A stretch of DNA of 64,000 bases from Nicotiana tabacum (Eukaryota; Streptophyta; Magnoliopsida; Solanales; Solanaceae): assembly GCF_000715075.1 (NCBI RefSeq), contig NC_134087.1:190929276-190993275 (forward strand), written 5' to 3'. This document shows positions 1 to 64,000 of this stretch, piece by piece (position 1 is the first letter of the stretch; every line of letters begins with the position of its first letter). Under the pieces are notes generated by a model, which saw only the letters and a program-made list of their open reading frames with translations, searched no databases and was not told the origin of the DNA. Both the position numbers and the translations under genes were made by a program.

Positions 1-300
1 AGTCAGGAGCCCGCTTGGAGAACAGAGGAATACATTTCAAATGTCGAAGTCAGGAGCCTGCCTGGATAACAGAGGGATACATTTCATGTTTTGAAGTGAG
101 GAGCCCGCCTGAAAAATAGAGAAGTCAGGAGCCTGCCTGGAGAACAGAGGAATACCTTTTTAAGTCAAGTAGTAAGTAACCCGCCGGAAGAGCGGAGGAA
201 TACAACAAAAATCAAGAGGAATACAACAAAAATCAAGAGAAATACATTCAAGATCAAGAAGTCAGGAGCTCGCCTAGAGAGCAGAGGAAGACGACAATGA
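1..300 (+). repeat. Diverged 48-bp-type tandem repeats (GGAGCCYGCCTGGA family)
   Basis: Degenerate units built on GTCAGGAGCCCGCYTGGA followed by GAACAGAGGAATACA recur along this stretch. The same repeat family sits at the matching place in elements A, B and C, so it is an old feature of the lineage and not a local expansion. Confidence 0.8.
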
Positions 301-604
301 TCAAGATGGAGACATTTAAAGGATCAGTAATCAGGTACTAGCATAGCGAGAGGGAGATCATTTCAAGAAGTCGGTGCAAAGCGGCAACAATGGATTTCAC
401 CGGGAGAATACAAGTCAACATGACAACAAGAGTTGCAAGATCGAGTTTGAAGATGTAGATAGAAATCTTGTAACTCATAGTTGATAGACTTAGTTAGTTT
501 TTTTTCATTTTGATGTAATAACAGGACCGCGGATCAGAACCTCGATGGAACGGCACCTCGACTGGCTCTCCACCTCGGCATACTCAATCATCTCACTCAC
601 TTCT

Positions 605-675
605 GAACTACACGTGACCTGATTCCTTTATAGCCAAGGATATGTAGGCAGCCCAAATACCAGGGCTCGGTCACA
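605..675 (+). other. Structured motif, pre-PPT type (element D)
   Basis: Outer stem CTACA (608-612) pairs with TGTAG (643-647). An inner hairpin pairs TCCTT with AAGGA. A second hairpin pairs AGCCC (650-654) with GGGCT (663-667). GTGACC (614-619) is complementary to GGTCAC (669-674) and crosses the outer stem, as in a pseudoknot. Eleven related copies lie elsewhere in the window. The pairing is read from sequence; a function in the element RNA is inference. Confidence 0.6.
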
Positions 676-773
676 TTTCCCTTTTCTCTTAAGTTTTGGT
701 CTCTTTAAATAAGGGTCGGGTCAAAAAACATGTCTAGTCGTTCTTTGTCTGAAAACTCTTTACGTTTCCAGTC

Positions 774-786
774 AAAGAGGGGCAGC
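774..786 (+). other. Polypurine tract of element D
   Basis: AAAGAGGGGCAGC lies immediately before the TGTAGACATG start of the LTR. This is the expected plus-strand primer of an LTR retrotransposon, and the same core is found before LTR2 and LTR3. Confidence 0.8.
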
Positions 787-1500
787 TGTAGACATGTGAT
801 TTTTGACCTTCCCCAAAATTTTTATATTTTAGCACGTAAATATTTAATTTAGGCCTAATATATCTATTTCAACTCATTTTAACTCTTTTATTTTATTTTC
901 TTACAAGAAAAATAAAAATTACAAACAAGTATTTTAGTTTATGTACTTTTCATAAAAAATAATTTTAAAAAAATAGTACCATATTTTTATCTTTATATAA
1001 TTTCGAAAACACAAAAATAGTTTATATTTAGTTTAATTAATTAGGATTAGCTTTGGTATTGTGCAATATTTCTATCTTATTTTAAAATGCATTATGTAGT
1101 ATTTCAGATTATGAAAAAAAAAAAAATATATATTGCATCTGCATTTTGGATTTTATTTTACATTTTTAGATTAATTAAGTAAGTTGTTGTTGAAAAAATA
1201 GAAAAAGATCATAAAAAATAGTCATGTTACATTTTACTCTTTAATTTTCAAATTTTGGCAATTTTCTTTTAATTTGGTTTTTAATTAGTTGTAATAATTA
1301 TTAGGGTTAATTAATTTAATTGTCTAAGATAATTTGGGGATAAAAATTAATTTAGGTTTTATTTAAAAAAAAAATAAAAAAAGAGTCTTACCTAACTAAT
1401 TAGGAAGCTTCGATATTGGTTGGGTAAAACTAACACTAATGAAAATTAAATAATAACAATAACTAGTGGATAATTAAAGAAGTTAAAAGTATAATTTGTA

Positions 1501-1540
1501 ATGGAAGATGCACTAATTTGATGCCTATTTAGAGATTAGA
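1501..1540 (+). promoter_or_regulatory. Candidate LTR core promoter (element D)
   Basis: A TATTTAGAGA box follows a block (ATGGAAGATGCACTAA) that is kept in LTR2 and LTR3 just before their TATTTAAAAG boxes. Conservation within otherwise diverged LTRs suggests a core promoter. No transcript start can be shown from sequence. Confidence 0.35.
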
Positions 1541-1617
1541 GAGCTGGAGAAAGAGGAAGGGGGAAGTTCAAAAGATAGAGAGGAAAAACATATGGCTTCT
1601 TCTTAATGGAGACATGG

Positions 1618-1693
1618 GGTATACACTCGATATACAGTCAGTATACATTCTATATACACTAGAGATACTCTCGATATACACTGAATATACACG
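1618..1693 (+). repeat. Short TATACA-type tandem repeats
   Basis: Imperfect units such as CGATATACA and AGTATACATT repeat seven to eight times. They are open on both strands only because of the repeat, and no protein is suggested. Confidence 0.6.
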
Positions 1694-3255
1694 GACAACC
1701 AACGAAAAGAGGGTCTTCTTCCTCCTAAAAATTCTACATCTAGAGCTTAACATCCACCATGAAAGAGCCATGAGAGCTCATCTTCTCCACCTGAAAAACA
1801 CCCCATAAAACGCCCCAAATAGTCCACTTCTAAAACTGTTCCGGCGAGTTTCGAGGTCGTCGAAGAACGTAGTTCTGAGGTTTCCGGTTCGAGGTCTCGA
1901 TTTTGCTTACGGTTCCTGTTTGACTTTGCCGCTGTTGTTTTGTTTGAATTTGTAAGATAAGGTCAGCTCCTATTTTCTAGCACTTTGATAATACTACTGT
2001 ATCAGTGTTGATCTTCTCAGCTAGTTTGGTTATTGTCGATTTTGCATCCCTGTATTTGTTTGACGTAAAATATTTTATTATCTTTGGTTAGTTGGAAACG
2101 TGAGTTTAAGTTGAAGGCCTTTTGATTTATTTGAAGGTTGCTGAAGAAGTACATGATTTCCCTTTGAATTTAAAACTCATTATTTAGAAAGTAAACAACA
2201 AAAGCTATGGAAATTGTTAGCTAAAGTTGAAAAGTGTTGCTATTTATATCATTGTGTCCTTTAGATGTGTTTTAACGATGTGTTGTATGTAGTTGTCAAA
2301 TTAGTGCCTTTATTTATTATATTAGCGGTTAACTTTAAAGATGCCTGAATGATGTGTTGTATCGTATATCTACTTGTGAAATGGCCATGTTTCATATTAT
2401 TAAATCCTATGAATATTCTCACGATATTTTGTCAATAAAGAATTTAATATCTTTTGATCTCTTCTATTTTGGTTTCACCTGAACCTATGTCAAACAATTT
2501 TGATATGCTTGTTTTCTGCACATATTGGAGCAAATGTTTACTTTAGCAGTAATGTACCGCAGATGTATCCACAATAGTTCTCCTATTGAAGATGGTTTTT
2601 CACAATACAGTTTGTTCATAATCCATAGCCCGCATATAACTAATTTTAATCCTTTAGAAATCGAGGCATGCCATTAGTTGAATTTTCCATGGCCCTCGCA
2701 AATTTGAAAGTGCGTAGTTGCTTTAGGCGCGTTATTTTAATAATTTATCTTCCTAAACTCGGGTGCGCATTTATGTGACCCAAATCTAAATCTCAACAAT
2801 GTTGGATAAAATACGTCACGGACCGCGAGTGCATTTATGTGACGGGGTTCAAGACGTGTTTTAGATGACGTTGAATTTTTCTTAAAAAATTAAATAAAGA
2901 AAAGCAGTTTAAGTTAAAATTTGCACATAGGTTTAAACATGTACTAAAATCAGATAATAGGCCAATTATAACAGTTGAGCGACCGTTCTAGAATCACGGA
3001 ACTCGGGAATGCCTAACACCTTCTCCCGGGTTAACAGAATTCCTTACCCGGATTTCTGTGTTCGCAGACTGTAATATAGAGTCAATCTTTTCCTCGATTC
3101 GGGATTTGAACCTGTGACTTGGGACACCATTAATTATCCCAAGTGGTGACTCTGAATTTTAATTAAAATAATCCCGTTTCGATTGTCACTTAAATTGGTA
3201 AAAACTCCCTTTATTATACTCTCCCCGGGGTGTAGGTGAAAAAGGAGGTGTGACA

Positions 3256-5119
3256 AAGGTTCATGGAAAAATATGCGAAAATTGATTTTGAATTTGATAA
3301 GTGAAGGACTGGTTGAATCAGAAATCATGTAGGTGTCTAATTATATAAAAAATCAAAATTTCCTCTTGTTGAATCAGTTTCAATACTTCTAGCCTGGTAT
3401 ACAAAGTTGAGTTTGCTCTGGGTGGAGTGATAGTTATTTCATAAAACAAATGGTATGCATATCAACTAAAGTTTCTCCCAACTTTACACGTAAACCATTT
3501 TGCAAGTTTTAAACACATACAATTGGTCTCAAGCATAGGAAGAGAACAAACAATTTATGAATATGGTGATCAAGCTTTAGGCACCTAATTAAATCAAGGG
3601 TACTGTTTTCGCGGTGTGGTTGTGATATTTAATTTCAAATTAGTTTTAATTACGTATCTCCTTAATTCATCTAGTCGAATAGTTTTGAGGCGTGCCATTC
3701 ACACATTTGAATCATATAACTTATGGCCATCATTTGATGAATCTTAATTCTTTGGAAATCGAGGCGCGCCACTTAGCGAATTCCCATGGCCCTCGTATTA
3801 ACGTAGATATATAATAAATATTCGTAGAGAAACCTTTAAGGCCGTTTAAAATATTATCGTGATTGTGGGCACGTCCGCGTGACACGATTACGATTTCTTT
3901 AAAAATAAATCAGAGTATACGTTCGCATAACTTCAGCTAAACTTTCATAATAATAGAGCATCGTTAATCGTGGACGAAATAATTATATAGTATCCCTAAG
4001 TCATAAATCGGTTAATTTTTTTTCTAATCATTCTTGTGAATAAACCATAAACTATAATAAATTTTCTTTATAAGATTATAGTAAGTTTCTTTTACATAAA
4101 GAAAAGTTTTTTTTTCTCTGAATAAACGTTTATAATTATTAACTCCCTAGCCATGAAAGTTGGAAATTTTTAAGTGTTAATTTGGTAGGAATATTTTATT
4201 TTTTTTTAAAAAAGGGGAGAAGAAAGATTATGTGCTTAAGATATATAATTCATAAAGCATTTTAGGTAGTTTGTTTAGAGTTTTGTTTTAATATCAAAAG
4301 ACTATAAAATTTCATTTTTTTTGTTTTGCTCAGTTTTTTATATTAGAAATTTTTTTTGCTTTGTGTGGTAATATTTTGTTTTCTGTTAACATAGTTCTTA
4401 AGAATGCAAGCAGTTAATTTTTTGAAATTTTAATCCTAAAATGCGAGAATGAGGAAAGCTCACTGTTGATCCATGAAAATCTTGCTTTCACATATTTACA
4501 TCAAAACCAAATTGATAGTATGCTTTTAGGTATGACCTTAATAAATCAATCATTGTGATTGTATACATGTTCACGTGACATAATTACGATTTTCAAAAAT
4601 AAATTAAGGTACGCGTCCGCGCGACTTTGACTAAGTTTTTTTCAAAAATAAACTAAGTGTTGGGAATTGTGTACACGTACGCGTGACATGACTCTTGACG
4701 CGCCAAACTACACGAGTATACGTATGCGTAACTCGATAATTCTTCAAGTACGAGTAAATCACGTAATTAAAAACGGTAAAGGTAAAATGCATGTAGTTTC
4801 TAAACACGTAATTAAATAATTTAAGCCAAGTATAAATTGTTAAGTGACCGTGCTAGAACCACAAAATTCGGGAGTGCCTAACACCTTCTCCCGGGTTAAC
4901 AGAATTCCTTATCCGGATTTCTGGTTCGCGGACTGTATTACAGAGTCAACCTTTGCTCGATTCGGGATTTTAAACTGGTGACTTGGGACACCTTAAATCT
5001 CCCAAGTGGCGACTCTGAATTTAATGTAAATAATCCCGTTTCGATTGTCCTTTAATTGGAAAAACTCCCTTATATTTTATACCCTTCTCCGGGGTGTAAA
5101 GTAAAAAGGAGGTGTGACA
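3256..5119 (+). mobile_element. 5' LTR of element A, 3' portion only
   Basis: Closely similar to 20652-22623 of LTR2 and ending in TGTGACA just before the primer site. The first ~2.6 kb is separated from it by element D. It lacks the SINE of LTR2 (the empty target is at 4391-4405) and has one copy of the AGAAAGATTATGTGCT block near 4223 that is doubled in LTR2 and LTR3. Confidence 0.85.
4981..5018 (+). promoter_or_regulatory. U5 hairpin and PBS-like repeat (A)
   Basis: ACTTGGGA (4981-4988) and TCCCAAGT (5000-5007) form a perfect 8-bp stem. Right at its foot TGGCGACTCTGA (5007-5018) repeats the first 11 bases of the primer site consensus exactly 117 bases before it. The same pair stands at 22484-22522 and, with more changes, before the C primer site and in LTR D (3117-3155). 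Confidence 0.55.
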
Positions 5120-5123
5120 GCTC

Positions 5124-5141
5124 TAGCGACTCTGCTGGGGA
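5124..5141 (+). other. Primer binding site, element A
   Basis: TAGCGACTCTGCTGGGGA starts four bases after the LTR end. B and C have TGGCGACTCTGCTGGGGA, so A has one G-to-A change. The complement ends in CCA and fits a plant tRNA starting GACTCTG, most likely a tRNA-Arg as reported for Ogre elements; the exact isoacceptor was not checked. Confidence 0.75.
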
Positions 5142-6241
5142 ACGAACCCAGAATCTCTGGTTCAGGGTTCAGAATTCGAGCTTGTTAATGTGATTTTACT
5201 TGGCTTTATTTATTGTTAATATTACTGTATTTTATGAACCTTTGTGCTAATTGCTGTTTATTTACCGTTTTGATATTGGTGAACTATATATAAATTGATA
5301 CGAAACCCTTCCTCTTTCTGAGTCTTCTGAATTTAAGGTGCACACGTGCGCGTGGCCCACCCTTCTGTTAGAAGTCATACCAAATAGAACGAAATTGGGC
5401 AAAGTAACTAGGCCGGGTAGACTTTCGTGCTCCCGGTACGTTGCCCCCACTTAGGCTCAAGCTGTCCGCTTGGGTAAGCTAGGTCTAGAACAGTATACCC
5501 CAGGTTTTACACTTAGAATAACTCAGCTTCATGCCGGATCCCTAGTAGGAACGTTTGTTTGCATCATGTGCATTTGACTTCGGAGACTCAACACAGGGGT
5601 TGGGTCTGTCTAGGACAGGTGTACCCGAAATGAAAAGACCATCCTGATGCATCTTACTTGCTACTTGTGCATTCATTTGTTTCGGATTTGCATGTTGTGA
5701 CCAGCTTATAGGAAAAAGTTAGAAAAGGAAAATCAATGTGAGAACCGAGAAAGAAAATTGGCTGTTTTTCGAAAAAAAAAATTCCAAAATATTTTGAAAT
5801 TCTGTCGAATTTTGAAAGAAGGAAATGTTGTGTTTCTTTTAAAAAATAGTTTTATTATTACGAAATACGTAAGTTTGATTCTCGCCGGATGTGAGATACG
5901 TAGGCAACCCATATCGGGCCCAACTATTAAAAAATAATAAATAATAAATAGATAATAAGTAATTTAAAATGCGGGTACATAAATTTTTTTGTGATGTCAT
6001 AAGTAAGGCGATGCCATTCTTGTCCAAAATATGCGGAATGTCCCCAAAAGGGCATCAGAATACTGTTTTTGCAAGAACAACTGCCTTTGGTCTTTTTTTT
6101 TTGTTAAAAATTTTTTTTTTTTTTGCTGGTTAGCAAACACAGCCTTTTAATCTTCTTCATAAAAGTGTTTTTTTTAATATTTTTTTTCAAAATGAGTCTT
6201 GATTTTGGTTTTTTAAAATTAAAATCACTCACAGGTACAAA
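5142..6241 (+). other. Untranslated leader of element A
   Basis: Non-coding stretch between primer site and ORF1. It holds a good plant 5' splice site (CTTGG then GTAAGCTAGG, GT at 5474), one structured motif (5861-5930), and near its end a U-rich stretch leading to CACTCACAG (AG at 6233-6234), a possible 3' splice site just before ORF1. All are kept in B and C. Confidence 0.6.
5861..5930 (+). other. Structured motif, leader type (A)
   Basis: TACGTA (5866-5871) pairs with TACGTA (5897-5902); B and C have the full CTACGTA with TACGTAG. The inner hairpin pairs CTCGC with GTGAG (one G-U), the second hairpin CCC with GGG, and AGTT after the first arm can pair with AACT near 5922. Confidence 0.55.
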
Positions 6242-8315
6242 ATAAGCACCGTCCAAAACCCACCGTTCATAGATGCAAATGATTTTCTATTTCGACTTCA
6301 GATGTGGTGGCGTGAGTTAGGAGGAGATGGTCAAAAATGGGTCATTAAGTATTTGGGAGCTCTCACAGATATTATGAAAGTTAAACCACGCGATAATTTG
6401 ATTACGGCACTAGTGACTTTTTGGGACCCTGTTCACAATGTCTTTCGCTTCTCTGATTTCGAACTTACTCCCACATTAGAAGAAATAACTGGATATTCCG
6501 GTTTTGACAGAGATTTGAGAAACCAAAATCTTATTTTCCCAAAGGCTCCCTCGGTACACCGATTCTTTGGTCTTCTGAATATCAGTAATCAAATCAGAAA
6601 AAAGCAACGTTGTCGAAGGGTGTTGTTCTTTCAACTTCCTATATTCAAGGTTCAGAAAGCCGGATGGATTTGAAATTCATGAAAAGGGCCTTACTAACAA
6701 ATAAAACAAGGACACCTGGCAGATTCACCGACGCTTCACTTTCATGGTAGCTTTTCTAGGAATCATGGTCTTCCCAAACAAAGAGCGGACGATTGATATT
6801 CGCATTGCCAGAGTCGTACAAGTCCACTCTACCAAAGAACATCACACACTTGCCCCGATCATTCTCTCAGACATTTATCGGGCGTTGACTTTGTGTAAAT
6901 CCGGGCCAAAATTCTTCGAAGGTTGCAATATTTTGTTGCAAATGTGGTTGACAGAACATCTCCGACATCACCCCAAGTTCATGTAGTATGGTCCAAGCAA
7001 GGACGATTTCATCGAGAGTTATGAAGAAAGAATAAAAGACTATAAATCTCCAAAAGGGGTGGAAGCCTGAATATCCCATTTTAGATCTTTAATGGCGAGT
7101 CAAATTGAGTGGACTTTAGGATGGCTCCCGGTAAGAGAAGTGATACATATGTCAACCTTGAAGAGTTATTTGTTGCTGTTGGGTTTAAGAAGCGTCCAGC
7201 CGTATGCACCACAGAGAGTTCTAAGACAGCTAGGGAGATACCAAGTGGTGCCTGAGGATGAATATTTGAGTGTGCATGTGATTGAGCTACACCCCGAAGC
7301 CCCTCTCCCTGTGGCTTTAATCCAGCAGATTTGGAATGGTTGTCGATACTTGAAAGATGATACCCAAATTCCAGATCCTGCAAAAGGTGAGATAAATCCG
7401 GGTTATGCTAGGTGGTTTGAGAAAAGATCCCGCGTGGATGATGCACCAGAACCTGATCCTAGAAGGCCCATAGAAAGACCGTATGTTCAAGCCTTTGATG
7501 ACAAAATCCAAGAACGGTTGGCTTGGGGAGAAAAGGAAAAGGGGTACAAAGCAACTATTCATGCCTTAGAAGAAAGCCTGAGGAACCTCAATTTGGAGAG
7601 AGACTTACAAGCACAAGAAGCAGAAGGTGAAAAGAAGAGTCTGATTAGCGAGAATAAAACTCTCCGCGCTCAGTTTCAACAGATGAAGAAAGCCTCTGAA
7701 GCACTAGTGAGAAGTTGGAAAGATCAGAAAATCATTGCCAATCTGATGGAAAAAATGCAAGATTATGACTCCCTCTTGACAAAGACTGATAAGGCGTTAG
7801 ACAAAGCTAAGGAAAAAATCATACAGTTAAATGAGGAGGCCAAATCTAGTAAGGAACGCCAAGTAATGAGATGTGAAGAAGAAATGGCTCAATTCAACAG
7901 AGAGAAGGACCATTGGATACATTTAGAAGCTCAACTCCATGCACAGTTGGAAGAAATAAGAAGGTACAATAGAGAACATCAGCACGCAGATATTGATAGG
8001 GAGAGAGCACATGCAAGACTCGATCAGGCCAGACTTTGAGCTCAATTGGAGTCAGCTTTAGATCGCGAAGACCACATAAGAGATATAGCCACCACTCGCC
8101 AACAGCGATTGCAAAACCAAGACCAAAATCTCCAAGATTTCAGAGCACAAATCCATGATTTGGCCGTTTATACTTCTCAAAGTTACGTAAAATGCCAAGG
8201 GATGGATTATGAAAGGTTTCTAGATCATGCACCTACTTTTGCCCATCATCTTGCAATAGAGTTAGAGAGGATGTACCGTACACTAGGAGGTCAGCCGGGT
8301 CAAGCCCCACCGTGA
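6242..8315 (+). pseudogene. ORF1 of element A (broken)
   Basis: Counterpart of the extra ORF that Tat/Ogre elements carry upstream of gag; its function is unknown. The N-terminal half has WWRELGG and a FELTPTLEE segment typical of plant mobile-domain/DUF7745-like proteins (family name from memory). The C-terminal part (7550-8100) is a charged coiled coil. Breaks in A: start ATG is ATA (6242), one extra A in the A-run near 6600 shifts the frame, and stops lie at 6700 (TAA), 6984 (TAG), about 7068 (TGA) and 8037 (TGA). The 6984 and 7068 stops are shared with B but not C. Confidence 0.8.
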
Positions 8316-8886
8316 GCAGATGTTCCAGTGATTAAAAGCAAAAGATTGTGGAGTGAAGCGTAGTCATAGTTGTTGGAACTTTTCATATAATAGTCATGTT
8401 TTAGTTTAAGTCCATGTTGAGTCTTTTAAACCATTTTCTTAAAATGTTGTCAAAATGTAATGTCATTTCTGTCTTTGTATTGTTTCGTTTGTTAAAATAA
8501 ATAAGAGTATTAATAATTGTTTCCACCAGAACTACGCTCGGTCTGATTCATGCAGGGTCATGATACGTAGGCAATCTTCATAAGATTCGACCACGACCAA
8601 AAGAAAAGAATAAAATGAAAAGGGGAGGGAAATAAATGATAGGCGTGAGTGACAATAAAAGGGAAAGGTCAGGAAAAGCTGGGATGATACGAGCAACCGA
8701 GCAAATACATGATAGAAAATGGTTAATTGCCTAGGTGCATTGCATCCCAACGTGTAATTGCATATGTGTTAAACTCTAAAAACTAACAAGTTTGTTGTTT
8801 TCCAGAATTCAAGCAGTTAGTTTATCTAGAGCATACTGGCACATTATCATTACAAAACCAGATCAAAAGGACCAATACCAGAAATC
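8316..8886 (+). other. Spacer between ORF1 and gag (A)
   Basis: No ORF. It contains a structured motif at 8529-8598 and, 80 bases before the gag start, TTTGTTGTTTTCCAG (AG at 8804-8805), a textbook plant 3' splice site kept in B (26301) and C (43850). This suggests gag may be reached by splicing from an upstream donor. Confidence 0.55.
8529..8598 (+). other. Structured motif, ORF1-gag type (A)
   Basis: CTACG (8532-8536) pairs with CGTAG (8566-8570). Inner hairpin TCATG with CATGA. Second hairpin AATCTT with AAGATT. GGTC (8540-8543) is complementary to GACC (8589-8592), the reverse of the GACC/GGTC order in the 3' types, so the crossing helix is kept with swapped strands. Confidence 0.6.
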
Positions 8887-11800
8887 ATGTCTATCCCGGA
8901 TGTCGACACAAGTGTTGAGGTAGAGGAGTTGGACGTCAGTAAAATGAAAGAGGAGATGCTCAAACTTAAGCAACAGATGGCCGAGATGTATCAGGCCTGG
9001 TCTAAAGGACAATCACCCCCAGCTTACCCTGCTAACCCTGCTTCCACCCCACCACCGGCTCAGGCTCAGGATCATCCTGCCATCGATCCAAGCTTTCCCA
9101 TTTACCAACATTACCATGGCACTACTTCTCATATGCCACAAGCTCCACTACCAAAATCAATTCCATACCCCCCTCCGCCAGTCACCCCTGTCTTTGTGGC
9201 ATCTCCACCAGCTGCACTTCATAGATCCTCGAGTGAGCCTATGTTCCAAGCTCAGGACAACCAGTACTACCCCCCGGAGCCCACCTTCAAAGCTCCCAAA
9301 ACCTACCCTTATAATCCACGTTCTGATCTCCCGAGAGAAGCTGAGAGACCAGCCAAAAATCCCGAACATGAGGAGATATTCAGGAAAGTTAAGAGCTTAG
9401 AACAATCATTCAGAGACATACGGGGGTTAGGAGGGCAAGTCAGCATTGCCTACAAGGACCTACGTCTGTTCCCAAATGTGCAGTTACCGGCAGGTTTCAA
9501 GATGCCCAAGTTTGATATATACAATGGGCACGACAATCCAGTAGCCCACTTGAGGGGTTTTTGCAACAAAATGAGGGGAGCTGGAGGAAAAGATGAATTG
9601 TTAATGGATTACTTCAGTCAGAGTTTGAGTGGATCAGCATTGGAATGGTACACCCGCCAAGACCATAGGAGATGGTACACATGGGATGATCTGGGGCAAG
9701 CATTTGCTTGTCACTTCCAATACAATCTTGAGATCATTCCAGATCGACTGTCCTTGACTAAACTTGAGAAGAAGCACAGTGAAAGCTTCAGAGAATATAG
9801 TTTCCAATGGAGGGAGCAAACAGCAAGAGTAGATCCCTAAATGAAGGAAAGTGAGATGGTAGATTACTTCCTACAGGGTTTGGAACCTACTTACTTTGGC
9901 CATTTGGTCTCAGCTGTGGGAAAGTCATTCAACGTAGTAAAGATGGGGGGCATGGTAGAAGAAGGCCTCAAGTCGAATAAAATCATGAGCTATTCGGCTA
10001 TCAAAGCGACTACTCAGGCTATTCAGGGTGGCATAGGAGGGATGGGAAGAAGAAAAGAGAGGAAGCAGCAATGGTTGATTCAGGAACTTGGTCCGGATCC
10101 AGAGGTTCACCTTACCACTACAATCAACCTCGACCCCACCAACAAACTTATCACCACAATCAACCCCAACACTACTATCCCCCTACCAGAACCTCATTTT
10201 TTCGTCCACCATGCACAAGCATACAACCAACCTCCTGCCCACGCTCAATGGAGTGATCTTGTCCTACCAAATACTTATCCACATCCACGAGCCTACCAAA
10301 ACACTCCCGGACCAAGTTTCAGGCCTAGTCAAGCACTCAAGGGTGAAAGGTTGCCGAAAAAGAAAACCTTTACTCCGTTGGGAGAATCATACACCAGTCT
10401 GTTCCAGAGGCTAAATCAGCTAGATATGCTAAGGCCGATAAAGTCCAAACTGCCAAATCCTCCTCCAAAGAATCTTGACTATACTGTCAGCTGTGGGTAT
10501 TGTTCTGGTACTCCGGGTCATGATACAGAAAAGTGCTGGCACTTGAAAAGTGCGATACATGAGCTTATTGATACCAATAGAATCGAAGTTCAAGCTCCCA
10601 AAGCATACAATATCAACAGAAATCTGATGCCAGCCCATCAGGAGGCAAATATGATCGAAATAGTGCATGCAGAGGGGGAACCCAAAAAGCCATCACAGAC
10701 CGTCATGATGATTCGGTCCAGTGGAGTCAAGACAGATAAACAATCAGCATATGAGAAGTTGGTGCTCAAGTAGAGCAAAAAGAGTGTTGAGCCATCTATG
10801 GCAGTAGAGAAGGGGTCTTTAAGCAGAGTTGCCACGAAACAGGAAGGGGTAAAGGTGATTGTACCAGGAGCGGCCAGGAAACCCATTATAATCATGGAAG
10901 GAGCCCGCCCAGATCGGGTTATTATCAAGCCAGTAAGCCAATTACCAATAATCAACAACAAGGCTATTCCATGGAATTACGAACGGGTAACGATGATGTA
11001 CAAAGGGAAGGAAGTCAAAGAAGAAATCTGTGAAGTACAGGATTTAACTCGCTCGGGAAGGTGTTTTATTTCCGAGGAGTTAAGAAGAGCTAAAAATAAT
11101 CCAGCACTAATAAAGAAAGCCGTAACTGAAGAAGAAGTAGAAGAATTCTTGAGGAAAATGAAGCTGCATGACTACTCTATCGTGGAACAATTAAGAAAGA
11201 CGCCTGCTCAAATTTCCCTATTATCATTATTGATCCACTCGGACGAGCACCGTCAAGCCTTAATGAAGATCTTGAATGAGGCGCACGTTCCTGATAAGAT
11301 CTCCATGAACCACTTGGAAAAAATAGCCAACAAAATCTTCGAAGTAAACAAAGTCACATTTTTCGATGATGAATTGCCTGTAGAAGGTACTGAGCACAAC
11401 AAAGCTCTTTACCTCACATTAAAATGTGAGAACTCTGTGGTGACCCGGGTATTGGTTGACAACGGATCAAGCGCAAACATCTGTCCTCTCTCCACTCTAA
11501 GCAAGTTGAAAATAGAAGATGAGAGGATCCATAAGAATAGTATTTGCGTGCGGGGATATGACGGTGGAGGTAAGGATTCAGTTGGGGACATAGTACTGGA
11601 GCTGACGATAGGGCCAGTCGAGTTCACAATGGAGTTTCAGGTGCTGGATATAGCTGTTTCCTATAACTTACTATTGGGTCGACCCTGGATCCACGCCGCT
11701 AAAGGAGTGCCATCAACACTACACCAGGTAGTCAAATTTGAATGGGATAGATAAGAAATAGTTGTGCATGGGGAAGACAGTTTATGTGCTCGCAGTAATG

Positions 11801-12369
11801 CCATTCTACCAGTCATTGAGGTGGAAGATGACCAGGGACCATGAGTCTACCAGGTTTCTGACACGATGTTGGTAGAGAAAGTTCCGGAGGGGAAATACAT
11901 TCCAAATCCAAAGATAATCACCGCATCAGTCATGGTAGCCTATGAGATGTTGAAGAATTGTTTTGTACTCGGTAAAGGTTTGGGCTCATCTTTGCAAGGC
12001 ATCATACAGCCGGTGTCTCTTCCTGAAAACTTGGGAACATTTGGTTTGGGATTCAAGCCCACTGCCGCAGACATAAGAAAGGCCAGAAAGCTAAAACAGA
12101 AGGCATGGGTCCTTCCAAAGCCAGTCCCACGTCTTTCCAAATCTTTTGTCAAGTCCGGTACCAAAAGTCGCCCAGTAACAACAATTCCTAATTCTATGAT
12201 TAATCCTGATGAGGAGTTAATTGAAAGATTTGAAAAGTTGTTTGGCGGTGTGAACATGGTGGAAAATGGTGAAGGTCCTAGCAACGCAAAAATTCAATTC
12301 TTTGGGCCAGAAACAAAGCTTAATAATTGAAAAGCCACTTCTCTCCCCATTCGAAAGGAGTCTTGGTAG
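8887..12369 (+). pseudogene. gag-pro: gag-protease of element A (broken)
   Basis: Polyprotein of about 1160 codons. Order: short coiled N-terminus, Pro-rich linker, Gypsy gag core (about residues 195-340, with WYTRQD and FREYSF), a CX2CX5HX4C zinc knuckle (near 10492), aspartic protease with VDNGSS (11455-11472) and LLLGRPW, then a G-patch-like segment (about 11935-12060). ATG 8887 follows a 3' splice site candidate. Breaks: TAA at 9838, compensating -1/+1 shifts near 10045 and 10184, and stops at 10771, 11752, 11842 and 12328. Only A has the protease region without the B deletion and without the C duplication. Confidence 0.85.
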
Positions 12370-12544
12370 TTTATTTTGATTTTTCTTCAGTTTGTTTGGG
12401 TTATTCCAGGGTTGTAATCCAGATTTTTATCTTTCAGTCTGTTTGAAGTGTGCAAACCTTGTTATCTTTTTTCATTCAATGAAATGCAATTTCCCTTTCT
12501 TTATCATTCCTGATAGTTTTTCTTTTCTTTTCTTTTCTGTATAG
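12366..12544 (+). other. Candidate intron between protease and RT (A), 179 bp
   Basis: Starts GTAGTT right inside the Trp codon before the protease stop and ends with a long T/C tract and CTGTATAG. Removing it deletes the stop and joins the gag-pro frame to the RT frame exactly. Ogre elements are known to have an intron at this place. In A the acceptor is TAG; in B and C it is CAG. Confidence 0.65.
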
Positions 12545-15056
12545 TTCTTTTTACGCTGGCTCTAGTGATATGGCATGCATAAGGAATCCTCAGCCCAGTC
12601 TTAAAAATCAACCTAATTCTGAAATAATAGTTCAAGAAGTAGATTGTGATTACGAATCAGAATACGATGAGGATGAGGCCTTCGAAGAGATTAGTAAGGA
12701 GTTAATTCACTTCGAAGAAAAACCCAAACCCAACATGAATGATACAAAAGTCGTCAATTTAGGAGACACAGATAATATCCGAGAGACTAAAATAAGTGTC
12801 CACCTCGAGCCAAATATCCAGGAAGAGTTAATTAAAGCACTCATCGAATTCAAAGATGTTTTTGCATGGTCATATGACGACATGTCGGGTTTGAGCACTA
12901 ATTTAGTGGTCCACAAATTGCCCACTGATCCAATGGTTCCTCCCGTCAAGCAAAAGTTGAGGAAATTCAAAACTTATATGAGTGTGAAAATTAAAGAAGA
13001 AATCACCAAACAGTTGGATGCAAAGGTCATTCGGGTCACTCGATATCCTATTTGGTTGGCTAATGTCGTGCCTGTGCCAAAAAAAGATGGCAAGATTAGA
13101 ATATGCGTCGATTACCGCAATCTCAACAAAGAAAGTCCGATGGATAACTTCCCATTACCCAATATCCATATTTTGATCGATAATTGTACCAAACATGAGA
13201 TAGGATCTTTTGTGGATTGCTATGCTGGGTATCATCAGATTCTAATGGATGAAGAAGATGCAGAAAAGACGGCATTCATCACGCCGTGGGGAACTTATTG
13301 CTACTGGGTAATGCCATTTGGTTTGAAGAACGCCGGGGCAACTTACATGAGAGCAATGACTCCGGTGTTTCATGATATGATACATAAGGAGATTGAGGCA
13401 GGGCATCACTATCCTATTACGGCTCAGCTTCGGTTTTATTGCACCAACAATATGGCTGAGTATGAAGCCTGTATTTTGGGTCTAAGGCTAGCTGCAGACA
13501 AGGATATCCAGGAAGTCTTGGTCTTGAGAGACTCGGATCTTCTGGTACATCAAATTCAAGGAGAATGGGAAACACGAGATTTGAAACTCATACCGTACCG
13601 ACAATGTTTGCATGATCTTTGTCAACGATTTTGATCAGTGGAGTTCAAGCATATTCCAAGGGTCCATAAGGAGGTCGCCGATGCTTTGACTACCCTGACA
13701 TGAATGTTGCACCATCCGGACAAAGCTTATGTTGATCCTCTGCATATTCAAGTCCGAGATCAGCATGCCTACTATAACATGATTGAAGAAGAACTTGATG
13801 GCGAACCATGGTTCCACGATATCAAGGAGTATATCAGAATGGGGATATATCTAGTGCAAGCCACGAGGGATCAAAAGAGAATGATTCGACGGTTGGCAAA
13901 TGGATTCTTCTTAAGTGGAGGAGTTTTGTGTAAGAGAACACCAGACCTTGGATTATTAAGATGCATAGATGCCAGACAAGCTACGACTGTCATGTCCGAA
14001 GTACATTCAGGAGTCTGCGGACCACATATGAGCGGATATGTGTTGGCAAAGAAAATTCTCCAAGCAGGATATTATTGGCTTACCATGGAGCGAGATTGTA
14101 TCAATTTTGTGCGCAAATGTCATCAGTGCCAGATACACGGAGATTTGATTCATTCTCCACCATTAGAATTGTACACAATGTCTGCACCATGGCCCTTCGT
14201 TGCTTGGGGCATGAATGTCATTGGACCAATTGAGCTAGCAGCATCCAATGGGCACAGGTTCATTCTGGTAGCAATTGATTATTTCACCAAGTGGGTTGAG
14301 GCCAAAACTTTCAAATCAGTGACCAAGAAAGCAGTGGTCGATTTTGTTCATTCAAATATCATTTGTCGATTCGGAATCCTAAAGGTGATCATCACAGATA
14401 ATGGTGCTAATCTTAACAGTAACTTGATGGAAGAGGTATTTCAACAGTTTAAGATTACACATCACAATTCTATCCCATATCATCCCAAGGCGAATGGAGC
14501 AGTCGAGGCAGCCAACAAAAACATAAAGAAGATATTTTGGAAAATGATAGAAGGTTCGAGGCAATACCACAAAAAATTACCATTTGCGTTGTTGGGATAT
14601 CACACTACTGTCCGTACTTCGGTAGGTGCAACTCCTTATTTGTTGGTATATGGCACTGAAGCAGTAATACCTGCAGAAGTTGAAATCCCTTCCCTACGGA
14701 TTGTCGCTGAGGCTAAGATTGATGATAATGAGTGGGTCAAAACCCGTTTGGAGCAATTGAACTTGATTGATGAAAAAAGATTGGCAGCAGTATGTCATGG
14801 CCAGTTATATCAAAAGAGAATGGCAAGAGCATACAACAAAAGGGTGCGTCCCCGAATGTTTGAAGTGGGTCATCAAGTGCTGAAACGTATCCTTCTACAT
14901 CAGGTTGAAGCAAAAGACAAGTTCGCCCCAAATTGGAAAGGGCCATTCATTGTCACCAGAGTATTGTCCAATGGTGCTTTATGTTTGACAAATATCGAAG
15001 GAAAATGCATAGACATGGCTATCAATTCTGATGTAGTAAAGAGATATTATGTATGA
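12545..15056 (+). pseudogene. pol: RT-RNase H-integrase of element A (broken, catalytic core deleted)
   Basis: Begins with the acidic spacer before RT. RT blocks VDYRNLNK, DCYAGYHQI and MPFGLKNAGATY are present, but at 13398 the reading runs straight from HKEIE into the archaeal-type RNase H (NMAEYEA). Compared with B, 966 bp (322 codons, in frame) are missing, including YVDD, the RT thumb and the first RNase H. Integrase has the HHCC finger (about 14004-14130), but its first catalytic Asp is Asn (AAT 14214-14216); TDNGA and VEAANK (Asp, Glu) are kept. Stops at 13632 and about 13700 interrupt it. ATG 12570 is the first in-frame start. Confidence 0.85.
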
Positions 15057-15213
15057 TTTCTTTGGTATAATTGTTGATTGTTTGTATTTGGCATTATTTT
15101 GAAGATTGAAATAACGAAGGCAATTTGTTCTGCTATCTAAACACTTTACCCTTTGTTTCCCTTTTTTTGAGCTTTATTTATTTCTTTCATACCCCTCTTT
15201 TGGAATCAATAAC

Positions 15214-15275
15214 GAAAAAGAGAGAAAAGAAAGAAAAAGAGAAAAGAGAAAAGAAAAGAAGTGAAAAGAGAAAGT
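15214..15275 (+). other. Internal polypurine stretch (A)
   Basis: 48 bases of only A and G, then GTGAAAAGAGAAAG. It is kept at 33294 and 51817. It stands 25 bases before a structured motif. It could serve as an extra plus-strand primer or be a simple purine tract; sequence cannot tell. Confidence 0.5.
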
Positions 15276-15299
15276 ATAGCAACAAGGAAATTCAGGTGT

Positions 15300-15359
15300 G
15301 AACTACGTTTGACCTGATTCCTGTTAAGGATACGTAGGCAGCCTCATAGCTCGGTCATA
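15300..15359 (+). other. Structured motif, post-integrase type (A)
   Basis: CTACGT (15303-15308) pairs with ACGTAG (15332-15337). Inner hairpin TCCT (15319-15322) with AGGA (15327-15330). TGACC (15310-15314) pairs across with GGTCA (15353-15357). The second hairpin is weak here (AGC/GCT) but perfect in C (AGCC/GGCT). Confidence 0.65.
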
Positions 15360-15631
15360 GTAAAATAAAATATCAAAAGATCCCCAAGCAAGAAACTGGG
15401 GCAGAAGTTGTACTTGTAATAAGAAATGTTATTCCAAGAGTTGTAATTTTAAACCCATGTCAAATTGTTTTGAGCCTTTGATACCCTTTCTTTCTAACCC
15501 CATCCAAAGCCCACATTACAGTCCAAAGAAAGACCTTCCGATCAGTCTTCGAGAGATGCCAAGTTGAGCAAATAGAGTTGATTCATACCAGGATAACACT
15601 CTGGTCCAAGCAGGAAAAGTAATGAAAATGA

Positions 15632-16030
15632 GAAAATCTTATTGGTAAAAACCCTCATGGGCACCATGAGGCGACGAAAGCTGAGAGAAAGTAAAAATGG
15701 GAGAGTCTTATCGGTGAAAACCCTCATGGGCACCATGAGGCGACAAAAGCTGAGAGAAAGTAAAAATGAGAGAGTCTTATTGGTAAAAACCCTCATGGGC
15801 ACCATGAGGCGACAAAAGCTGAGAGAAAGTAAAAATGAGAGAGTCTTATTGGTAAAAACCCTCATGGGCACCATGAGGCGACAAAAGCTAAGAGAAAGTA
15901 AAACTGAGAGTCTTATTGGTGAAAACCTTCAAGGGCACCATGAGGTGACGAAAGCTGAGAGAAAGTAAAAATGAGAGAGTCTTATCGGTTAAAACCTTCG
16001 CGGGCACCATAAGGCGATAAGGAATTGAGG
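15632..16030 (+). repeat. 69-bp tandem repeats (A), about six units
   Basis: Unit includes CCCTCATGGGCACCATGAGG, itself an imperfect inverted repeat. Unit starts at about 15632, 15701, 15770, 15839, 15906 and 15975. As 69 is a multiple of three the array stays open in several frames on both strands with 23-residue repeats, but coding is not supported otherwise. A diverged further unit follows to about 16100. Confidence 0.85.
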
Positions 16031-17190
16031 AACAAACAAATGAGAAAGGTTTGTCGGTGAAAACCCTTCAGGGCACTGCAAGTCGATCAAAGTCCATAAG
16101 TTAGCGGAAAGTAAAATTGGGTTGTGGAAATCTTGGAGAACAAAGTAAAACAATTGGAAAGGAGATTGGTTAAATAGACTGGGCTGATTAATCCAAAATG
16201 CATACTATGATCATTGGTTCCAGTGACTCCACTCAGATAAGTTCCTTTTTCCTATCTCCATCAGTCATCCAAATCTGGATTTTCTTCTTTATTCTTAATT
16301 CTCAAAATCGTCGCATTTCATTGCTGTTAATTTTTACTCCTCTAAACCTCTTCCAAGGTTAGCCTTGTTCCAACAAATAAGAAGGAATGTCAAAGTATAC
16401 TACGAAGATTCAAAATTTCACAAAGCAAAATACGGCTAGGACATGCTGGAGATAGTATGATGAAAAGTGGGACCTAGGGTGTAAGCAAAGGTTAAATCGG
16501 TGGAATGGTTCAATAATGTCATGAGAGATGTATGGTTACGAATAAAAGGGTCAGAAGTGAAAAACAACAGTTGGGGATCTTGCAGTTAAGGATCAATCAT
16601 GAGGTCAAAACAATCCTTTCGACCGGTTCAAGGTAGTCTGTTGAAGCAAAGCAGGGCAAAGAGAAAACCCTCCCCAGCAAGAATGCCACAACTAACTACC
16701 ACATTTTAAACTGACAAGATTTTCTTTGATTTGAAAACAGGGGTAAAGATGACATTTATTTCAGGAAGCACCCTGTGAGGGAAGCAAGTACCATGCAGGT
16801 TTAATCGTATAAATTTTCAGGACCCTCCTGGAAAATGGGACATAGTTTTAAAATTGAAACAATCATAAGTAGCAAAATCTAGCATAAATGTAACCCAAGG
16901 AATATGAGTTGGTTTCAAAGTTCGCATAAGAGTTGTCAGGACCCTCCTGGATAATGGGACATAGTTTAAAACTGGTTTAGATAACAAGATTTAGCAGAAG
17001 TCATGCCTTTAAATATATAGCTTCGATTCAAAATTATCGTTTAGTTAAGAGTTGTCAGGACCCCCTGGATAATCAGACCTAGCTTTCAAATACTTATTAA
17101 TATTTGGTAATATGCTTCAGTTTAACACTTACAGATGCACCCAACTACCAAATTGGGGCAGAAAATTTTCTTTTGTTTTGTCTATTTTTG
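16031..17190 (+). other. Non-coding 3' region of A
   Basis: No credible ORF. From 16818 to 17095 three diverged units about 117 bp apart carry CAGGACCCTCCTGGATAATGG-like cores. The rest is unique sequence kept in B and C. Confidence 0.6.
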
Positions 17191-17520
17191 TTGAAGTCAG
17201 GCGTCCACCTAGAGAACAAGGAAGAATAGTTGAAGTATCAGCAATCAGGCGTCCAGCTGGAGAACAAGGAAAAGCAGTTGAAGATTCAGTAATCAGGAGC
17301 CCACCTGGAGAACAAGGGAATACAATTCGAGTCTCAGCAATCAGGACCCACCTGGAGAACAAGGGAATACATTTCGAGTCTCAGCAATCAGGAGCCCACC
17401 TGGAGAACAAGGGAATACAATTCAAATTTCAAGTAGTCAGGAGCCCGCCTGGAGAACGAAGGGAAGAAGCAATTCAAATTTCGAATAATCAGGAGCCCGC
17501 CTGAAGAACAGAAGAAAGAA
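17191..17520 (+). repeat. 48-bp tandem repeats (A)
   Basis: Units of the form AATCAGGAGCCCACCTGGAG, then AACAAGGGAATACA and a short tail, about 48 bp each (16 codons), seven or so with some shortened. The same array is at 35207 and 53689 and, diverged, at 1-300. Confidence 0.85.
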
Positions 17521-17835
17521 AACAATAGTCAAAGGAAGACATTTAAAGGGTTCAGCAATCAGGTGCAGCCCTTGAGAAGAAGGGAAAGCATTTCAAAGAA
17601 TACCATTCAAGTCAGCCACAAAGGAACTTCTGAGGAAAATACAAGTCAACGAGGCAGCATCAGTCGCAAGATCAAGTTTGAAAATATATCTTTGTAAAGC
17701 ATAGATTATAGCTTAGTCTAGCTTCTTCATTTTTGTCATGGGGTAATAAGGAGGTCAGTAGGCAGTATCAGCAGCAACAACAGCAGTAACAGTAAAACCG
17801 CAGCTTCATGGTAGTCCCAGCTGCCAAAACTTCCC

Positions 17836-17905
17836 GAACTACATTGACCTGATTCCTTTATAGCCAAGGATATGTAGGAAACCTTTGAAGAAGAGGTTCG
17901 GTCAA
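17836..17905 (+). other. Structured motif, pre-PPT type (A)
   Basis: CTACAT (17839-17844) pairs with ATGTAG (17872-17877), a changed pair relative to CTACGT/ACGTAG elsewhere. Inner hairpin TCCTT/AAGGA, second hairpin AACCT (17880-17884)/AGGTT (17894-17898), crossing helix TGACC (17845-17849)/GGTCA (17900-17904). Confidence 0.65.
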
Positions 17906-18005
17906 ATCTTTCAAAAAAATGCTTCCCACGAAGTGTTCAAACAGGCAAAAATCGCTCGTATCCGCTCACTTTATCTTTGTACAAAAACTCTTCGTGTTTC
18001 CGGAC

Positions 18006-18018
18006 AAAGAGGGGCAGC
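18006..18018 (+). other. Polypurine tract before LTR2
   Basis: AAAGAGGGGCAGC directly before the LTR start, matching the tract of D and, with one change, that of B. Confidence 0.8.
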
Positions 18019-18561
18019 TTTGAGCACATGATTTTTGCCTTATACGAATTACTCCAAAATAATTCCCAAAATTAGGTCTTGGCTCTAATTATGTGTTATT
18101 TTAGGAATTATTGTGTGATTTTCCTGATTGTTTGCATATATTTGTATGCATGTTTAATTTTATTAATGCATTAAAAATACAAAAATATAGCATTTGCATT
18201 TATGATTTGATCTTACATTTTTGGATTAATTAATAATTAGGAGTTTTACAAAAATGAAAAAAAGAAGAAGAAAATATATAATAACACATTTTTAATTAAA
18301 TTTTGTGCTTTTCTTTTAATTTAGTATTTAATTATTCATGATAATTATAATTTAGAGAGGATTAGTATTTTTAATATTAATTTTGGTGTTATAACTTAAT
18401 TTAGGATTTTAATTTTGAAAAAATAAAACAAGGAAAAGAAGGAATTAATTTGAAAAGTAAAAAAATGAAAATCAAAGTTTGGGCTATTCTTTAAACCCAA
18501 ATTTCCAGGCCCAAAAACACGCCCCATACCCGGTCCAAACTTCCAGTCTCTAAGACCATCA

Positions 18562-18596
18562 AAACGACGTAGTATAGGGACAGAACTACGTCGTTT
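18562..18596 (+). promoter_or_regulatory. 12-bp perfect palindrome in LTR2 U3
   Basis: AAACGACGTAGT (18562-18573) and ACTACGTCGTTT (18585-18596) are exact reverse complements around an 11-base loop. The arms hold ACGT cores, the type bound by plant bZIP factors. It lies about 1.2 kb before the candidate TATA box. Binding is inference. Confidence 0.5.
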
Positions 18597-19790
18597 CGAT
18601 TTCAACAAATCTCACCCATCCATTCATCTACATCGAACGGTCCAGATTCCTAACCATTACTCGACCCCAACCCGCTTCCAGAACCGATCCGGTCCAGCCC
18701 CACTTAATTAAAACGACCCCGTTTCGATTAAGGATTCAATCCCAGCCGTTGGATTTCAATCATCCAATGGCTCAAATTAATAATCCCATTTGTAATATAC
18801 CCAAACCCCTCAGACCCCCCCTCAATCACCCTCGTCTCTCTCAAATTCCCCAAACCCTAGAGACCCGCCGCCCTAATTTCCACCGGTTGTTGCCGGCGGC
18901 GCCAGCTCCGTTCGCCACCAAACTCACACCCCAGAACCCCCTTAATATCCTCTTTCATAATCCATAGTTAGTTTCCTTCGAACACCCTTAAAACAGTTCG
19001 AATCTTGATTTTAGGCTATGAACCCTAGTAGCCGCCACCATTTACCCTCGCCTTTCGATGGCGGCGCCACATCCAATCAACCCCAAACTAACACCCCTTG
19101 ACCACCACAACCCCATCTTCCCTAATCCACGATCCGTTACCTTTGAATCAAACCAGAACTTGTCGAATAATAAATCTAAACTTCAAACCTAAAACTGCAA
19201 AGTCAAGATTCATCGAACATCTAAGCTAATTTTGACTTTATCTGTGTATTCTTGATAAGAAAACACAGTTAAAGTCAAAATTTTGTTTAAAAATTTAAGA
19301 TTCAAAGGTTTTCTTCAGTTACTACTGACCGGTGAGTTCTTCTGTCCTATTTTCTATATTTATAGTTTAATTGGTATTATTCTGATGTTCGTATTTCCTC
19401 ATCTCTTTTTCTTTTCTCTAGTCTATTTCAATTGAAAACTCGACCAATCTTCTGGAATAAACTATCTTCTGTTCGTTGTTTTGTTTTTCAGAATGTTGGT
19501 GAATTTGTTCTTAGGTTTTATAGGTTTGTGTGGTCAGTTTGTTTAGAATCTGGAAATCATATCTCGTCTAATAACTTAGTCGGTTAAATTAAAGATTATC
19601 TTGAGTTTGGTTAAATGTGTATAATAATTGACTGATTTATGCACGTGGTCACTAATTGAGAAACTTCTAATAGTGATAGGGTAGAAATTACATTACCGAA
19701 TTAATTAAAAGCACTGAATCAGTGGACAATTAAGAAATGAAAAAGTGAATTGGTAATGGAGAAGGCACTAAGCTAATTGTCTATTTAAAA

Positions 19791-19800
19791 GAGCTGAACA
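19791..19800 (+). promoter_or_regulatory. Candidate TATA box of LTR2
   Basis: CTATTTAAAA follows GGAGAAGGCACTAA, a block also conserved in LTR3 and recognisable in the diverged LTR D. If correct, U3 is about 1.8 kb and R plus U5 about 2.8 kb. Confidence 0.4.
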
Positions 19801-21803
19801 GACTGAAAAACAGACCGAAATAGATACAAAAAGAGAGCTGAAGAGATAGAGTCCAGAAAATACAAAAAAAAGAAGCTAGATATCCTATGCTATTCCATTG
19901 CTTAAGTATTTCTTGATTCGTTTAAGTTCTGCAAACAATAATGTTCAGTAAAGGGATTTGAATTGGTTTTATATTAGTTTTTTGGAAGGTTTTTTTTTGA
20001 TCAAGCTGTGTAGAAGACCATTGTTCCATTGGATTTTGAATCGATTTTCTGGTTTCGTTTACTAAATCTGGGTTGTGTTGTTGCTGCTTTTGCTACGGAT
20101 TACTGCTTCCTCATCTCTTTTGTTTCTCCTTACTCCAGGTACACTGTCGAAACTTGTCATGGAATTGAGTATTTACTAGCATGTATGAAGATTTAGAAGT
20201 TCAAGTCGAAATTTGAATAAGACATCTTAAATTTCTGATGTAGTTACTGTTAATCTTTACTATTATGTACGATTAGGTGTTTCATTTTGTTTGGTATAAT
20301 TTCTGGTTTGTGTTGAGTGCTGGTTCATTTAGTTTGCTTAGATTCAATGTATTATTTCAGAATATTGGGTGTTACAATATTGTTTGGACTCTAGTTGCAT
20401 GAATGGACTGTTTAAAACATGCTATAAGGATAGATTGTTTGAGTATATTGATTGGTTTTTCTGTAACCTAAAATTAGGAGTTGCTACGGTGAAGCACTGT
20501 CTATTATACAGTTAGGATTTGTACTATGATAATTAATCAGAAGTTACCATCTAGATGGTCTGTATGAACATGAATTCTTCAGGCTTGCTTGTGATTTTAG
20601 TTTTTGTTGGCAAATAAAAATGTAAGTGCGACCCCACCTGATTTTAAGGTTAAGGTTCATGGGAAAATATGCGAAAATTTATTTTGAATTTGATAAGTGA
20701 AGGACTGGTTGAATCAGAAATCATGTAGGTGTCTAATTATATAAAAAATCAGAATTTCCTCTTGTTGAATCAGTTTCAATACTTCTAGCCTGATATACAA
20801 AGTTGAGTTTGCTCTGGGTGGAGTGATGGTTATTTCATAAAACAAATGGTATGCATATCAGCTAAAGTTTCTCCCAACTTTACACGTAAACCATTTTGCA
20901 AGTTTTAAACACATACATTTGGTCTCAAGCATAGGAAGAGAACAAACAACTTATGAATATGGTGATCAAGCTTTAGGCACATAATTAAATCAAGGGTACT
21001 GTTTTCGCGGTGTGGTTGTGATATTTAATTTCAAATTAGTTTTAATTACGTATCTTCTTAATTCTTCTAGTTGAATAATTTTGAGGTGTGCCATTCACAC
21101 ATTTGAATCATATAACCTATGGCCATCATTTGATGAATCTTAATTCTTTAGAAATCGAGGCGTGCCACTTAGCGAATTCCCATGGCCCTCGTATTAATGT
21201 AGATATAAAATAAATATTCGTAGAGAAACCTTTAAGGCCGTTTAAAATATTATCGTGATTATGGGCACGTCCGCGTGACACGATTACGATTTCTTTAAAA
21301 ATAAATCAGAGTATACGTTCGCATAACTTCAGCTAAACTTTCATAATAATAGAGCATCGTTAATCGTGGACGAAATAATTATATAGTATCCCTAAGTCAT
21401 AAATCGGTTAATTTTTTTTCTAATCATTCTTGTGAATAAACCATAAACTATAATAAATTTTCTTTATAAGATTATAGTAAGTTTCTTTTACATAAAGAAA
21501 AGTTTTTTTTTTCTGAATAAACTTTTATAATTATTAACTGCCTAGCCATGAAAGTTGGAAATTTCTAAGTGTTAATTTGGTAGGAATATTTTATTTTTTA
21601 AAAAAAGGGGAGAAGAAAGATTATGTGCTAGAGAAAGATTATGTGCTTAAGATATATAATTCATAAAGCATTTTAGGTAGCCTGTTTAGAGTTTTGTTTT
21701 AATATCAAAAGACTATAAAGTTTCATTTTTTTTATTTTGCTAAGTTTTCTATATATTAGCAAAATTTGTTGCTTTGTGTGGTAATATTTTGTTTTCTGTT
21801 AAC

Positions 21804-21909
21804 ATAGTTCTTAAGAATAAGGTCTGCGTACATATTACCCTCCCCAGACCTCACTTGTGGGATTACACTGGGTTGTTGTTGTTGTTGTTGTTGTATAGTT
21901 CTTAAGAAT
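21804..21909 (+). mobile_element. 5'-truncated SINE (TS-like) with 15-bp TSD
   Basis: ATAGTTCTTAAGAAT occurs at 21804-21818 and 21895-21909 around a 76-bp insert (21819-21894) that starts AAGGTCTGCGTAC, contains CCCTCCCCAGACC and ends in a TTG repeat. The TTG tail and GGTCTGCGTACA body match the 3' end of the TS SINE of tobacco as I remember it. The LTRs of A (4391) and C (39840) show the empty site. Only the 3' end of the SINE is present. Confidence 0.85.
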
Positions 21910-22483
21910 GCAAGTAGTTAATTTTTTGAAATTTTAATCCTAAAATGCGAGAATGAGGAAAGCTCACTGTTGATCCATGAAAATCTTGCTTTCACATATT
22001 TACATCAAAACCAAATTGATAGTATGCTTTTAGGTATGATCTTAATAAATCAATCATCGTGATTGTATACATGTTCGCGTGGCATAATTACAATTTTCAA
22101 AAATAAATTAAGGTACGCGTCCGCGCGACTTTGACTAAGTTTTTTTAAAAAATAAACTAAGTGTTGGGAATTGTGTACACGTACGCGTGACATGATTCTT
22201 GACGCGCCAAACCACACGAGTATACGTATGCGTAACTCGATAATTCTTCAAGTACGAGTAAATCACGTAATTAAAAACGGTAAAGGTAAAATGCATGTAG
22301 TTTCTAAACACGTAATTAAATAATTTAAGCCAAGTATAAATTGTTAAGCGACCGTGCTAGAACCACGGAATTCGGGAGTGCCTAACACCTTCTCCCGGGT
22401 TAACAGAATTCCTTATCCGGATTTCTGGTTCGCGGACTGTATTACAGAGTCAACCGTTTCTCGATTCGGGATTTTAAACTGGT

Positions 22484-22522
22484 GACGTGGGACACCCTAA
22501 ATCTCCCAAGTGGCGACTCTGA
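22484..22522 (+). promoter_or_regulatory. U5 hairpin and PBS-like repeat (LTR2)
   Basis: ACGTGGGA / TCCCAAGT stem with one mismatch, followed by TGGCGACTCTGA (22511-22522), 117 bases before the primer site. Confidence 0.5.
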
Positions 22523-22627
22523 ATTTAATGTAAATAATCCCGTTTCGATTGTCCTTTAATTGGAAAAAGTCCCTTATATTTTATACCCTTCTCCGGGGTA
22601 TAAAGTAAAAAGGAGGTGTGACAGCTC

Positions 22628-22645
22628 TGGCGACTCTGCTGGGGA
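22628..22645 (+). other. Primer binding site, element B
   Basis: TGGCGACTCTGCTGGGGA, four bases after the LTR end; probably tRNA-Arg. Confidence 0.8.
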
Positions 22646-23741
22646 ACAAACCCAGAATCTCTGGTTCAGGGTTCAGAATTCGAGCTTGTTAATGTGATTT
22701 TACTTGGCTTTATTTATTGTTAATATTACTGTATTTTATGAACCTTTGTGCTAATTGCTGTTTATTTACCGTTTTGATATTGGTGAACTATATATAAATT
22801 CATACGAAACCCTTCCTCTTTCTGAGTCTTCTGAATTTATGGTGCACACGTGCGCGTGGCCCACCCTTCTGTTAGAAGTCATACCAAATTGAACAAAATT
22901 GGGCCAAGTAACTAGGTCGAGTAGACTTTCGTGCTCCCAGTATGTTGCCCCCACTTCTGCTCAAGCTGTCCGCTTGGGTAAGCCAGGTCTAGAACAGTAT
23001 ACCCCAGGTTTTACACTTAGAATAACTTAGCTTTATGCCGGATCCCTAGTAGGAACGTTTGTTTGCATCATGTGCATTAGACTTCGGAGACTCAACACAG
23101 TGGTTGGGTCTGTCTAGGACAGGTGTGCCCGAAATGAAAAGACCATCCTGATGCATCTTACTTGCTACTTGTGCATTCATTTGTTTCGGATTTGCATGTT
23201 GACCAGCTTATAGGAAAAAGTTAGAAAAGGAAAACCAATGTGAGAACCGAGAAAGAAAATTGGTTGTTTTTCGAAAAAAAAAAAATTCCAAAATATTTTG
23301 AAATTCTGTCGAAATTTTGAAAGAAGGAAATGTTGTGTTTCTTTTAAAAAATAGTTTTATTATTACGAACTACGTAAGTTTGATTCTCGCCGGATGTGAG
23401 ATACGTAGGCAACCCACATCGGGCCCAACTATTAAAAAATAAATAATAAATAGATAATAAGTAATTTAAAATGTGGGTACATAAATGTCCTTGTGATGTC
23501 ATAAGTAAGGCGATGTCATTCTTGTCCAAAATATGCGGAATGTCCCAAAAAAGGCGCCGGAAGGCTGTTTTTGCAAGAACAACCGCCTTTGGTCGTTTTT
23601 TTTTCAGAAAAAAAAAAAACTTTTGCCGGTTAGCAAACACAGCCTTTAAATCTTCTTCATCAAAGTATTTTTTTAATATTTTATTTTTAAAATGAGTCTT
23701 GATTTTGGTTTTTTTAAATTAAAATCACTCACAGGTACAAA
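22646..23741 (+). other. Untranslated leader of element B
   Basis: Non-coding, very similar to the A leader. It keeps the 5' splice site candidate (GT at 22978) and the CACTCACAG acceptor candidate just before the ORF1 ATG. Confidence 0.6.
23366..23433 (+). other. Structured motif, leader type (B)
   Basis: Full outer stem CTACGTA with TACGTAG; inner hairpin CTCGC/GTGAG; second hairpin CCC/GGG; AGTT may pair with AACT downstream. Confidence 0.6.
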
Positions 23742-25812
23742 ATGAGCACCGTCCAAAACCTACCGTTCATAGATGCAGATGATTTTCTATTTCGGCTTCA
23801 GATGTGGTGGCGTGAGTTAGGAGGAGATGGTCAGAAATGGGTCATTAAGTATTTGGGAGCTCACACAGATATTATGAAAGTTAAACCATGCGATGATTCG
23901 ATTACGGCACTAGTGACTTTTTAAGACCCTGTTCACAATGTCTTTCGCTTCTCTGATTTCGAGCTTACTCCCACATTAGAAGAAATAGCTGGATATTCCA
24001 GTTTTGACAGAGATTTGAGAAACCAGAATCTTATTTTCCCAAAGGCTCCCTCGGTACACCTATTCTTTGGTCTTCTGAATATCAGTAATCAAATAAGAAA
24101 AAGCAACGTTGTCGAAAGGTGTTGTTCTTTCAACTTCCTATATTCAAGGTTCAGAAAGCCGGATGGATTTGAAATTCACGAAAAGGACCTTACTAACAAA
24201 CAAAACAAGGACACCTGGCAGATTCACCGACGCTTCGCTTTCATGGTAGCTTTTCTAGGAATCATGGTCTTCCCAAACAAAGAGCGGACGATTGATATTC
24301 GCATAGCCAGAGTCGTACAAGTCCGCACTACCAAAAAATATCACACTCTTGCCCCGATCATTCTCTCATACATTTATCGGGCGTTGACTTTGTGTAAATC
24401 CGGGGCAAAATTCTTCGAAGGTTGCAATATTTTGTTGCAAATGTGGTTGACTGAACATCTCCGACATCACCCCAAGTTCATGTAGTATGGTCCAAGCAAG
24501 AACAATTTCATCGAGAGTTATGAAGAAAGAATAAAAGACTATAAATCTCCAGAAGGGGTGGAAGCCTGAATATCCCATTTAAGATCTTTAATGGTGAGTC
24601 AAATTGAGTGGACTTTAGGATGGCTCCCGGTAAGAGAAGTGATACACATGTCAACCTTGAAGAGTTATTTGCTGCTGTTGGGTTTAAGAAGCGTCCAGCT
24701 GTATGCGCCACAGAGAGTTCTAAGACAGCTAGGGAGATACCAAGTGGTGCCTGAGGATGAAGATTTGAGTGTGCAAGTGATTGAGCTACACCCCGAAGCC
24801 CCTCTCCCTGAGGCTTTAATCCAGCAGATTTGGAATGGTTGTCGATACTTGAAAGATGATACCCAAATTCCAGATCCTGCAAAAGGCAAGATAAATCGGG
24901 GTTATGCTAGGTGGTTTGAGAAAAGATCCCGCGTGGGTGATGCACCAGAACCTGATCCTAGAAGGCCCATAAAAAGACCGCATGTTCAAGCCTTTGATGA
25001 CAAAATCCAAGAACGGTTGGCTTGGGGAGAAAAGGAAAAGGGGTAAAAAGCAACTATTCATGCCTTAGAAGAAAGCCTGAGGAACCTCAATTTTGAGAGA
25101 GACTTACAAGCACAAGAAACAGAAGGTGAAAAGAAGAGTCTGATTAGCGAGAATAAAACTCTTCGCGCTCAGTTTCAACAGATGAAGAAAGCCTCTGAAG
25201 CACTAGTGAGAAGTTGGAAAGATCAGAAAATAATTGCCAATCTGATGGAAAAAATGCAAGATTATGACTCCCTCTTGACAAAGACTGAGAAAGCGTTAGA
25301 CAAAGATAAGGAAAAAATCATACAGTTAAATGAGGAGGCCAAATCTAGTAAGGAACGCCAAGTAATGAGATGTGAAGAAGAAATGGCTCAATTCAACAGA
25401 GAAGGACCATTGGATACATTCAGAAGCTCAACTCCATGCACAGTTGGAAGAAATGAGAAGGTACAATAGAGAACATCAGCACGCAGATATTGATAGGGAG
25501 AGAGCACATGCAAGACTCGATCAAGCCAGACTTCGAGCTCAATTGGAGTCAGCTTTAGATCGCGAAGACTACATAAGAGATATAGCCACCACTCGCCAAC
25601 AACGATTGCAAAACCAAGACCAAAATCTCCAAGATTTCAGAGCACAAATCCATGATTTGGCCGTTTATACTTCTCAAAGTTACGTAAACTGCCAAGGGAT
25701 GTATTATGAAAGGTTTCTAGAGCATGCACGTACTTTTGCCCATCATCTTACAATAGAGTTAGAGAGGATGTACCGTACACTAGGAGGTCAGCCGGGTCAA
25801 GCCCCACCGTGA
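23742..25812 (+). pseudogene. ORF1 of element B (broken)
   Basis: Only copy with the ATG start intact (MSTVQNLPFIDADD). About 690 codons: DUF7745/plant-mobile-like N-terminal region, basic and acidic middle, coiled coil from about residue 434. Breaks: TAA at 23922 (from TGG), TAG at 24483, TGA in the GVEAxI segment near 24567, TAA at 25044 (from TAC) and a 2-base deletion near 25401 that shifts the frame. The product is not known to be enzymatic; in Tat/Ogre elements the role of ORF1 is unknown. Confidence 0.8.
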
Positions 25813-26025
25813 GCAGATGTTCCAGTGATTAAAAGCAAAAGATTATGGAGTGAAGCGTAGTCATAGTTGTTGGAACTTTTCATATAATAGTCATGTTTTA
25901 GTTTAAGTCCATGTTGAATCTTTTAAACCATTTTCTTAAAGTGTTGTCCAAATGTAATGTCATTTTTGTCTTTGTATTGTGTCATTTGTTAAAATAAATA
26001 AAAGTATTAATAATTGTTTCCACCA

Positions 26026-26095
26026 GAACTATGCTCAGTCTGATTCATGCAGGGTCATGATACGTAGGCAATCTTCATAAGATTCGACCACGACC
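26026..26095 (+). other. Structured motif, ORF1-gag type (B)
   Basis: As at 8529, with CTATG facing CGTAG (one G-U pair) and AGTC in place of GGTC, so the crossing helix is weaker. The spacer 25813-26383 has no ORF; a 3' splice site candidate ends at 26302. Confidence 0.5.
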
Positions 26096-26383
26096 AAAAG
26101 AAAAGAATAGAATGAAAAGGGGAGGGAAATAAATGATAGGCGTGAGTGACAATAAAAGGGAAAGGTCAGGAAAAGCTGGGATGAAATGAGCAACCGAGCA
26201 AATACATGATAGAAAATGGTTAATTTCCTAGGTGCATTGCATCCCAACGTGTAATTGCATATGTGTTAAACTCTAAAAACTAACAAGTTTGTTGTTTTCC
26301 AGAATTCAAGCAGTTAGTTTATCTAGAGCATACTAGCACATTATCATTACCAAACCAGATCAAAAGGACCAATACCAGAAATC

Positions 26384-29300
26384 ATGTCTATCCCGGATGT
26401 CGACACAAGTGTTGAGGTAGAGGAGTTGGACGTCAGTAAAATGAAAGAGGAGATGCTCAAACTTAAGCAACAGATGGCCGAGATGTATCAGGCCTAGTCT
26501 AAAGGACAATCACCCCCAGCTTACCCTGCTAACCCTGCTTCCACCCTACCACCGGCTCAAACTCAGAATCATCCTACCACCGATCTATCCCCGAGCTTTC
26601 CCATTTACCAACACTACCGGGGCACCACTTCTCATACACCACAATCTCCACCCCTAAACCAATTCCATACCCTCCTCCACGAGTAACTCCTGTCTTCGTA
26701 GCACCTCCACCAGCTACACTCCAAAAATCTCCTAGAGAGCCTATGTTCTAGGCCCAGGACAACCAATAATACCCCTCGGAACCCACTTTCAAAGCTCTAG
26801 AAACCCATTCCTATACTCCTCACTTTGACCTCCCGATAAAAGCTGATAAACCAGTCAAAAATACCGAACATGAGGAGATGTTCAGGAAAGTTAAAAGCTT
26901 AGAACAATCATTCAGAGACATGCGGGGGTTAGGAGGGCAAGTCAGTGTGGCGACCTATGTCTGTTCCCAAATGTGCAATTACCGGTAGGTTTCAAGATGC
27001 CCAAGTTCGATCTATACAACGGGCACGACGATCCAGTAGCCCACTTGAGGGGTTTTTGCAGCAAGATGAGGGGAGCTGGAGGAAAAGATGAATTGTTAAT
27101 GGCTTACTTCAGTCAGAGTTTGAGTGGATCAGCATTGGAATGGTATACCCGCCAAGACCATGGGAGATGGTACACATGGGATGATCTGGCGCAAGCATTT
27201 GCTTGTCACTTCCAATACAATCTTGAGATCATTCCAGATCGACTGTCCTTGACTAAACTTGAGAAGAAGCACAGTGAAAGCTTCAGAGAATATAGTTTCC
27301 GATGGAGGGAGCAAGCAGCAAGAGTAGATCCCCCAATGAAGGAAAGTGAGATGGTAGATTACTTCCTATAGGCTTTGGAACCTACTTACTATGGCCATTT
27401 GGTCTCAGCTGTGGGAAAGTCATTCAACGAAGTAGTAAAGATGGGGGGCATGGTAGAAGAAGGCCTCAAGTCGAATAAAATCATGAGCTATTCGGCTATC
27501 AAAGCGACTACTCAAGCTATTCAGGGCGGCATAGGAGGGCTTGGGAAGAAGAAAAGAGAGGAAGCAGCAATGGTTGATTCAGGAACTTGGTCCAGATCCA
27601 GAGGTTCACCTTACCACTACAATCAACCTCAACCCCACCAACAAACTTATCACCACAATCCACCCCAACACTACTATCCCCCACCAGAACCTCATTTTTT
27701 CGTCCACCATGCACAAGCATACAACCAACCTCCTGCCCACGCTCAATGGAGTGCTCCTGTCTTACCAAATACTTATCCACATCTACGAGCCTACCAAAAC
27801 ACTCCCGGGACAAGTTTCAGGCCTAGTCAAGTACTCAAGGGTGAAAGGTTGTAGAAAAAGAAAACCTTTACTCTATTGGGAGAATCATACACCAGTCTAT
27901 TCCACAGGCTAAACCAGCTAGATATGCTAAGGCCGATACAGTCCAAACTACCAAATCCTCCTCTAAAGAATCTTGACTATACTGTCAGCTGTGAGTATTG
28001 TTCAAGTACTCCGGGTCATGATATAGAAAAGTGCTGGAACTTGACAGGTGCGATACAAGAGCTTATTGATACAAATAGAATTGAAGTTCAAGCTCCCGAA
28101 GCACCCAATATCAACAGAAATCCGATGCCAGCCCATCAGGAGGCAAATATGATCAAAATAGTGCATTCGGAGGGGGAACCCAAGAAGCCATCACAGATCG
28201 TCATGATGATTCTGTCCAGTGGAGTCAAGACAGATGAATAATCAGCAGATGAGAAGTTGGTGCTCAAGCAGAGCAAAAAGAGTGTTGAGCCATCTATGGC
28301 AGTAGAGAAGGGGTCTTTAAGCAGAGTTGCAACGAAACAGGAAGGAGTAAAGGTGATTGTACCAGGAGCGGCCAGCAAACCCATCATAATCATGGAAGGA
28401 GCCCGCGCAGATCGGGTTATTATCAAGCCAGTAACCCAATTACCAATAATCAACAACAAGGCTATTCCATAGAATTACGAACGGGTAACGGTGATGTACA
28501 AAGGGAAGGAAGTCAAAGAAGAAATCTGTGAAGTACAGGGTTTAACTCGCTCGGGAAGGTGTGCCCCGGGTATTGGTTTACAACGGATCAAGCGCAAATA
28601 TCTGTCCTCTCTCCACTCTAAGCAAGTTGAAAATAAAAGATGAGAGGATCCATAAGAACAGTATTTGCGTGCGGGGATTTGACGGCGGAGGTAAAGATTT
28701 AGTTGGGGACATAGTGCTAGAGCTGACGATAGGGCCAATCGAGTTCACAATGGAGTTTCAGGTGCCGGATATAGCTGTTTCCTATAACTTACTATTGGGT
28801 CGACCCTGGATCCATGCCGCTAAAGCAGTCCCATCAACACTACACCAGGTAGTCAAATTTGAATGGGATAGACAAGAAATAGTTGTGCATGGGGAAGACA
28901 GTTTATGTGCTCGCAGCAATGCCATTGTACCAGTCATTGAGGTGGAAGATGACCAGGGACCATGGGTCTACCAGGTTTCTGACACGATGTTGGTAGAGAA
29001 AGTTCCGGAGGGGAAATACATTCCAAATCCAAAGATAATCGCCGCATCAGTCATGGTAGCCTATGAGATGTTGAAGAATAGTTTTGTACTTGGTAAAGGT
29101 TTAGGCTCAAGGCATCATACAACCGGTGTCTCTTCCCGAAAACTTGGGCACATGTGGTTTGGGATTCAAGCCCACTGCCACAGACATAAGAAAGGCTAGA
29201 AAGCTAAAACAAAAGGCATGGGTCCTTCCAAAGCCAGTCCCACGTCTTTCCAAATCTTTTGTCAAGTCCGTTACCAAAAGTCGCCCAGTAACAACAATTC

Positions 29301-29482
29301 CTAATTCTATGATTAATCCTGACGAGGAGTTAATTGAAAGATTTGAAAAGTTGTTTTGCGATGTGAACATGGTGGAAAATGGTGAAGGTCCTAGCAACGC
29401 AGAAATTCAATTCCTTGGGCCAGAAACAAAGCTTAATAATTGGAAAGCAACTCCTCTCCCCATTCGAAAGGAGTCTTGGTAG
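26384..29482 (+). pseudogene. gag-pro: gag-protease of element B (broken)
   Basis: ATG 26384. Same domain order as A: coiled N-terminus, Pro-rich linker, gag core (26973-27420), zinc knuckle CEYCSSTPGHDIEKC, protease, G-patch-like segment. Breaks: TAG 26495, frameshifts in the Pro-rich part, a 9-base loss near 26950, TAG 27369, 27852, TAA 28239, TAG 28470. At 28564 about 377 bp before the protease are missing relative to A. The protease active-site Asp is Tyr (TAC 28579-28581, giving VYNGSS). A further 8-base loss near 29110 damages the G-patch. Confidence 0.85.
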
Positions 29483-29663
29483 TTTATTTTGATTTTCCTT
29501 CAGTTTGTTTGGGCTATTCCAGGGTTGTAATCCAGATTTTTATCTTTCAGTCTGCTTGAAGTGTGCAAACTTTGTTATCTTTCATCATTCAATGAAATGC
29601 AATTTCCCTTTCTTTATCATTCCTGATAGTTTTTCTTTTGTTTTTCTTTTCTTTTCTGTACAG
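29479..29663 (+). other. Candidate intron between protease and RT (B), 185 bp
   Basis: GTAGTT donor inside the Trp codon before the TAG stop; acceptor TTTTCTTTTCTGTACAG. Splicing would join TG to TTC and continue in the RT frame. Same position and length in C. Confidence 0.7.
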
Positions 29664-32600
29664 TTCTTTTTACACTGGCTCTAGTGATATGGCATGCATA
29701 AGCAATCCTCAGCCCAGTCTTAAAAATCAATCTGATTCCGAAATAATAGTTCAAGAAGTAGATTGTGATTACGAATCAGAATATGATAAGGATGAGGCCT
29801 TCGAAGAGATTAGTAAGGAGTTAATTCACTTCAAAGAAAAACCCAAACCCAACCTGAATGATACAGAAGTCGTCAATTTAGGAGACATAGATAATATCCG
29901 AGAGACTAAAATAAGTGTCCACATCGAGCCAAAGATCCGGGAAGAGTTAATCAAAGTACTCATCGAATTCAAAGATGTTTTTGCATGGTCATACGACGAC
30001 ATGCCGGGTTTGAGCACTGATTTAGTGGTCCACAAATTGCCCACTGATCCAATGGTTCCTCCCATCAAGCAAAAGTTGAGGAAATTCAAAACTGATATGA
30101 GTGTGAAAATTAAATAAGAAATCACCAAACAGTCGGATGCAAAGGTCATTCAGGTCACTCGATATCCTGTTTGGTTGGCTAATGTCGTGCCTGTACCAAA
30201 GAAAGACGACAAGATCAGAGTATGCGTCGATTACTGCAATCTCAACAAAGCAAGTCCGAAGGATAACTTCCCATTACACAATATCCATATTTTGATCGAT
30301 AATTGTGCCAAGCATGAGATAGGATCTTTTGTGGATTGCTATGCCGGGTATCATCAGATTCTAATAGATGAAGAAGATGCAGAAAAGACGGCATTCATCA
30401 CGCCGTGGGGAACTTATTGCTACCGAGTAATGCCATTTGGTTTGAAGAACGCCGGGGCAACTTACATGAGAGCAATGACTACGGTGTTTCATGATATGAT
30501 ACATAAGGAGATTGAGGTATACGTGGATGATGTAATCCTAAAATCAAAGCATCAGGTTGACCACGTTGGGGATTTGAGGAAATTCTTTTTGAGACTTCAC
30601 AGGTACAACCTCAAGCTTAACCCTACCAAGTGCGCATTTGGTGTTCCATCCGGAAAGCTGTTGGGATTCATAGTCAGCCGGCGAGGCATCGAGTTGGACC
30701 CATCAAAGATCAGAGCCATCCAAGAATTTCCACCTCCGAGGAACAAGACTGAAGTGATGATTCTGTTAGGGAGGTTGAACTACATCAGCAGGTTTATTGC
30801 TCAGCTCACGACAACTTGCGAGCCTATTTTCAAATTTTTGAAGAAGGATGCTACAGTCAAGTGGACTGATGAGTGTCAAGAAGCATTTGATAAGATAAAA
30901 GGATACTTGTCAAACCCACCCGTACTGGTTCCGCCAGAACTAAGAAGACCTTTGATTCTTTACTTGACAGTCTTGGAAAATTCATTTGGTTGTGTACTGG
31001 GGCAGCATGACATCACCGGCAGAAAGGAACAGGCTATCTACTATCTTAGCAAGAAGATCACGGCTTATGAGGTTAAGTACACTCATCTGGAAAGGACATG
31101 TTGCGCCCTAACTTGGGTGGCTCAGAAATTGAAACATTATTTGTCATCTTACACTACTTACCTCATTTCGCGTTTGGATCCGTTGAAGTATATCTTTCAA
31201 AAGCCTATGCCGACAGGGAGACTTGCAAAGTGGTAGATATTGCTCACAGAGTTTGACATCATCTATGTGACTCGTACTGCGATGAAAGCCCAAGCATTGG
31301 CCGATCATTTGGCCGAAAACCCGGTCGATGAAGATTACGAGCCATTGAGAACTTATTTTCCCGATGAAGAAGTGATGCATATCGATGAACTGGAGCAAAT
31401 TGAAAAAACAGGCTGGAAACTCTTCTTTGATGGGGCTGGCAACATGAAAGGAGACGGAATAGGAGCTGTACTTATTTCTGAAATAGGGCATCACTATCCT
31501 GTTACGACTCAGCTTCGGTTTTATTGCACCACAATATGGCTGAGTATGAAGCCTGTATTTTGGGTCTAAGGCTAGCTGCAGACAAGGATATCCAGGAAGT
31601 CTTGGTCTTGGGAGACTTGGATCTTCTGGTACATCAAATTCAAGGAGAATGGGAAACGCGAGATTTGAAACTCATGCCTTACCGACAATGTTTGCATGAT
31701 CTTTGTCCACGGTTTCGATCAGTGGAGTTCAGGCATAATCCAAGGGTCCATAATGAGGTCGCCGATGCTTTGGCTACTCTGGCATCAATCTTGCACCATC
31801 CGGACAAAGCTTATGTCGATCCTCTACATATTCAAGTCCGAGATCAGCATGCTTACTGAAACATGATTGAAGAAGAACTTGATGGAGAACCATGGTTCCA
31901 CGATATCAAGGAGTACATCAGAATAGGGATATATCCAGTGCAAGCCATGGGGGATCAAAAGAGAATGATTCGACGGTTGGCAAATGGATTCTTCTTAAGT
32001 GGAGGAGTTTTGTATAAGAGAACACCAGACCTTGGATTATTAAGATGCATAGATGCCAGACAAGCTACGACTGTCATGTTCGAAGTACATTCAGGAGTCT
32101 ACGGACCACATATGAGCGAATATATGTTGGCAAAGAAAATTCTCTGAGCAGGCTATTATTGGCTTACCATGGAGCGAGATTGTATCAATTTTGTGCGCAA
32201 ATGTCATCAGTGCCAGATACACGGAGATTTGATTCATTCTCCACCATCAGAATTGCACACAATATCTGCACCATGGCCCTTCGTTGCTTGGGGCATGGAT
32301 GTCATTGGACCAATAGATCCAGCAGCATCCAATGGGCACAGGTTCATTCTGGTAGCAATTGATTATTTCACCAAGTGGGTTGAGGCCAAAACTTTCAAAT
32401 CAGTGACCAAGAAAGCAGTGGTCGATTTTGTTCACTCAAATATCATCTGTCGATTCGGAATCCCCAAGGTGATCATCACAGATAATGGTGCTAATCTTAA
32501 TAGTAACTTGATGGAAGAGGTATGTCAACAATTTAAGATTACACATCGCAATTCTATCCCATATCGTCCCAAGGCAAATGGAGCAGTCGAGGCAGCCAAC

Positions 32601-33136
32601 AAAAACATAAAGAAGATACTTCGGAAAATGATAGAAGGTTCGAGGCAATACCACAAAAAATTACCATTTGCATTGTTGGGATATCGCACTACTGTCCGTA
32701 CTTCGGTAGGTGCAACTCCTTATTTGTTGGTATATGGCACTGAAGCAGTAATACCTGCAGAAGTTGAAATCCATTCCCTTCGGATTGTCGCTGAGGCTAA
32801 GATTGATGATGATGAGTGGGTCAAAACCCGTTTGGAGCAATTGAACTTGATTGATGAAAAAAGATTGGGAGCAGTATGTCATGGCCAGTTATATCAAAAG
32901 AGAATGGCAAGAGCATACAACAAAAGGGTGCATCCCCGAAAGTTTGAAGTGGGTCGACAAGTGCTGAAACGTATCCTTCCACATCAGGTTGAAGCAAAAG
33001 ACAAGTTCGCCCCAAATTGGAAAGGGCCATTCATTGTCACCAGAGTACCAATGGTGCTTTATGTTTGACAAATATCGAAGGAAAATGCATAGACATGGCT
33101 ATCAATTCTGATGTAGTAAAGAGATATTATGTATGA
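29664..33136 (+). pseudogene. pol: RT-RNase H-archaeal RNase H-integrase of element B (broken)
   Basis: Most complete pol of the array. RT with VDYCNLNK, MPFGLKNAG and YVDDVILK (30520-30543). First RNase H is degenerate (LYLTVLENSFG lacks the usual Asp), as known for Tat elements. Archaeal-type RNase H keeps Asp (FFDGA), Glu (AEYEA) and the final Asp (VADALA), but its third acidic site reads GDLDL where A and C have DSDL. Integrase has HHCC, Asp (GMDVIGP), Asp (TDNGA) and Glu (VEAANK). Breaks: TAA 30115, TAG 31234, one-base loss near 31530, TGA 31857 and 32145, four-base loss near 33050. Confidence 0.85.
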
Positions 33137-33293
33137 TTTCTTTGGTATAATTGTTGATTGTTTGTATTTGGCATTATTTCGAAGATTGAAATGACGAAGG
33201 AAATTTGTTCTGCTATCTAAATACTTTACCCTTTGTTTCCCCTTTTTTGAGCTTTATTTATTTATTTCATACCCCTCTTTTGGAATTAATAAC

Positions 33294-33355
33294 GAAAAAG
33301 AGAGAAAAGAAAGAAAAAGAGAAAAGAGAAAAGAAAAGAAGTGAAAAGAGAAAGT
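33294..33355 (+). other. Internal polypurine stretch (B)
   Basis: Same A/G-only tract as at 15214, followed by the structured motif. Confidence 0.5.
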
Positions 33356-33379
33356 ATAGCAACAAGGAAATTCAGGTGT

Positions 33380-33439
33380 GAACTACGCTTGACCTGATTC
33401 CTGTTAAGGATACGTAGGCAGCCTCACGACTCGGTCATA
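33380..33439 (+). other. Structured motif, post-integrase type (B)
   Basis: CTACG/CGTAG outer stem, TCCT/AGGA hairpin, TGACC/GGTCA crossing helix; second hairpin weakened (GACT for GGCT). Confidence 0.6.
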
Positions 33440-33703
33440 GTAAAATAAAATATCAAAAGATCCCCAAACAAGAAACTGGGGCAGAAGTTGTACTTGTAAT
33501 AAGAAATGTGATTCCAAGAGTTGTAATTTTAAACCCATGTCAAATTGTTTTGAGCCTTTGATACCCTTTATTTCTAACCCCATCCAAAGCCCACATTATA
33601 GTCCAAACAAAGACCTTCCGATCAGTCTTCGAGATATGCCAAGTTGAGCAAATAGAGTTGATTCATACCAGGATAACACTCTGGTCCAAGCAGGAAAAGT
33701 AAT

Positions 33704-34045
33704 GAAAATGAGAAAATCTTATTGGTAAAAACCCTCATGGGCACCATGAGGCGACGAAAGCTGAGAGAAAGTAAAAATGGGAGAGTCTTATCGGTGAAAA
33801 CCCTCATGGGCACCATGAGGCGACAAAAACTGAGATAAAGTAAAAATGAGAGAGTCTTATTGGTGAAAACCCTCATGGGCGCCATGAGTCGACAAAAGCT
33901 GAGAGAAAGTAAAAATGAGAGAGTCTTATTGGTGAAAACCTTCATGGGCACCATGAGGCGACGAAAGCTGAGAGAAAGTAAAAATGAGAGAGTTTTATCG
34001 GTGAAAACCTTCACGGGCACCATAAGGCTACAAGGAATTGAGGAA
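33704..34045 (+). repeat. 69-bp tandem repeats (B), about five units
   Basis: Same unit as in A with one unit fewer; sequence around each CATGGGCACCATG is kept. Confidence 0.85.
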
Positions 34046-35206
34046 CAAACAAATGAGAGAGGTTTGTTGGTGAAAACCCTTCAGGGCACTGCAAGTCGAT
34101 CAAGGTCCATAAGTTGGCAGAAAGTAAAATTGGGTTGTAGAAATCTTGGAGAACAAAGTAAAACAATTGGAAAGGAGATTGGTTAAATAGACTGGGCTGA
34201 TTAATCCAAAATGTATACCATGATCATTGGTGCCAGTGACTCCACTCAGATAAGTTCCTTTTTTCCTATCTCCAACAGTCATCCAAATTTGGATTTTCTT
34301 CTTTATTCTTAATTCTCAAAATCGTCGCATTTCATTGCTGTTAATTTTTACTCCTCTAAAGCTCTTCCAAGGTTAGCCTTGTTCCAACAAATAAGAAGGA
34401 ATGTCAAAGTATACTACCAAGATTCAAAATTGCACAAAGCAAAATACGGCTAGGACATGCTGGAGATAGTATGATGAAAAGTGGGACCTAGGGTGTAAGC
34501 AAAAGTTAAATCGGTGGAATGGTTCAGTAATGTCATAAGAGATGTATGGTTACGAATAAAAGGGTCAGAAATGAAAAAAACAGTTGGGGATCCTGCAGTT
34601 AAGGATCAATCATGAGGTCAAAACAATCCTTTCGACCGGTTCAAGGCAGTCTGTTGAAGCAAAGCAGGGCAAAGAGAAAACCCTCCCCAGCAAGAATGCC
34701 ACAACTAACTACCACATTTTAAACTTACAAGATTTTCTTTGATTTAAAAATAGGGGCAAAGATGGCATTTGTTTCAGGAAGCACCCTGTGAGGGAAGCAA
34801 GTACCATGCAGGTTTGATCGTATAAATTTTCAGGACCCTCCTGGAAAATGGGACATAGTTTAAAAATTGAAACAATCATAAGTAGCAAAATCTAGCATAA
34901 ATGTACCCCAAGGAATATAAGTTGGTTTCAAAGTTCGCATAAGAGTTGTCAGGACCCTCCTGGATAATGGGACATAGTTTAAAACTGGTTTAGATAACAA
35001 GATTTAGCAGAAGTCATGCCTTTAAAAGATATAGCTTAGATTTAAAATTGTCGTTTAGTTAAGAGTTGTCAGGACCCCCTGGATAATCGGACCTAGCTTT
35101 CAAATTCTTATTAATATTTGGTAATATGCTTCAGTTTAACACTCACATATGCGCCGATCTACCAAACAGGGGCAGAAAAATTTCTTTTGTTTTGTCTATA
35201 TTTGTT
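34046..35206 (+). other. Non-coding 3' region of B
   Basis: Counterpart of 16031-17190, with three CAGGACCC units at 34831, 34947 and 35068. No ORF of note. Confidence 0.6.
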
Positions 35207-35645
35207 GAAGTCAGTCCACCTGGAGAACAAGGAAGAACAGTTGAAGTATCAGCAATCAGGCGTCCACCTGGAGAACAAGGAAAAGCAGTTGAAGATTCAA
35301 TAATCAGGAGCCAACTGGAGAACAAGGGAATACAATTCGAGTCTCAGCAATCAGGAGCCCACCTGGAGAACAAGGGAATACATTTCGAGTTTCAGCAATC
35401 AGGCGTCCACCTGGAGAACAAGGGAGTACAATTCGAGTTTCAGCAATCAGGAGCCCACCTGGAGAAAAAGGGAATACAATTCAAATTTCGAGTAGTCAGG
35501 AGCCCTCCTGGAGAACGAAGGGAAGAAGCAATTCAAATTTTGAATAATCAGGAGCCCGCCTGAAGAACAGAAGAAATAAAACAATAGTCAAAGGAAGACA
35601 TTTAAAGGGTTCAACAATCAGGTGCCCGCCTGGAGAAGAAGGGAA
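35207..35645 (+). repeat. 48-bp tandem repeats (B)
   Basis: Eight to nine units of the GGAGCCCACCTGGAGAACAA type; unit number differs from A. Confidence 0.85.
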
Positions 35646-35892
35646 AGCATTTCAAAAATACCATTCAAGTCAGCCACAAAGGAACTTCTGAGGAAAATAC
35701 AAGTCAATGAGGCAGCATCAATCGCAAGATCAAATTTGAAAATAAATCTTTGTAAAGCATAGATTATAGCTTAGTCTAGCTTCTTCATTTTTGTCATGGG
35801 GTAATAAGGAGGTCAGTAGGCAGTATCAGCAGCAGCAACAACAATAACAGTAAAACCGCAGCTTCATGGTAGTCCCAGCTTCCAAAACTTCT

Positions 35893-35967
35893 CGAACTAC
35901 ATTGACATGATTCCTTTATAGCCAAGGATATGTAGGAAACCTTTGAAGCAGAGGTTCGGTCAAATCT
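35893..35967 (+). other. Structured motif, pre-PPT type (B)
   Basis: CTACAT/ATGTAG, TCCTT/AAGGA and AACCT/AGGTT all paired. TGACA replaces TGACC, leaving four pairs with GGTCAA. Confidence 0.6.
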
Positions 35968-36063
35968 TTCAAAAAAAAGCTTCCCACGGAGTGTTCAAAC
36001 AGGCAAAAATCGCTCGTATCCGCTCACTTTATCTTTGCACGAAAACTCTTTGTGTTTCCGGAT

Positions 36064-36076
36064 AAAGAGGGGTAGC
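36064..36076 (+). other. Polypurine tract before LTR3
   Basis: AAAGAGGGGTAGC directly before TGTGAGCACATG. Confidence 0.8.
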
Positions 36077-36622
36077 TGTGAGCACATGATTTTTGCCTTA
36101 TACGAATTACTCCAAAATAATTCACAAAATTAGGTCTTGGCTTTAATTATGTGTTATTTTAGGAATTATTGTGTGATTTTCCTAATTGTTTGCATATATT
36201 GGTGTGCATGTTTAATTTTATTAATGCATTAAAAATACAAAAATATAGCATTTGCATTTAGGATTTGATCTTAAATTTTTGTATTAATTAATAATTAGGT
36301 GTTTTACAAAAATAAAAAGAAGAAGAAGAAGAAAATATATAATAACACATTTTTAGTCAAATTGTGTGTTTTTCTTTTAATTTAGTATTTAATTATTCAT
36401 GATAATTATAATTTAGAGAGGATTAGTATTTTTAATATTAATTTTGGTGTTATAACTTAATTTAGGATTTTAATTTTGAAAAAATAAAACAAGGAAAAGA
36501 AGGAATTAATTTGAAAAGTAAAAAAATGAAAATCAAAGTTTGGGCTATTCTTTAAACCCAAATTTCCAGGCCCAAAAACACGCCCCATACCCGATCCAAA
36601 CTTCTAGTCTCTAAGACCATCA

Positions 36623-36657
36623 AAATGACGTAGTATAGGGACAGAACTACGTCATTT
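36623..36657 (+). promoter_or_regulatory. 12-bp perfect palindrome in LTR3 U3
   Basis: AAATGACGTAGT (36623-36634) and ACTACGTCATTT (36646-36657). Both arms differ from LTR2 at the mirror position, so the palindrome stays perfect. The arms now hold TGACG, the core of as-1-type sites bound by TGA bZIP factors. Confidence 0.5.
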
Positions 36658-37850
36658 CGATTTCAACAAATCTCACCCATCCATTCATCTACATCGAACG
36701 GTCCAGATTCCTAACCATTACTCGACCCCGACCCGCTTTTAGAACCTATCCGGTCCAGCCCCACTTAATTAAAACGACCCCGTTTCGATTAAGGATTCAA
36801 TCCCAGTCGTTGGATTTCAATCATCCAACGGCTCAAATTAATAATCCCATTTGTAATATACCTAAACCCCTCAGACCCCCCCTCAATCACCCTCGTCTCT
36901 TTCAAATTCCCCAAACCCTAGAGACCCGCTACCCTAATTTCCACCGGTTGTCGCCGGTGGCGCCGGCTTCGTTCGCCACCAATCTCACACCCCAGAACCC
37001 CCTTTATCTCCTCTTTCATAATCCATAGTTAGTTTCCTTCGAACACCCTTAAAACGGTTTGAATCTTGATTTTAGGCTATGAACCCTAGTAGCCGCCACC
37101 ATTTACCCTCGCCTTCCGATGGTGGCGCCACCTCCAATAAACCCCAAACTAACACCCTTGACCACCACAACCCCATCTTCCCTAATCCACGATCCGTTAC
37201 CTTCGAATCAAACCAGAACTTGTTGAATAATGAATCTAAGCTTCAAACCTAAAACTGCAAAGTCAAGATTCATCGAACATCTAAGCTAATTTTGACTTTA
37301 TCTGTGTATTCTTGATAAGAACACACAGTTAAAGTCAAAATTTGGTTTAAAAATTGAAGATTCGAAGGTTTTCTTCAGTTACTATTGACCGGTGAGTTCT
37401 TCTGTCCTATTTTCTATATTTATAGTTTAATTGGTATTATTCCGATGCTCGTCTTTCCTCATCTCTTTTTCTTTTCTCTGGTCGATTTCAATTGAAAACT
37501 CGACCAATCTTTTGGCATAAACTATCTTCTGTTCGTTGTTTTGTTTTTCAGAATGTTGGTGAATTTGTTCTTAAGTTTCATAGGTTTGTGTGGTCAGTTT
37601 GTTTAGAATCTGGAAATCATATCTCGTCTAAAAACTTAGTCGGTTAAATTAAAGATTATCTTGAGTTTGGTTAATTGTGTATAATAATTGACTGATTTAT
37701 GCAAGTGGTCACTAATTGAGAAACTTCTAATAGTGGTAGGGTAGAAATTGCATTACCGAATTAATTAAAAGCACTGAATCAGTGGACAATTAAGAAATAA
37801 AAAAGTGAATTGGTAATGGAGAAGGCACTAAGCTAATTGTCTATTTAAAA

Positions 37851-37860
37851 GAGTTGAACA
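37851..37860 (+). promoter_or_regulatory. Candidate TATA box of LTR3
   Basis: CTATTTAAAA in the same conserved block as at 19791. Confidence 0.4.
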
Positions 37861-39833
37861 GACTGAAAAACAGACAGAAATAGATACACAAAGAGAGCTG
37901 AAGAGATAGAGTCCAGAAAAATACAAAAAAAAGAAGCTAGATATCCTCTGCTATTCCATTGGTTCAGTAATTCTTGATTCGTTTAAGTTCTGCAAACAAT
38001 AGTGTTCAGTAAAGGGATTTGAATTGGTTTTATATTAGTTTTTTGGAAGTTTTTTTTTTGATCAAGCTGTGGTGAAGACCATTGTTCCATTGGATTTTGA
38101 ATCGATTTTCTTGTTTCGTTTACTAAATCTGGGTTGTGTTGTTGCTGCTTTTACTACGGATTACTGCTTCCTCATCTCTTTTGTTTCTCCTTACTCCAGG
38201 TACACTGTCGAAACTTGTCATGGAATTGAGTATTTACTAGCATGTAGAAGATTTAGAAGTTCAAGTCGAAATTTGAATAAGACATCTTAAATTTCTGATG
38301 TAGTTACTGTTAATCTTTACCATTATGTACGATTAGGTGTTTCATTTCGTTTGGTATAATTTCTGGTTTTTGTTGAGTGCTGGTTCATTTAGTTTGCTTA
38401 GATTCAATGTATAATTTCAGAATATTGGGTGTTACAATATTGTTTGGACTCTAGTTGCATGAATGGACTGTTTAAAACATGCTATAAGGATAGATTGTTT
38501 GAGTATATTGATTGGTTTTTCTGTAACCTAAAATTAAGAGTTGCTACGGCGAAGCACTGTCTATTATACAGTTAGGATTTGTACTGTGATAATTAACCAG
38601 AAGTTACCATCTAGATGGTGTGTATGAGCATGAATTCTTCAGGCTTGCTTGTGATTTTAGTTTTTGTTGGCAAATAAAAATGTAAGTGCGACCCCACCTG
38701 ATTTTAAGGTTAAGGTTCATGGGAAATTATGCGAAAATTGATTTTGAATTTGATAAGTGAAGGACTGGTTGAATCAGAAATCATGTAGGTGTCTAATTAT
38801 ATAAAAAATCAGAATTTCCTCTTGTTGAATCAGTTTCAATACTTCTAGCCTGGTATACAAAGTTGAGTTTGCTCTGGGTGGAGTGATGGTTATTTCATAA
38901 AACAAATGGTATGCATATCAGCTAAAGTTTCTCCCAACTTTACACGTAAACCATTTTGCAAGTTTTAAACACATACAATTGGTCTCAAGCATAGGAAGAG
39001 AACAAACAACTTATGAATATGGTGATCAAGCTTTAGACACATAATTAAATCAAGGGTACTGTTTTCGCGGTGTGGTTGTGATATTTAATTTCAAATTAGT
39101 TTTAATTACGTATCTCCTTAATTCTTCTAGTTGAATAGTTTTGAGGCGTGTCATTCACACATTTGAATTATATAACCTATGGCCATCATTTGATGAATCT
39201 TAATTCTTTGGAAATCGTTGCGTGCCACTTAGCGAATTCCCATGACCCTCGTATTAATGTAGATATAAAATAAATATTCGTAGAGAAACCTTTAAGGCCA
39301 TTTAAAATATTATCGTGATTGTGGGCACGTACACGTGACACGATTACGATTTCTTTAAAAATAAATCAAAGTATACGTTCGCGTAACTTCAGCTAAACTT
39401 TCATAATAATAGAGCATCGTTAATCGTGGACGAAATAAATATATAGTATCCCTAAGTCATAAATCGGTTAAATTTGTTTTTCTAATCATTCTTGTGAATA
39501 GACCATAAACTATAATAAATTTTCTTTATAAGATTATAGTAAGTTTCTTTTACATAAAGAAAAGTTTTTTTTCCTTTGAATAAATGTTATAATTATTAAC
39601 TGCCTAGCCATGAAAGTTGGAAATTTCTAAGTGTTAATTTGGTAGGAATATTTTATTTTTTTTTTAAAAAAGGGGAGAAGAAATATTATGTGCTAGAGAA
39701 AGATTATGTGCTTAAGATATATAATTCATAAAGTATTTTAGGTAGCTTGTTTGGAGTTTTGTTTTAATATCAAAAGACTATAAAGTTTCATTTTTTTTTT
39801 GTTTTGGTCAGTTTTCTATATTAGCAAAATTTG

Positions 39834-39945
39834 TTAACATAGTTCTTAAGAATGCAAATAGTTAATTTTTTGTGTGGAAATATTTTGTTTTCTGTTAACA
39901 TAGTTCTTAAGAATGCAAATAGTTAATTTTTTGAAATTTTAAGTA
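39834..39945 (+). repeat. 61-bp duplication next to a deletion junction in LTR3
   Basis: TTAACATAGTTCTTAAGAAT with its flank occurs at 39834 and 39895. At 39940 the sequence jumps from GAAATTTTA to AGTACGAGTAAATC, which are about 320 bp apart in LTR2. Confidence 0.8.
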
Positions 39946-40318
39946 CGAGTAAATCACACAATTAAAAACGGTAAAGGTAAAATGCATGTAGTTTCTAAAC
40001 ACGTAATTAAATAATTTAAGCAAAGTATAAATTGTTAAGCGACCGTGCTAGAACCACGGAATTCGGGAGTGCCTAACACCATCTCCCGGGTCAACAGAAT
40101 TCCTTATCCGGATTTCTGGTTCGCGGACTGTATTACAGAGTCAACCGTTCCTCGATTCGGAATTTTAAACCGGTGATTTGGGACACCCTAAATCTCTCAA
40201 GTGGCGACTCTGAATTTAATGTAAATAATCTCGTTCCGATTGTCCTTTAATTGGAAAAACTCCCTTATATTTTATACCCTTCTCCGGGGTGTAAAGTAAA
40301 AAGAAGGTGTGACAGCTC

Positions 40319-40336
40319 TGGCGACTCTGCTGGGGA
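40319..40336 (+). other. Primer binding site, element C
   Basis: TGGCGACTCTGCTGGGGA. The PBS-like TGGCGACTCTGA is again 117 bases upstream (40202-40213), behind a decayed hairpin. Confidence 0.8.
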
Positions 40337-41302
40337 ACGAACCCAGAATCTCTTGTTCAGGGTTCAGAATTTGAGCTTGTTAATGTGATTTACTTGGCTT
40401 TGTTTATTGTTAATATCACTGTATTTTATAAACCTTTGTGCTAATTGCTGTTTATTTACCGTTTTGATATTGGTGAACTATATATAAATTGATACGAAAC
40501 CCTTCCTATTTCTGAGTCATACCGTGCGCGTGACCCACCCTTCTGTTAGAAGTCATACCAAATAGAAAAAAACTGGGCCAAGTAACTAGACCGGGTAGAC
40601 TTTCGTGCTCCCGGTACGTTGCCCCCTTTTCGGCTCAAGCTGTCCGCTTGGGTAAGCTAGGTCTAGAACAGTATACCCCAGGTTTTACACTTAGAATAAC
40701 TCAGCTTCATGCCGGATCCCTAGTAGGAACTTTTGTTTGCATGATGTGCATTTGACTTCGGATTTGCATGTTGACCAGCTTATAGGAAAAAGTTAGAAAA
40801 GGAAAATCAATGTGAGAACCGAGAAAGAAAATTGGTTGTTTTTCGGAAAAAAATAATAATTTCCAAAATATTTTGAAATTCTGTCGAAATTTTGAAAGAA
40901 GAAAATGTTGTGTTTCTTTTAAAAAATTGTTTTATTATTACGAACTACGTAAGTTTGATTCTCGCCGGATGTGAGATACGTAGGCAACCCACATCGGGCC
41001 CAACTATTAAACAAAAATAAAAAAATAATAAATAGATAATAAGTAATTTAAAATGTGGGTACATAAATGTCATTGTGATGTCATAAGTAAGGCGATGTCA
41101 TTCTTGTCCAAAATATGCGGAATGTCCCCAAAAGGGCGCCAGAAGGCTGTTTTTGCAAGAACAGCCGCTTTTGGTCGTTTTTTTTTGCTGGTTATCAAAC
41201 AAAATCTTTAAATCTTCTTCATCAAAGTGTTTTTTTAATATTTTTTTTCAAAATGAGTCTTGATTTTGGTTTTTTTAAATTAAAATCACTCACAGGTACA
41301 AA
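40337..41302 (+). other. Untranslated leader of element C
   Basis: Shorter than in A and B by small deletions, for example after 40755. It keeps the donor candidate (GT at 40652), a leader-type structured motif (40941-41008) and the acceptor candidate before ORF1. Confidence 0.6.
40941..41008 (+). other. Structured motif, leader type (C)
   Basis: CTACGTA/TACGTAG stem with the CTCGC/GTGAG hairpin, identical in layout to B. Confidence 0.6.
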
Positions 41303-43363
41303 TTGAGCATCGTCCAAAACCTACCGTTCATAGATGCAGATGATTTGTATTTCGGCTTCAGATGTGGTGGCGTAAGTTAGGAGGAGATGGTCAGAAATGG
41401 GTCATTAAGTATTTGGGAGCTCTCACAGATATTATGAATGTTAAACCACGCGATGATTTGATTACGGCACTAGTGACTTTTTGGGGCCCTGTTCACAATG
41501 TCTTTCGCTTCTATGATTTCGAGCTTACTCCCACATTAGAAGAAATAGCTGGATATTCTGGTTTTGACAGAGATTTGAGAAACCAGAATCTTATTTTCCA
41601 ATGGCTCCCTCGGTACACCGATTCTCTGAATATCAGTAATCAAATCAGAAAAAGCAATGTTATCGAAGGGTGTTGTTCTTTCATCTTCCTATATTCAAGG
41701 TTTGAAAAGCCGGATGGATTTGAAATTTATGAAAAGGGCCTTACTAACAAACAAAACAAGGACACCTGACAGATTCACCGACGCTTCGCTTTCATGGTAG
41801 CTTTTCTAGGAATCATGGTCTTCCCAAACAAAGAGCGGACGATTGATATTCGCATAGCCAGAGTCGTACAAGTCCTCACTACCAAAGAACATCACACTCT
41901 TGCCCCGATCATTCTCTCAGACATTTATCGGGCGTTGACTTTGTGTAAATCCGGGGCAAAATTCTTCGAAGGTTGCAATATTTTGTTGCAAATGTGGTTG
42001 ACTGAACATCTCCGACATCACCCCAAGTTCATGCAGTATGGCCCAAGCAAGGACAATTTCATTGAGAGTTATGAAGAAAGAATAAAAGACTATAAATCTC
42101 TAGATGGGGTGGAAGCCTGGATATCCCATTTAAGATCTTTAATGGCGAGTCAAATTGAGTGGACTTTAGGATGGCTCCCGGTAAGAGAAGTGATACACAT
42201 GTCAACCTTGAAGAGTTATTTGCTGCTGTTGGGTTTAAGAAGCGTCCAGCTGTATGCGCCACAGAGAGTTCTAAGACAGCTAGGGAGATACCAAGTGGTG
42301 CCTGAGGATGAAGATTTGAGTGTGCAAGTAATTGAGCTATACCCCGAAGCCCCTCTCCCTGAGGCTTTAATCCAGCAAATTTGGAATGGTTATCGATACT
42401 TAAAAGATGATACCCAAATTCCAGATCCTTCAAAAGGCGAGATAAATCCGGGTTATGCAAGGAGGTTTGAGAAAAGATCCCGCGTGGATGATGCACCAGA
42501 ACCTGATCCTAGAAGGCCTATAAAAAGACCGCATGTTGAAGCGTTTGATGACAAAATCCAAGAACGGTTGGCTTGGGGAGAAAAGGAAAAGGGGTACAAA
42601 GCAACTATTCATGCCTTAGAAGAAAACCTGAGGAACCTCAATTTGGAGAGAGACTTACAAGCAGAAGAAGCAGAAGGTGAAAAGAAGAGTCTGATTAGCG
42701 AGAATAAAACTCTCCGCGCTCAGTTTCAACAGATGAAGAAAGCCTCTGAAGCGCTAGTGAGAAGTTGGAAAGATCAGAAAATCATTGCCAATCTGATGGA
42801 AAAAATGCAAGATTATGACTCCCCTTGACAAAGACTGAGAAGGCGTTAGACAAAGCTAAGGAAAAAATCATACAGTTAATGAGGAGGCCAAATCTAGTAA
42901 GGAACGCCAAGTAATGAGATGTGAAGAAGAAATGGCTCAATTCAACAGAGAGAAGGACCATTAGATACATTCAGAAGCTCAACTCCATGCACAGTTGGAA
43001 GAAATGAGAAGGTACAATAGAGAACATCAGCACGCAGATATTGATAGGGAGAGAGCACAGACAAGACTCGATCAGGCCAGACTTCGAGCTCAATTGGAGT
43101 CAGCTTTAGATCGCGAAGACCACATAAGAGATATAGCTACCACTCGCCAACAACGATTGCAAAACCAAGACCAAAATCTCCAAGATTTCAGAGCACAAAT
43201 CCATGATTTGGCTGTTTATACTTCTCAAAGTTACGTAAACTGCCAAGGGATGGATTATGAAAGGTTTCTAGAGCATGCACCTACTTTTGCCCGTCATCTT
43301 GCAATAGAGTTAGAGAGGATGTACCGTACACTAGGAGGTCAGCCGGGTCAAGCCCCACCGTGA
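41303..43363 (+). pseudogene. ORF1 of element C (broken)
   Basis: ATG is TTG at 41303; a one-base loss near 41346 shifts the frame. C keeps Gln and Trp where A and B have stops (FMQYGPSK and VEAWISH), so it shows the longest open run (41794-42828). Breaks: TGA 41767 (from TGG), one-base losses near 42823 and 42880, TAG 42961. The C-terminal coiled coil and the GGQPGQAPP end are present. Confidence 0.8.
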
Positions 43364-43576
43364 GCAGATGTTCCAGTGATTAAAAGCAAAAGATTGTGGA
43401 GTGAAGCGTAGTCATAGTTGTTGGAACTTTTCATATAATAGTCATGTTTTAGTTTACGTCCATGTTGAGTCTTTTAAACCATTTTCTTAAAGTGTTGTCC
43501 AAATGTAATGTCATTTCTGTCTTTGTATTGTTTCGTTTGTTAAAATAAATAAGAGTATTAATAATTGTTTCCACCA

Positions 43577-43645
43577 GAACTACGCTCGGTCTGATTCATG
43601 CAGGGTCATATACGTAAGAAATCTTCATAAGATTCAACCACGACC
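43577..43645 (+). other. Structured motif, ORF1-gag type (C)
   Basis: Decayed copy: CTACG faces CGTAA and bases are lost in the hairpin; the AATCTT/AAGATT hairpin is kept. The spacer 43364-43932 has no ORF and a 3' splice site candidate ends at 43851. Confidence 0.45.
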
Positions 43646-43932
43646 AAAAGAAAAGAATAAAATGAAAAGGGGAGGGAAATAAAAGATAGGCATGAGTGAC
43701 AATAAAAGGGAAAGGTCAGGAAAAGCTGGGATGACACGAGAAACTGAGCAATACATGATAGAAAATGGTTAATTGCCTAGGTGCATTGCATCCCAACCTG
43801 TAATTGCATATGTGTTAAACTCTAAAAACTAACAAGTTTGTTGTTTTCCAGAATTCAAGCAGTTAGTTTATCTAGAGCATACTGGCACATTATCATTACC
43901 AAACCAGATCAAAAGGACCAATACCAGAAATC

Positions 43933-46900
43933 ATGTCTATCCCGGATGTCGACACAAGTGTTGAGGTAAAGGAGTTGGACGTCAGTAAAATGAAAGAGGA
44001 GATGCTCAAACTTAAGCAACAGATGACCGAGATGTATCAGGCCTGGTCTAAAGGACAATCACCCCCAGCTTACCCTGCTAACCCTGCTTTCACCCGACCA
44101 CCGGCTCAAACTCAGGATCATTCTGCCATCGATCTATCCCCGAGCTTTCCCATTTACCAACACTACCGGGGCACCACTTCTCATACACCACAATCTCCAC
44201 CCCCTAAACCAATTCCATACCCTTCTCCACCAATAACTCCTGTCTTCGTAACACCTCCACCAGCTACACTCCACAAATCTCCTAGCGAGCCTATGTTCCA
44301 GGCCCAGGATAACCAATACTACCCCTCGAAACCCACTTTCAAAGCTCCAGAAACCCATTCCTATACTCCTCACTTTGACCTCCTCATAGAAGCTGATAAA
44401 CCAGTCAAAAATGCCGAACAGGAGGAGATGTTCAGGAAAGTTAAAAGCTTAGAACAATCATTCAGAGACATGCGGGGTTAAGAGGGAAAGTCAGCGTGGC
44501 CTACAAGGACCTATGTCTGTTCCCAAATGTGCAATTACTGGCAGGTTTCAAGATGCCCAAGTTCGATCTATACAATGGGCACGGCGATCCTATAGCCCAC
44601 TTGAGGGGTTTTTGCAGCAAGATGAGGGGAGCTGGAGGAAAATAATGAATTGTTAATGGCTTACTTCAGTCAGAGTTTGAGTGGATCAGCACTGGAATGG
44701 TACACCCGCCAAGACCATAGGAGATGGTACACATGGGATGATATGGCGCAAGCATTTGCTTGTCACTTCCAATACAATCTTGAGATCATTCCAGATCGAC
44801 TGTCCTTGACTAAACTTGAGAAGAAGCACAGTGAAAGCTTTAGAGAATATAGTTTCCGATGGAGGGGCAAGCAACAAGAGTAGATCCCCTAATGAAGGAA
44901 AGTGAGATGGTAGATTACTTCCTACAGGCTTTGGAACCTACTTACTATGGCCATTTGGTCTCAGCTATGGGAAAGTCATTCAACGAAGTAGTAAAGATGG
45001 GGGGCATGGTAGAAGAAGGCCTCAAGTCGAATAAAATCATGAGCTATTCGGCTATCAAAGCGACTACTCAGGCTATTCAGGGCGGCATAGGAGGGATTGG
45101 GAAGAAGAAAAGAGAGGAAGCAGCAATGGTTGATTCAGGAACATGGTCCGGATCCAGAGGTTCACCTTATCACTACAATCAACCTCGACCCCACCAACAA
45201 ACTTATCACCACAATCCACCCCAACACTACTATCCCCCACCAGAATCTCATTTTTCCGTCCACCATGCACAAGCATACAACCAACCTCCTGCCCATGCTC
45301 AATGGCGTGCTCCTGTCCTACCAAATACTTATCCACATCCACGAGCCTATCAAAACACTCCCGGACCAAGTTTCAGGCCTAGTCAAGCACTCAAGGGTGA
45401 AAGGTTGTAGAAAAAAAAACCTTTACTCCGTTGGGAGAATCATACACCAGTCTGTTCCACAGGCTAAAACAGCTAGATATGATAAGGCCGATACAGTCCA
45501 AACTGCCAAATCCTCCTCCAAAGAATCTTGTTTATACTGTCAGCTATGGGTATTGTTCTGGTACTCCGGGTCATGATACAAAAAAGTGCTGGCACTTGAA
45601 AAGTGCGATATAAGAGCTTATTGATACCAATAGAATTGAAGTTCAAGCTCCCGAAGCACCCAATATCAACAGGAATCTGATGCCAGCCCATCAGGAGGAA
45701 AATATGATCGAAATAGTGCATGCGGAGGGGGAACCTAAGAAGCCATCACAGACCGTCATGATGATTCGGTCCAGTGGAGTCAAGACAGATGAACAATCAG
45801 CAGATGAGAAGTTGGTGCTCAATCAGAGCAAAAAGAGTGTTGAGCCATCTATGGCAGTAGAGAAGGGGTCTTTAAGCAGAGTTGCAATGAAACAGGAAGG
45901 GGTAAAGGTGATTGTACTAGGAGCGTCCAACAAACCCATCATAATCATGGAAGGAGCCCGTGTAGATCTGGTTATTATGCCAATAACCCAATTATCAACA
46001 ATCAACAACAAGGCTTTACTCCATTGGGAAAATCATACACCAGTCTGTTCCACATGCTAAAACAGCTAGATATGCTAAGGCCGATACAGTCCAAACTGCC
46101 AAATCCTCCTCCAAAGAATCTTGACTATACTGTTAGTTGTGAGTATTGTTCTGGTACTCCGAATTATGATACAGAAAAGTGCTGGCACTTGAAAAGTGCG
46201 ATACATGAGCTTATTAATACCAATAGAATTGAAATTCAAGCTCCCGAAGCACCCAATATCAACAGGAATTCGATGCCAGCACATCAGGAGGCAAATATGA
46301 TTGAAATAGTGCATGCGGAGGGGGAACCCAAGAAGCCATCACAGACCGTCATGATGATTCAGTCCAGTGGATTCAAGACAGATGACCAATCAGCAGATGA
46401 GAAGTTGGTGCTCAATTAGAGCAAAAAGAGTGTTGAGCCATCTATGGCAGTAGAAAAGGGGTCTTTAAGCAGAGTTGCAACGAAACAGGAAGGGGTAAAG
46501 GTGATTGTACCAGGAGCGTCCAGCAAACCCATCATAATAATAGAAGTAACCCGCGCAGATCGGGTTATTATCAAGCCAGTAACCCAATTACCAACAATCA
46601 ATAGCAAGGCTATTCCATGGAATTACGAACGGGTAACGGTGATGTACAAAGGGAAGGAAGTCAAAGAAGAAATCTGTGAAGTACAGGGTTTAACTCGCTC
46701 GGGATGGTGTTTTATTCCCGAGGAGTTAAGAAGAGCTAAAAATAATCTAGCACTAATAAAGAAAGCCGTAACTGAAGAAGAAGCAGAAGAATTCTTGAGG
46801 AAAATGAAGCTGCATGACTACTCTATCGTGGAACAATTAAGAAAGACGCATGCTCAAATTTTCCTATTGTCATTATTGATCCATTCGGATGAGCACCGTC

Positions 46901-48015
46901 AAGCCTTAATGAAGATCTTGAATGAGGCGCACGTTCCCGATAAGATCTCCGTGAACCACTTGGAAAAAATAGCCAACAAAATCTTCGAAGTAAACAAAGT
47001 CACATTTTCCGATGATGAATTGCCTATAGAAGGTACTGAGCACAACAAAGCTCTTTACCTCACATTAAAATGTGAGAACTCTGTGGTGACCCAGGTATTG
47101 ATTGACAATGGATCAAGCGCAAACATCTGTCCTCTCTCCACTCTAAGCAAGTTGAAAATAGAAGATGAGAAGATCTATAAGAATAGTATTTGCGTGCGGG
47201 GATTTAACGGCGGAGGTAAATATTCAGTTGGGGACATAGTGCTGGAGCTGATGATAGGGCCAGTCGAGTTCACAATGGAGTTTCAAGAGCTGGATATAGC
47301 TGTTTCCTATAACTTACTGTTGGGTCGACCCTGGATCCATGCCGCTAAAGCAGTCCCATTAACACTACACCAGGTAGTCAAATTTGAATGGGATAGACAA
47401 GAAATAGTTGTGCATGGGGAAGACAGTTTATGTGCTCGCAGCAATGCCATTGTACCAGTCATTGGGGTGGAAGATGACCAGGGACCATGGGTCTACTAGG
47501 TTTCTGACACGATGTTGGTAGAGAAAGTTCCGGAGGGGAAATACATTCCAAATCCAAAGATAACCGCCGCATCAGTCATGGTAGCCTATGAGATGTTGAA
47601 GAATGGTTTTGTACTCGGTAAAGGATTGGGCTCATCTTTGCAAGGCATCATACAGCCGGTGTCTCTTCACGAAAACTTGGGAACATTTGGTTTGGGATTC
47701 AAGCCCACTACCGCAGACATAAGAAAGGCCAGAAAGCTAAAACAGAAGGCATGGGTCCTTCCAAAGCCAGTCCCACGTCTTTCCAAATCTTTTGTCAAGT
47801 TTGGTACCAAAAGTCTCCCATTAACAACAATTCCTAATTCTATGATTAATCCTGACGAGGAGTTAATTGAAAGATTTGAAAAGTTGTTTGGCGGTGTGAA
47901 CATGGTGGAAAATGGTGAAGGTCCTAGCAACGCAGAAATTCAATTCGTTGGGCCAGAAACAAAGCTTAATAATTGGAAAGCCACTCCTCTCCCCATTCGA
48001 AAGAAGTCTTGGTAG
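43933..48015 (+). pseudogene. gag-pro: gag-protease of element C (broken, partly duplicated)
   Basis: Same layout as A, with the zinc-knuckle region present twice because of a 593-bp tandem duplication. Protease site VLIDNGSS and LLLGRPW are intact (46444-47499 is the longest open stretch), and the G-patch-like segment is complete (GKGLGSSLQGIIQP). Breaks: one-base loss near 44475, TAA near 44642, frameshift near 44865, TAG 45408 shared with B, TAG 46417, TAG 47497. Confidence 0.85.
45421..46610 (+). repeat. 593-bp tandem duplication inside gag of C
   Basis: CTTTACTCC...GGGA begins at 45421 and again at 46014. Each copy holds a zinc knuckle and the stretch up to AACAACAAGGCT. 593 is not a multiple of three, so the duplication also shifts the frame. 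The two units differ at many sites. Confidence 0.9.
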
Positions 48016-48196
48016 TTTATTTTGATTTTCCTTCAGTTTGTTTGGGTTATTCTAGGGTTGTAATCCAGATTTTTATCTTTCAGTCTGTTTGAAGTGTGCA
48101 AACCTTGTTATCTTTCATCATTCAATGAAATGCAATTTCCCTTTCTTTATCATTCCTGATAGTTTTTCTTTTGTTTTTCTTTTCTTTTCTGTACAG
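48012..48196 (+). other. Candidate intron between protease and RT (C), 185 bp
   Basis: Donor GTAGTT, acceptor CTGTACAG after a T/C tract; removing it joins the two frames as in A and B. Confidence 0.7.
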
Positions 48197-51100
48197 TTCT
48201 TTTTACGCTGGCTCTAGTGATATAGCATGCATAAGCAATCCTCAGCCCAGTCTTAAAAATCAATCTAATTCCGAAATAATAGTTCAAGAAGTAGATTGTG
48301 ATTACGAATCAGAATACGATGAGGATGAGGCCTTCAAAGAGATTAGTATGGAGTTAATTCACTTCGAAGAAAAACCCAAACCCAACCTGAATGATACAGA
48401 AGTCGTCAATTTAGGAGACACAGATAATATTCGAGAGACTAAAATAAGTGTCCACCTCGAGCCAAAGATCTGGGAAGAGTTAATTAAAGCACTCATCGAA
48501 TTCAAAGATGTTTTTGCATGGTCATATGACGACATGCCGGGTTTGAGCACTGATTTAGCGGTCCACAAATTGCCCACTGATTCAAGGGTTCCTCCCGTCA
48601 AGCAAAAGTTGAGGAAATTCAAAACTGATATGAGTGTGAAAATTAAAGAAGAAATCACCAAACAGTTGGATGCAAAGGTCATTCGGGTCACTCAATATCC
48701 TGTTTGATTGGCTAATGTCGTGCCTGTGCCAAAGAACGACGGCAAGATCAGAGTATGCGTCGATTACCGCAATCTCAACAAAGCAAGTCCGAAGGATAAC
48801 TTCCCATTACCCAATATCCATATTTTGATCGATAATTTTTCCAAGCATGAGATAGGATCTTTTGTGGATTACTATGCCGGGTATCATCAGATTCTAATGG
48901 ATGAAGAAGATGCAGAAAAGACGACATTCATCACGCCGTGGGGAATTTATTGCTACCGGGTAATGCCATTTGGTTTGAAGAACGCCGGGCAACTTACATG
49001 AGAGCAATGACTACGGTGTTTCATGATATAATACATAAGGAGATTGAGGTATACGTGGATGATGTAATCATAAAATCAAAGCATTAGGCTGACCACGTTG
49101 GGGATTTGAGGAAAATCTTCTTGAAACTTCGCAGGTACAACCTCAAGCTTAACCCTACCAAGTGCGTATTTGGTGTTCATCCGGAAAGCTGTTAGGATTC
49201 ATAGTCAGCTGGTGAGGCATCGAGTTGGACCCATCAAAGATCAGAGCCATCCAAGAATTGCCACCTCCGAGGAACAAGACTGAAGTGATGAGTTTGTTAG
49301 GGAGGTTGAACTACATCCGTAGGTTTATTGCTCAGCTCACGACAACTTGCGAGCCTATTTTCAAATTGCTGAAGAAGGATGTTGTGGTCAAGTGGACTGA
49401 TGAGTGTCAAGAAGCATTTGATAAGATAAAAGGATTCTTGTCAAACCCACCTGTACTGGTTCCGCCAGAACCAGGAAGACCTTTGATTCTTTACTTGACA
49501 GTCTTGGAAAATTAATTTGGTTGTGTACTGGGGCAGCATGACATCACCGGCAGAAAGGAACAGTCCATCTACTATCTTATCAAGAAGTTCACGGCTTATG
49601 AGGTTAAGTACACTCATCTGGAAAGGACATCTTGTGCCCTAACTTGGGTGGCTCAGAAATTGAAATATTATTTGTCATCCTACACTACTTACCTCATTTC
49701 GCGTTTGGATCCGTTGAAGTATATCTTTCAAAAGCCTATACCGACAGGGAGACATGCGAAGTGGCAGATATTGCTCACAGAGTTTGACATCATCTATGTC
49801 ACTCGGACTACGATGAAAGCCCAAACATTGGCCGAAAACCCGGTCGATAAAGATTACGAGCCATTGAGAACTTATTTTCCCGATGAAGAAGTGATGCATA
49901 TCGATGAACTGGAGCAAATTAAAAAAACAGGCTGGAAACTCTTCTTTGAATGGACTGCCAACATGAAAGGAGTCGGAATAGGAGCTGTGCTTATTTTTGA
50001 AACAGGGCATCACTATCCTGTTATGGCTCAGCTTCGGTTTTATTGCACCAACAATATGGCTGAGTATGAAGCCTGTATTTTGGGTCTAAGGCTAGCTGCA
50101 GACATGGATATCCAGGAAGTCTTGGTCTTGGGAGACTCGGATCTTCTGGTACATCAAATTCAATGAGAATGGGAAACGCGAGATTTGAAACTCATACCGT
50201 ACCGACAATGTTTACATGATCTTTGTCAACGGTTTCGATTAGTGAAGTTCAAGCATATTCCAAGGGTCCATAATGAGGTCGTCGATGCTTTGGCTACCCT
50301 GGCATCAATGTTGCACCATCCGAACAAAGCTTATGTCGATCCACTGCATATTCAATCCAAGATCAGCATGCTTACTGTAACATGCTTGAAGAAGAACTTG
50401 ATGGCGAACCATGGTTCTACGATATCAAAGAGTACATCAGAATGGGAATATATCCAGTGCAAGCCACGGGGGATCAAAAGAGAATGATTCGACGGTTGGC
50501 AAATGGATTCTTCTTAAGTAGAAGAGTTTTGTATAAGAGAACACCAGACCTTGGATTATTAAGATACATAGATGCCAGACAAGCTACGGCTGTCATGTCC
50601 GAAGTACATTCAGGAGTCTTCGGACCACATATGAGCGGATATGTGTTGGCAAAGAAAATTCTCCGAGCAGGCTATTATTGGCTTACCATGGAGCGAGATT
50701 GTATCAATTTTGTGCGCAAATGCCATCAGTGCCAGATACACGGAGATTTGATTCATTCTCCACCATCAGAATTGCACACAATGTCTGCACCATGGCCCTT
50801 CGTTGCTTGGGGCATGGATGTCATTGGACCAATTGACCAGCAGCATCCAACGGGCACAGGTTCATTCTGGTAGCAATTGATTATTTCACCAAGTGGGTTG
50901 AGGCCAAAACTTTCAAATCAGTGACCAAGAAAGCAGTGGTCGATTTTGTTCACTCAAATATCATTTGTAGATTCGGAATCCCAAAGGTGATCGTCACATA
51001 TAATGGTGCCAATCTTAACAGTAACTTGATGGAAGAGGTATGTCAACAGTTTAAGATTACACATCGCAATTCTACCCCATATCGTCCCAAGGCGAATGGA

Positions 51101-51659
51101 GCAGTCGAGGCAGCCAACAAAAACATAAAGAAGATACTTCAGAAAATGATAGAAGGTTCGAGGCAATGGCACGAAAAATTACCATTTGTGTTGTTGGGAT
51201 ATCGCACTACTGTCCGTACTTCGGTAGGTGCAACTCCTTATTTGTTGGTATATGGCACTGAAGCAGTAATACCTGTAGAAGTTGAAATCTCTTCCATTCA
51301 GATTGTCGCTAAGGCTAAGATTAATGATGATGAGTGGGTCAAAACCCATTTGGAGCAATTGAACTTGATTGACGAAAAAAGATTGGCAGCAATATGTCAT
51401 GGCCAGTTATATCAAAAGAGAATGGCAAGAGCATACAACAAAAGGGTGCATCCCCGAAAGTTTGAAGTGGGTCAGCAAGTGCTGAAACGTATCCTTCCAC
51501 ATCAGGTTGAAGCAAAAAGGCAAGTTCGTCCCAAATTGGAAAGATCCATTTATTGTCACCAGAGTATTGTCCAATGGTGCTTTATGTTTGACAAATATCG
51601 AAGGAAAATGCATAGACATGACTATCAATTCTGATGCAGTAAAGAGATATTATGTATGA
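48197..51659 (+). pseudogene. pol: RT-RNase H-archaeal RNase H-integrase of element C (broken)
   Basis: RT with VDYRNLNK and, after a frameshift, YVDDVIIK (near 49050). Degenerate RNase H, archaeal-type RNase H (FFEWTA in place of FFDGA, so its first Asp is also lost), integrase with HHCC and GMDVIGP but the second catalytic Asp is Tyr (TAT 50999-51001, VTYNGA). Breaks: TGA 48705, one-base loss near 48990, TAG near 49085, TAA 49513, TGA 50164, losses near 50357 and 50838, insertion near 51520. Confidence 0.85.
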
Positions 51660-51816
51660 TTTCTTTGGTATAATTGTTGATTGTTTGTATTTGACATTAT
51701 TTCGAAGATTGAAATGATGAAGGCAATTTGTTCTGCTATCTAAACACTTTACCCTTTGTTTCCCCTTTTTTGAGCTTTATCTATTTCTTTCATACCCCTC
51801 TTTTGGAATCAATAAC

Positions 51817-51880
51817 GAAAAAGAGAGAAAAGAAAGAAAAAGAGAAAAGAGAAAAGAAAAGAAGTGAAAAGAGAAAGTAT
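51817..51880 (+). other. Internal polypurine stretch (C)
   Basis: Same A/G-only tract as at 15214 and 33294. Confidence 0.5.
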
Positions 51881-51901
51881 AGCAACAAGGAAATTCAGGT
51901 G

Positions 51902-51961
51902 TGAACTACGTTTGACCTGATTCCTGTTAAGGATACGTAGGCAGCCTCACGGCTCGGTCAT
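51902..51961 (+). other. Structured motif, post-integrase type (C)
   Basis: Best preserved copy of this type: CTACGT/ACGTAG, TCCT/AGGA, AGCC/GGCT and TGACC/GGTCA all pair exactly. Confidence 0.7.
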
Positions 51962-52231
51962 AGTAAAATAAAATATCAAAAGATCCCCAAGCAAGAAATT
52001 GGGGTAGAAGTTGTACTTGTAATAAGAAATATGATTACAAGAGTTGTAATTTTAAACCCATGTCAAATTATTTTGAGCCTTTGATACCCTTTCTTTCTAA
52101 CCCCATCCAAAGCCCATATTACGGTCCAAAGAAAGACCTTCCGATCAGTTTTCGAGAGATGCCAAGTTGAGCAAATAGAGTTGATTCATACCAGGATAAC
52201 ACTCTGGTCCAAGCAGGAAAAGTAATGAAAA

Positions 52232-52575
52232 TGAGAAAATCTTATTAGTAAAAACCCTCATGGGCACCATGAGGCGACGAAAGCTGTGAGAAAGTAAAAA
52301 TGGGAGAGTCTTATCGGTGAAAACCCTCATGGGCACCATGAGGCGACAAAAGCTGAGAGAGTAAAAATGAGAGAGTCTTATTGGTGAAAACCCTCATGGG
52401 CACCATGAGGCGACAAAAGCTGAGAGAAAGTAAAAATGAGAGAGTCTTATTGGTGAAAACCTCCATAGGCACCATGAGGCGACGAAAGCTGAGAGAAAGT
52501 AAAAATGAGAGAGTTTTATCGGTGAAAACCTTCGCGGTCACCATAAGGCGACAAAGAATTGAGGAACAAACAAAT
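52232..52575 (+). repeat. 69-bp tandem repeats (C), about five units
   Basis: Same unit as A and B; one unit is 3 bases shorter (near 52360). Confidence 0.85.
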
Positions 52576-53688
52576 GAGAGAGGTTTGTCGGTGAAAACCC
52601 TTCAGGGCACTGCAAGTCGATCAAGGTCCATAAGTTGGCGGAAAGTAAAATTGGGTTGTGGAAATCTTGGAGAACAAAGTAAAGCAATTGGAAAGGAGAT
52701 TGATTAAATAGACTGGGCTGATTAATCCAAAATGCATACTATGATCATTGGTACCAGTGACTCCACTCAGATAAGTTCCTTTTTCCTATCTCCATCAGTC
52801 ATCCAAATCTGGATTTTCTTCTTTATTCTTAATTCTCAAAATCGTCGCATTTCATTGCTGTTAATTTTTACTCCTCTAAAGCTCTTCCAAGGTTAGCCTT
52901 GTTCCAACAAATAAGAAGGAATGTCAAAGTATACTACCAAGATTCAAAATTGCACAAAGCAAAATACGGCTAGGACATGCTGGAGATAATATGATGAAAA
53001 GTGGGACCTAGGGTGTAAGCAAAGGTTAAATCGGTGGAATGGTTCAGTAATGTCATGAGAGATGTATGGTTACGAATAAAAGGGTCGGAAGTGAAAAACA
53101 ACAGTTGTGGATCCTGCAGTTATGGATCAATCATGAGGTCAAAACAATCCTTTCGACCGGTTCAATTCAGTCTGTTGAAGCAAAGTAGGGCAAAGAGAAC
53201 CCTCCCCAGCAAGAATGCCACAACTAACTAGCACGTTTTAAACTGACAAGATTTTCTTTGAGTTGAAAACAGAGGCAAAGATGGCATTTGTTTCAGGAAG
53301 CACCCTGTGAGGGAAGCAAGTACCATGCATGTTTGATCGTATTCGAAACAATCATAAGTAGCAAAATCTAGCATAAATGTACCCCAAGGAATATAAGTTG
53401 GTTTCAAAGTTCGCATAAGAGTTGTCAGGACCCTCCTGGATAATGGGACATAGTTTAAAACTGGTTTAGATAACAAGATTTAGCAGAAGTCATTCCTTTA
53501 AAAGATATAGCTTAGATTTAAAATTGTCGTTTAGTTAAGAGTTGTCAGGACCCCCTGGATAATCGGACCTAGCTTTCAAATTCTTATTAATATTTGGTAA
53601 TATGCTTCAGTTTAACACTCACAGATGTGCCCAGCTACCAAACTGGGACAGAAAAGTTTCATTTGTTTTATCTATTTTTGTTGAAGTC
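52576..53688 (+). other. Non-coding 3' region of C
   Basis: Counterpart of 16031-17190 with about 60 bp missing at 53341, which removes the first CAGGACCC unit. No ORF of note. Confidence 0.6.
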
Positions 53689-53860
53689 AGGCGTCCACCT
53701 GGAGAACAAGGAAGAACAGATGAAGTATCAGCAATCAGGCATCCACCTGGAGAACAAGGAAAAGCTGTTGAAGATTCAGTAATTAGGAGCCCACCTGGAG
53801 AACAAGGGAATACAATTCGAGTCTCAGCAATCAGGAGCCCACCCGGAGAACAAGAAAATA
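53689..53860 (+). repeat. 48-bp tandem repeats (C), cut by element E
   Basis: Four units, then the array stops within a unit at CAAGAAAATA where the Athila LTR begins. The rest of C (repeats, pre-PPT motif, polypurine tract, LTR) is expected beyond the right end of the window. Confidence 0.85.
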
Positions 53861-55163
53861 TGATAATAGGTGAATTTAACAATAATTAGGCCCTAAATAA
53901 CCACCTTCTTGTATAGTTTGGATGATAAAAGTGATAACAAAATGCTCTTATTAGTGTTTTTCATGCTTTGCAGGTTATATATGACCAGAGAAGGCTATGG
54001 ACTACTTTTGGGACCAAATATGGAGAAAAAGAGGCCGATCGTAAAATTTCGTCAAGTAAACCACGCGAAACAGCTCAAGTCAGAACTGAAAGAGTACTGC
54101 CGCGGTTCCACCACGACCACGGCAGAACCGTGGTAGAAGATGGTTGCAGACAAAGTGAGAATCAGAGAGCATGTTTGGCCGCGGTTTGACCGCGACCATG
54201 GCAGAACCGCGACGGAGGCAGAGAACTTCAGGGACTAAAGTGCAAAACACGGGATTTTTAGCCCAAAACCCTATTTTAAACACTAGACTTCGCCCAAGAG
54301 AGGCATGTATTGATTTGGAGAGTATTTTGGCAAGGAAAAACAATTGTGAGAGATCACCCAAAACATCTTTCTTCTTTTCTTTGATTTTTCTTGCAAGTTT
54401 TATGATGAATATTGTTTTAGTTTATTTACCCATAGTTATGAGTAGTTAAATCCTTTGTCTAAGGTTTTGATGGAACCTATTGGGGGATGAACTTCTTGTT
54501 TATGTGAATAGAAATTGCTAGTCTCAATCTTTATTTGTTCAACTTTGTGCATGTTATAGTTATTTGACAGGATCCTCAATTAGTTATGCCTATTTAGTGT
54601 GCATAACTCGGGAGAGAGTGTCTATTTATGTTATTGTTGAACAACACCACTCCCAAAATATAAGAGGGATGTATAACTGCGGGTTTAAAGGCGGTATTAG
54701 GGATAACGAAGCCTTGAGTGCAATCTAAAGTGAACCGTGTTAATTGGAGCTAGCTAGTGTATCTCGGGAGAGTGCATTGAGTATATTACTATGATTACTT
54801 GGGAGAGATTTACGGTAAGATGAGTGTTCATGATTGATAGAGATGTGTTGGCCAATTTGTATGAAGCATAAACAGAAGGGATTCCATAAATAGGGGAAGT
54901 TATTACTTTAGCGTTTTCTCATTATTGTTTACAACCTTAGCATCCTTAGTTTACAGCTGTTTATTTACTTGCAATTTTAATTATTAAAGAGACCATCAAC
55001 TGTGATTCAAACGTTTGGGGAAATTGGTTCTCAAGAGTTTAGTGGGTCTAAAGATAGTGATTGATAGGTTAACTCTCTGTGGATTCGACTTTGGGCAGAA
55101 TACTCAGGTTATATTTGCAACGTCCGCAGGGTCCTTTTTATAAGGCATAGTTGGGCGTGATCA
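53861..55163 (+). mobile_element. 5' LTR of Athila element E (1.3 kb)
   Basis: From TGATAATAGG to GCGTGATCA, five bases before the primer site. Contains two GC-rich hairpin units (54100-54211). No clear coding sequence. Confidence 0.75.
54100..54211 (+). repeat. GC-rich hairpin units in the Athila LTR
   Basis: Two units, CCGCGGTTCCACCACGACCA...GAACCGTGG and CCGCGGTTTGACCGCGACC...GAACCGCG, about 79 bases apart. CCGCGGTTC and GAACCGCGG arms can pair. Three related units are at 61001-61160. Confidence 0.75.
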
Positions 55164-55168
55164 AATTT

Positions 55169-55186
55169 TGGCGCCGTTGCCGGGGA
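55169..55186 (+). other. Primer binding site, Athila element E
   Basis: TGGCGCCGTTGCCGGGGA, the tRNA-Asp-type site known for Athila elements. Confidence 0.85.
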
Positions 55187-55306
55187 GTTAACGGAATTAT
55201 CAATTACCATTGATAGAAATACAAAAATTCTTAGTGTAGTCAGTTTTCTCTACACCAAATTTTTGATTGAAATTTTTTACGGGTGTTGACGTAGTTGCAC
55301 AGGTGT

Positions 55307-57556
55307 ATGCCTAGAAACTCTACGAGGACTGGAGAACTACTTGAAGGACTCTCAGACCCCGAGAAAACATTTCGGATATTGAACCGTGCCAACAAAAGAC
55401 TTCAACAACCTCATCAAACACACAAACTCGAAATTAACATGGGTAACGTAGACAACGTCAACGAAAATGTCAGAGATATGGCACCTCCTATGCCTGAGGC
55501 TGCACTATATGACTGGGCACAACCCACAGCTGACAATCTATCCACTGCCATTGTTGTGCTCGCGATACAAGCTGAATCATTCCAGATCACGAACAACATG
55601 CTGCACTTGTTGCAAAATAAGGGACTATTTTCTGGGACACCAGCCGAAGATCCTCAGCAGCACTTGAAGAACTTCCTGTCGATTTGCAAAACTCAAAGGC
55701 AACCCAACGTAACTCTGGAAGCAATCAGGCTGTTATTATTTCCATTCTCGGTGACAGGAGCTGCTCAGGTCTGGTTAAACTCACTCCCCATAAACTCTAT
55801 AGAAACTTGGGATGAGTTAGTCAAGCAATTTCACATCAAGTTCCACCCCCCCAACAAAATAGCTCAACAAATTGATGAGATCGTGAGCTTTAAACAAAAA
55901 CCAATGGAGACACTGCATGAGACATGGAGCCGGTTTAAAGGAATGTTGGTTATATGTCCACACCATGGTATTCCAGATCAGATGTTGGGACAACGGTTTT
56001 ACATGGGACTGTCAGATAGCATGAAGAACATTGTAGATGCCTCAGCTGGTGGGGCATTTTTGAGCAAAACTTGGAGAGAAGGTCAGAGTCTGCTTGACAA
56101 AATGTCTCAGAATTCGGGGTGGACGACGAGGAATTCACCTATCACTCTAGTGGTGCACTCAGTGCCTTTTGACCCATCAAATTCCATGGCTGAAAATATG
56201 GCGACCCTCTTGACAGAGATGAGCATACTCACCAAAAAGGTGGAGGAATCAGGGCAGAAACAACAAGTGCACATTGTAGATACTACCAATGGGGGCTTGT
56301 GCACATCTTGCATTAGTCAGCCAGTTGGTAATCCTTGGAATGCAGAACATGATCATCATCATCAGCACCCTGAAGACATGAACTATGTGTCAAACTATGG
56401 AGGCCAGAGAGAGGGCAATCAGAACTGGGGTCAGCAAACTCAGTAGCCATACAGACCACCTCAGCCACAGTACAACGCTGGAAGCATGGGGGGTATGAGA
56501 CCTCCCAACAATATGGAACCTTATCCAAGGCCACAGGGGTACAACAATCAGCAGCAAGGGTATCCCCTACCTCAGCAATAGCATGGTGGAAGGCAAGAAG
56601 ATGGGTTCACGAGACTTGAAGCAATGATGCAGCAGGTTATTAGGTCCAATGCAAAAATAAATGAAAGAGTAGATGCACATGACGCAGCAATCAAAAATAT
56701 CAAATTGCAATTGGGCCAAATTTCAATGTCTCTGAACAATCGTCCTCAGGGGACATTACCTGCAGATACCCAGATTAATCCAAAAGATCAGGGCCCAAAG
56801 CAGTTGATGGCGGTGAGTCTCCGTAATGGCAGGGATCTAGATGTAGAACAAGAGAGAGCTCGAGAAAATATACAGGCTGAGACATTCATTCCGGTGCCCA
56901 TTGAGCTGGATGAGTCTACGATACTAATAGAGGTGACAGTCTAGCCTGCTCAGGAAGAAAAGAACATTCAGCAGGAGACCGAGAAACTAGCTGAGCCAGT
57001 TGAAGAGCCAGTAGTTGAAATAGTAGCTAATAAAGATAAGTCCCAAGTGATTGGGAAGAAGAGACCTCCTGCACCCTTTCCACAGAGGCTGGCCAAACAT
57101 CAAAAGGAGGAGCAGTATAAAAAGTTCTTTGAAATGCTCAAACAAATCCAGGTAAATATTCCACTAATTGAAGCTTTAAAGGAGATGCCTGGGTATGCAA
57201 AAATGATGAAGGACTTGATGTCCCGGAAATTTGATTTTCAAGACTTGGCTTCGGTTACACTTACTCAGACCTGTAGTGCAGTGGTGACGAGACCTATTGC
57301 TGAAAAACTGTCTGATCCAGGTAGCTTTACAATTCTATGCATTATTGGGAATTTTGCCTTTGCTAAGGCGCTCTGTGATTCAGGGGCCAGCATTAATCTT
57401 ATGCCCCTGGCTATCTATAAGAGGTTGGGCATTGGGAGAGATAGACCCACCTCCATGTTGTTGCAGCTGGCCGACAGGACTGTGAAGCGTCCATTCGGTA
57501 TCCTTGATGATGTGCTTATTCAGGTGGGGAATTTGTGTTCCCTGCAGATTTTGTGA
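55307..57556 (+). pseudogene. gag: Athila gag and protease N-terminal part (broken)
   Basis: First ATG in frame is 55307 (MPRNSTRTGELL). Gag core at about residues 105-260 (WLNSLP, FKGML, YMGLSD), then a Gln-rich stretch and a basic region. Protease active site [11 protein letters not shown] is at about 57371-57403. Stops TAG at 56444, 56580 and 56942 each look like a CAG codon changed to TAG. Near 57530 one base is missing, and the rest of the protease is read in the next frame. No zinc knuckle is recognised. Confidence 0.85.
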
Positions 57557-60500
57557 TCTTGGATTGCAAAGTGGATGAAGAGATTCCTATAATCTTAGGA
57601 AGACCAATCTTGGCCACGGGGAGAGCTCTGATTGACTGTGAGACTGGGGAGCTCAAAATGAGACTCAATGATGAGGAAATAACATTCAATGTGCAGAAGT
57701 CTGTGAGGCGACCAAGTGAGTTCGTCAATTGCTCTCTTATTGATGCCGTGGATGTAATTGTAGAGTCTGATGATGAGATGTTGACAATTGAGGACCCCCT
57801 TGCTGCATGTTTGATGAACTTAGATGAAGTGAATGGGGAGGATTTGGCGGAATGGGTGTTGGCATTGGAAGGTAGAGGGTTCTGGGAGAGAAATCTAGAG
57901 TTTGAGCCCTTGCACTTAGAAAAGAGAGAAACTCCTCCAGCTAAGCCATCCATTAAAGAACCACCAAAGCTGGAGTTAAAGCCATTGCCAGCCCACCTCA
58001 GGTATGAATTTCTGGGACCTGACTCCACATTACCTGTTATTATCTCATCTAGTTTGTTAGATGTGCAGGTTCAAAACCTTTTACAGGTACTAAAGGAGTG
58101 CAAAACTGCCATGGGGTGGACCATGGCAGACATCAGGGGGATCAGCCCCGCCTACTGCATGCACAAGATTCTGCTGGAAGAGGGGCACAAACCTTCCAGG
58201 GAACATCAGAGGAGGCTGAACCCCAACATGAAGGAAGTGGTGAAGAAGGAGGTGATAAAGTGGTTGGATGCGGGAATTATTTTCCCAATCTCTGACAGCA
58301 GCTGGGTGAGCCCAGTGCAATGTGTTCCTAAAAAGGGTGGCATGACGGTTGTGACAAATGACAACAATGAATTGATCTCAACAAGAACCGTCACAGGCTG
58401 GAGAATTTGTATGGACTATCGAAAGTTGAATCTAGCCACCCGGAAAGACCACTTCCCACTTCCCTTCATTGATCAGATGTTGGACAGATTGGCAGGGAGG
58501 TCACACTTCTGTTTTCTGGATGGGTACTCAGGGTACAATCAAATCTCCATTACACCGGAGGACAAAGAGAAGACCTCCTTCACATGCCCGTATGACATTT
58601 ATGCCTTTAGACGGATGCCCTTTGGCTTATGCAACGCACCTGCCACATTCCAATGGTGCATGATGGCCATATTCACTAACATGGGTGAGGACATAATAGA
58701 GGTTTTCATGGATGACTTCTCAGTGGTGGGGAATTCATTTGATGAGTGCCTGATAAATCAGACGCGTGTGCTGAAACGGTGCATCGAGACTAGCTTGGTT
58801 CTGAACTGGGAGAAGTGCCATTTCATGGTACAAGAAGGCATAGTCTTGGGGAACCGGGTGTCAAGCAAGGGAGTAGAGGTGGATCGCGTGAAAGTTGATG
58901 TAATATCAAAGCTACCTCCACCAACTTCAGTCAAAGCCATCAAAAGCTTCCTTGGACATGTTGGTTTTTACCGGAGGTTCATAAAAGATTTCTCCAAAAT
59001 CGCCAACCCTCTCTGTAAGTTGTTAGAAAAAGATCACACGTTTTTGTTTTCTGATGATTGCAGGGTAGCATTTGAGGAGTTGAAAAAGAGACTGGTCACA
59101 ACACCCATCATTGTTGCCCCCAACTGGGAGCAACCGTTCGAACTAATGTGTGATGCCAGTGACTATGCAGTGGGAGCAGTGCTGGGCCAGCGGGTAGACA
59201 AACTGATGCACCCAATCTACTATGCTAGTATAACGCTGAGTGGAGCCCAGTTGAACTACACTGTGACTGAAAAGGAGATGTTGGCTGTAGTGTTTGCGTT
59301 TGACAAGTTCCGATCCTACCTGATAGGGTCCAAGGTAATTGTATATACTGACCATGCAGCTCTCAGGTACTTAATAGAAAAGAAAGAATCTAAGCCACAC
59401 CGGATTCGTTGGGTGTTGCTATTGCAAGAGTTCGATCTTGAGATTCGTGACCGTAAGGGCACTGAGAATCAAGTCGCTGATCATATATCACGACTTGAGG
59501 GAGCTGAAAATGTAGTTGAGGTTGAGGAAATACTGGAAACTTTTCCATACAAGCAGCTGCTCGCCACCACTCATCAAGAAGCGCCATGGTATGCAGACTT
59601 TGCTAATTACCTGGCCAGTGGTATAGTTCCTCACGACCTTTCATCGGTTCAAAGGAAAAGATTTTTTCGTGAAAGCCGCCAGTATTACTGGGATGAACCT
59701 TATCTGTTTACAATATGCCTTGATAATATGATACGGAGATGCGTCCCCGAGATAGAGAAATTTTATGTTTTGCAGGCTTGTCACGCATCGGCATATGGTG
59801 GACACTTTGGAGGGGTTAGGATAGCAACAAAGGTGCTAGAGGCTGGATTCTTCTAGCCGACAGTGTTTAAAGATGCACACCTTTGGGTGAAGGGAAGCAA
59901 AGAATTTCAGCGGACCGGGAACATTTCCCGACGCCACGAGATGCCCATGAACCCAATTCAAGAGGTGGAAGTGTTTGACGTCTGGGGAATTGACTTCATG
60001 GGTCCCTTCGTCAGCTCCTATGGCAATAAGTACATTATTGTTGCTGTAGACTATGTGTCCAAATGGGTGGAAGCTGCGGCGTTACCCACCAATGATGCAA
60101 AAGTGGTGGTGGGATTTCTAAAGAAGAACATATTCACCCGCTTTGGGACACCACGAGTAATTATCAGTGATGGAGGCACTCATTTCTGCAACAGGGCCTT
60201 TGAAAAGTTTCTTGCTAAGTACGATGTGCGCCACAAGGTGGCTACTCCTTACCACCCGCAAACTAGTGGACAGGTTGAAGTGTCCAATAGAGAAATCAAG
60301 AGTGTGTTAACCAAAACTGTGAACGCCACAAGAACTAATTAGGCGAGGAAGCTAGATGATGCACTCTGGGCTTACAGAACTGCCTTCAAAACTCCAATTG
60401 GTATGTCACCATACAAGTTGGTGTTTGGGAAGGCCTGCCACCTGCCAGTGGAACTTGAACATAAAGCGTGGTGGGCATTGAAACAGCTGAACTTAGACAT

Positions 60501-60888
60501 GGAAGTTGCGGGCACGTCAAGAGTCACTGAATTGCATGAGCTCGAGGAGTTCAGATATCTTGCTTTTGAGAGCACAAAATTGTACAAGAAGAGAATGAAG
60601 AGGTTGCACGACCAGAACATTGATGAGAGAAATTTCAAACCCGGGGACATGGTATTGCTATACAACTCAAGACTACGTCTGTTCGCAGGTAAACTTAAGT
60701 CACGATGGTCTGGACCATTTCGAGTAGTTGAAGTTTTCCCTTCAGGAGCTGTTGAGATTGCCACAGAGAATGACTCTCATACATTCAGAGTCAATGGTCA
60801 AAGATTGAAGCCATATGTGGGCATGAGCGATAAAAAGGAAGTGTCTGAGCTGCACCTAACTGAACCACAGAGGTTGAGCGAGCCTTAA
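57535..60888 (+). pseudogene. pol: Athila pol: protease end, RT, RNase H, integrase
   Basis: Continues the protease ([11 protein letters not shown]), then RT with [19 protein letters not shown] and catalytic FMDD (58704-58715), RNase H with CDASD, EKEM and TDHAAL (intact acidic residues), integrase with Asp (GIDFMGPF), Asp (ISDGGTHF) and Glu (GQVEVSNRE), and a C-terminal GPFRVVEVF region. Only two stops: TAG 59854 and TAG 60340, both at positions where Trp is expected. The zinc finger keeps its His pair (CHASAYGGH) but both Cys are replaced (KGSKEFQR near 59890). Upstream frame shift at about 57530. Confidence 0.9.
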
Positions 60889-61412
60889 ATGCGCTCATCC
60901 TGCGTTGTGCCGCGATGTTAAATCAGAAATCAGACGAAACTGTTGTAAGTGTAACACATTATATGAAAAAAAATCAAAAAAATCAGACAACTGCCCAGAC
61001 TGCGGTTCCACCGCGACCGTGGTCAAATTGCGGTCAGAGAACCCCTCTGAACTTCGTTCACCGCGTTTCCACCGCGACCGCAGTAGAACCGCGGTGGGAA
61101 CCCCTCTCTGAACTTCGTCTACCGCGGTTCAACCACGACCGCGGCAGAACCGCGGCAGACCCCGTCGGGCCCAAGTATGCAAAAATTTTTTAATTCACCC
61201 CCCTTTCTAATTCACCTAACCCTGCACCCACCCCAACACAATTATTCCCCCTCCCTATTCAAAAATAGAACCCCCCCCCCCCCCCCAAAAAAAAAAACCC
61301 AAATCCTCTCTTCTCTTTCTCTCTCAAATCCCTCCCTCACTCTCAAAAACCGCTATTGTCATCTTCTCCACACCTCCTCTCACCACTACCCACCCTTTCC
61401 AACCTTCATCAA
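60889..61412 (+). other. Athila region after pol: hairpin repeats and CT-rich leader
   Basis: Three units of about 60 bp (61001-61160) repeat the CCGCGGTTC...GAACCGCGG hairpin with CCCCTCTGAACTTCGT spacers. From 61190 the strand is C/T-rich with long C and A runs (61270-61301), like the 5' leader of a plant gene, and ends at a consensus 5' splice site. No ORF with recognisable product. Confidence 0.6.
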
Positions 61413-62002
61413 GTAAGTGTTCTCTTCTTTTTTATACTATTTCTTCTTCTAATTAGTGTAATTTAGTCTAAACTAGTTTAGTTAAACCCTAGGTAGGAAT
61501 AGTGTAGATTTTCTTTCAATTTTTGCTTCTTCTCTGTTTTTTATTGTTGTATTTGCTTCTTGTGGATTTGTTTGGTGCTAAAATGGTTGGTCTTTCTTAT
61601 ACTTCGATTGTGGGGGTTGTTTAGATGATTTGGAGACCTAGAAATAATTTTTGCGGTGTAGTTTGGTGGAGAGCCCTTTTTGGCCGAAAATTTGGGGCTT
61701 GTGGTGCTATTTTGAGGCATTCTGTGCCTATCCTAGGTTGTGGTGGTGTTGTATTTGGTGAATGGTGGTGTTATATTTCACGTGAATCACTTGAGGGAGT
61801 AAGTGTGGGGTGTTGTATGCCAGCATTTGTAAGAAAGTTGTGGGGCCATTGTGGAGGTTGTAACCTGGAACACCTCACTAGTTTGGCATAGTGTATGCAT
61901 GGAATAAATGGGGGATATTATTTGGTGCCATCAGGTGGTGAAGTCTGAGTAACCTTCCGGCTGGCACATGTAGGATATATTTGATGGTTGTATTCTTTGC
62001 AG
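61413..62002 (+). other. Candidate intron before the Athila 3' ORF (590 bp)
   Basis: Donor CATCAA then GTAAGTGT at 61413; acceptor TGTATTCTTTGCAG ending at 62002; an ATG follows six bases later. T-rich, no conserved ORF. Splicing of a subgenomic RNA for the 3' ORF is known in some env-bearing plant elements; here it is inference. Confidence 0.5.
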
Positions 62003-62007
62003 GTCAT

Positions 62008-62937
62008 ATGGCTCGTAAGAAGCAAAAGAGATCGGCAGGCACATCCCAACAACCTACATATGATGCCTCAAGGTTCTAATCAGAATTGGCAGAGGGCAAC
62101 TTTCATGCCAAGGCCTCAGAAAGCTTCATCCCTGAGATTCCGATTGACAGAGCAGCCCTCCGTGCAGAAAAGTAGGAGATGTATGAGGAAATCCGATGGA
62201 GAGAAATGGAGTTCTTATTTGATGAACCTGAAACGGTGAACATGATGCTTGTAAGAGAGTTCTATGCGAACTGCCCATCACAAACGTTGCGGGAGGTGAC
62301 TGTGCGGGGAAAATGGGTAGATGCCTCAGTTGAAACTATTCAACAGGTATTGCGGCTGGCCCGGTTTACTGGTGACGTCGAGTATTACCAGGACGCACCA
62401 GGCGTCACTTGGGATATTATGACTGATGCACTCTGCGCAGGGGGGAAAACCAATCTGGATACGTGACCATATCATCCTGAACTCCAATTCATTCACCCAT
62501 TTGGCTAAGTGTTGGCTCACTGTCATTTGCATCCGGTTCTTGCCCTCAGGCAACATGACTGACGTGAACTTCCAAAGAGCCCTCTTGACGTGGTGACTAC
62601 ATTGTGCCTGCTGAAGAATGTCCCCACCAATCCTATTGATAGAGAGTTGCCCCCTAAAGCAGCTTTCAAAGCTTCAGGCATCAGATTGGGCAGGGGTACA
62701 CGCACCACCATTCAGAACGATGATGAGGATGATGACCCGGTTCCCATGGCACCATCCAGGAGATCCTATGACGGTGCCAGACCCTCTGGGTGCCCCCATG
62801 CTGGGGCAGGCTTATCCAGATCACAGTCCACCCAGCCTATGTTGCGTACTATGGAGGAAGAGGTCACGGATCTTCGCACCTTGGTGGAGGGCCTACACAC
62901 GCGTATGGATGCGTGTCTCAGCGGCATGCAGGTCTGA
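62008..62937 (+). pseudogene. Athila 3' ORF, putative plant transposon protein (broken)
   Basis: ATG 62008 (MARKKQKRSAGTSQQPTYD). The middle (VNMMLVREFYANCP, VRGKWVDAS, IQQVLRL) is of the kind annotated as putative plant transposon protein in Athila-like elements (family from memory). An acidic, Ser-rich end with a short coiled segment (MLRTMEEEVTDLRTLVEGL) closes it at 62935-62937. Breaks: TAA near 62077, TAG near 62173, a frameshift near 62445 (the 62455-62590 stretch is open in another frame, WIRDHIILNSNSF), and an apparent internal loss around 62590. No signal peptide or membrane segment is visible, so it is not a clear envelope protein. Confidence 0.7.
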
Positions 62938-64000
62938 GAGCCGGTTTATGTCCGGGTTCCATTCTTTGGGGAGAGCTTGCCATGTGGACCCCAACACCGT
63001 CTCCGACTCTGATTGAGGCTCAGGGAAGTCTTCTTACCCTTCTACTCATTATTTTTTATATGACATGGGGACATGCCATAATTTTTAAGTGTGGGTGGGA
63101 GACTTGCTCGGGTAATGTATTGTAGTGTATATAGACATGGTGTATGTTGTAGTATTTGATTGGTGTTGTTGTGTATAATTGACTGTACTCACATTAGAAG
63201 TAACTGACTTGGCCCAACGACGGACACTTGTCGACGGGTCTCTTGAGGGTCAAAGTCGGATTTAAAAAAAATATAGAAGACTCTTCCTGAGGACGGACCA
63301 CTAGGACAGTACTCTTGAGGGAAGTAGTCCATGTAGTTTCTTTATTTTATTTTATTTTTTCTTTTTTAGGTAGTGTAGTAATTTTCCCTTGGTTTTTCTT
63401 TTGATCACGGTTCTTTTCCAAGGGCTTTTCTTGAACCGGGTTAGGTAGATTTTTCGTTTGTAGTTTTAGGACCAAAATGGGTGAAGGCTAGAATGCAACC
63501 CTTGATGTACACACCTGAGAATAACAAAAACAAACATGAGGGTGTGACGTTTAGGCTCGTTTGTAGACTCGTAAATCTATGCCTTAATTTTGCACATCCT
63601 ATCTTGCTTGAACGCTCGTATGAGTGTGTTGATAAACTGATTCGGAATGAGTTACATGCCAAGTGTGTGTGAGCTATTACTTGTGTTCTGTGCTTGCATG
63701 TGATACCTAGAACTTGCCCTGTGTGTTTGCAAAGCAAAATAGAAGTTGTTTGGTTTTAGAGATGATTGAGGCATTTCTTTGTGTAGCCTGTATATTTGTG
63801 AATCCACCTGTATATATTGTCATAGTTAACCCCTTTGAGCCTGAAGCCTGTTCTTTGATAACCATATAATGACCTATATCCCTGTGTTTGAATAGTTTGA
63901 CCGTTTGAACCTGTACCTCCTAGAAGTACTTGAATTACTAAAGAACATACAAAAGTCAATGTGTGGGGTGGTGAGGAAGTAGGAAAAAGGGGAATCAGGA
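62938..64000 (+). other. Athila 3' non-coding region
   Basis: No recognisable gene. Two GACGGAC...CTCTTGAGGG units (63223-63255 and 63293-63322) and T-rich stretches. The window ends before a clear polypurine tract and 3' LTR. Confidence 0.6.

Follow-up and report, generated by a model that had tools for sequence, protein, structure and literature searches.

A pseudoknot-forming RNA module repeated in the untranslated regions of Ogre/Tat-type retrotransposons of Nicotiana tabacum

Background

A 64,000-nt stretch of the Nicotiana tabacum genome (hereafter the window) carries a short motif in twelve copies, which raises the question of what RNA structure the motif specifies, at which places of its carrier elements it recurs and what it may do there. 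Where very large elements carry a small, covarying module at regular positions, the module offers a concrete cis signal that is open to test and is usable as bait for the element or host protein that may read it. The module family could also help to find and sort the Ogre/Tat elements. These elements form a large share of many plant genomes; the hallmark of Ogre is an additional ORF ahead of gag and its intron is located between the protease and the reverse transcriptase. Ogre has been described as intron-containing (PMC12786077).

Results and discussion

Motif copies and their carrier elements

All the twelve copies listed by a first-pass annotation of the window are present within 1 nt. Four positional types could be recognised, namely A (605, 17836, 35894), B (5862, 23367, 40942), C (8529, 26026, 43577) and D (15300, 33380, 51903). 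The copies exist as claimed but are not independent of each other, because the window carries three tandem units, about 95% identical, that repeat the four types. A core pattern recovers 11 of the 12 copies, with a mean of 0.05 in shuffled versions of the window. The covariance model from the twelve copies, which the annotation had proposed as a check, was run and inevitably re-finds all of them, with scores of 68-82 bits; elsewhere in the 64 kb the highest score is 16 bits, for the stretch 61147-61186, which lacks the core TGATTC and was rejected as an additional copy.

The three units belong to an Ogre/Tat-type Ty3 retrotransposon, as Ty3 gag and pol are accompanied by an extra ORF preceding gag. 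The order is ORF1, gag, reverse transcriptase, RNase H and integrase, with tandem repeats in the 3' region. All the features given here lie on the forward strand. Unit 1 is preceded by an LTR end, GTGTGACA (5112-5119), followed by the primer-binding site, a stretch complementary to a tRNA 3' end that we take to be that of a plant tRNA-Arg (5112-5140 for the two together). The type B or leader copy (5862-5925; P2 TCTCGC/GTGAGA, crossing helix AGTT/AACT, one P1 pair broken) lies between the primer-binding site and the ORF1 region (6203-8039), which is in pieces and was assigned to DUF7745/plant mobile domain, with DUF7745 in 6203-6670; the family search matched no family in the piece 7071-8036, and the unit 2 piece 23925-24482 matches PMD and DUF7745. 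The type C copy (8529-8592; P2 TCATG/CATGA, P3 AATCTT/AAGATT, crossing helix GGTC/GACC) lies between ORF1 and gag. Gag and the subsequent open frames span 8830-11754, with Retrotrans_gag in the first frame and no family matched in the two frames that follow it. The donor-like GAGGTAAGG at 11570 is the sole hint of an intron seen in the carrier in the window. A reverse transcriptase/RNase H piece (12483-13634; RVT_1, RVT_3) and the integrase (13704-15056; rve, Integrase_H2C2), with its best named relatives in Nicotiana and Capsicum, come next; integrases of cotton, legumes and cacao are sister. The type D copy (15300-15357; crossing helix TGACC/GGTCA) begins 244 nt past the integrase stop and the type A copy (17836-17905; crossing helix TTGACC/GGTCAA) lies ahead of the polypurine tract (18005-18019) and the LTR following the unit.

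The remaining copies of the tandem units are, in unit 2, type B (23367-23430), type C (26026-26089, one crossing pair broken), type D (33380-33437) and type A (35894-35963, one crossing pair broken); in unit 3, type B (40942-41005), type D (51903-51960) and a decayed type C (43577-43639), in which one pair each of the crossing helix and P1 is broken and one base of P2 is missing. The twelfth copy, of type A (605-674; P1 CTACA/TGTAG, crossing helix GTGACC/GGTCAC, P3 AGCCC/GGGCT), belongs to a divergent Ogre-type relative, of which the window holds the 3' end, with a polypurine-like tract at 773-787. The strands quoted in the annotation for P1, P2, P3 and the crossing helix do occur in the sequence, except that the type D pairing AGCC/GGCT of P3 is intact only in copy 51903, one pair being broken in 15300 and 33380.

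Architecture of the module

The motif is an RNA module of 58-77 nt, situated in sense orientation within the untranslated stretches of the RNA of Ogre/Tat-type retrotransposons. The 5' part of the module consists, in order, of an unpaired GAA, the P1 strand (P1 being CUACR/YGUAG), 0-4 nt, the 5' strand of a crossing helix of 4-6 bp and an unpaired UGAU. These are followed by the hairpin P2, which opens with U-A and C-G pairs, one U, the P1 3' strand and usually GCA, and then by the hairpin P3 and the 3' crossing strand, usually with one C between them. The unpaired letters are kept in most of the 29 copies used for these counts, all detected with the model rather than a pattern: GAA in 28, UGAU in 25, the U after P2 in 28 and GCA in 19. 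Of the 97 fully paired copies, 87 have a C directly 5' of the 3' crossing strand; this junction is a single nucleotide in types A, C and D and three C in type B. The leader type had been thought to fit least well, a view that is not borne out, as its crossing helix AGTT/AACT uses the same 4 nt immediately 5' of TGATTC as the other types.

Covariation of the helices

Judged from the pattern of base pairing across copies, the module almost certainly forms a pseudoknot whose loops each carry a hairpin. For P1 and P2, 97.0% of the cells are paired, against 22-53% when the strands are slid by 1-3 columns, and 34 cells are changed on both sides, against 12.0 in shuffles, none of the 500 shuffles reaching that number. 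Two of the five P1/P2 measures remain at the shuffle level, namely pairs changed on both sides (3, with 2.9 in shuffles) and further pair types (9, with 9.0 in shuffles). The crossing helix is suggestive on the window alone, with shuffle values per type from 0.0005 to 0.086, and is decisive with the genome-wide copies: 5' GACC is paired with 3' GGUC in 36 of 39 copies, 5' GACU with 3' AGUC in all 20 and 5' GGUC with 3' GACC in 19 of 20. Further pair classes are GGUU/AACC, AGUU/AACU and GAUC/GAUC, and a leader class with 5' AACC and 3' CCGGTC (L073, L078, L086) keeps just three crossing pairs. Thus, the annotation's proposal of a pseudoknot in which pairing is kept as the letters change is upheld.

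A hairpin-anchored permutation test found four full pairs in 52% of the copies with their own tails and 39% with permuted tails, a comparison blunted by wrong P3 calls and an excess of GACC copies; it was replaced by the class tables above and a non-redundant permutation test. In its Watson-Crick version, the latter separates own from foreign tails. With G-U pairs allowed, the two are not separated: over all classes own tails score 43 of 52, the permuted mean being 39.3 and 114 of 2000 permutations reaching the observed value, and in the non-GACC classes they score 28 of 35, with a mean of 25.7 and 350 of 2000 permutations reaching that value. The G-U and A-C counts, examined as an indicator of the RNA strand, are 9 and 7, respectively, and do not decide it. 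In folding without pseudoknots, three of five copies favour the crossing helix, one favours P1 and the last shows no clear preference for either; by type, the A and D copies folded favour the crossing helix and the B copy favours P1. The covariation would fit P1 and the crossing helix coexisting or alternating as two states, and cannot tell the two apart.

Occurrence and placement in the genome

In the 4.0-Gb source assembly of N. tabacum, three patterns gave 8,513, 18,068 and 13,267 matches and the reversed control patterns gave none; the module is thus present tens of thousands of times in this genome. A total of 128 distinct copies were collected. In twenty 10-kb regions, the orientation is sense in 49 of 49 copies. 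A copy lies 204-370 nt upstream of gag in each of the five of these regions with a gag start in view, 34-398 nt downstream of the integrase in 14 of 14 cases and 75-108 nt (about 97 nt) upstream of the polypurine tract in 14 of 14. The copies near the 3' end share their core with the leader copies. Two regions (L071, L077) have two upstream copies about 980 nt apart; since this spacing is too short for an ORF1 of the length seen in the window and a search of the two regions gave no ORF1 match, the module seems to be independent of ORF1.

Searches for known families and relatives

Rfam 15 gave no match in the window at gathering thresholds, and only sub-threshold matches (best E 1.8) for copies 605 and 15300 in a permissive search (E up to 10); ten genome copies gave no match at E up to 1. 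ARAGORN found no tRNA in the window. The annotation's statement that no named RNA family is of this kind therefore holds against Rfam; both an absence of covariation and a known family, which it had named as contrary outcomes, were looked for and neither was found. As an RNA family the module is judged to be new; its function may prove to be of a known kind. Prokaryote and viral collections yielded 35 and 3 pattern matches, respectively, which were taken as chance and rejected as relatives because none has the CTAC arm in register; a longer-pattern match in a viral contig (L039) looks by eye like a tRNA end, its crossing strand having no partner. Integrase searches of the viral contigs gave no relative. 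The titles and abstract openings of the literature searched on Ogre/Tat elements contain no description of the module.

Likeness to known systems

In HDV-like ribozymes, the strand order is P1-P2-P3-P1-P4-P2; two helices cross and each of the two loops carries a hairpin. The HDV, R2 and L1Tc ribozymes share these features with the module and are likewise found in retroelements. The HDV-type P1 is about 7 bp and begins with G at the cleavage site, and the junction before the P2 3' strand holds the catalytic C and following purines. In contrast, the module has a P1 of 5-6 bp that starts with C and has the conserved GAA ahead of it, a junction mostly of 1 nt in place of the longer catalytic strand, a 4-nt linker before the first hairpin and several copies per element, and no HDV-like model of Rfam matches it. 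Three-stem frameshift pseudoknots have a hairpin inserted where two crossing helices meet, a feature that the module shares; the last loop of the module, however, contains a further hairpin, and the window copies lie outside recognised genes. Repetition of the same cis element around retroelement genes is known from the direct repeats (DR) of RSV. The MTE of MusD, the RTE of IAP and the CTE of simple retroviruses, which are placed near the 3' LTR, are likewise structured cis-acting RNAs of LTR elements. MTE contains pseudoknot and kissing-loop motifs (PMC12786077). The module differs from these in its several copies per Ogre/Tat carrier, its plant host and the absence of an Rfam match.

Probable functional roles

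The most likely reading, offered tentatively, is that the full-length RNA carries the module as a recurrent recognition site, serving export, packaging or stability. The fold and its unpaired letters, alike at the four places in each element (the leader, ahead of gag, just past pol and about 97 nt ahead of the polypurine tract), would form a docking site for one trans-acting partner, which may be a host RNA-binding factor or an element protein such as Gag or the product of ORF1. By binding to several sites, the partner would single out the full-length RNA to be exported from the nucleus, packaged or protected, in analogy to the export and stability elements of simple retroviruses and IAP/MusD. 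As the copies are invariably sense and regularly placed in the 5' and 3' untranslated parts, an RNA-wide signal fits better than a start-site-specific one. A packaging or dimerisation signal read by Gag only is a narrower form of the same reading, overlapping with it in probability, and seems unlikely in that strict form: the interval from the primer-binding site to gag is the usual place of such signals and several copies would be additive, but towards the 3' end the copies retain the core seen in the leader copies. A translation element, promoting internal initiation or reinitiation of ORF1 and gag translation or serving as a cap-independent enhancer from the 3' side, would account for the copy ahead of every gag start in view and for copy B preceding ORF1 in the window, but is distinctly improbable, since copies occur just as regularly downstream of pol and ahead of the polypurine tract, in parts with no recognised gene.

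The constant fold at all the sites fits a self-acting RNA equally well. A new class of such RNA, self-cleaving or exonuclease-blocking, with tens of thousands of copies in one plant genome and several per retroelement, is judged unlikely; if the module does act alone, it would represent a ribozyme or an exonuclease block of a new kind. An RNA resembling the xrRNAs, halting a 5'-3' exonuclease and shielding the downstream pieces of the transcript, would agree with the compact pseudoknot, the conserved unpaired letters, the untranslated location and the known tandem use of xrRNAs, but is quite unlikely, as the crossing strand is in a 5' internal loop and not in the apical loop as in the known plant-virus xrRNAs, and Rfam gave no match. 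A new class of self-cleaving ribozyme, cutting the RNA between the leader, ORF1, gag-pol and the 3' region, appears the least probable. The HDV strand order (P1-5', crossing-5', hairpin, P1-3', hairpin, crossing-3') and the conserved unpaired letters, with the lone C that separates P3 from the crossing strand, would suit it, and ribozymes are known in other retroelements (PMC3774820); against it stand the departures from HDV described above, the lack of any Rfam ribozyme match in the permissive searches and the expectation that several cuts, one of them about 97 nt ahead of the polypurine tract, would ruin the RNA for reverse transcription. A switch between exclusive states, the P1 hairpin or a three-way junction with the crossing helix, for example deciding between translation or splicing on the one hand and packaging on the other, is very doubtful: the nested folding of types A and D against B speaks for it, but the linker lengths suit a standard H-type pseudoknot. 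Copy B has the donor-like hexamer GTAAGT, a further point for such a switch, but its donor score ranks only 185 among the 3475 GT sites of the window; copy B was rejected as a splice donor and the hexamer is kept as a side observation.

Module copies and carrier element in the window

All twelve copies of the 60-70-nt motif reported in the first-pass annotation were found, with starts within 1 nt of those it had assigned. The core pattern TGATTC...TAYGTAGG has 11 matches in the window as against a shuffle mean of 0.05, and a covariance model built from the twelve copies regained the same twelve from the 64-kb window at 68-82 bits, all of them situated outside recognised genes. The next-best model match (16 bits) lacked the core and was discarded.

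The window contains three tandem units, ~95% identical and offset by 17.1-18.5 kb, which on their sequence are classed as an Ogre/Tat-type Ty3 retrotransposon. Each unit consists of an LTR end and primer-binding site, ORF1 (DUF7745/plant mobile domain), gag, RT and integrase, followed by 69-nt and 48-nt tandem repeats, a polypurine tract and an LTR; the best named relatives of the integrase belong to Nicotiana, Capsicum, Lycium and Solanum. Because the window holds three such units and the 3' terminal part of a divergent Ogre-type relative (1-3255), the twelve copies resolve into four types defined by position: type B precedes ORF1 in the leader, type C lies in the gap from ORF1 to gag, type D follows the integrase stop and type A is found some 100 nt upstream of the polypurine tract. 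The LTR of the divergent element (about 788-3255) ends in GTGTGACA at 3248-3255 and directly adjoins a point matching the interior of the tandem array's LTR.

Unit 1 is without ~960 bp of the RT region (13393-13400) present in units 2 and 3 and in other copies, and unit 3 carries a ~595-bp tandem duplication past the gag start (45421-46611). A stretch resembling a branch point and 3' splice site, CTAACAAGTTTGTTGTTTTCCAG, lies at 8783-8805 between module C and gag and is identical across the three units (8783, 26280, 43829); gag may be carried on a spliced RNA. Another Ty3 element (53858-64000; gag, RT with RNase H, integrase), with a 61-nt tandem repeat at 61002-61159, directly follows unit 3. 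This unrelated element, in which the covariance-model scan of the window found no module copy, is useful as a negative control.

Within the window, the 4-6 nt directly 5' of TGATTC pair, type by type, with the strand directly 3' of P3: GTGACC/GGTCAC in the copy at 605, TTGACC/GGTCAA at 17836, TGACC/GGTCA at 51903, GGTC/GACC at 8529 and AGTT/AACT at 23367. This pairing is longer within a type than across types except for type D: its 5' strand forms one pair more with the 3' part of 17836 than with its own, and just as many with that of 605. The shuffle values per type range from 0.0005 to 0.086, and therefore the window alone is only suggestive for the crossing helix.

Genome-wide search

The source assembly (4.0 Gb) was searched with three patterns: CTGATTC-N(4-16)-GGATACGTAGGCA (pattern 1; 8,513 matches), GAACTAC-N(3-9)-TTGATTC-N(6-28)-TACGTAGG (pattern 2; 18,068) and CTACG-N(1-6)-GGTCTGATTC-N(6-26)-ACGTAGG (pattern 3; 13,267), of which pattern 2 is disjoint from the others through the letter before TGATTC, while 1 and 3 may partly overlap. 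Backward-read versions gave 0 matches each in the same assembly. P3 and the 3' crossing strand are in no search pattern; the covariance model applied to regions includes those columns as sequence. Samples were drawn from the first ~100 sites per pattern, all on one contig, and comprise 28 copies that were read, twenty 10-kb regions around pattern sites (51 model matches, 49 kept and two at 14 bits dropped) and 60 further short copies hand-picked from the pattern lists.

Covariation of the helices

The three stems and crossing helix proposed earlier are borne out by these copies. A full Watson-Crick crossing partner is present in 30 of 52 non-redundant copies (of 109) as compared to 15.0 with permuted tails, and in 15 of the 35 outside the GACC class as compared to 3.9 (0 of 2000 permutations as high in both cases). 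When G-U pairs are tolerated, the test fails to separate own from permuted tails (43 vs 39.3, n=52; non-GACC 28 vs 25.7, n=35).

Among 73 distinct copies, 39 have 5' GACC; the 3' part of 36 of these contains GGTC, and that of none contains GACC. Copies chosen for 5' GACT have AGTC in 20/20 and GGTC in 0/20, and those chosen for 5' GGTC have GACC in 19/20 and AACC in the remaining one, both sets containing many near-copies and hence not representing 20 separate events each; L091, the one other 5' GACT copy among the matches listed, has AGTC too. In a tally of 128 distinct copies (of 149), which uses the best site in the 3' part so that rare classes may be due to chance, four Watson-Crick pairs form in 97: GACC/GGTC 36, GGTC/GACC 23, GACT/AGTC 17, GGTT/AACC 8, AGTT/AACT 5, AACC/GGTT 3, GATC/GATC 3, GGCC/GGCC 1 and GAGC/GCTC 1. 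Three pairs are formed in 28 (9 with G-U, 7 with A-C, 12 other) and fewer in 3. Two of the three AACC/GGTT cases (genome copies L054 and L058) fall within the P3 arm, and the third (L087) lengthens to TTAACC/GGTTAA. One leader class, 5' AACC with 3' CCGGTC, keeps only three pairs.

P1 and P2 were examined in a 51-row alignment, which contains both 14-bit rows and is fitted to the tested structure, thereby favouring it: 97.0% of cells are paired, as against 22-53% after a slide of 1-3 columns. At the fifth P1 pair, 30 rows have G-C and 15 have A-U, and cells altered on both sides number 34 vs 12.0 in shuffles (0/500 as high); no excess is seen in pairs altered on both sides (3 vs 2.9) or in further pair types (9 vs 9.0). 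Hairpins adjoining 5' GGTC have ATG/CAT, ACG/CGT or GTG/CAC in the equivalent position among the pattern-3 matches listed, and P3, judged by eye, likewise varies. In the 29 copies that the model detected but no pattern matched, unpaired letters are conserved: GAA before P1 (28), TGAT before P2 (25), T after P2 (28) and GCA after P1 (19). The shortest P2, a stem of 3 bp capped by a GAAA tetraloop (TCC-GAAA-GGA; copies L069, L082 and L108-L127, two of the last group with AAAA), would be well suited as a minimal construct in structural studies.

Placement in other elements

All 49 copies in the 20 regions point the same way, which wherever genes are in view is the direction of the element. A copy lies 34-398 nt past the integrase end in 14/14 regions showing that end (the counted copy being the one on which the region was centred in 13), 204-370 nt upstream of the extrapolated gag start in 5/5, and with its end 75-108 nt upstream of a polypurine-like tract in 14/14 (96-98 nt in 9), the counted copies in the latter two cases never being the centred ones. 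In some elements a possible further copy (GGGTC type) occurs 702-814 nt upstream of a leader-type copy among the pattern-2 and pattern-3 matches listed (G000:C1, a contig of the source assembly, 1644187 and 1645001; 1863551 and 1864253; 6476258 and 6476968), and such elements perhaps carry five.

Possible function and known RNAs

Almost certainly, the module is an RNA structure under selection that is built of P1, a crossing helix and two hairpins and acts in the element's sense RNA. Coexistence of P1 and the crossing helix goes beyond what the covariation demonstrates; nested folding of single copies gave a divided result between them, and a two-state switch is one putative role. Tentatively, and with somewhat under an even chance, we infer that the module would serve, in repeated copies, as the docking site of a trans factor handling the full-length RNA. 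Putative packaging by Gag alone overlaps with this docking-site reading, and exonuclease blocking may also be envisaged. Translation control is a further candidate, a role limited to start sites being disfavoured because both the 5' and the 3' untranslated parts carry the module. Putative self-cleavage would entail cuts at four places, damaging an RNA that is needed whole for reverse transcription.

HDV ribozymes have the same strand order but differ in the start and length of P1, in the linker that leads into the first hairpin and in the junction preceding the last strand; owing to these differences and the lack of a match to the HDV models of Rfam 15, the module was not assigned to them. No other Rfam 15 family matches it. 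In literature available without subscription, none of the titles and abstract openings listed describes it, and six 12-13-letter core stretches (two reverse-strand) are absent from all of 5.39 million texts; the 9-letter ACGTAGGCA gave 78 literature matches, the 20 listed all unrelated by title.

Age of the module

Recognisable gag or pol of the Ogre/Tat carrier lineage was detected in 19 of the 20 regions, with identities as low as 27-36% for some gag pieces, and L071 is the region with neither at the E-value used. An integrase tree of 31 rows (11 from carriers in the source genome) places rosid integrases as the sister group and has carriers on either side of the deepest split among its Solanaceae sequences, and so the module probably predates that split. 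An integrase near these plant elements, P0033, is labelled Salmonella enterica and lies on a 2,975-base contig, which is probably plant DNA within a bacterial assembly.
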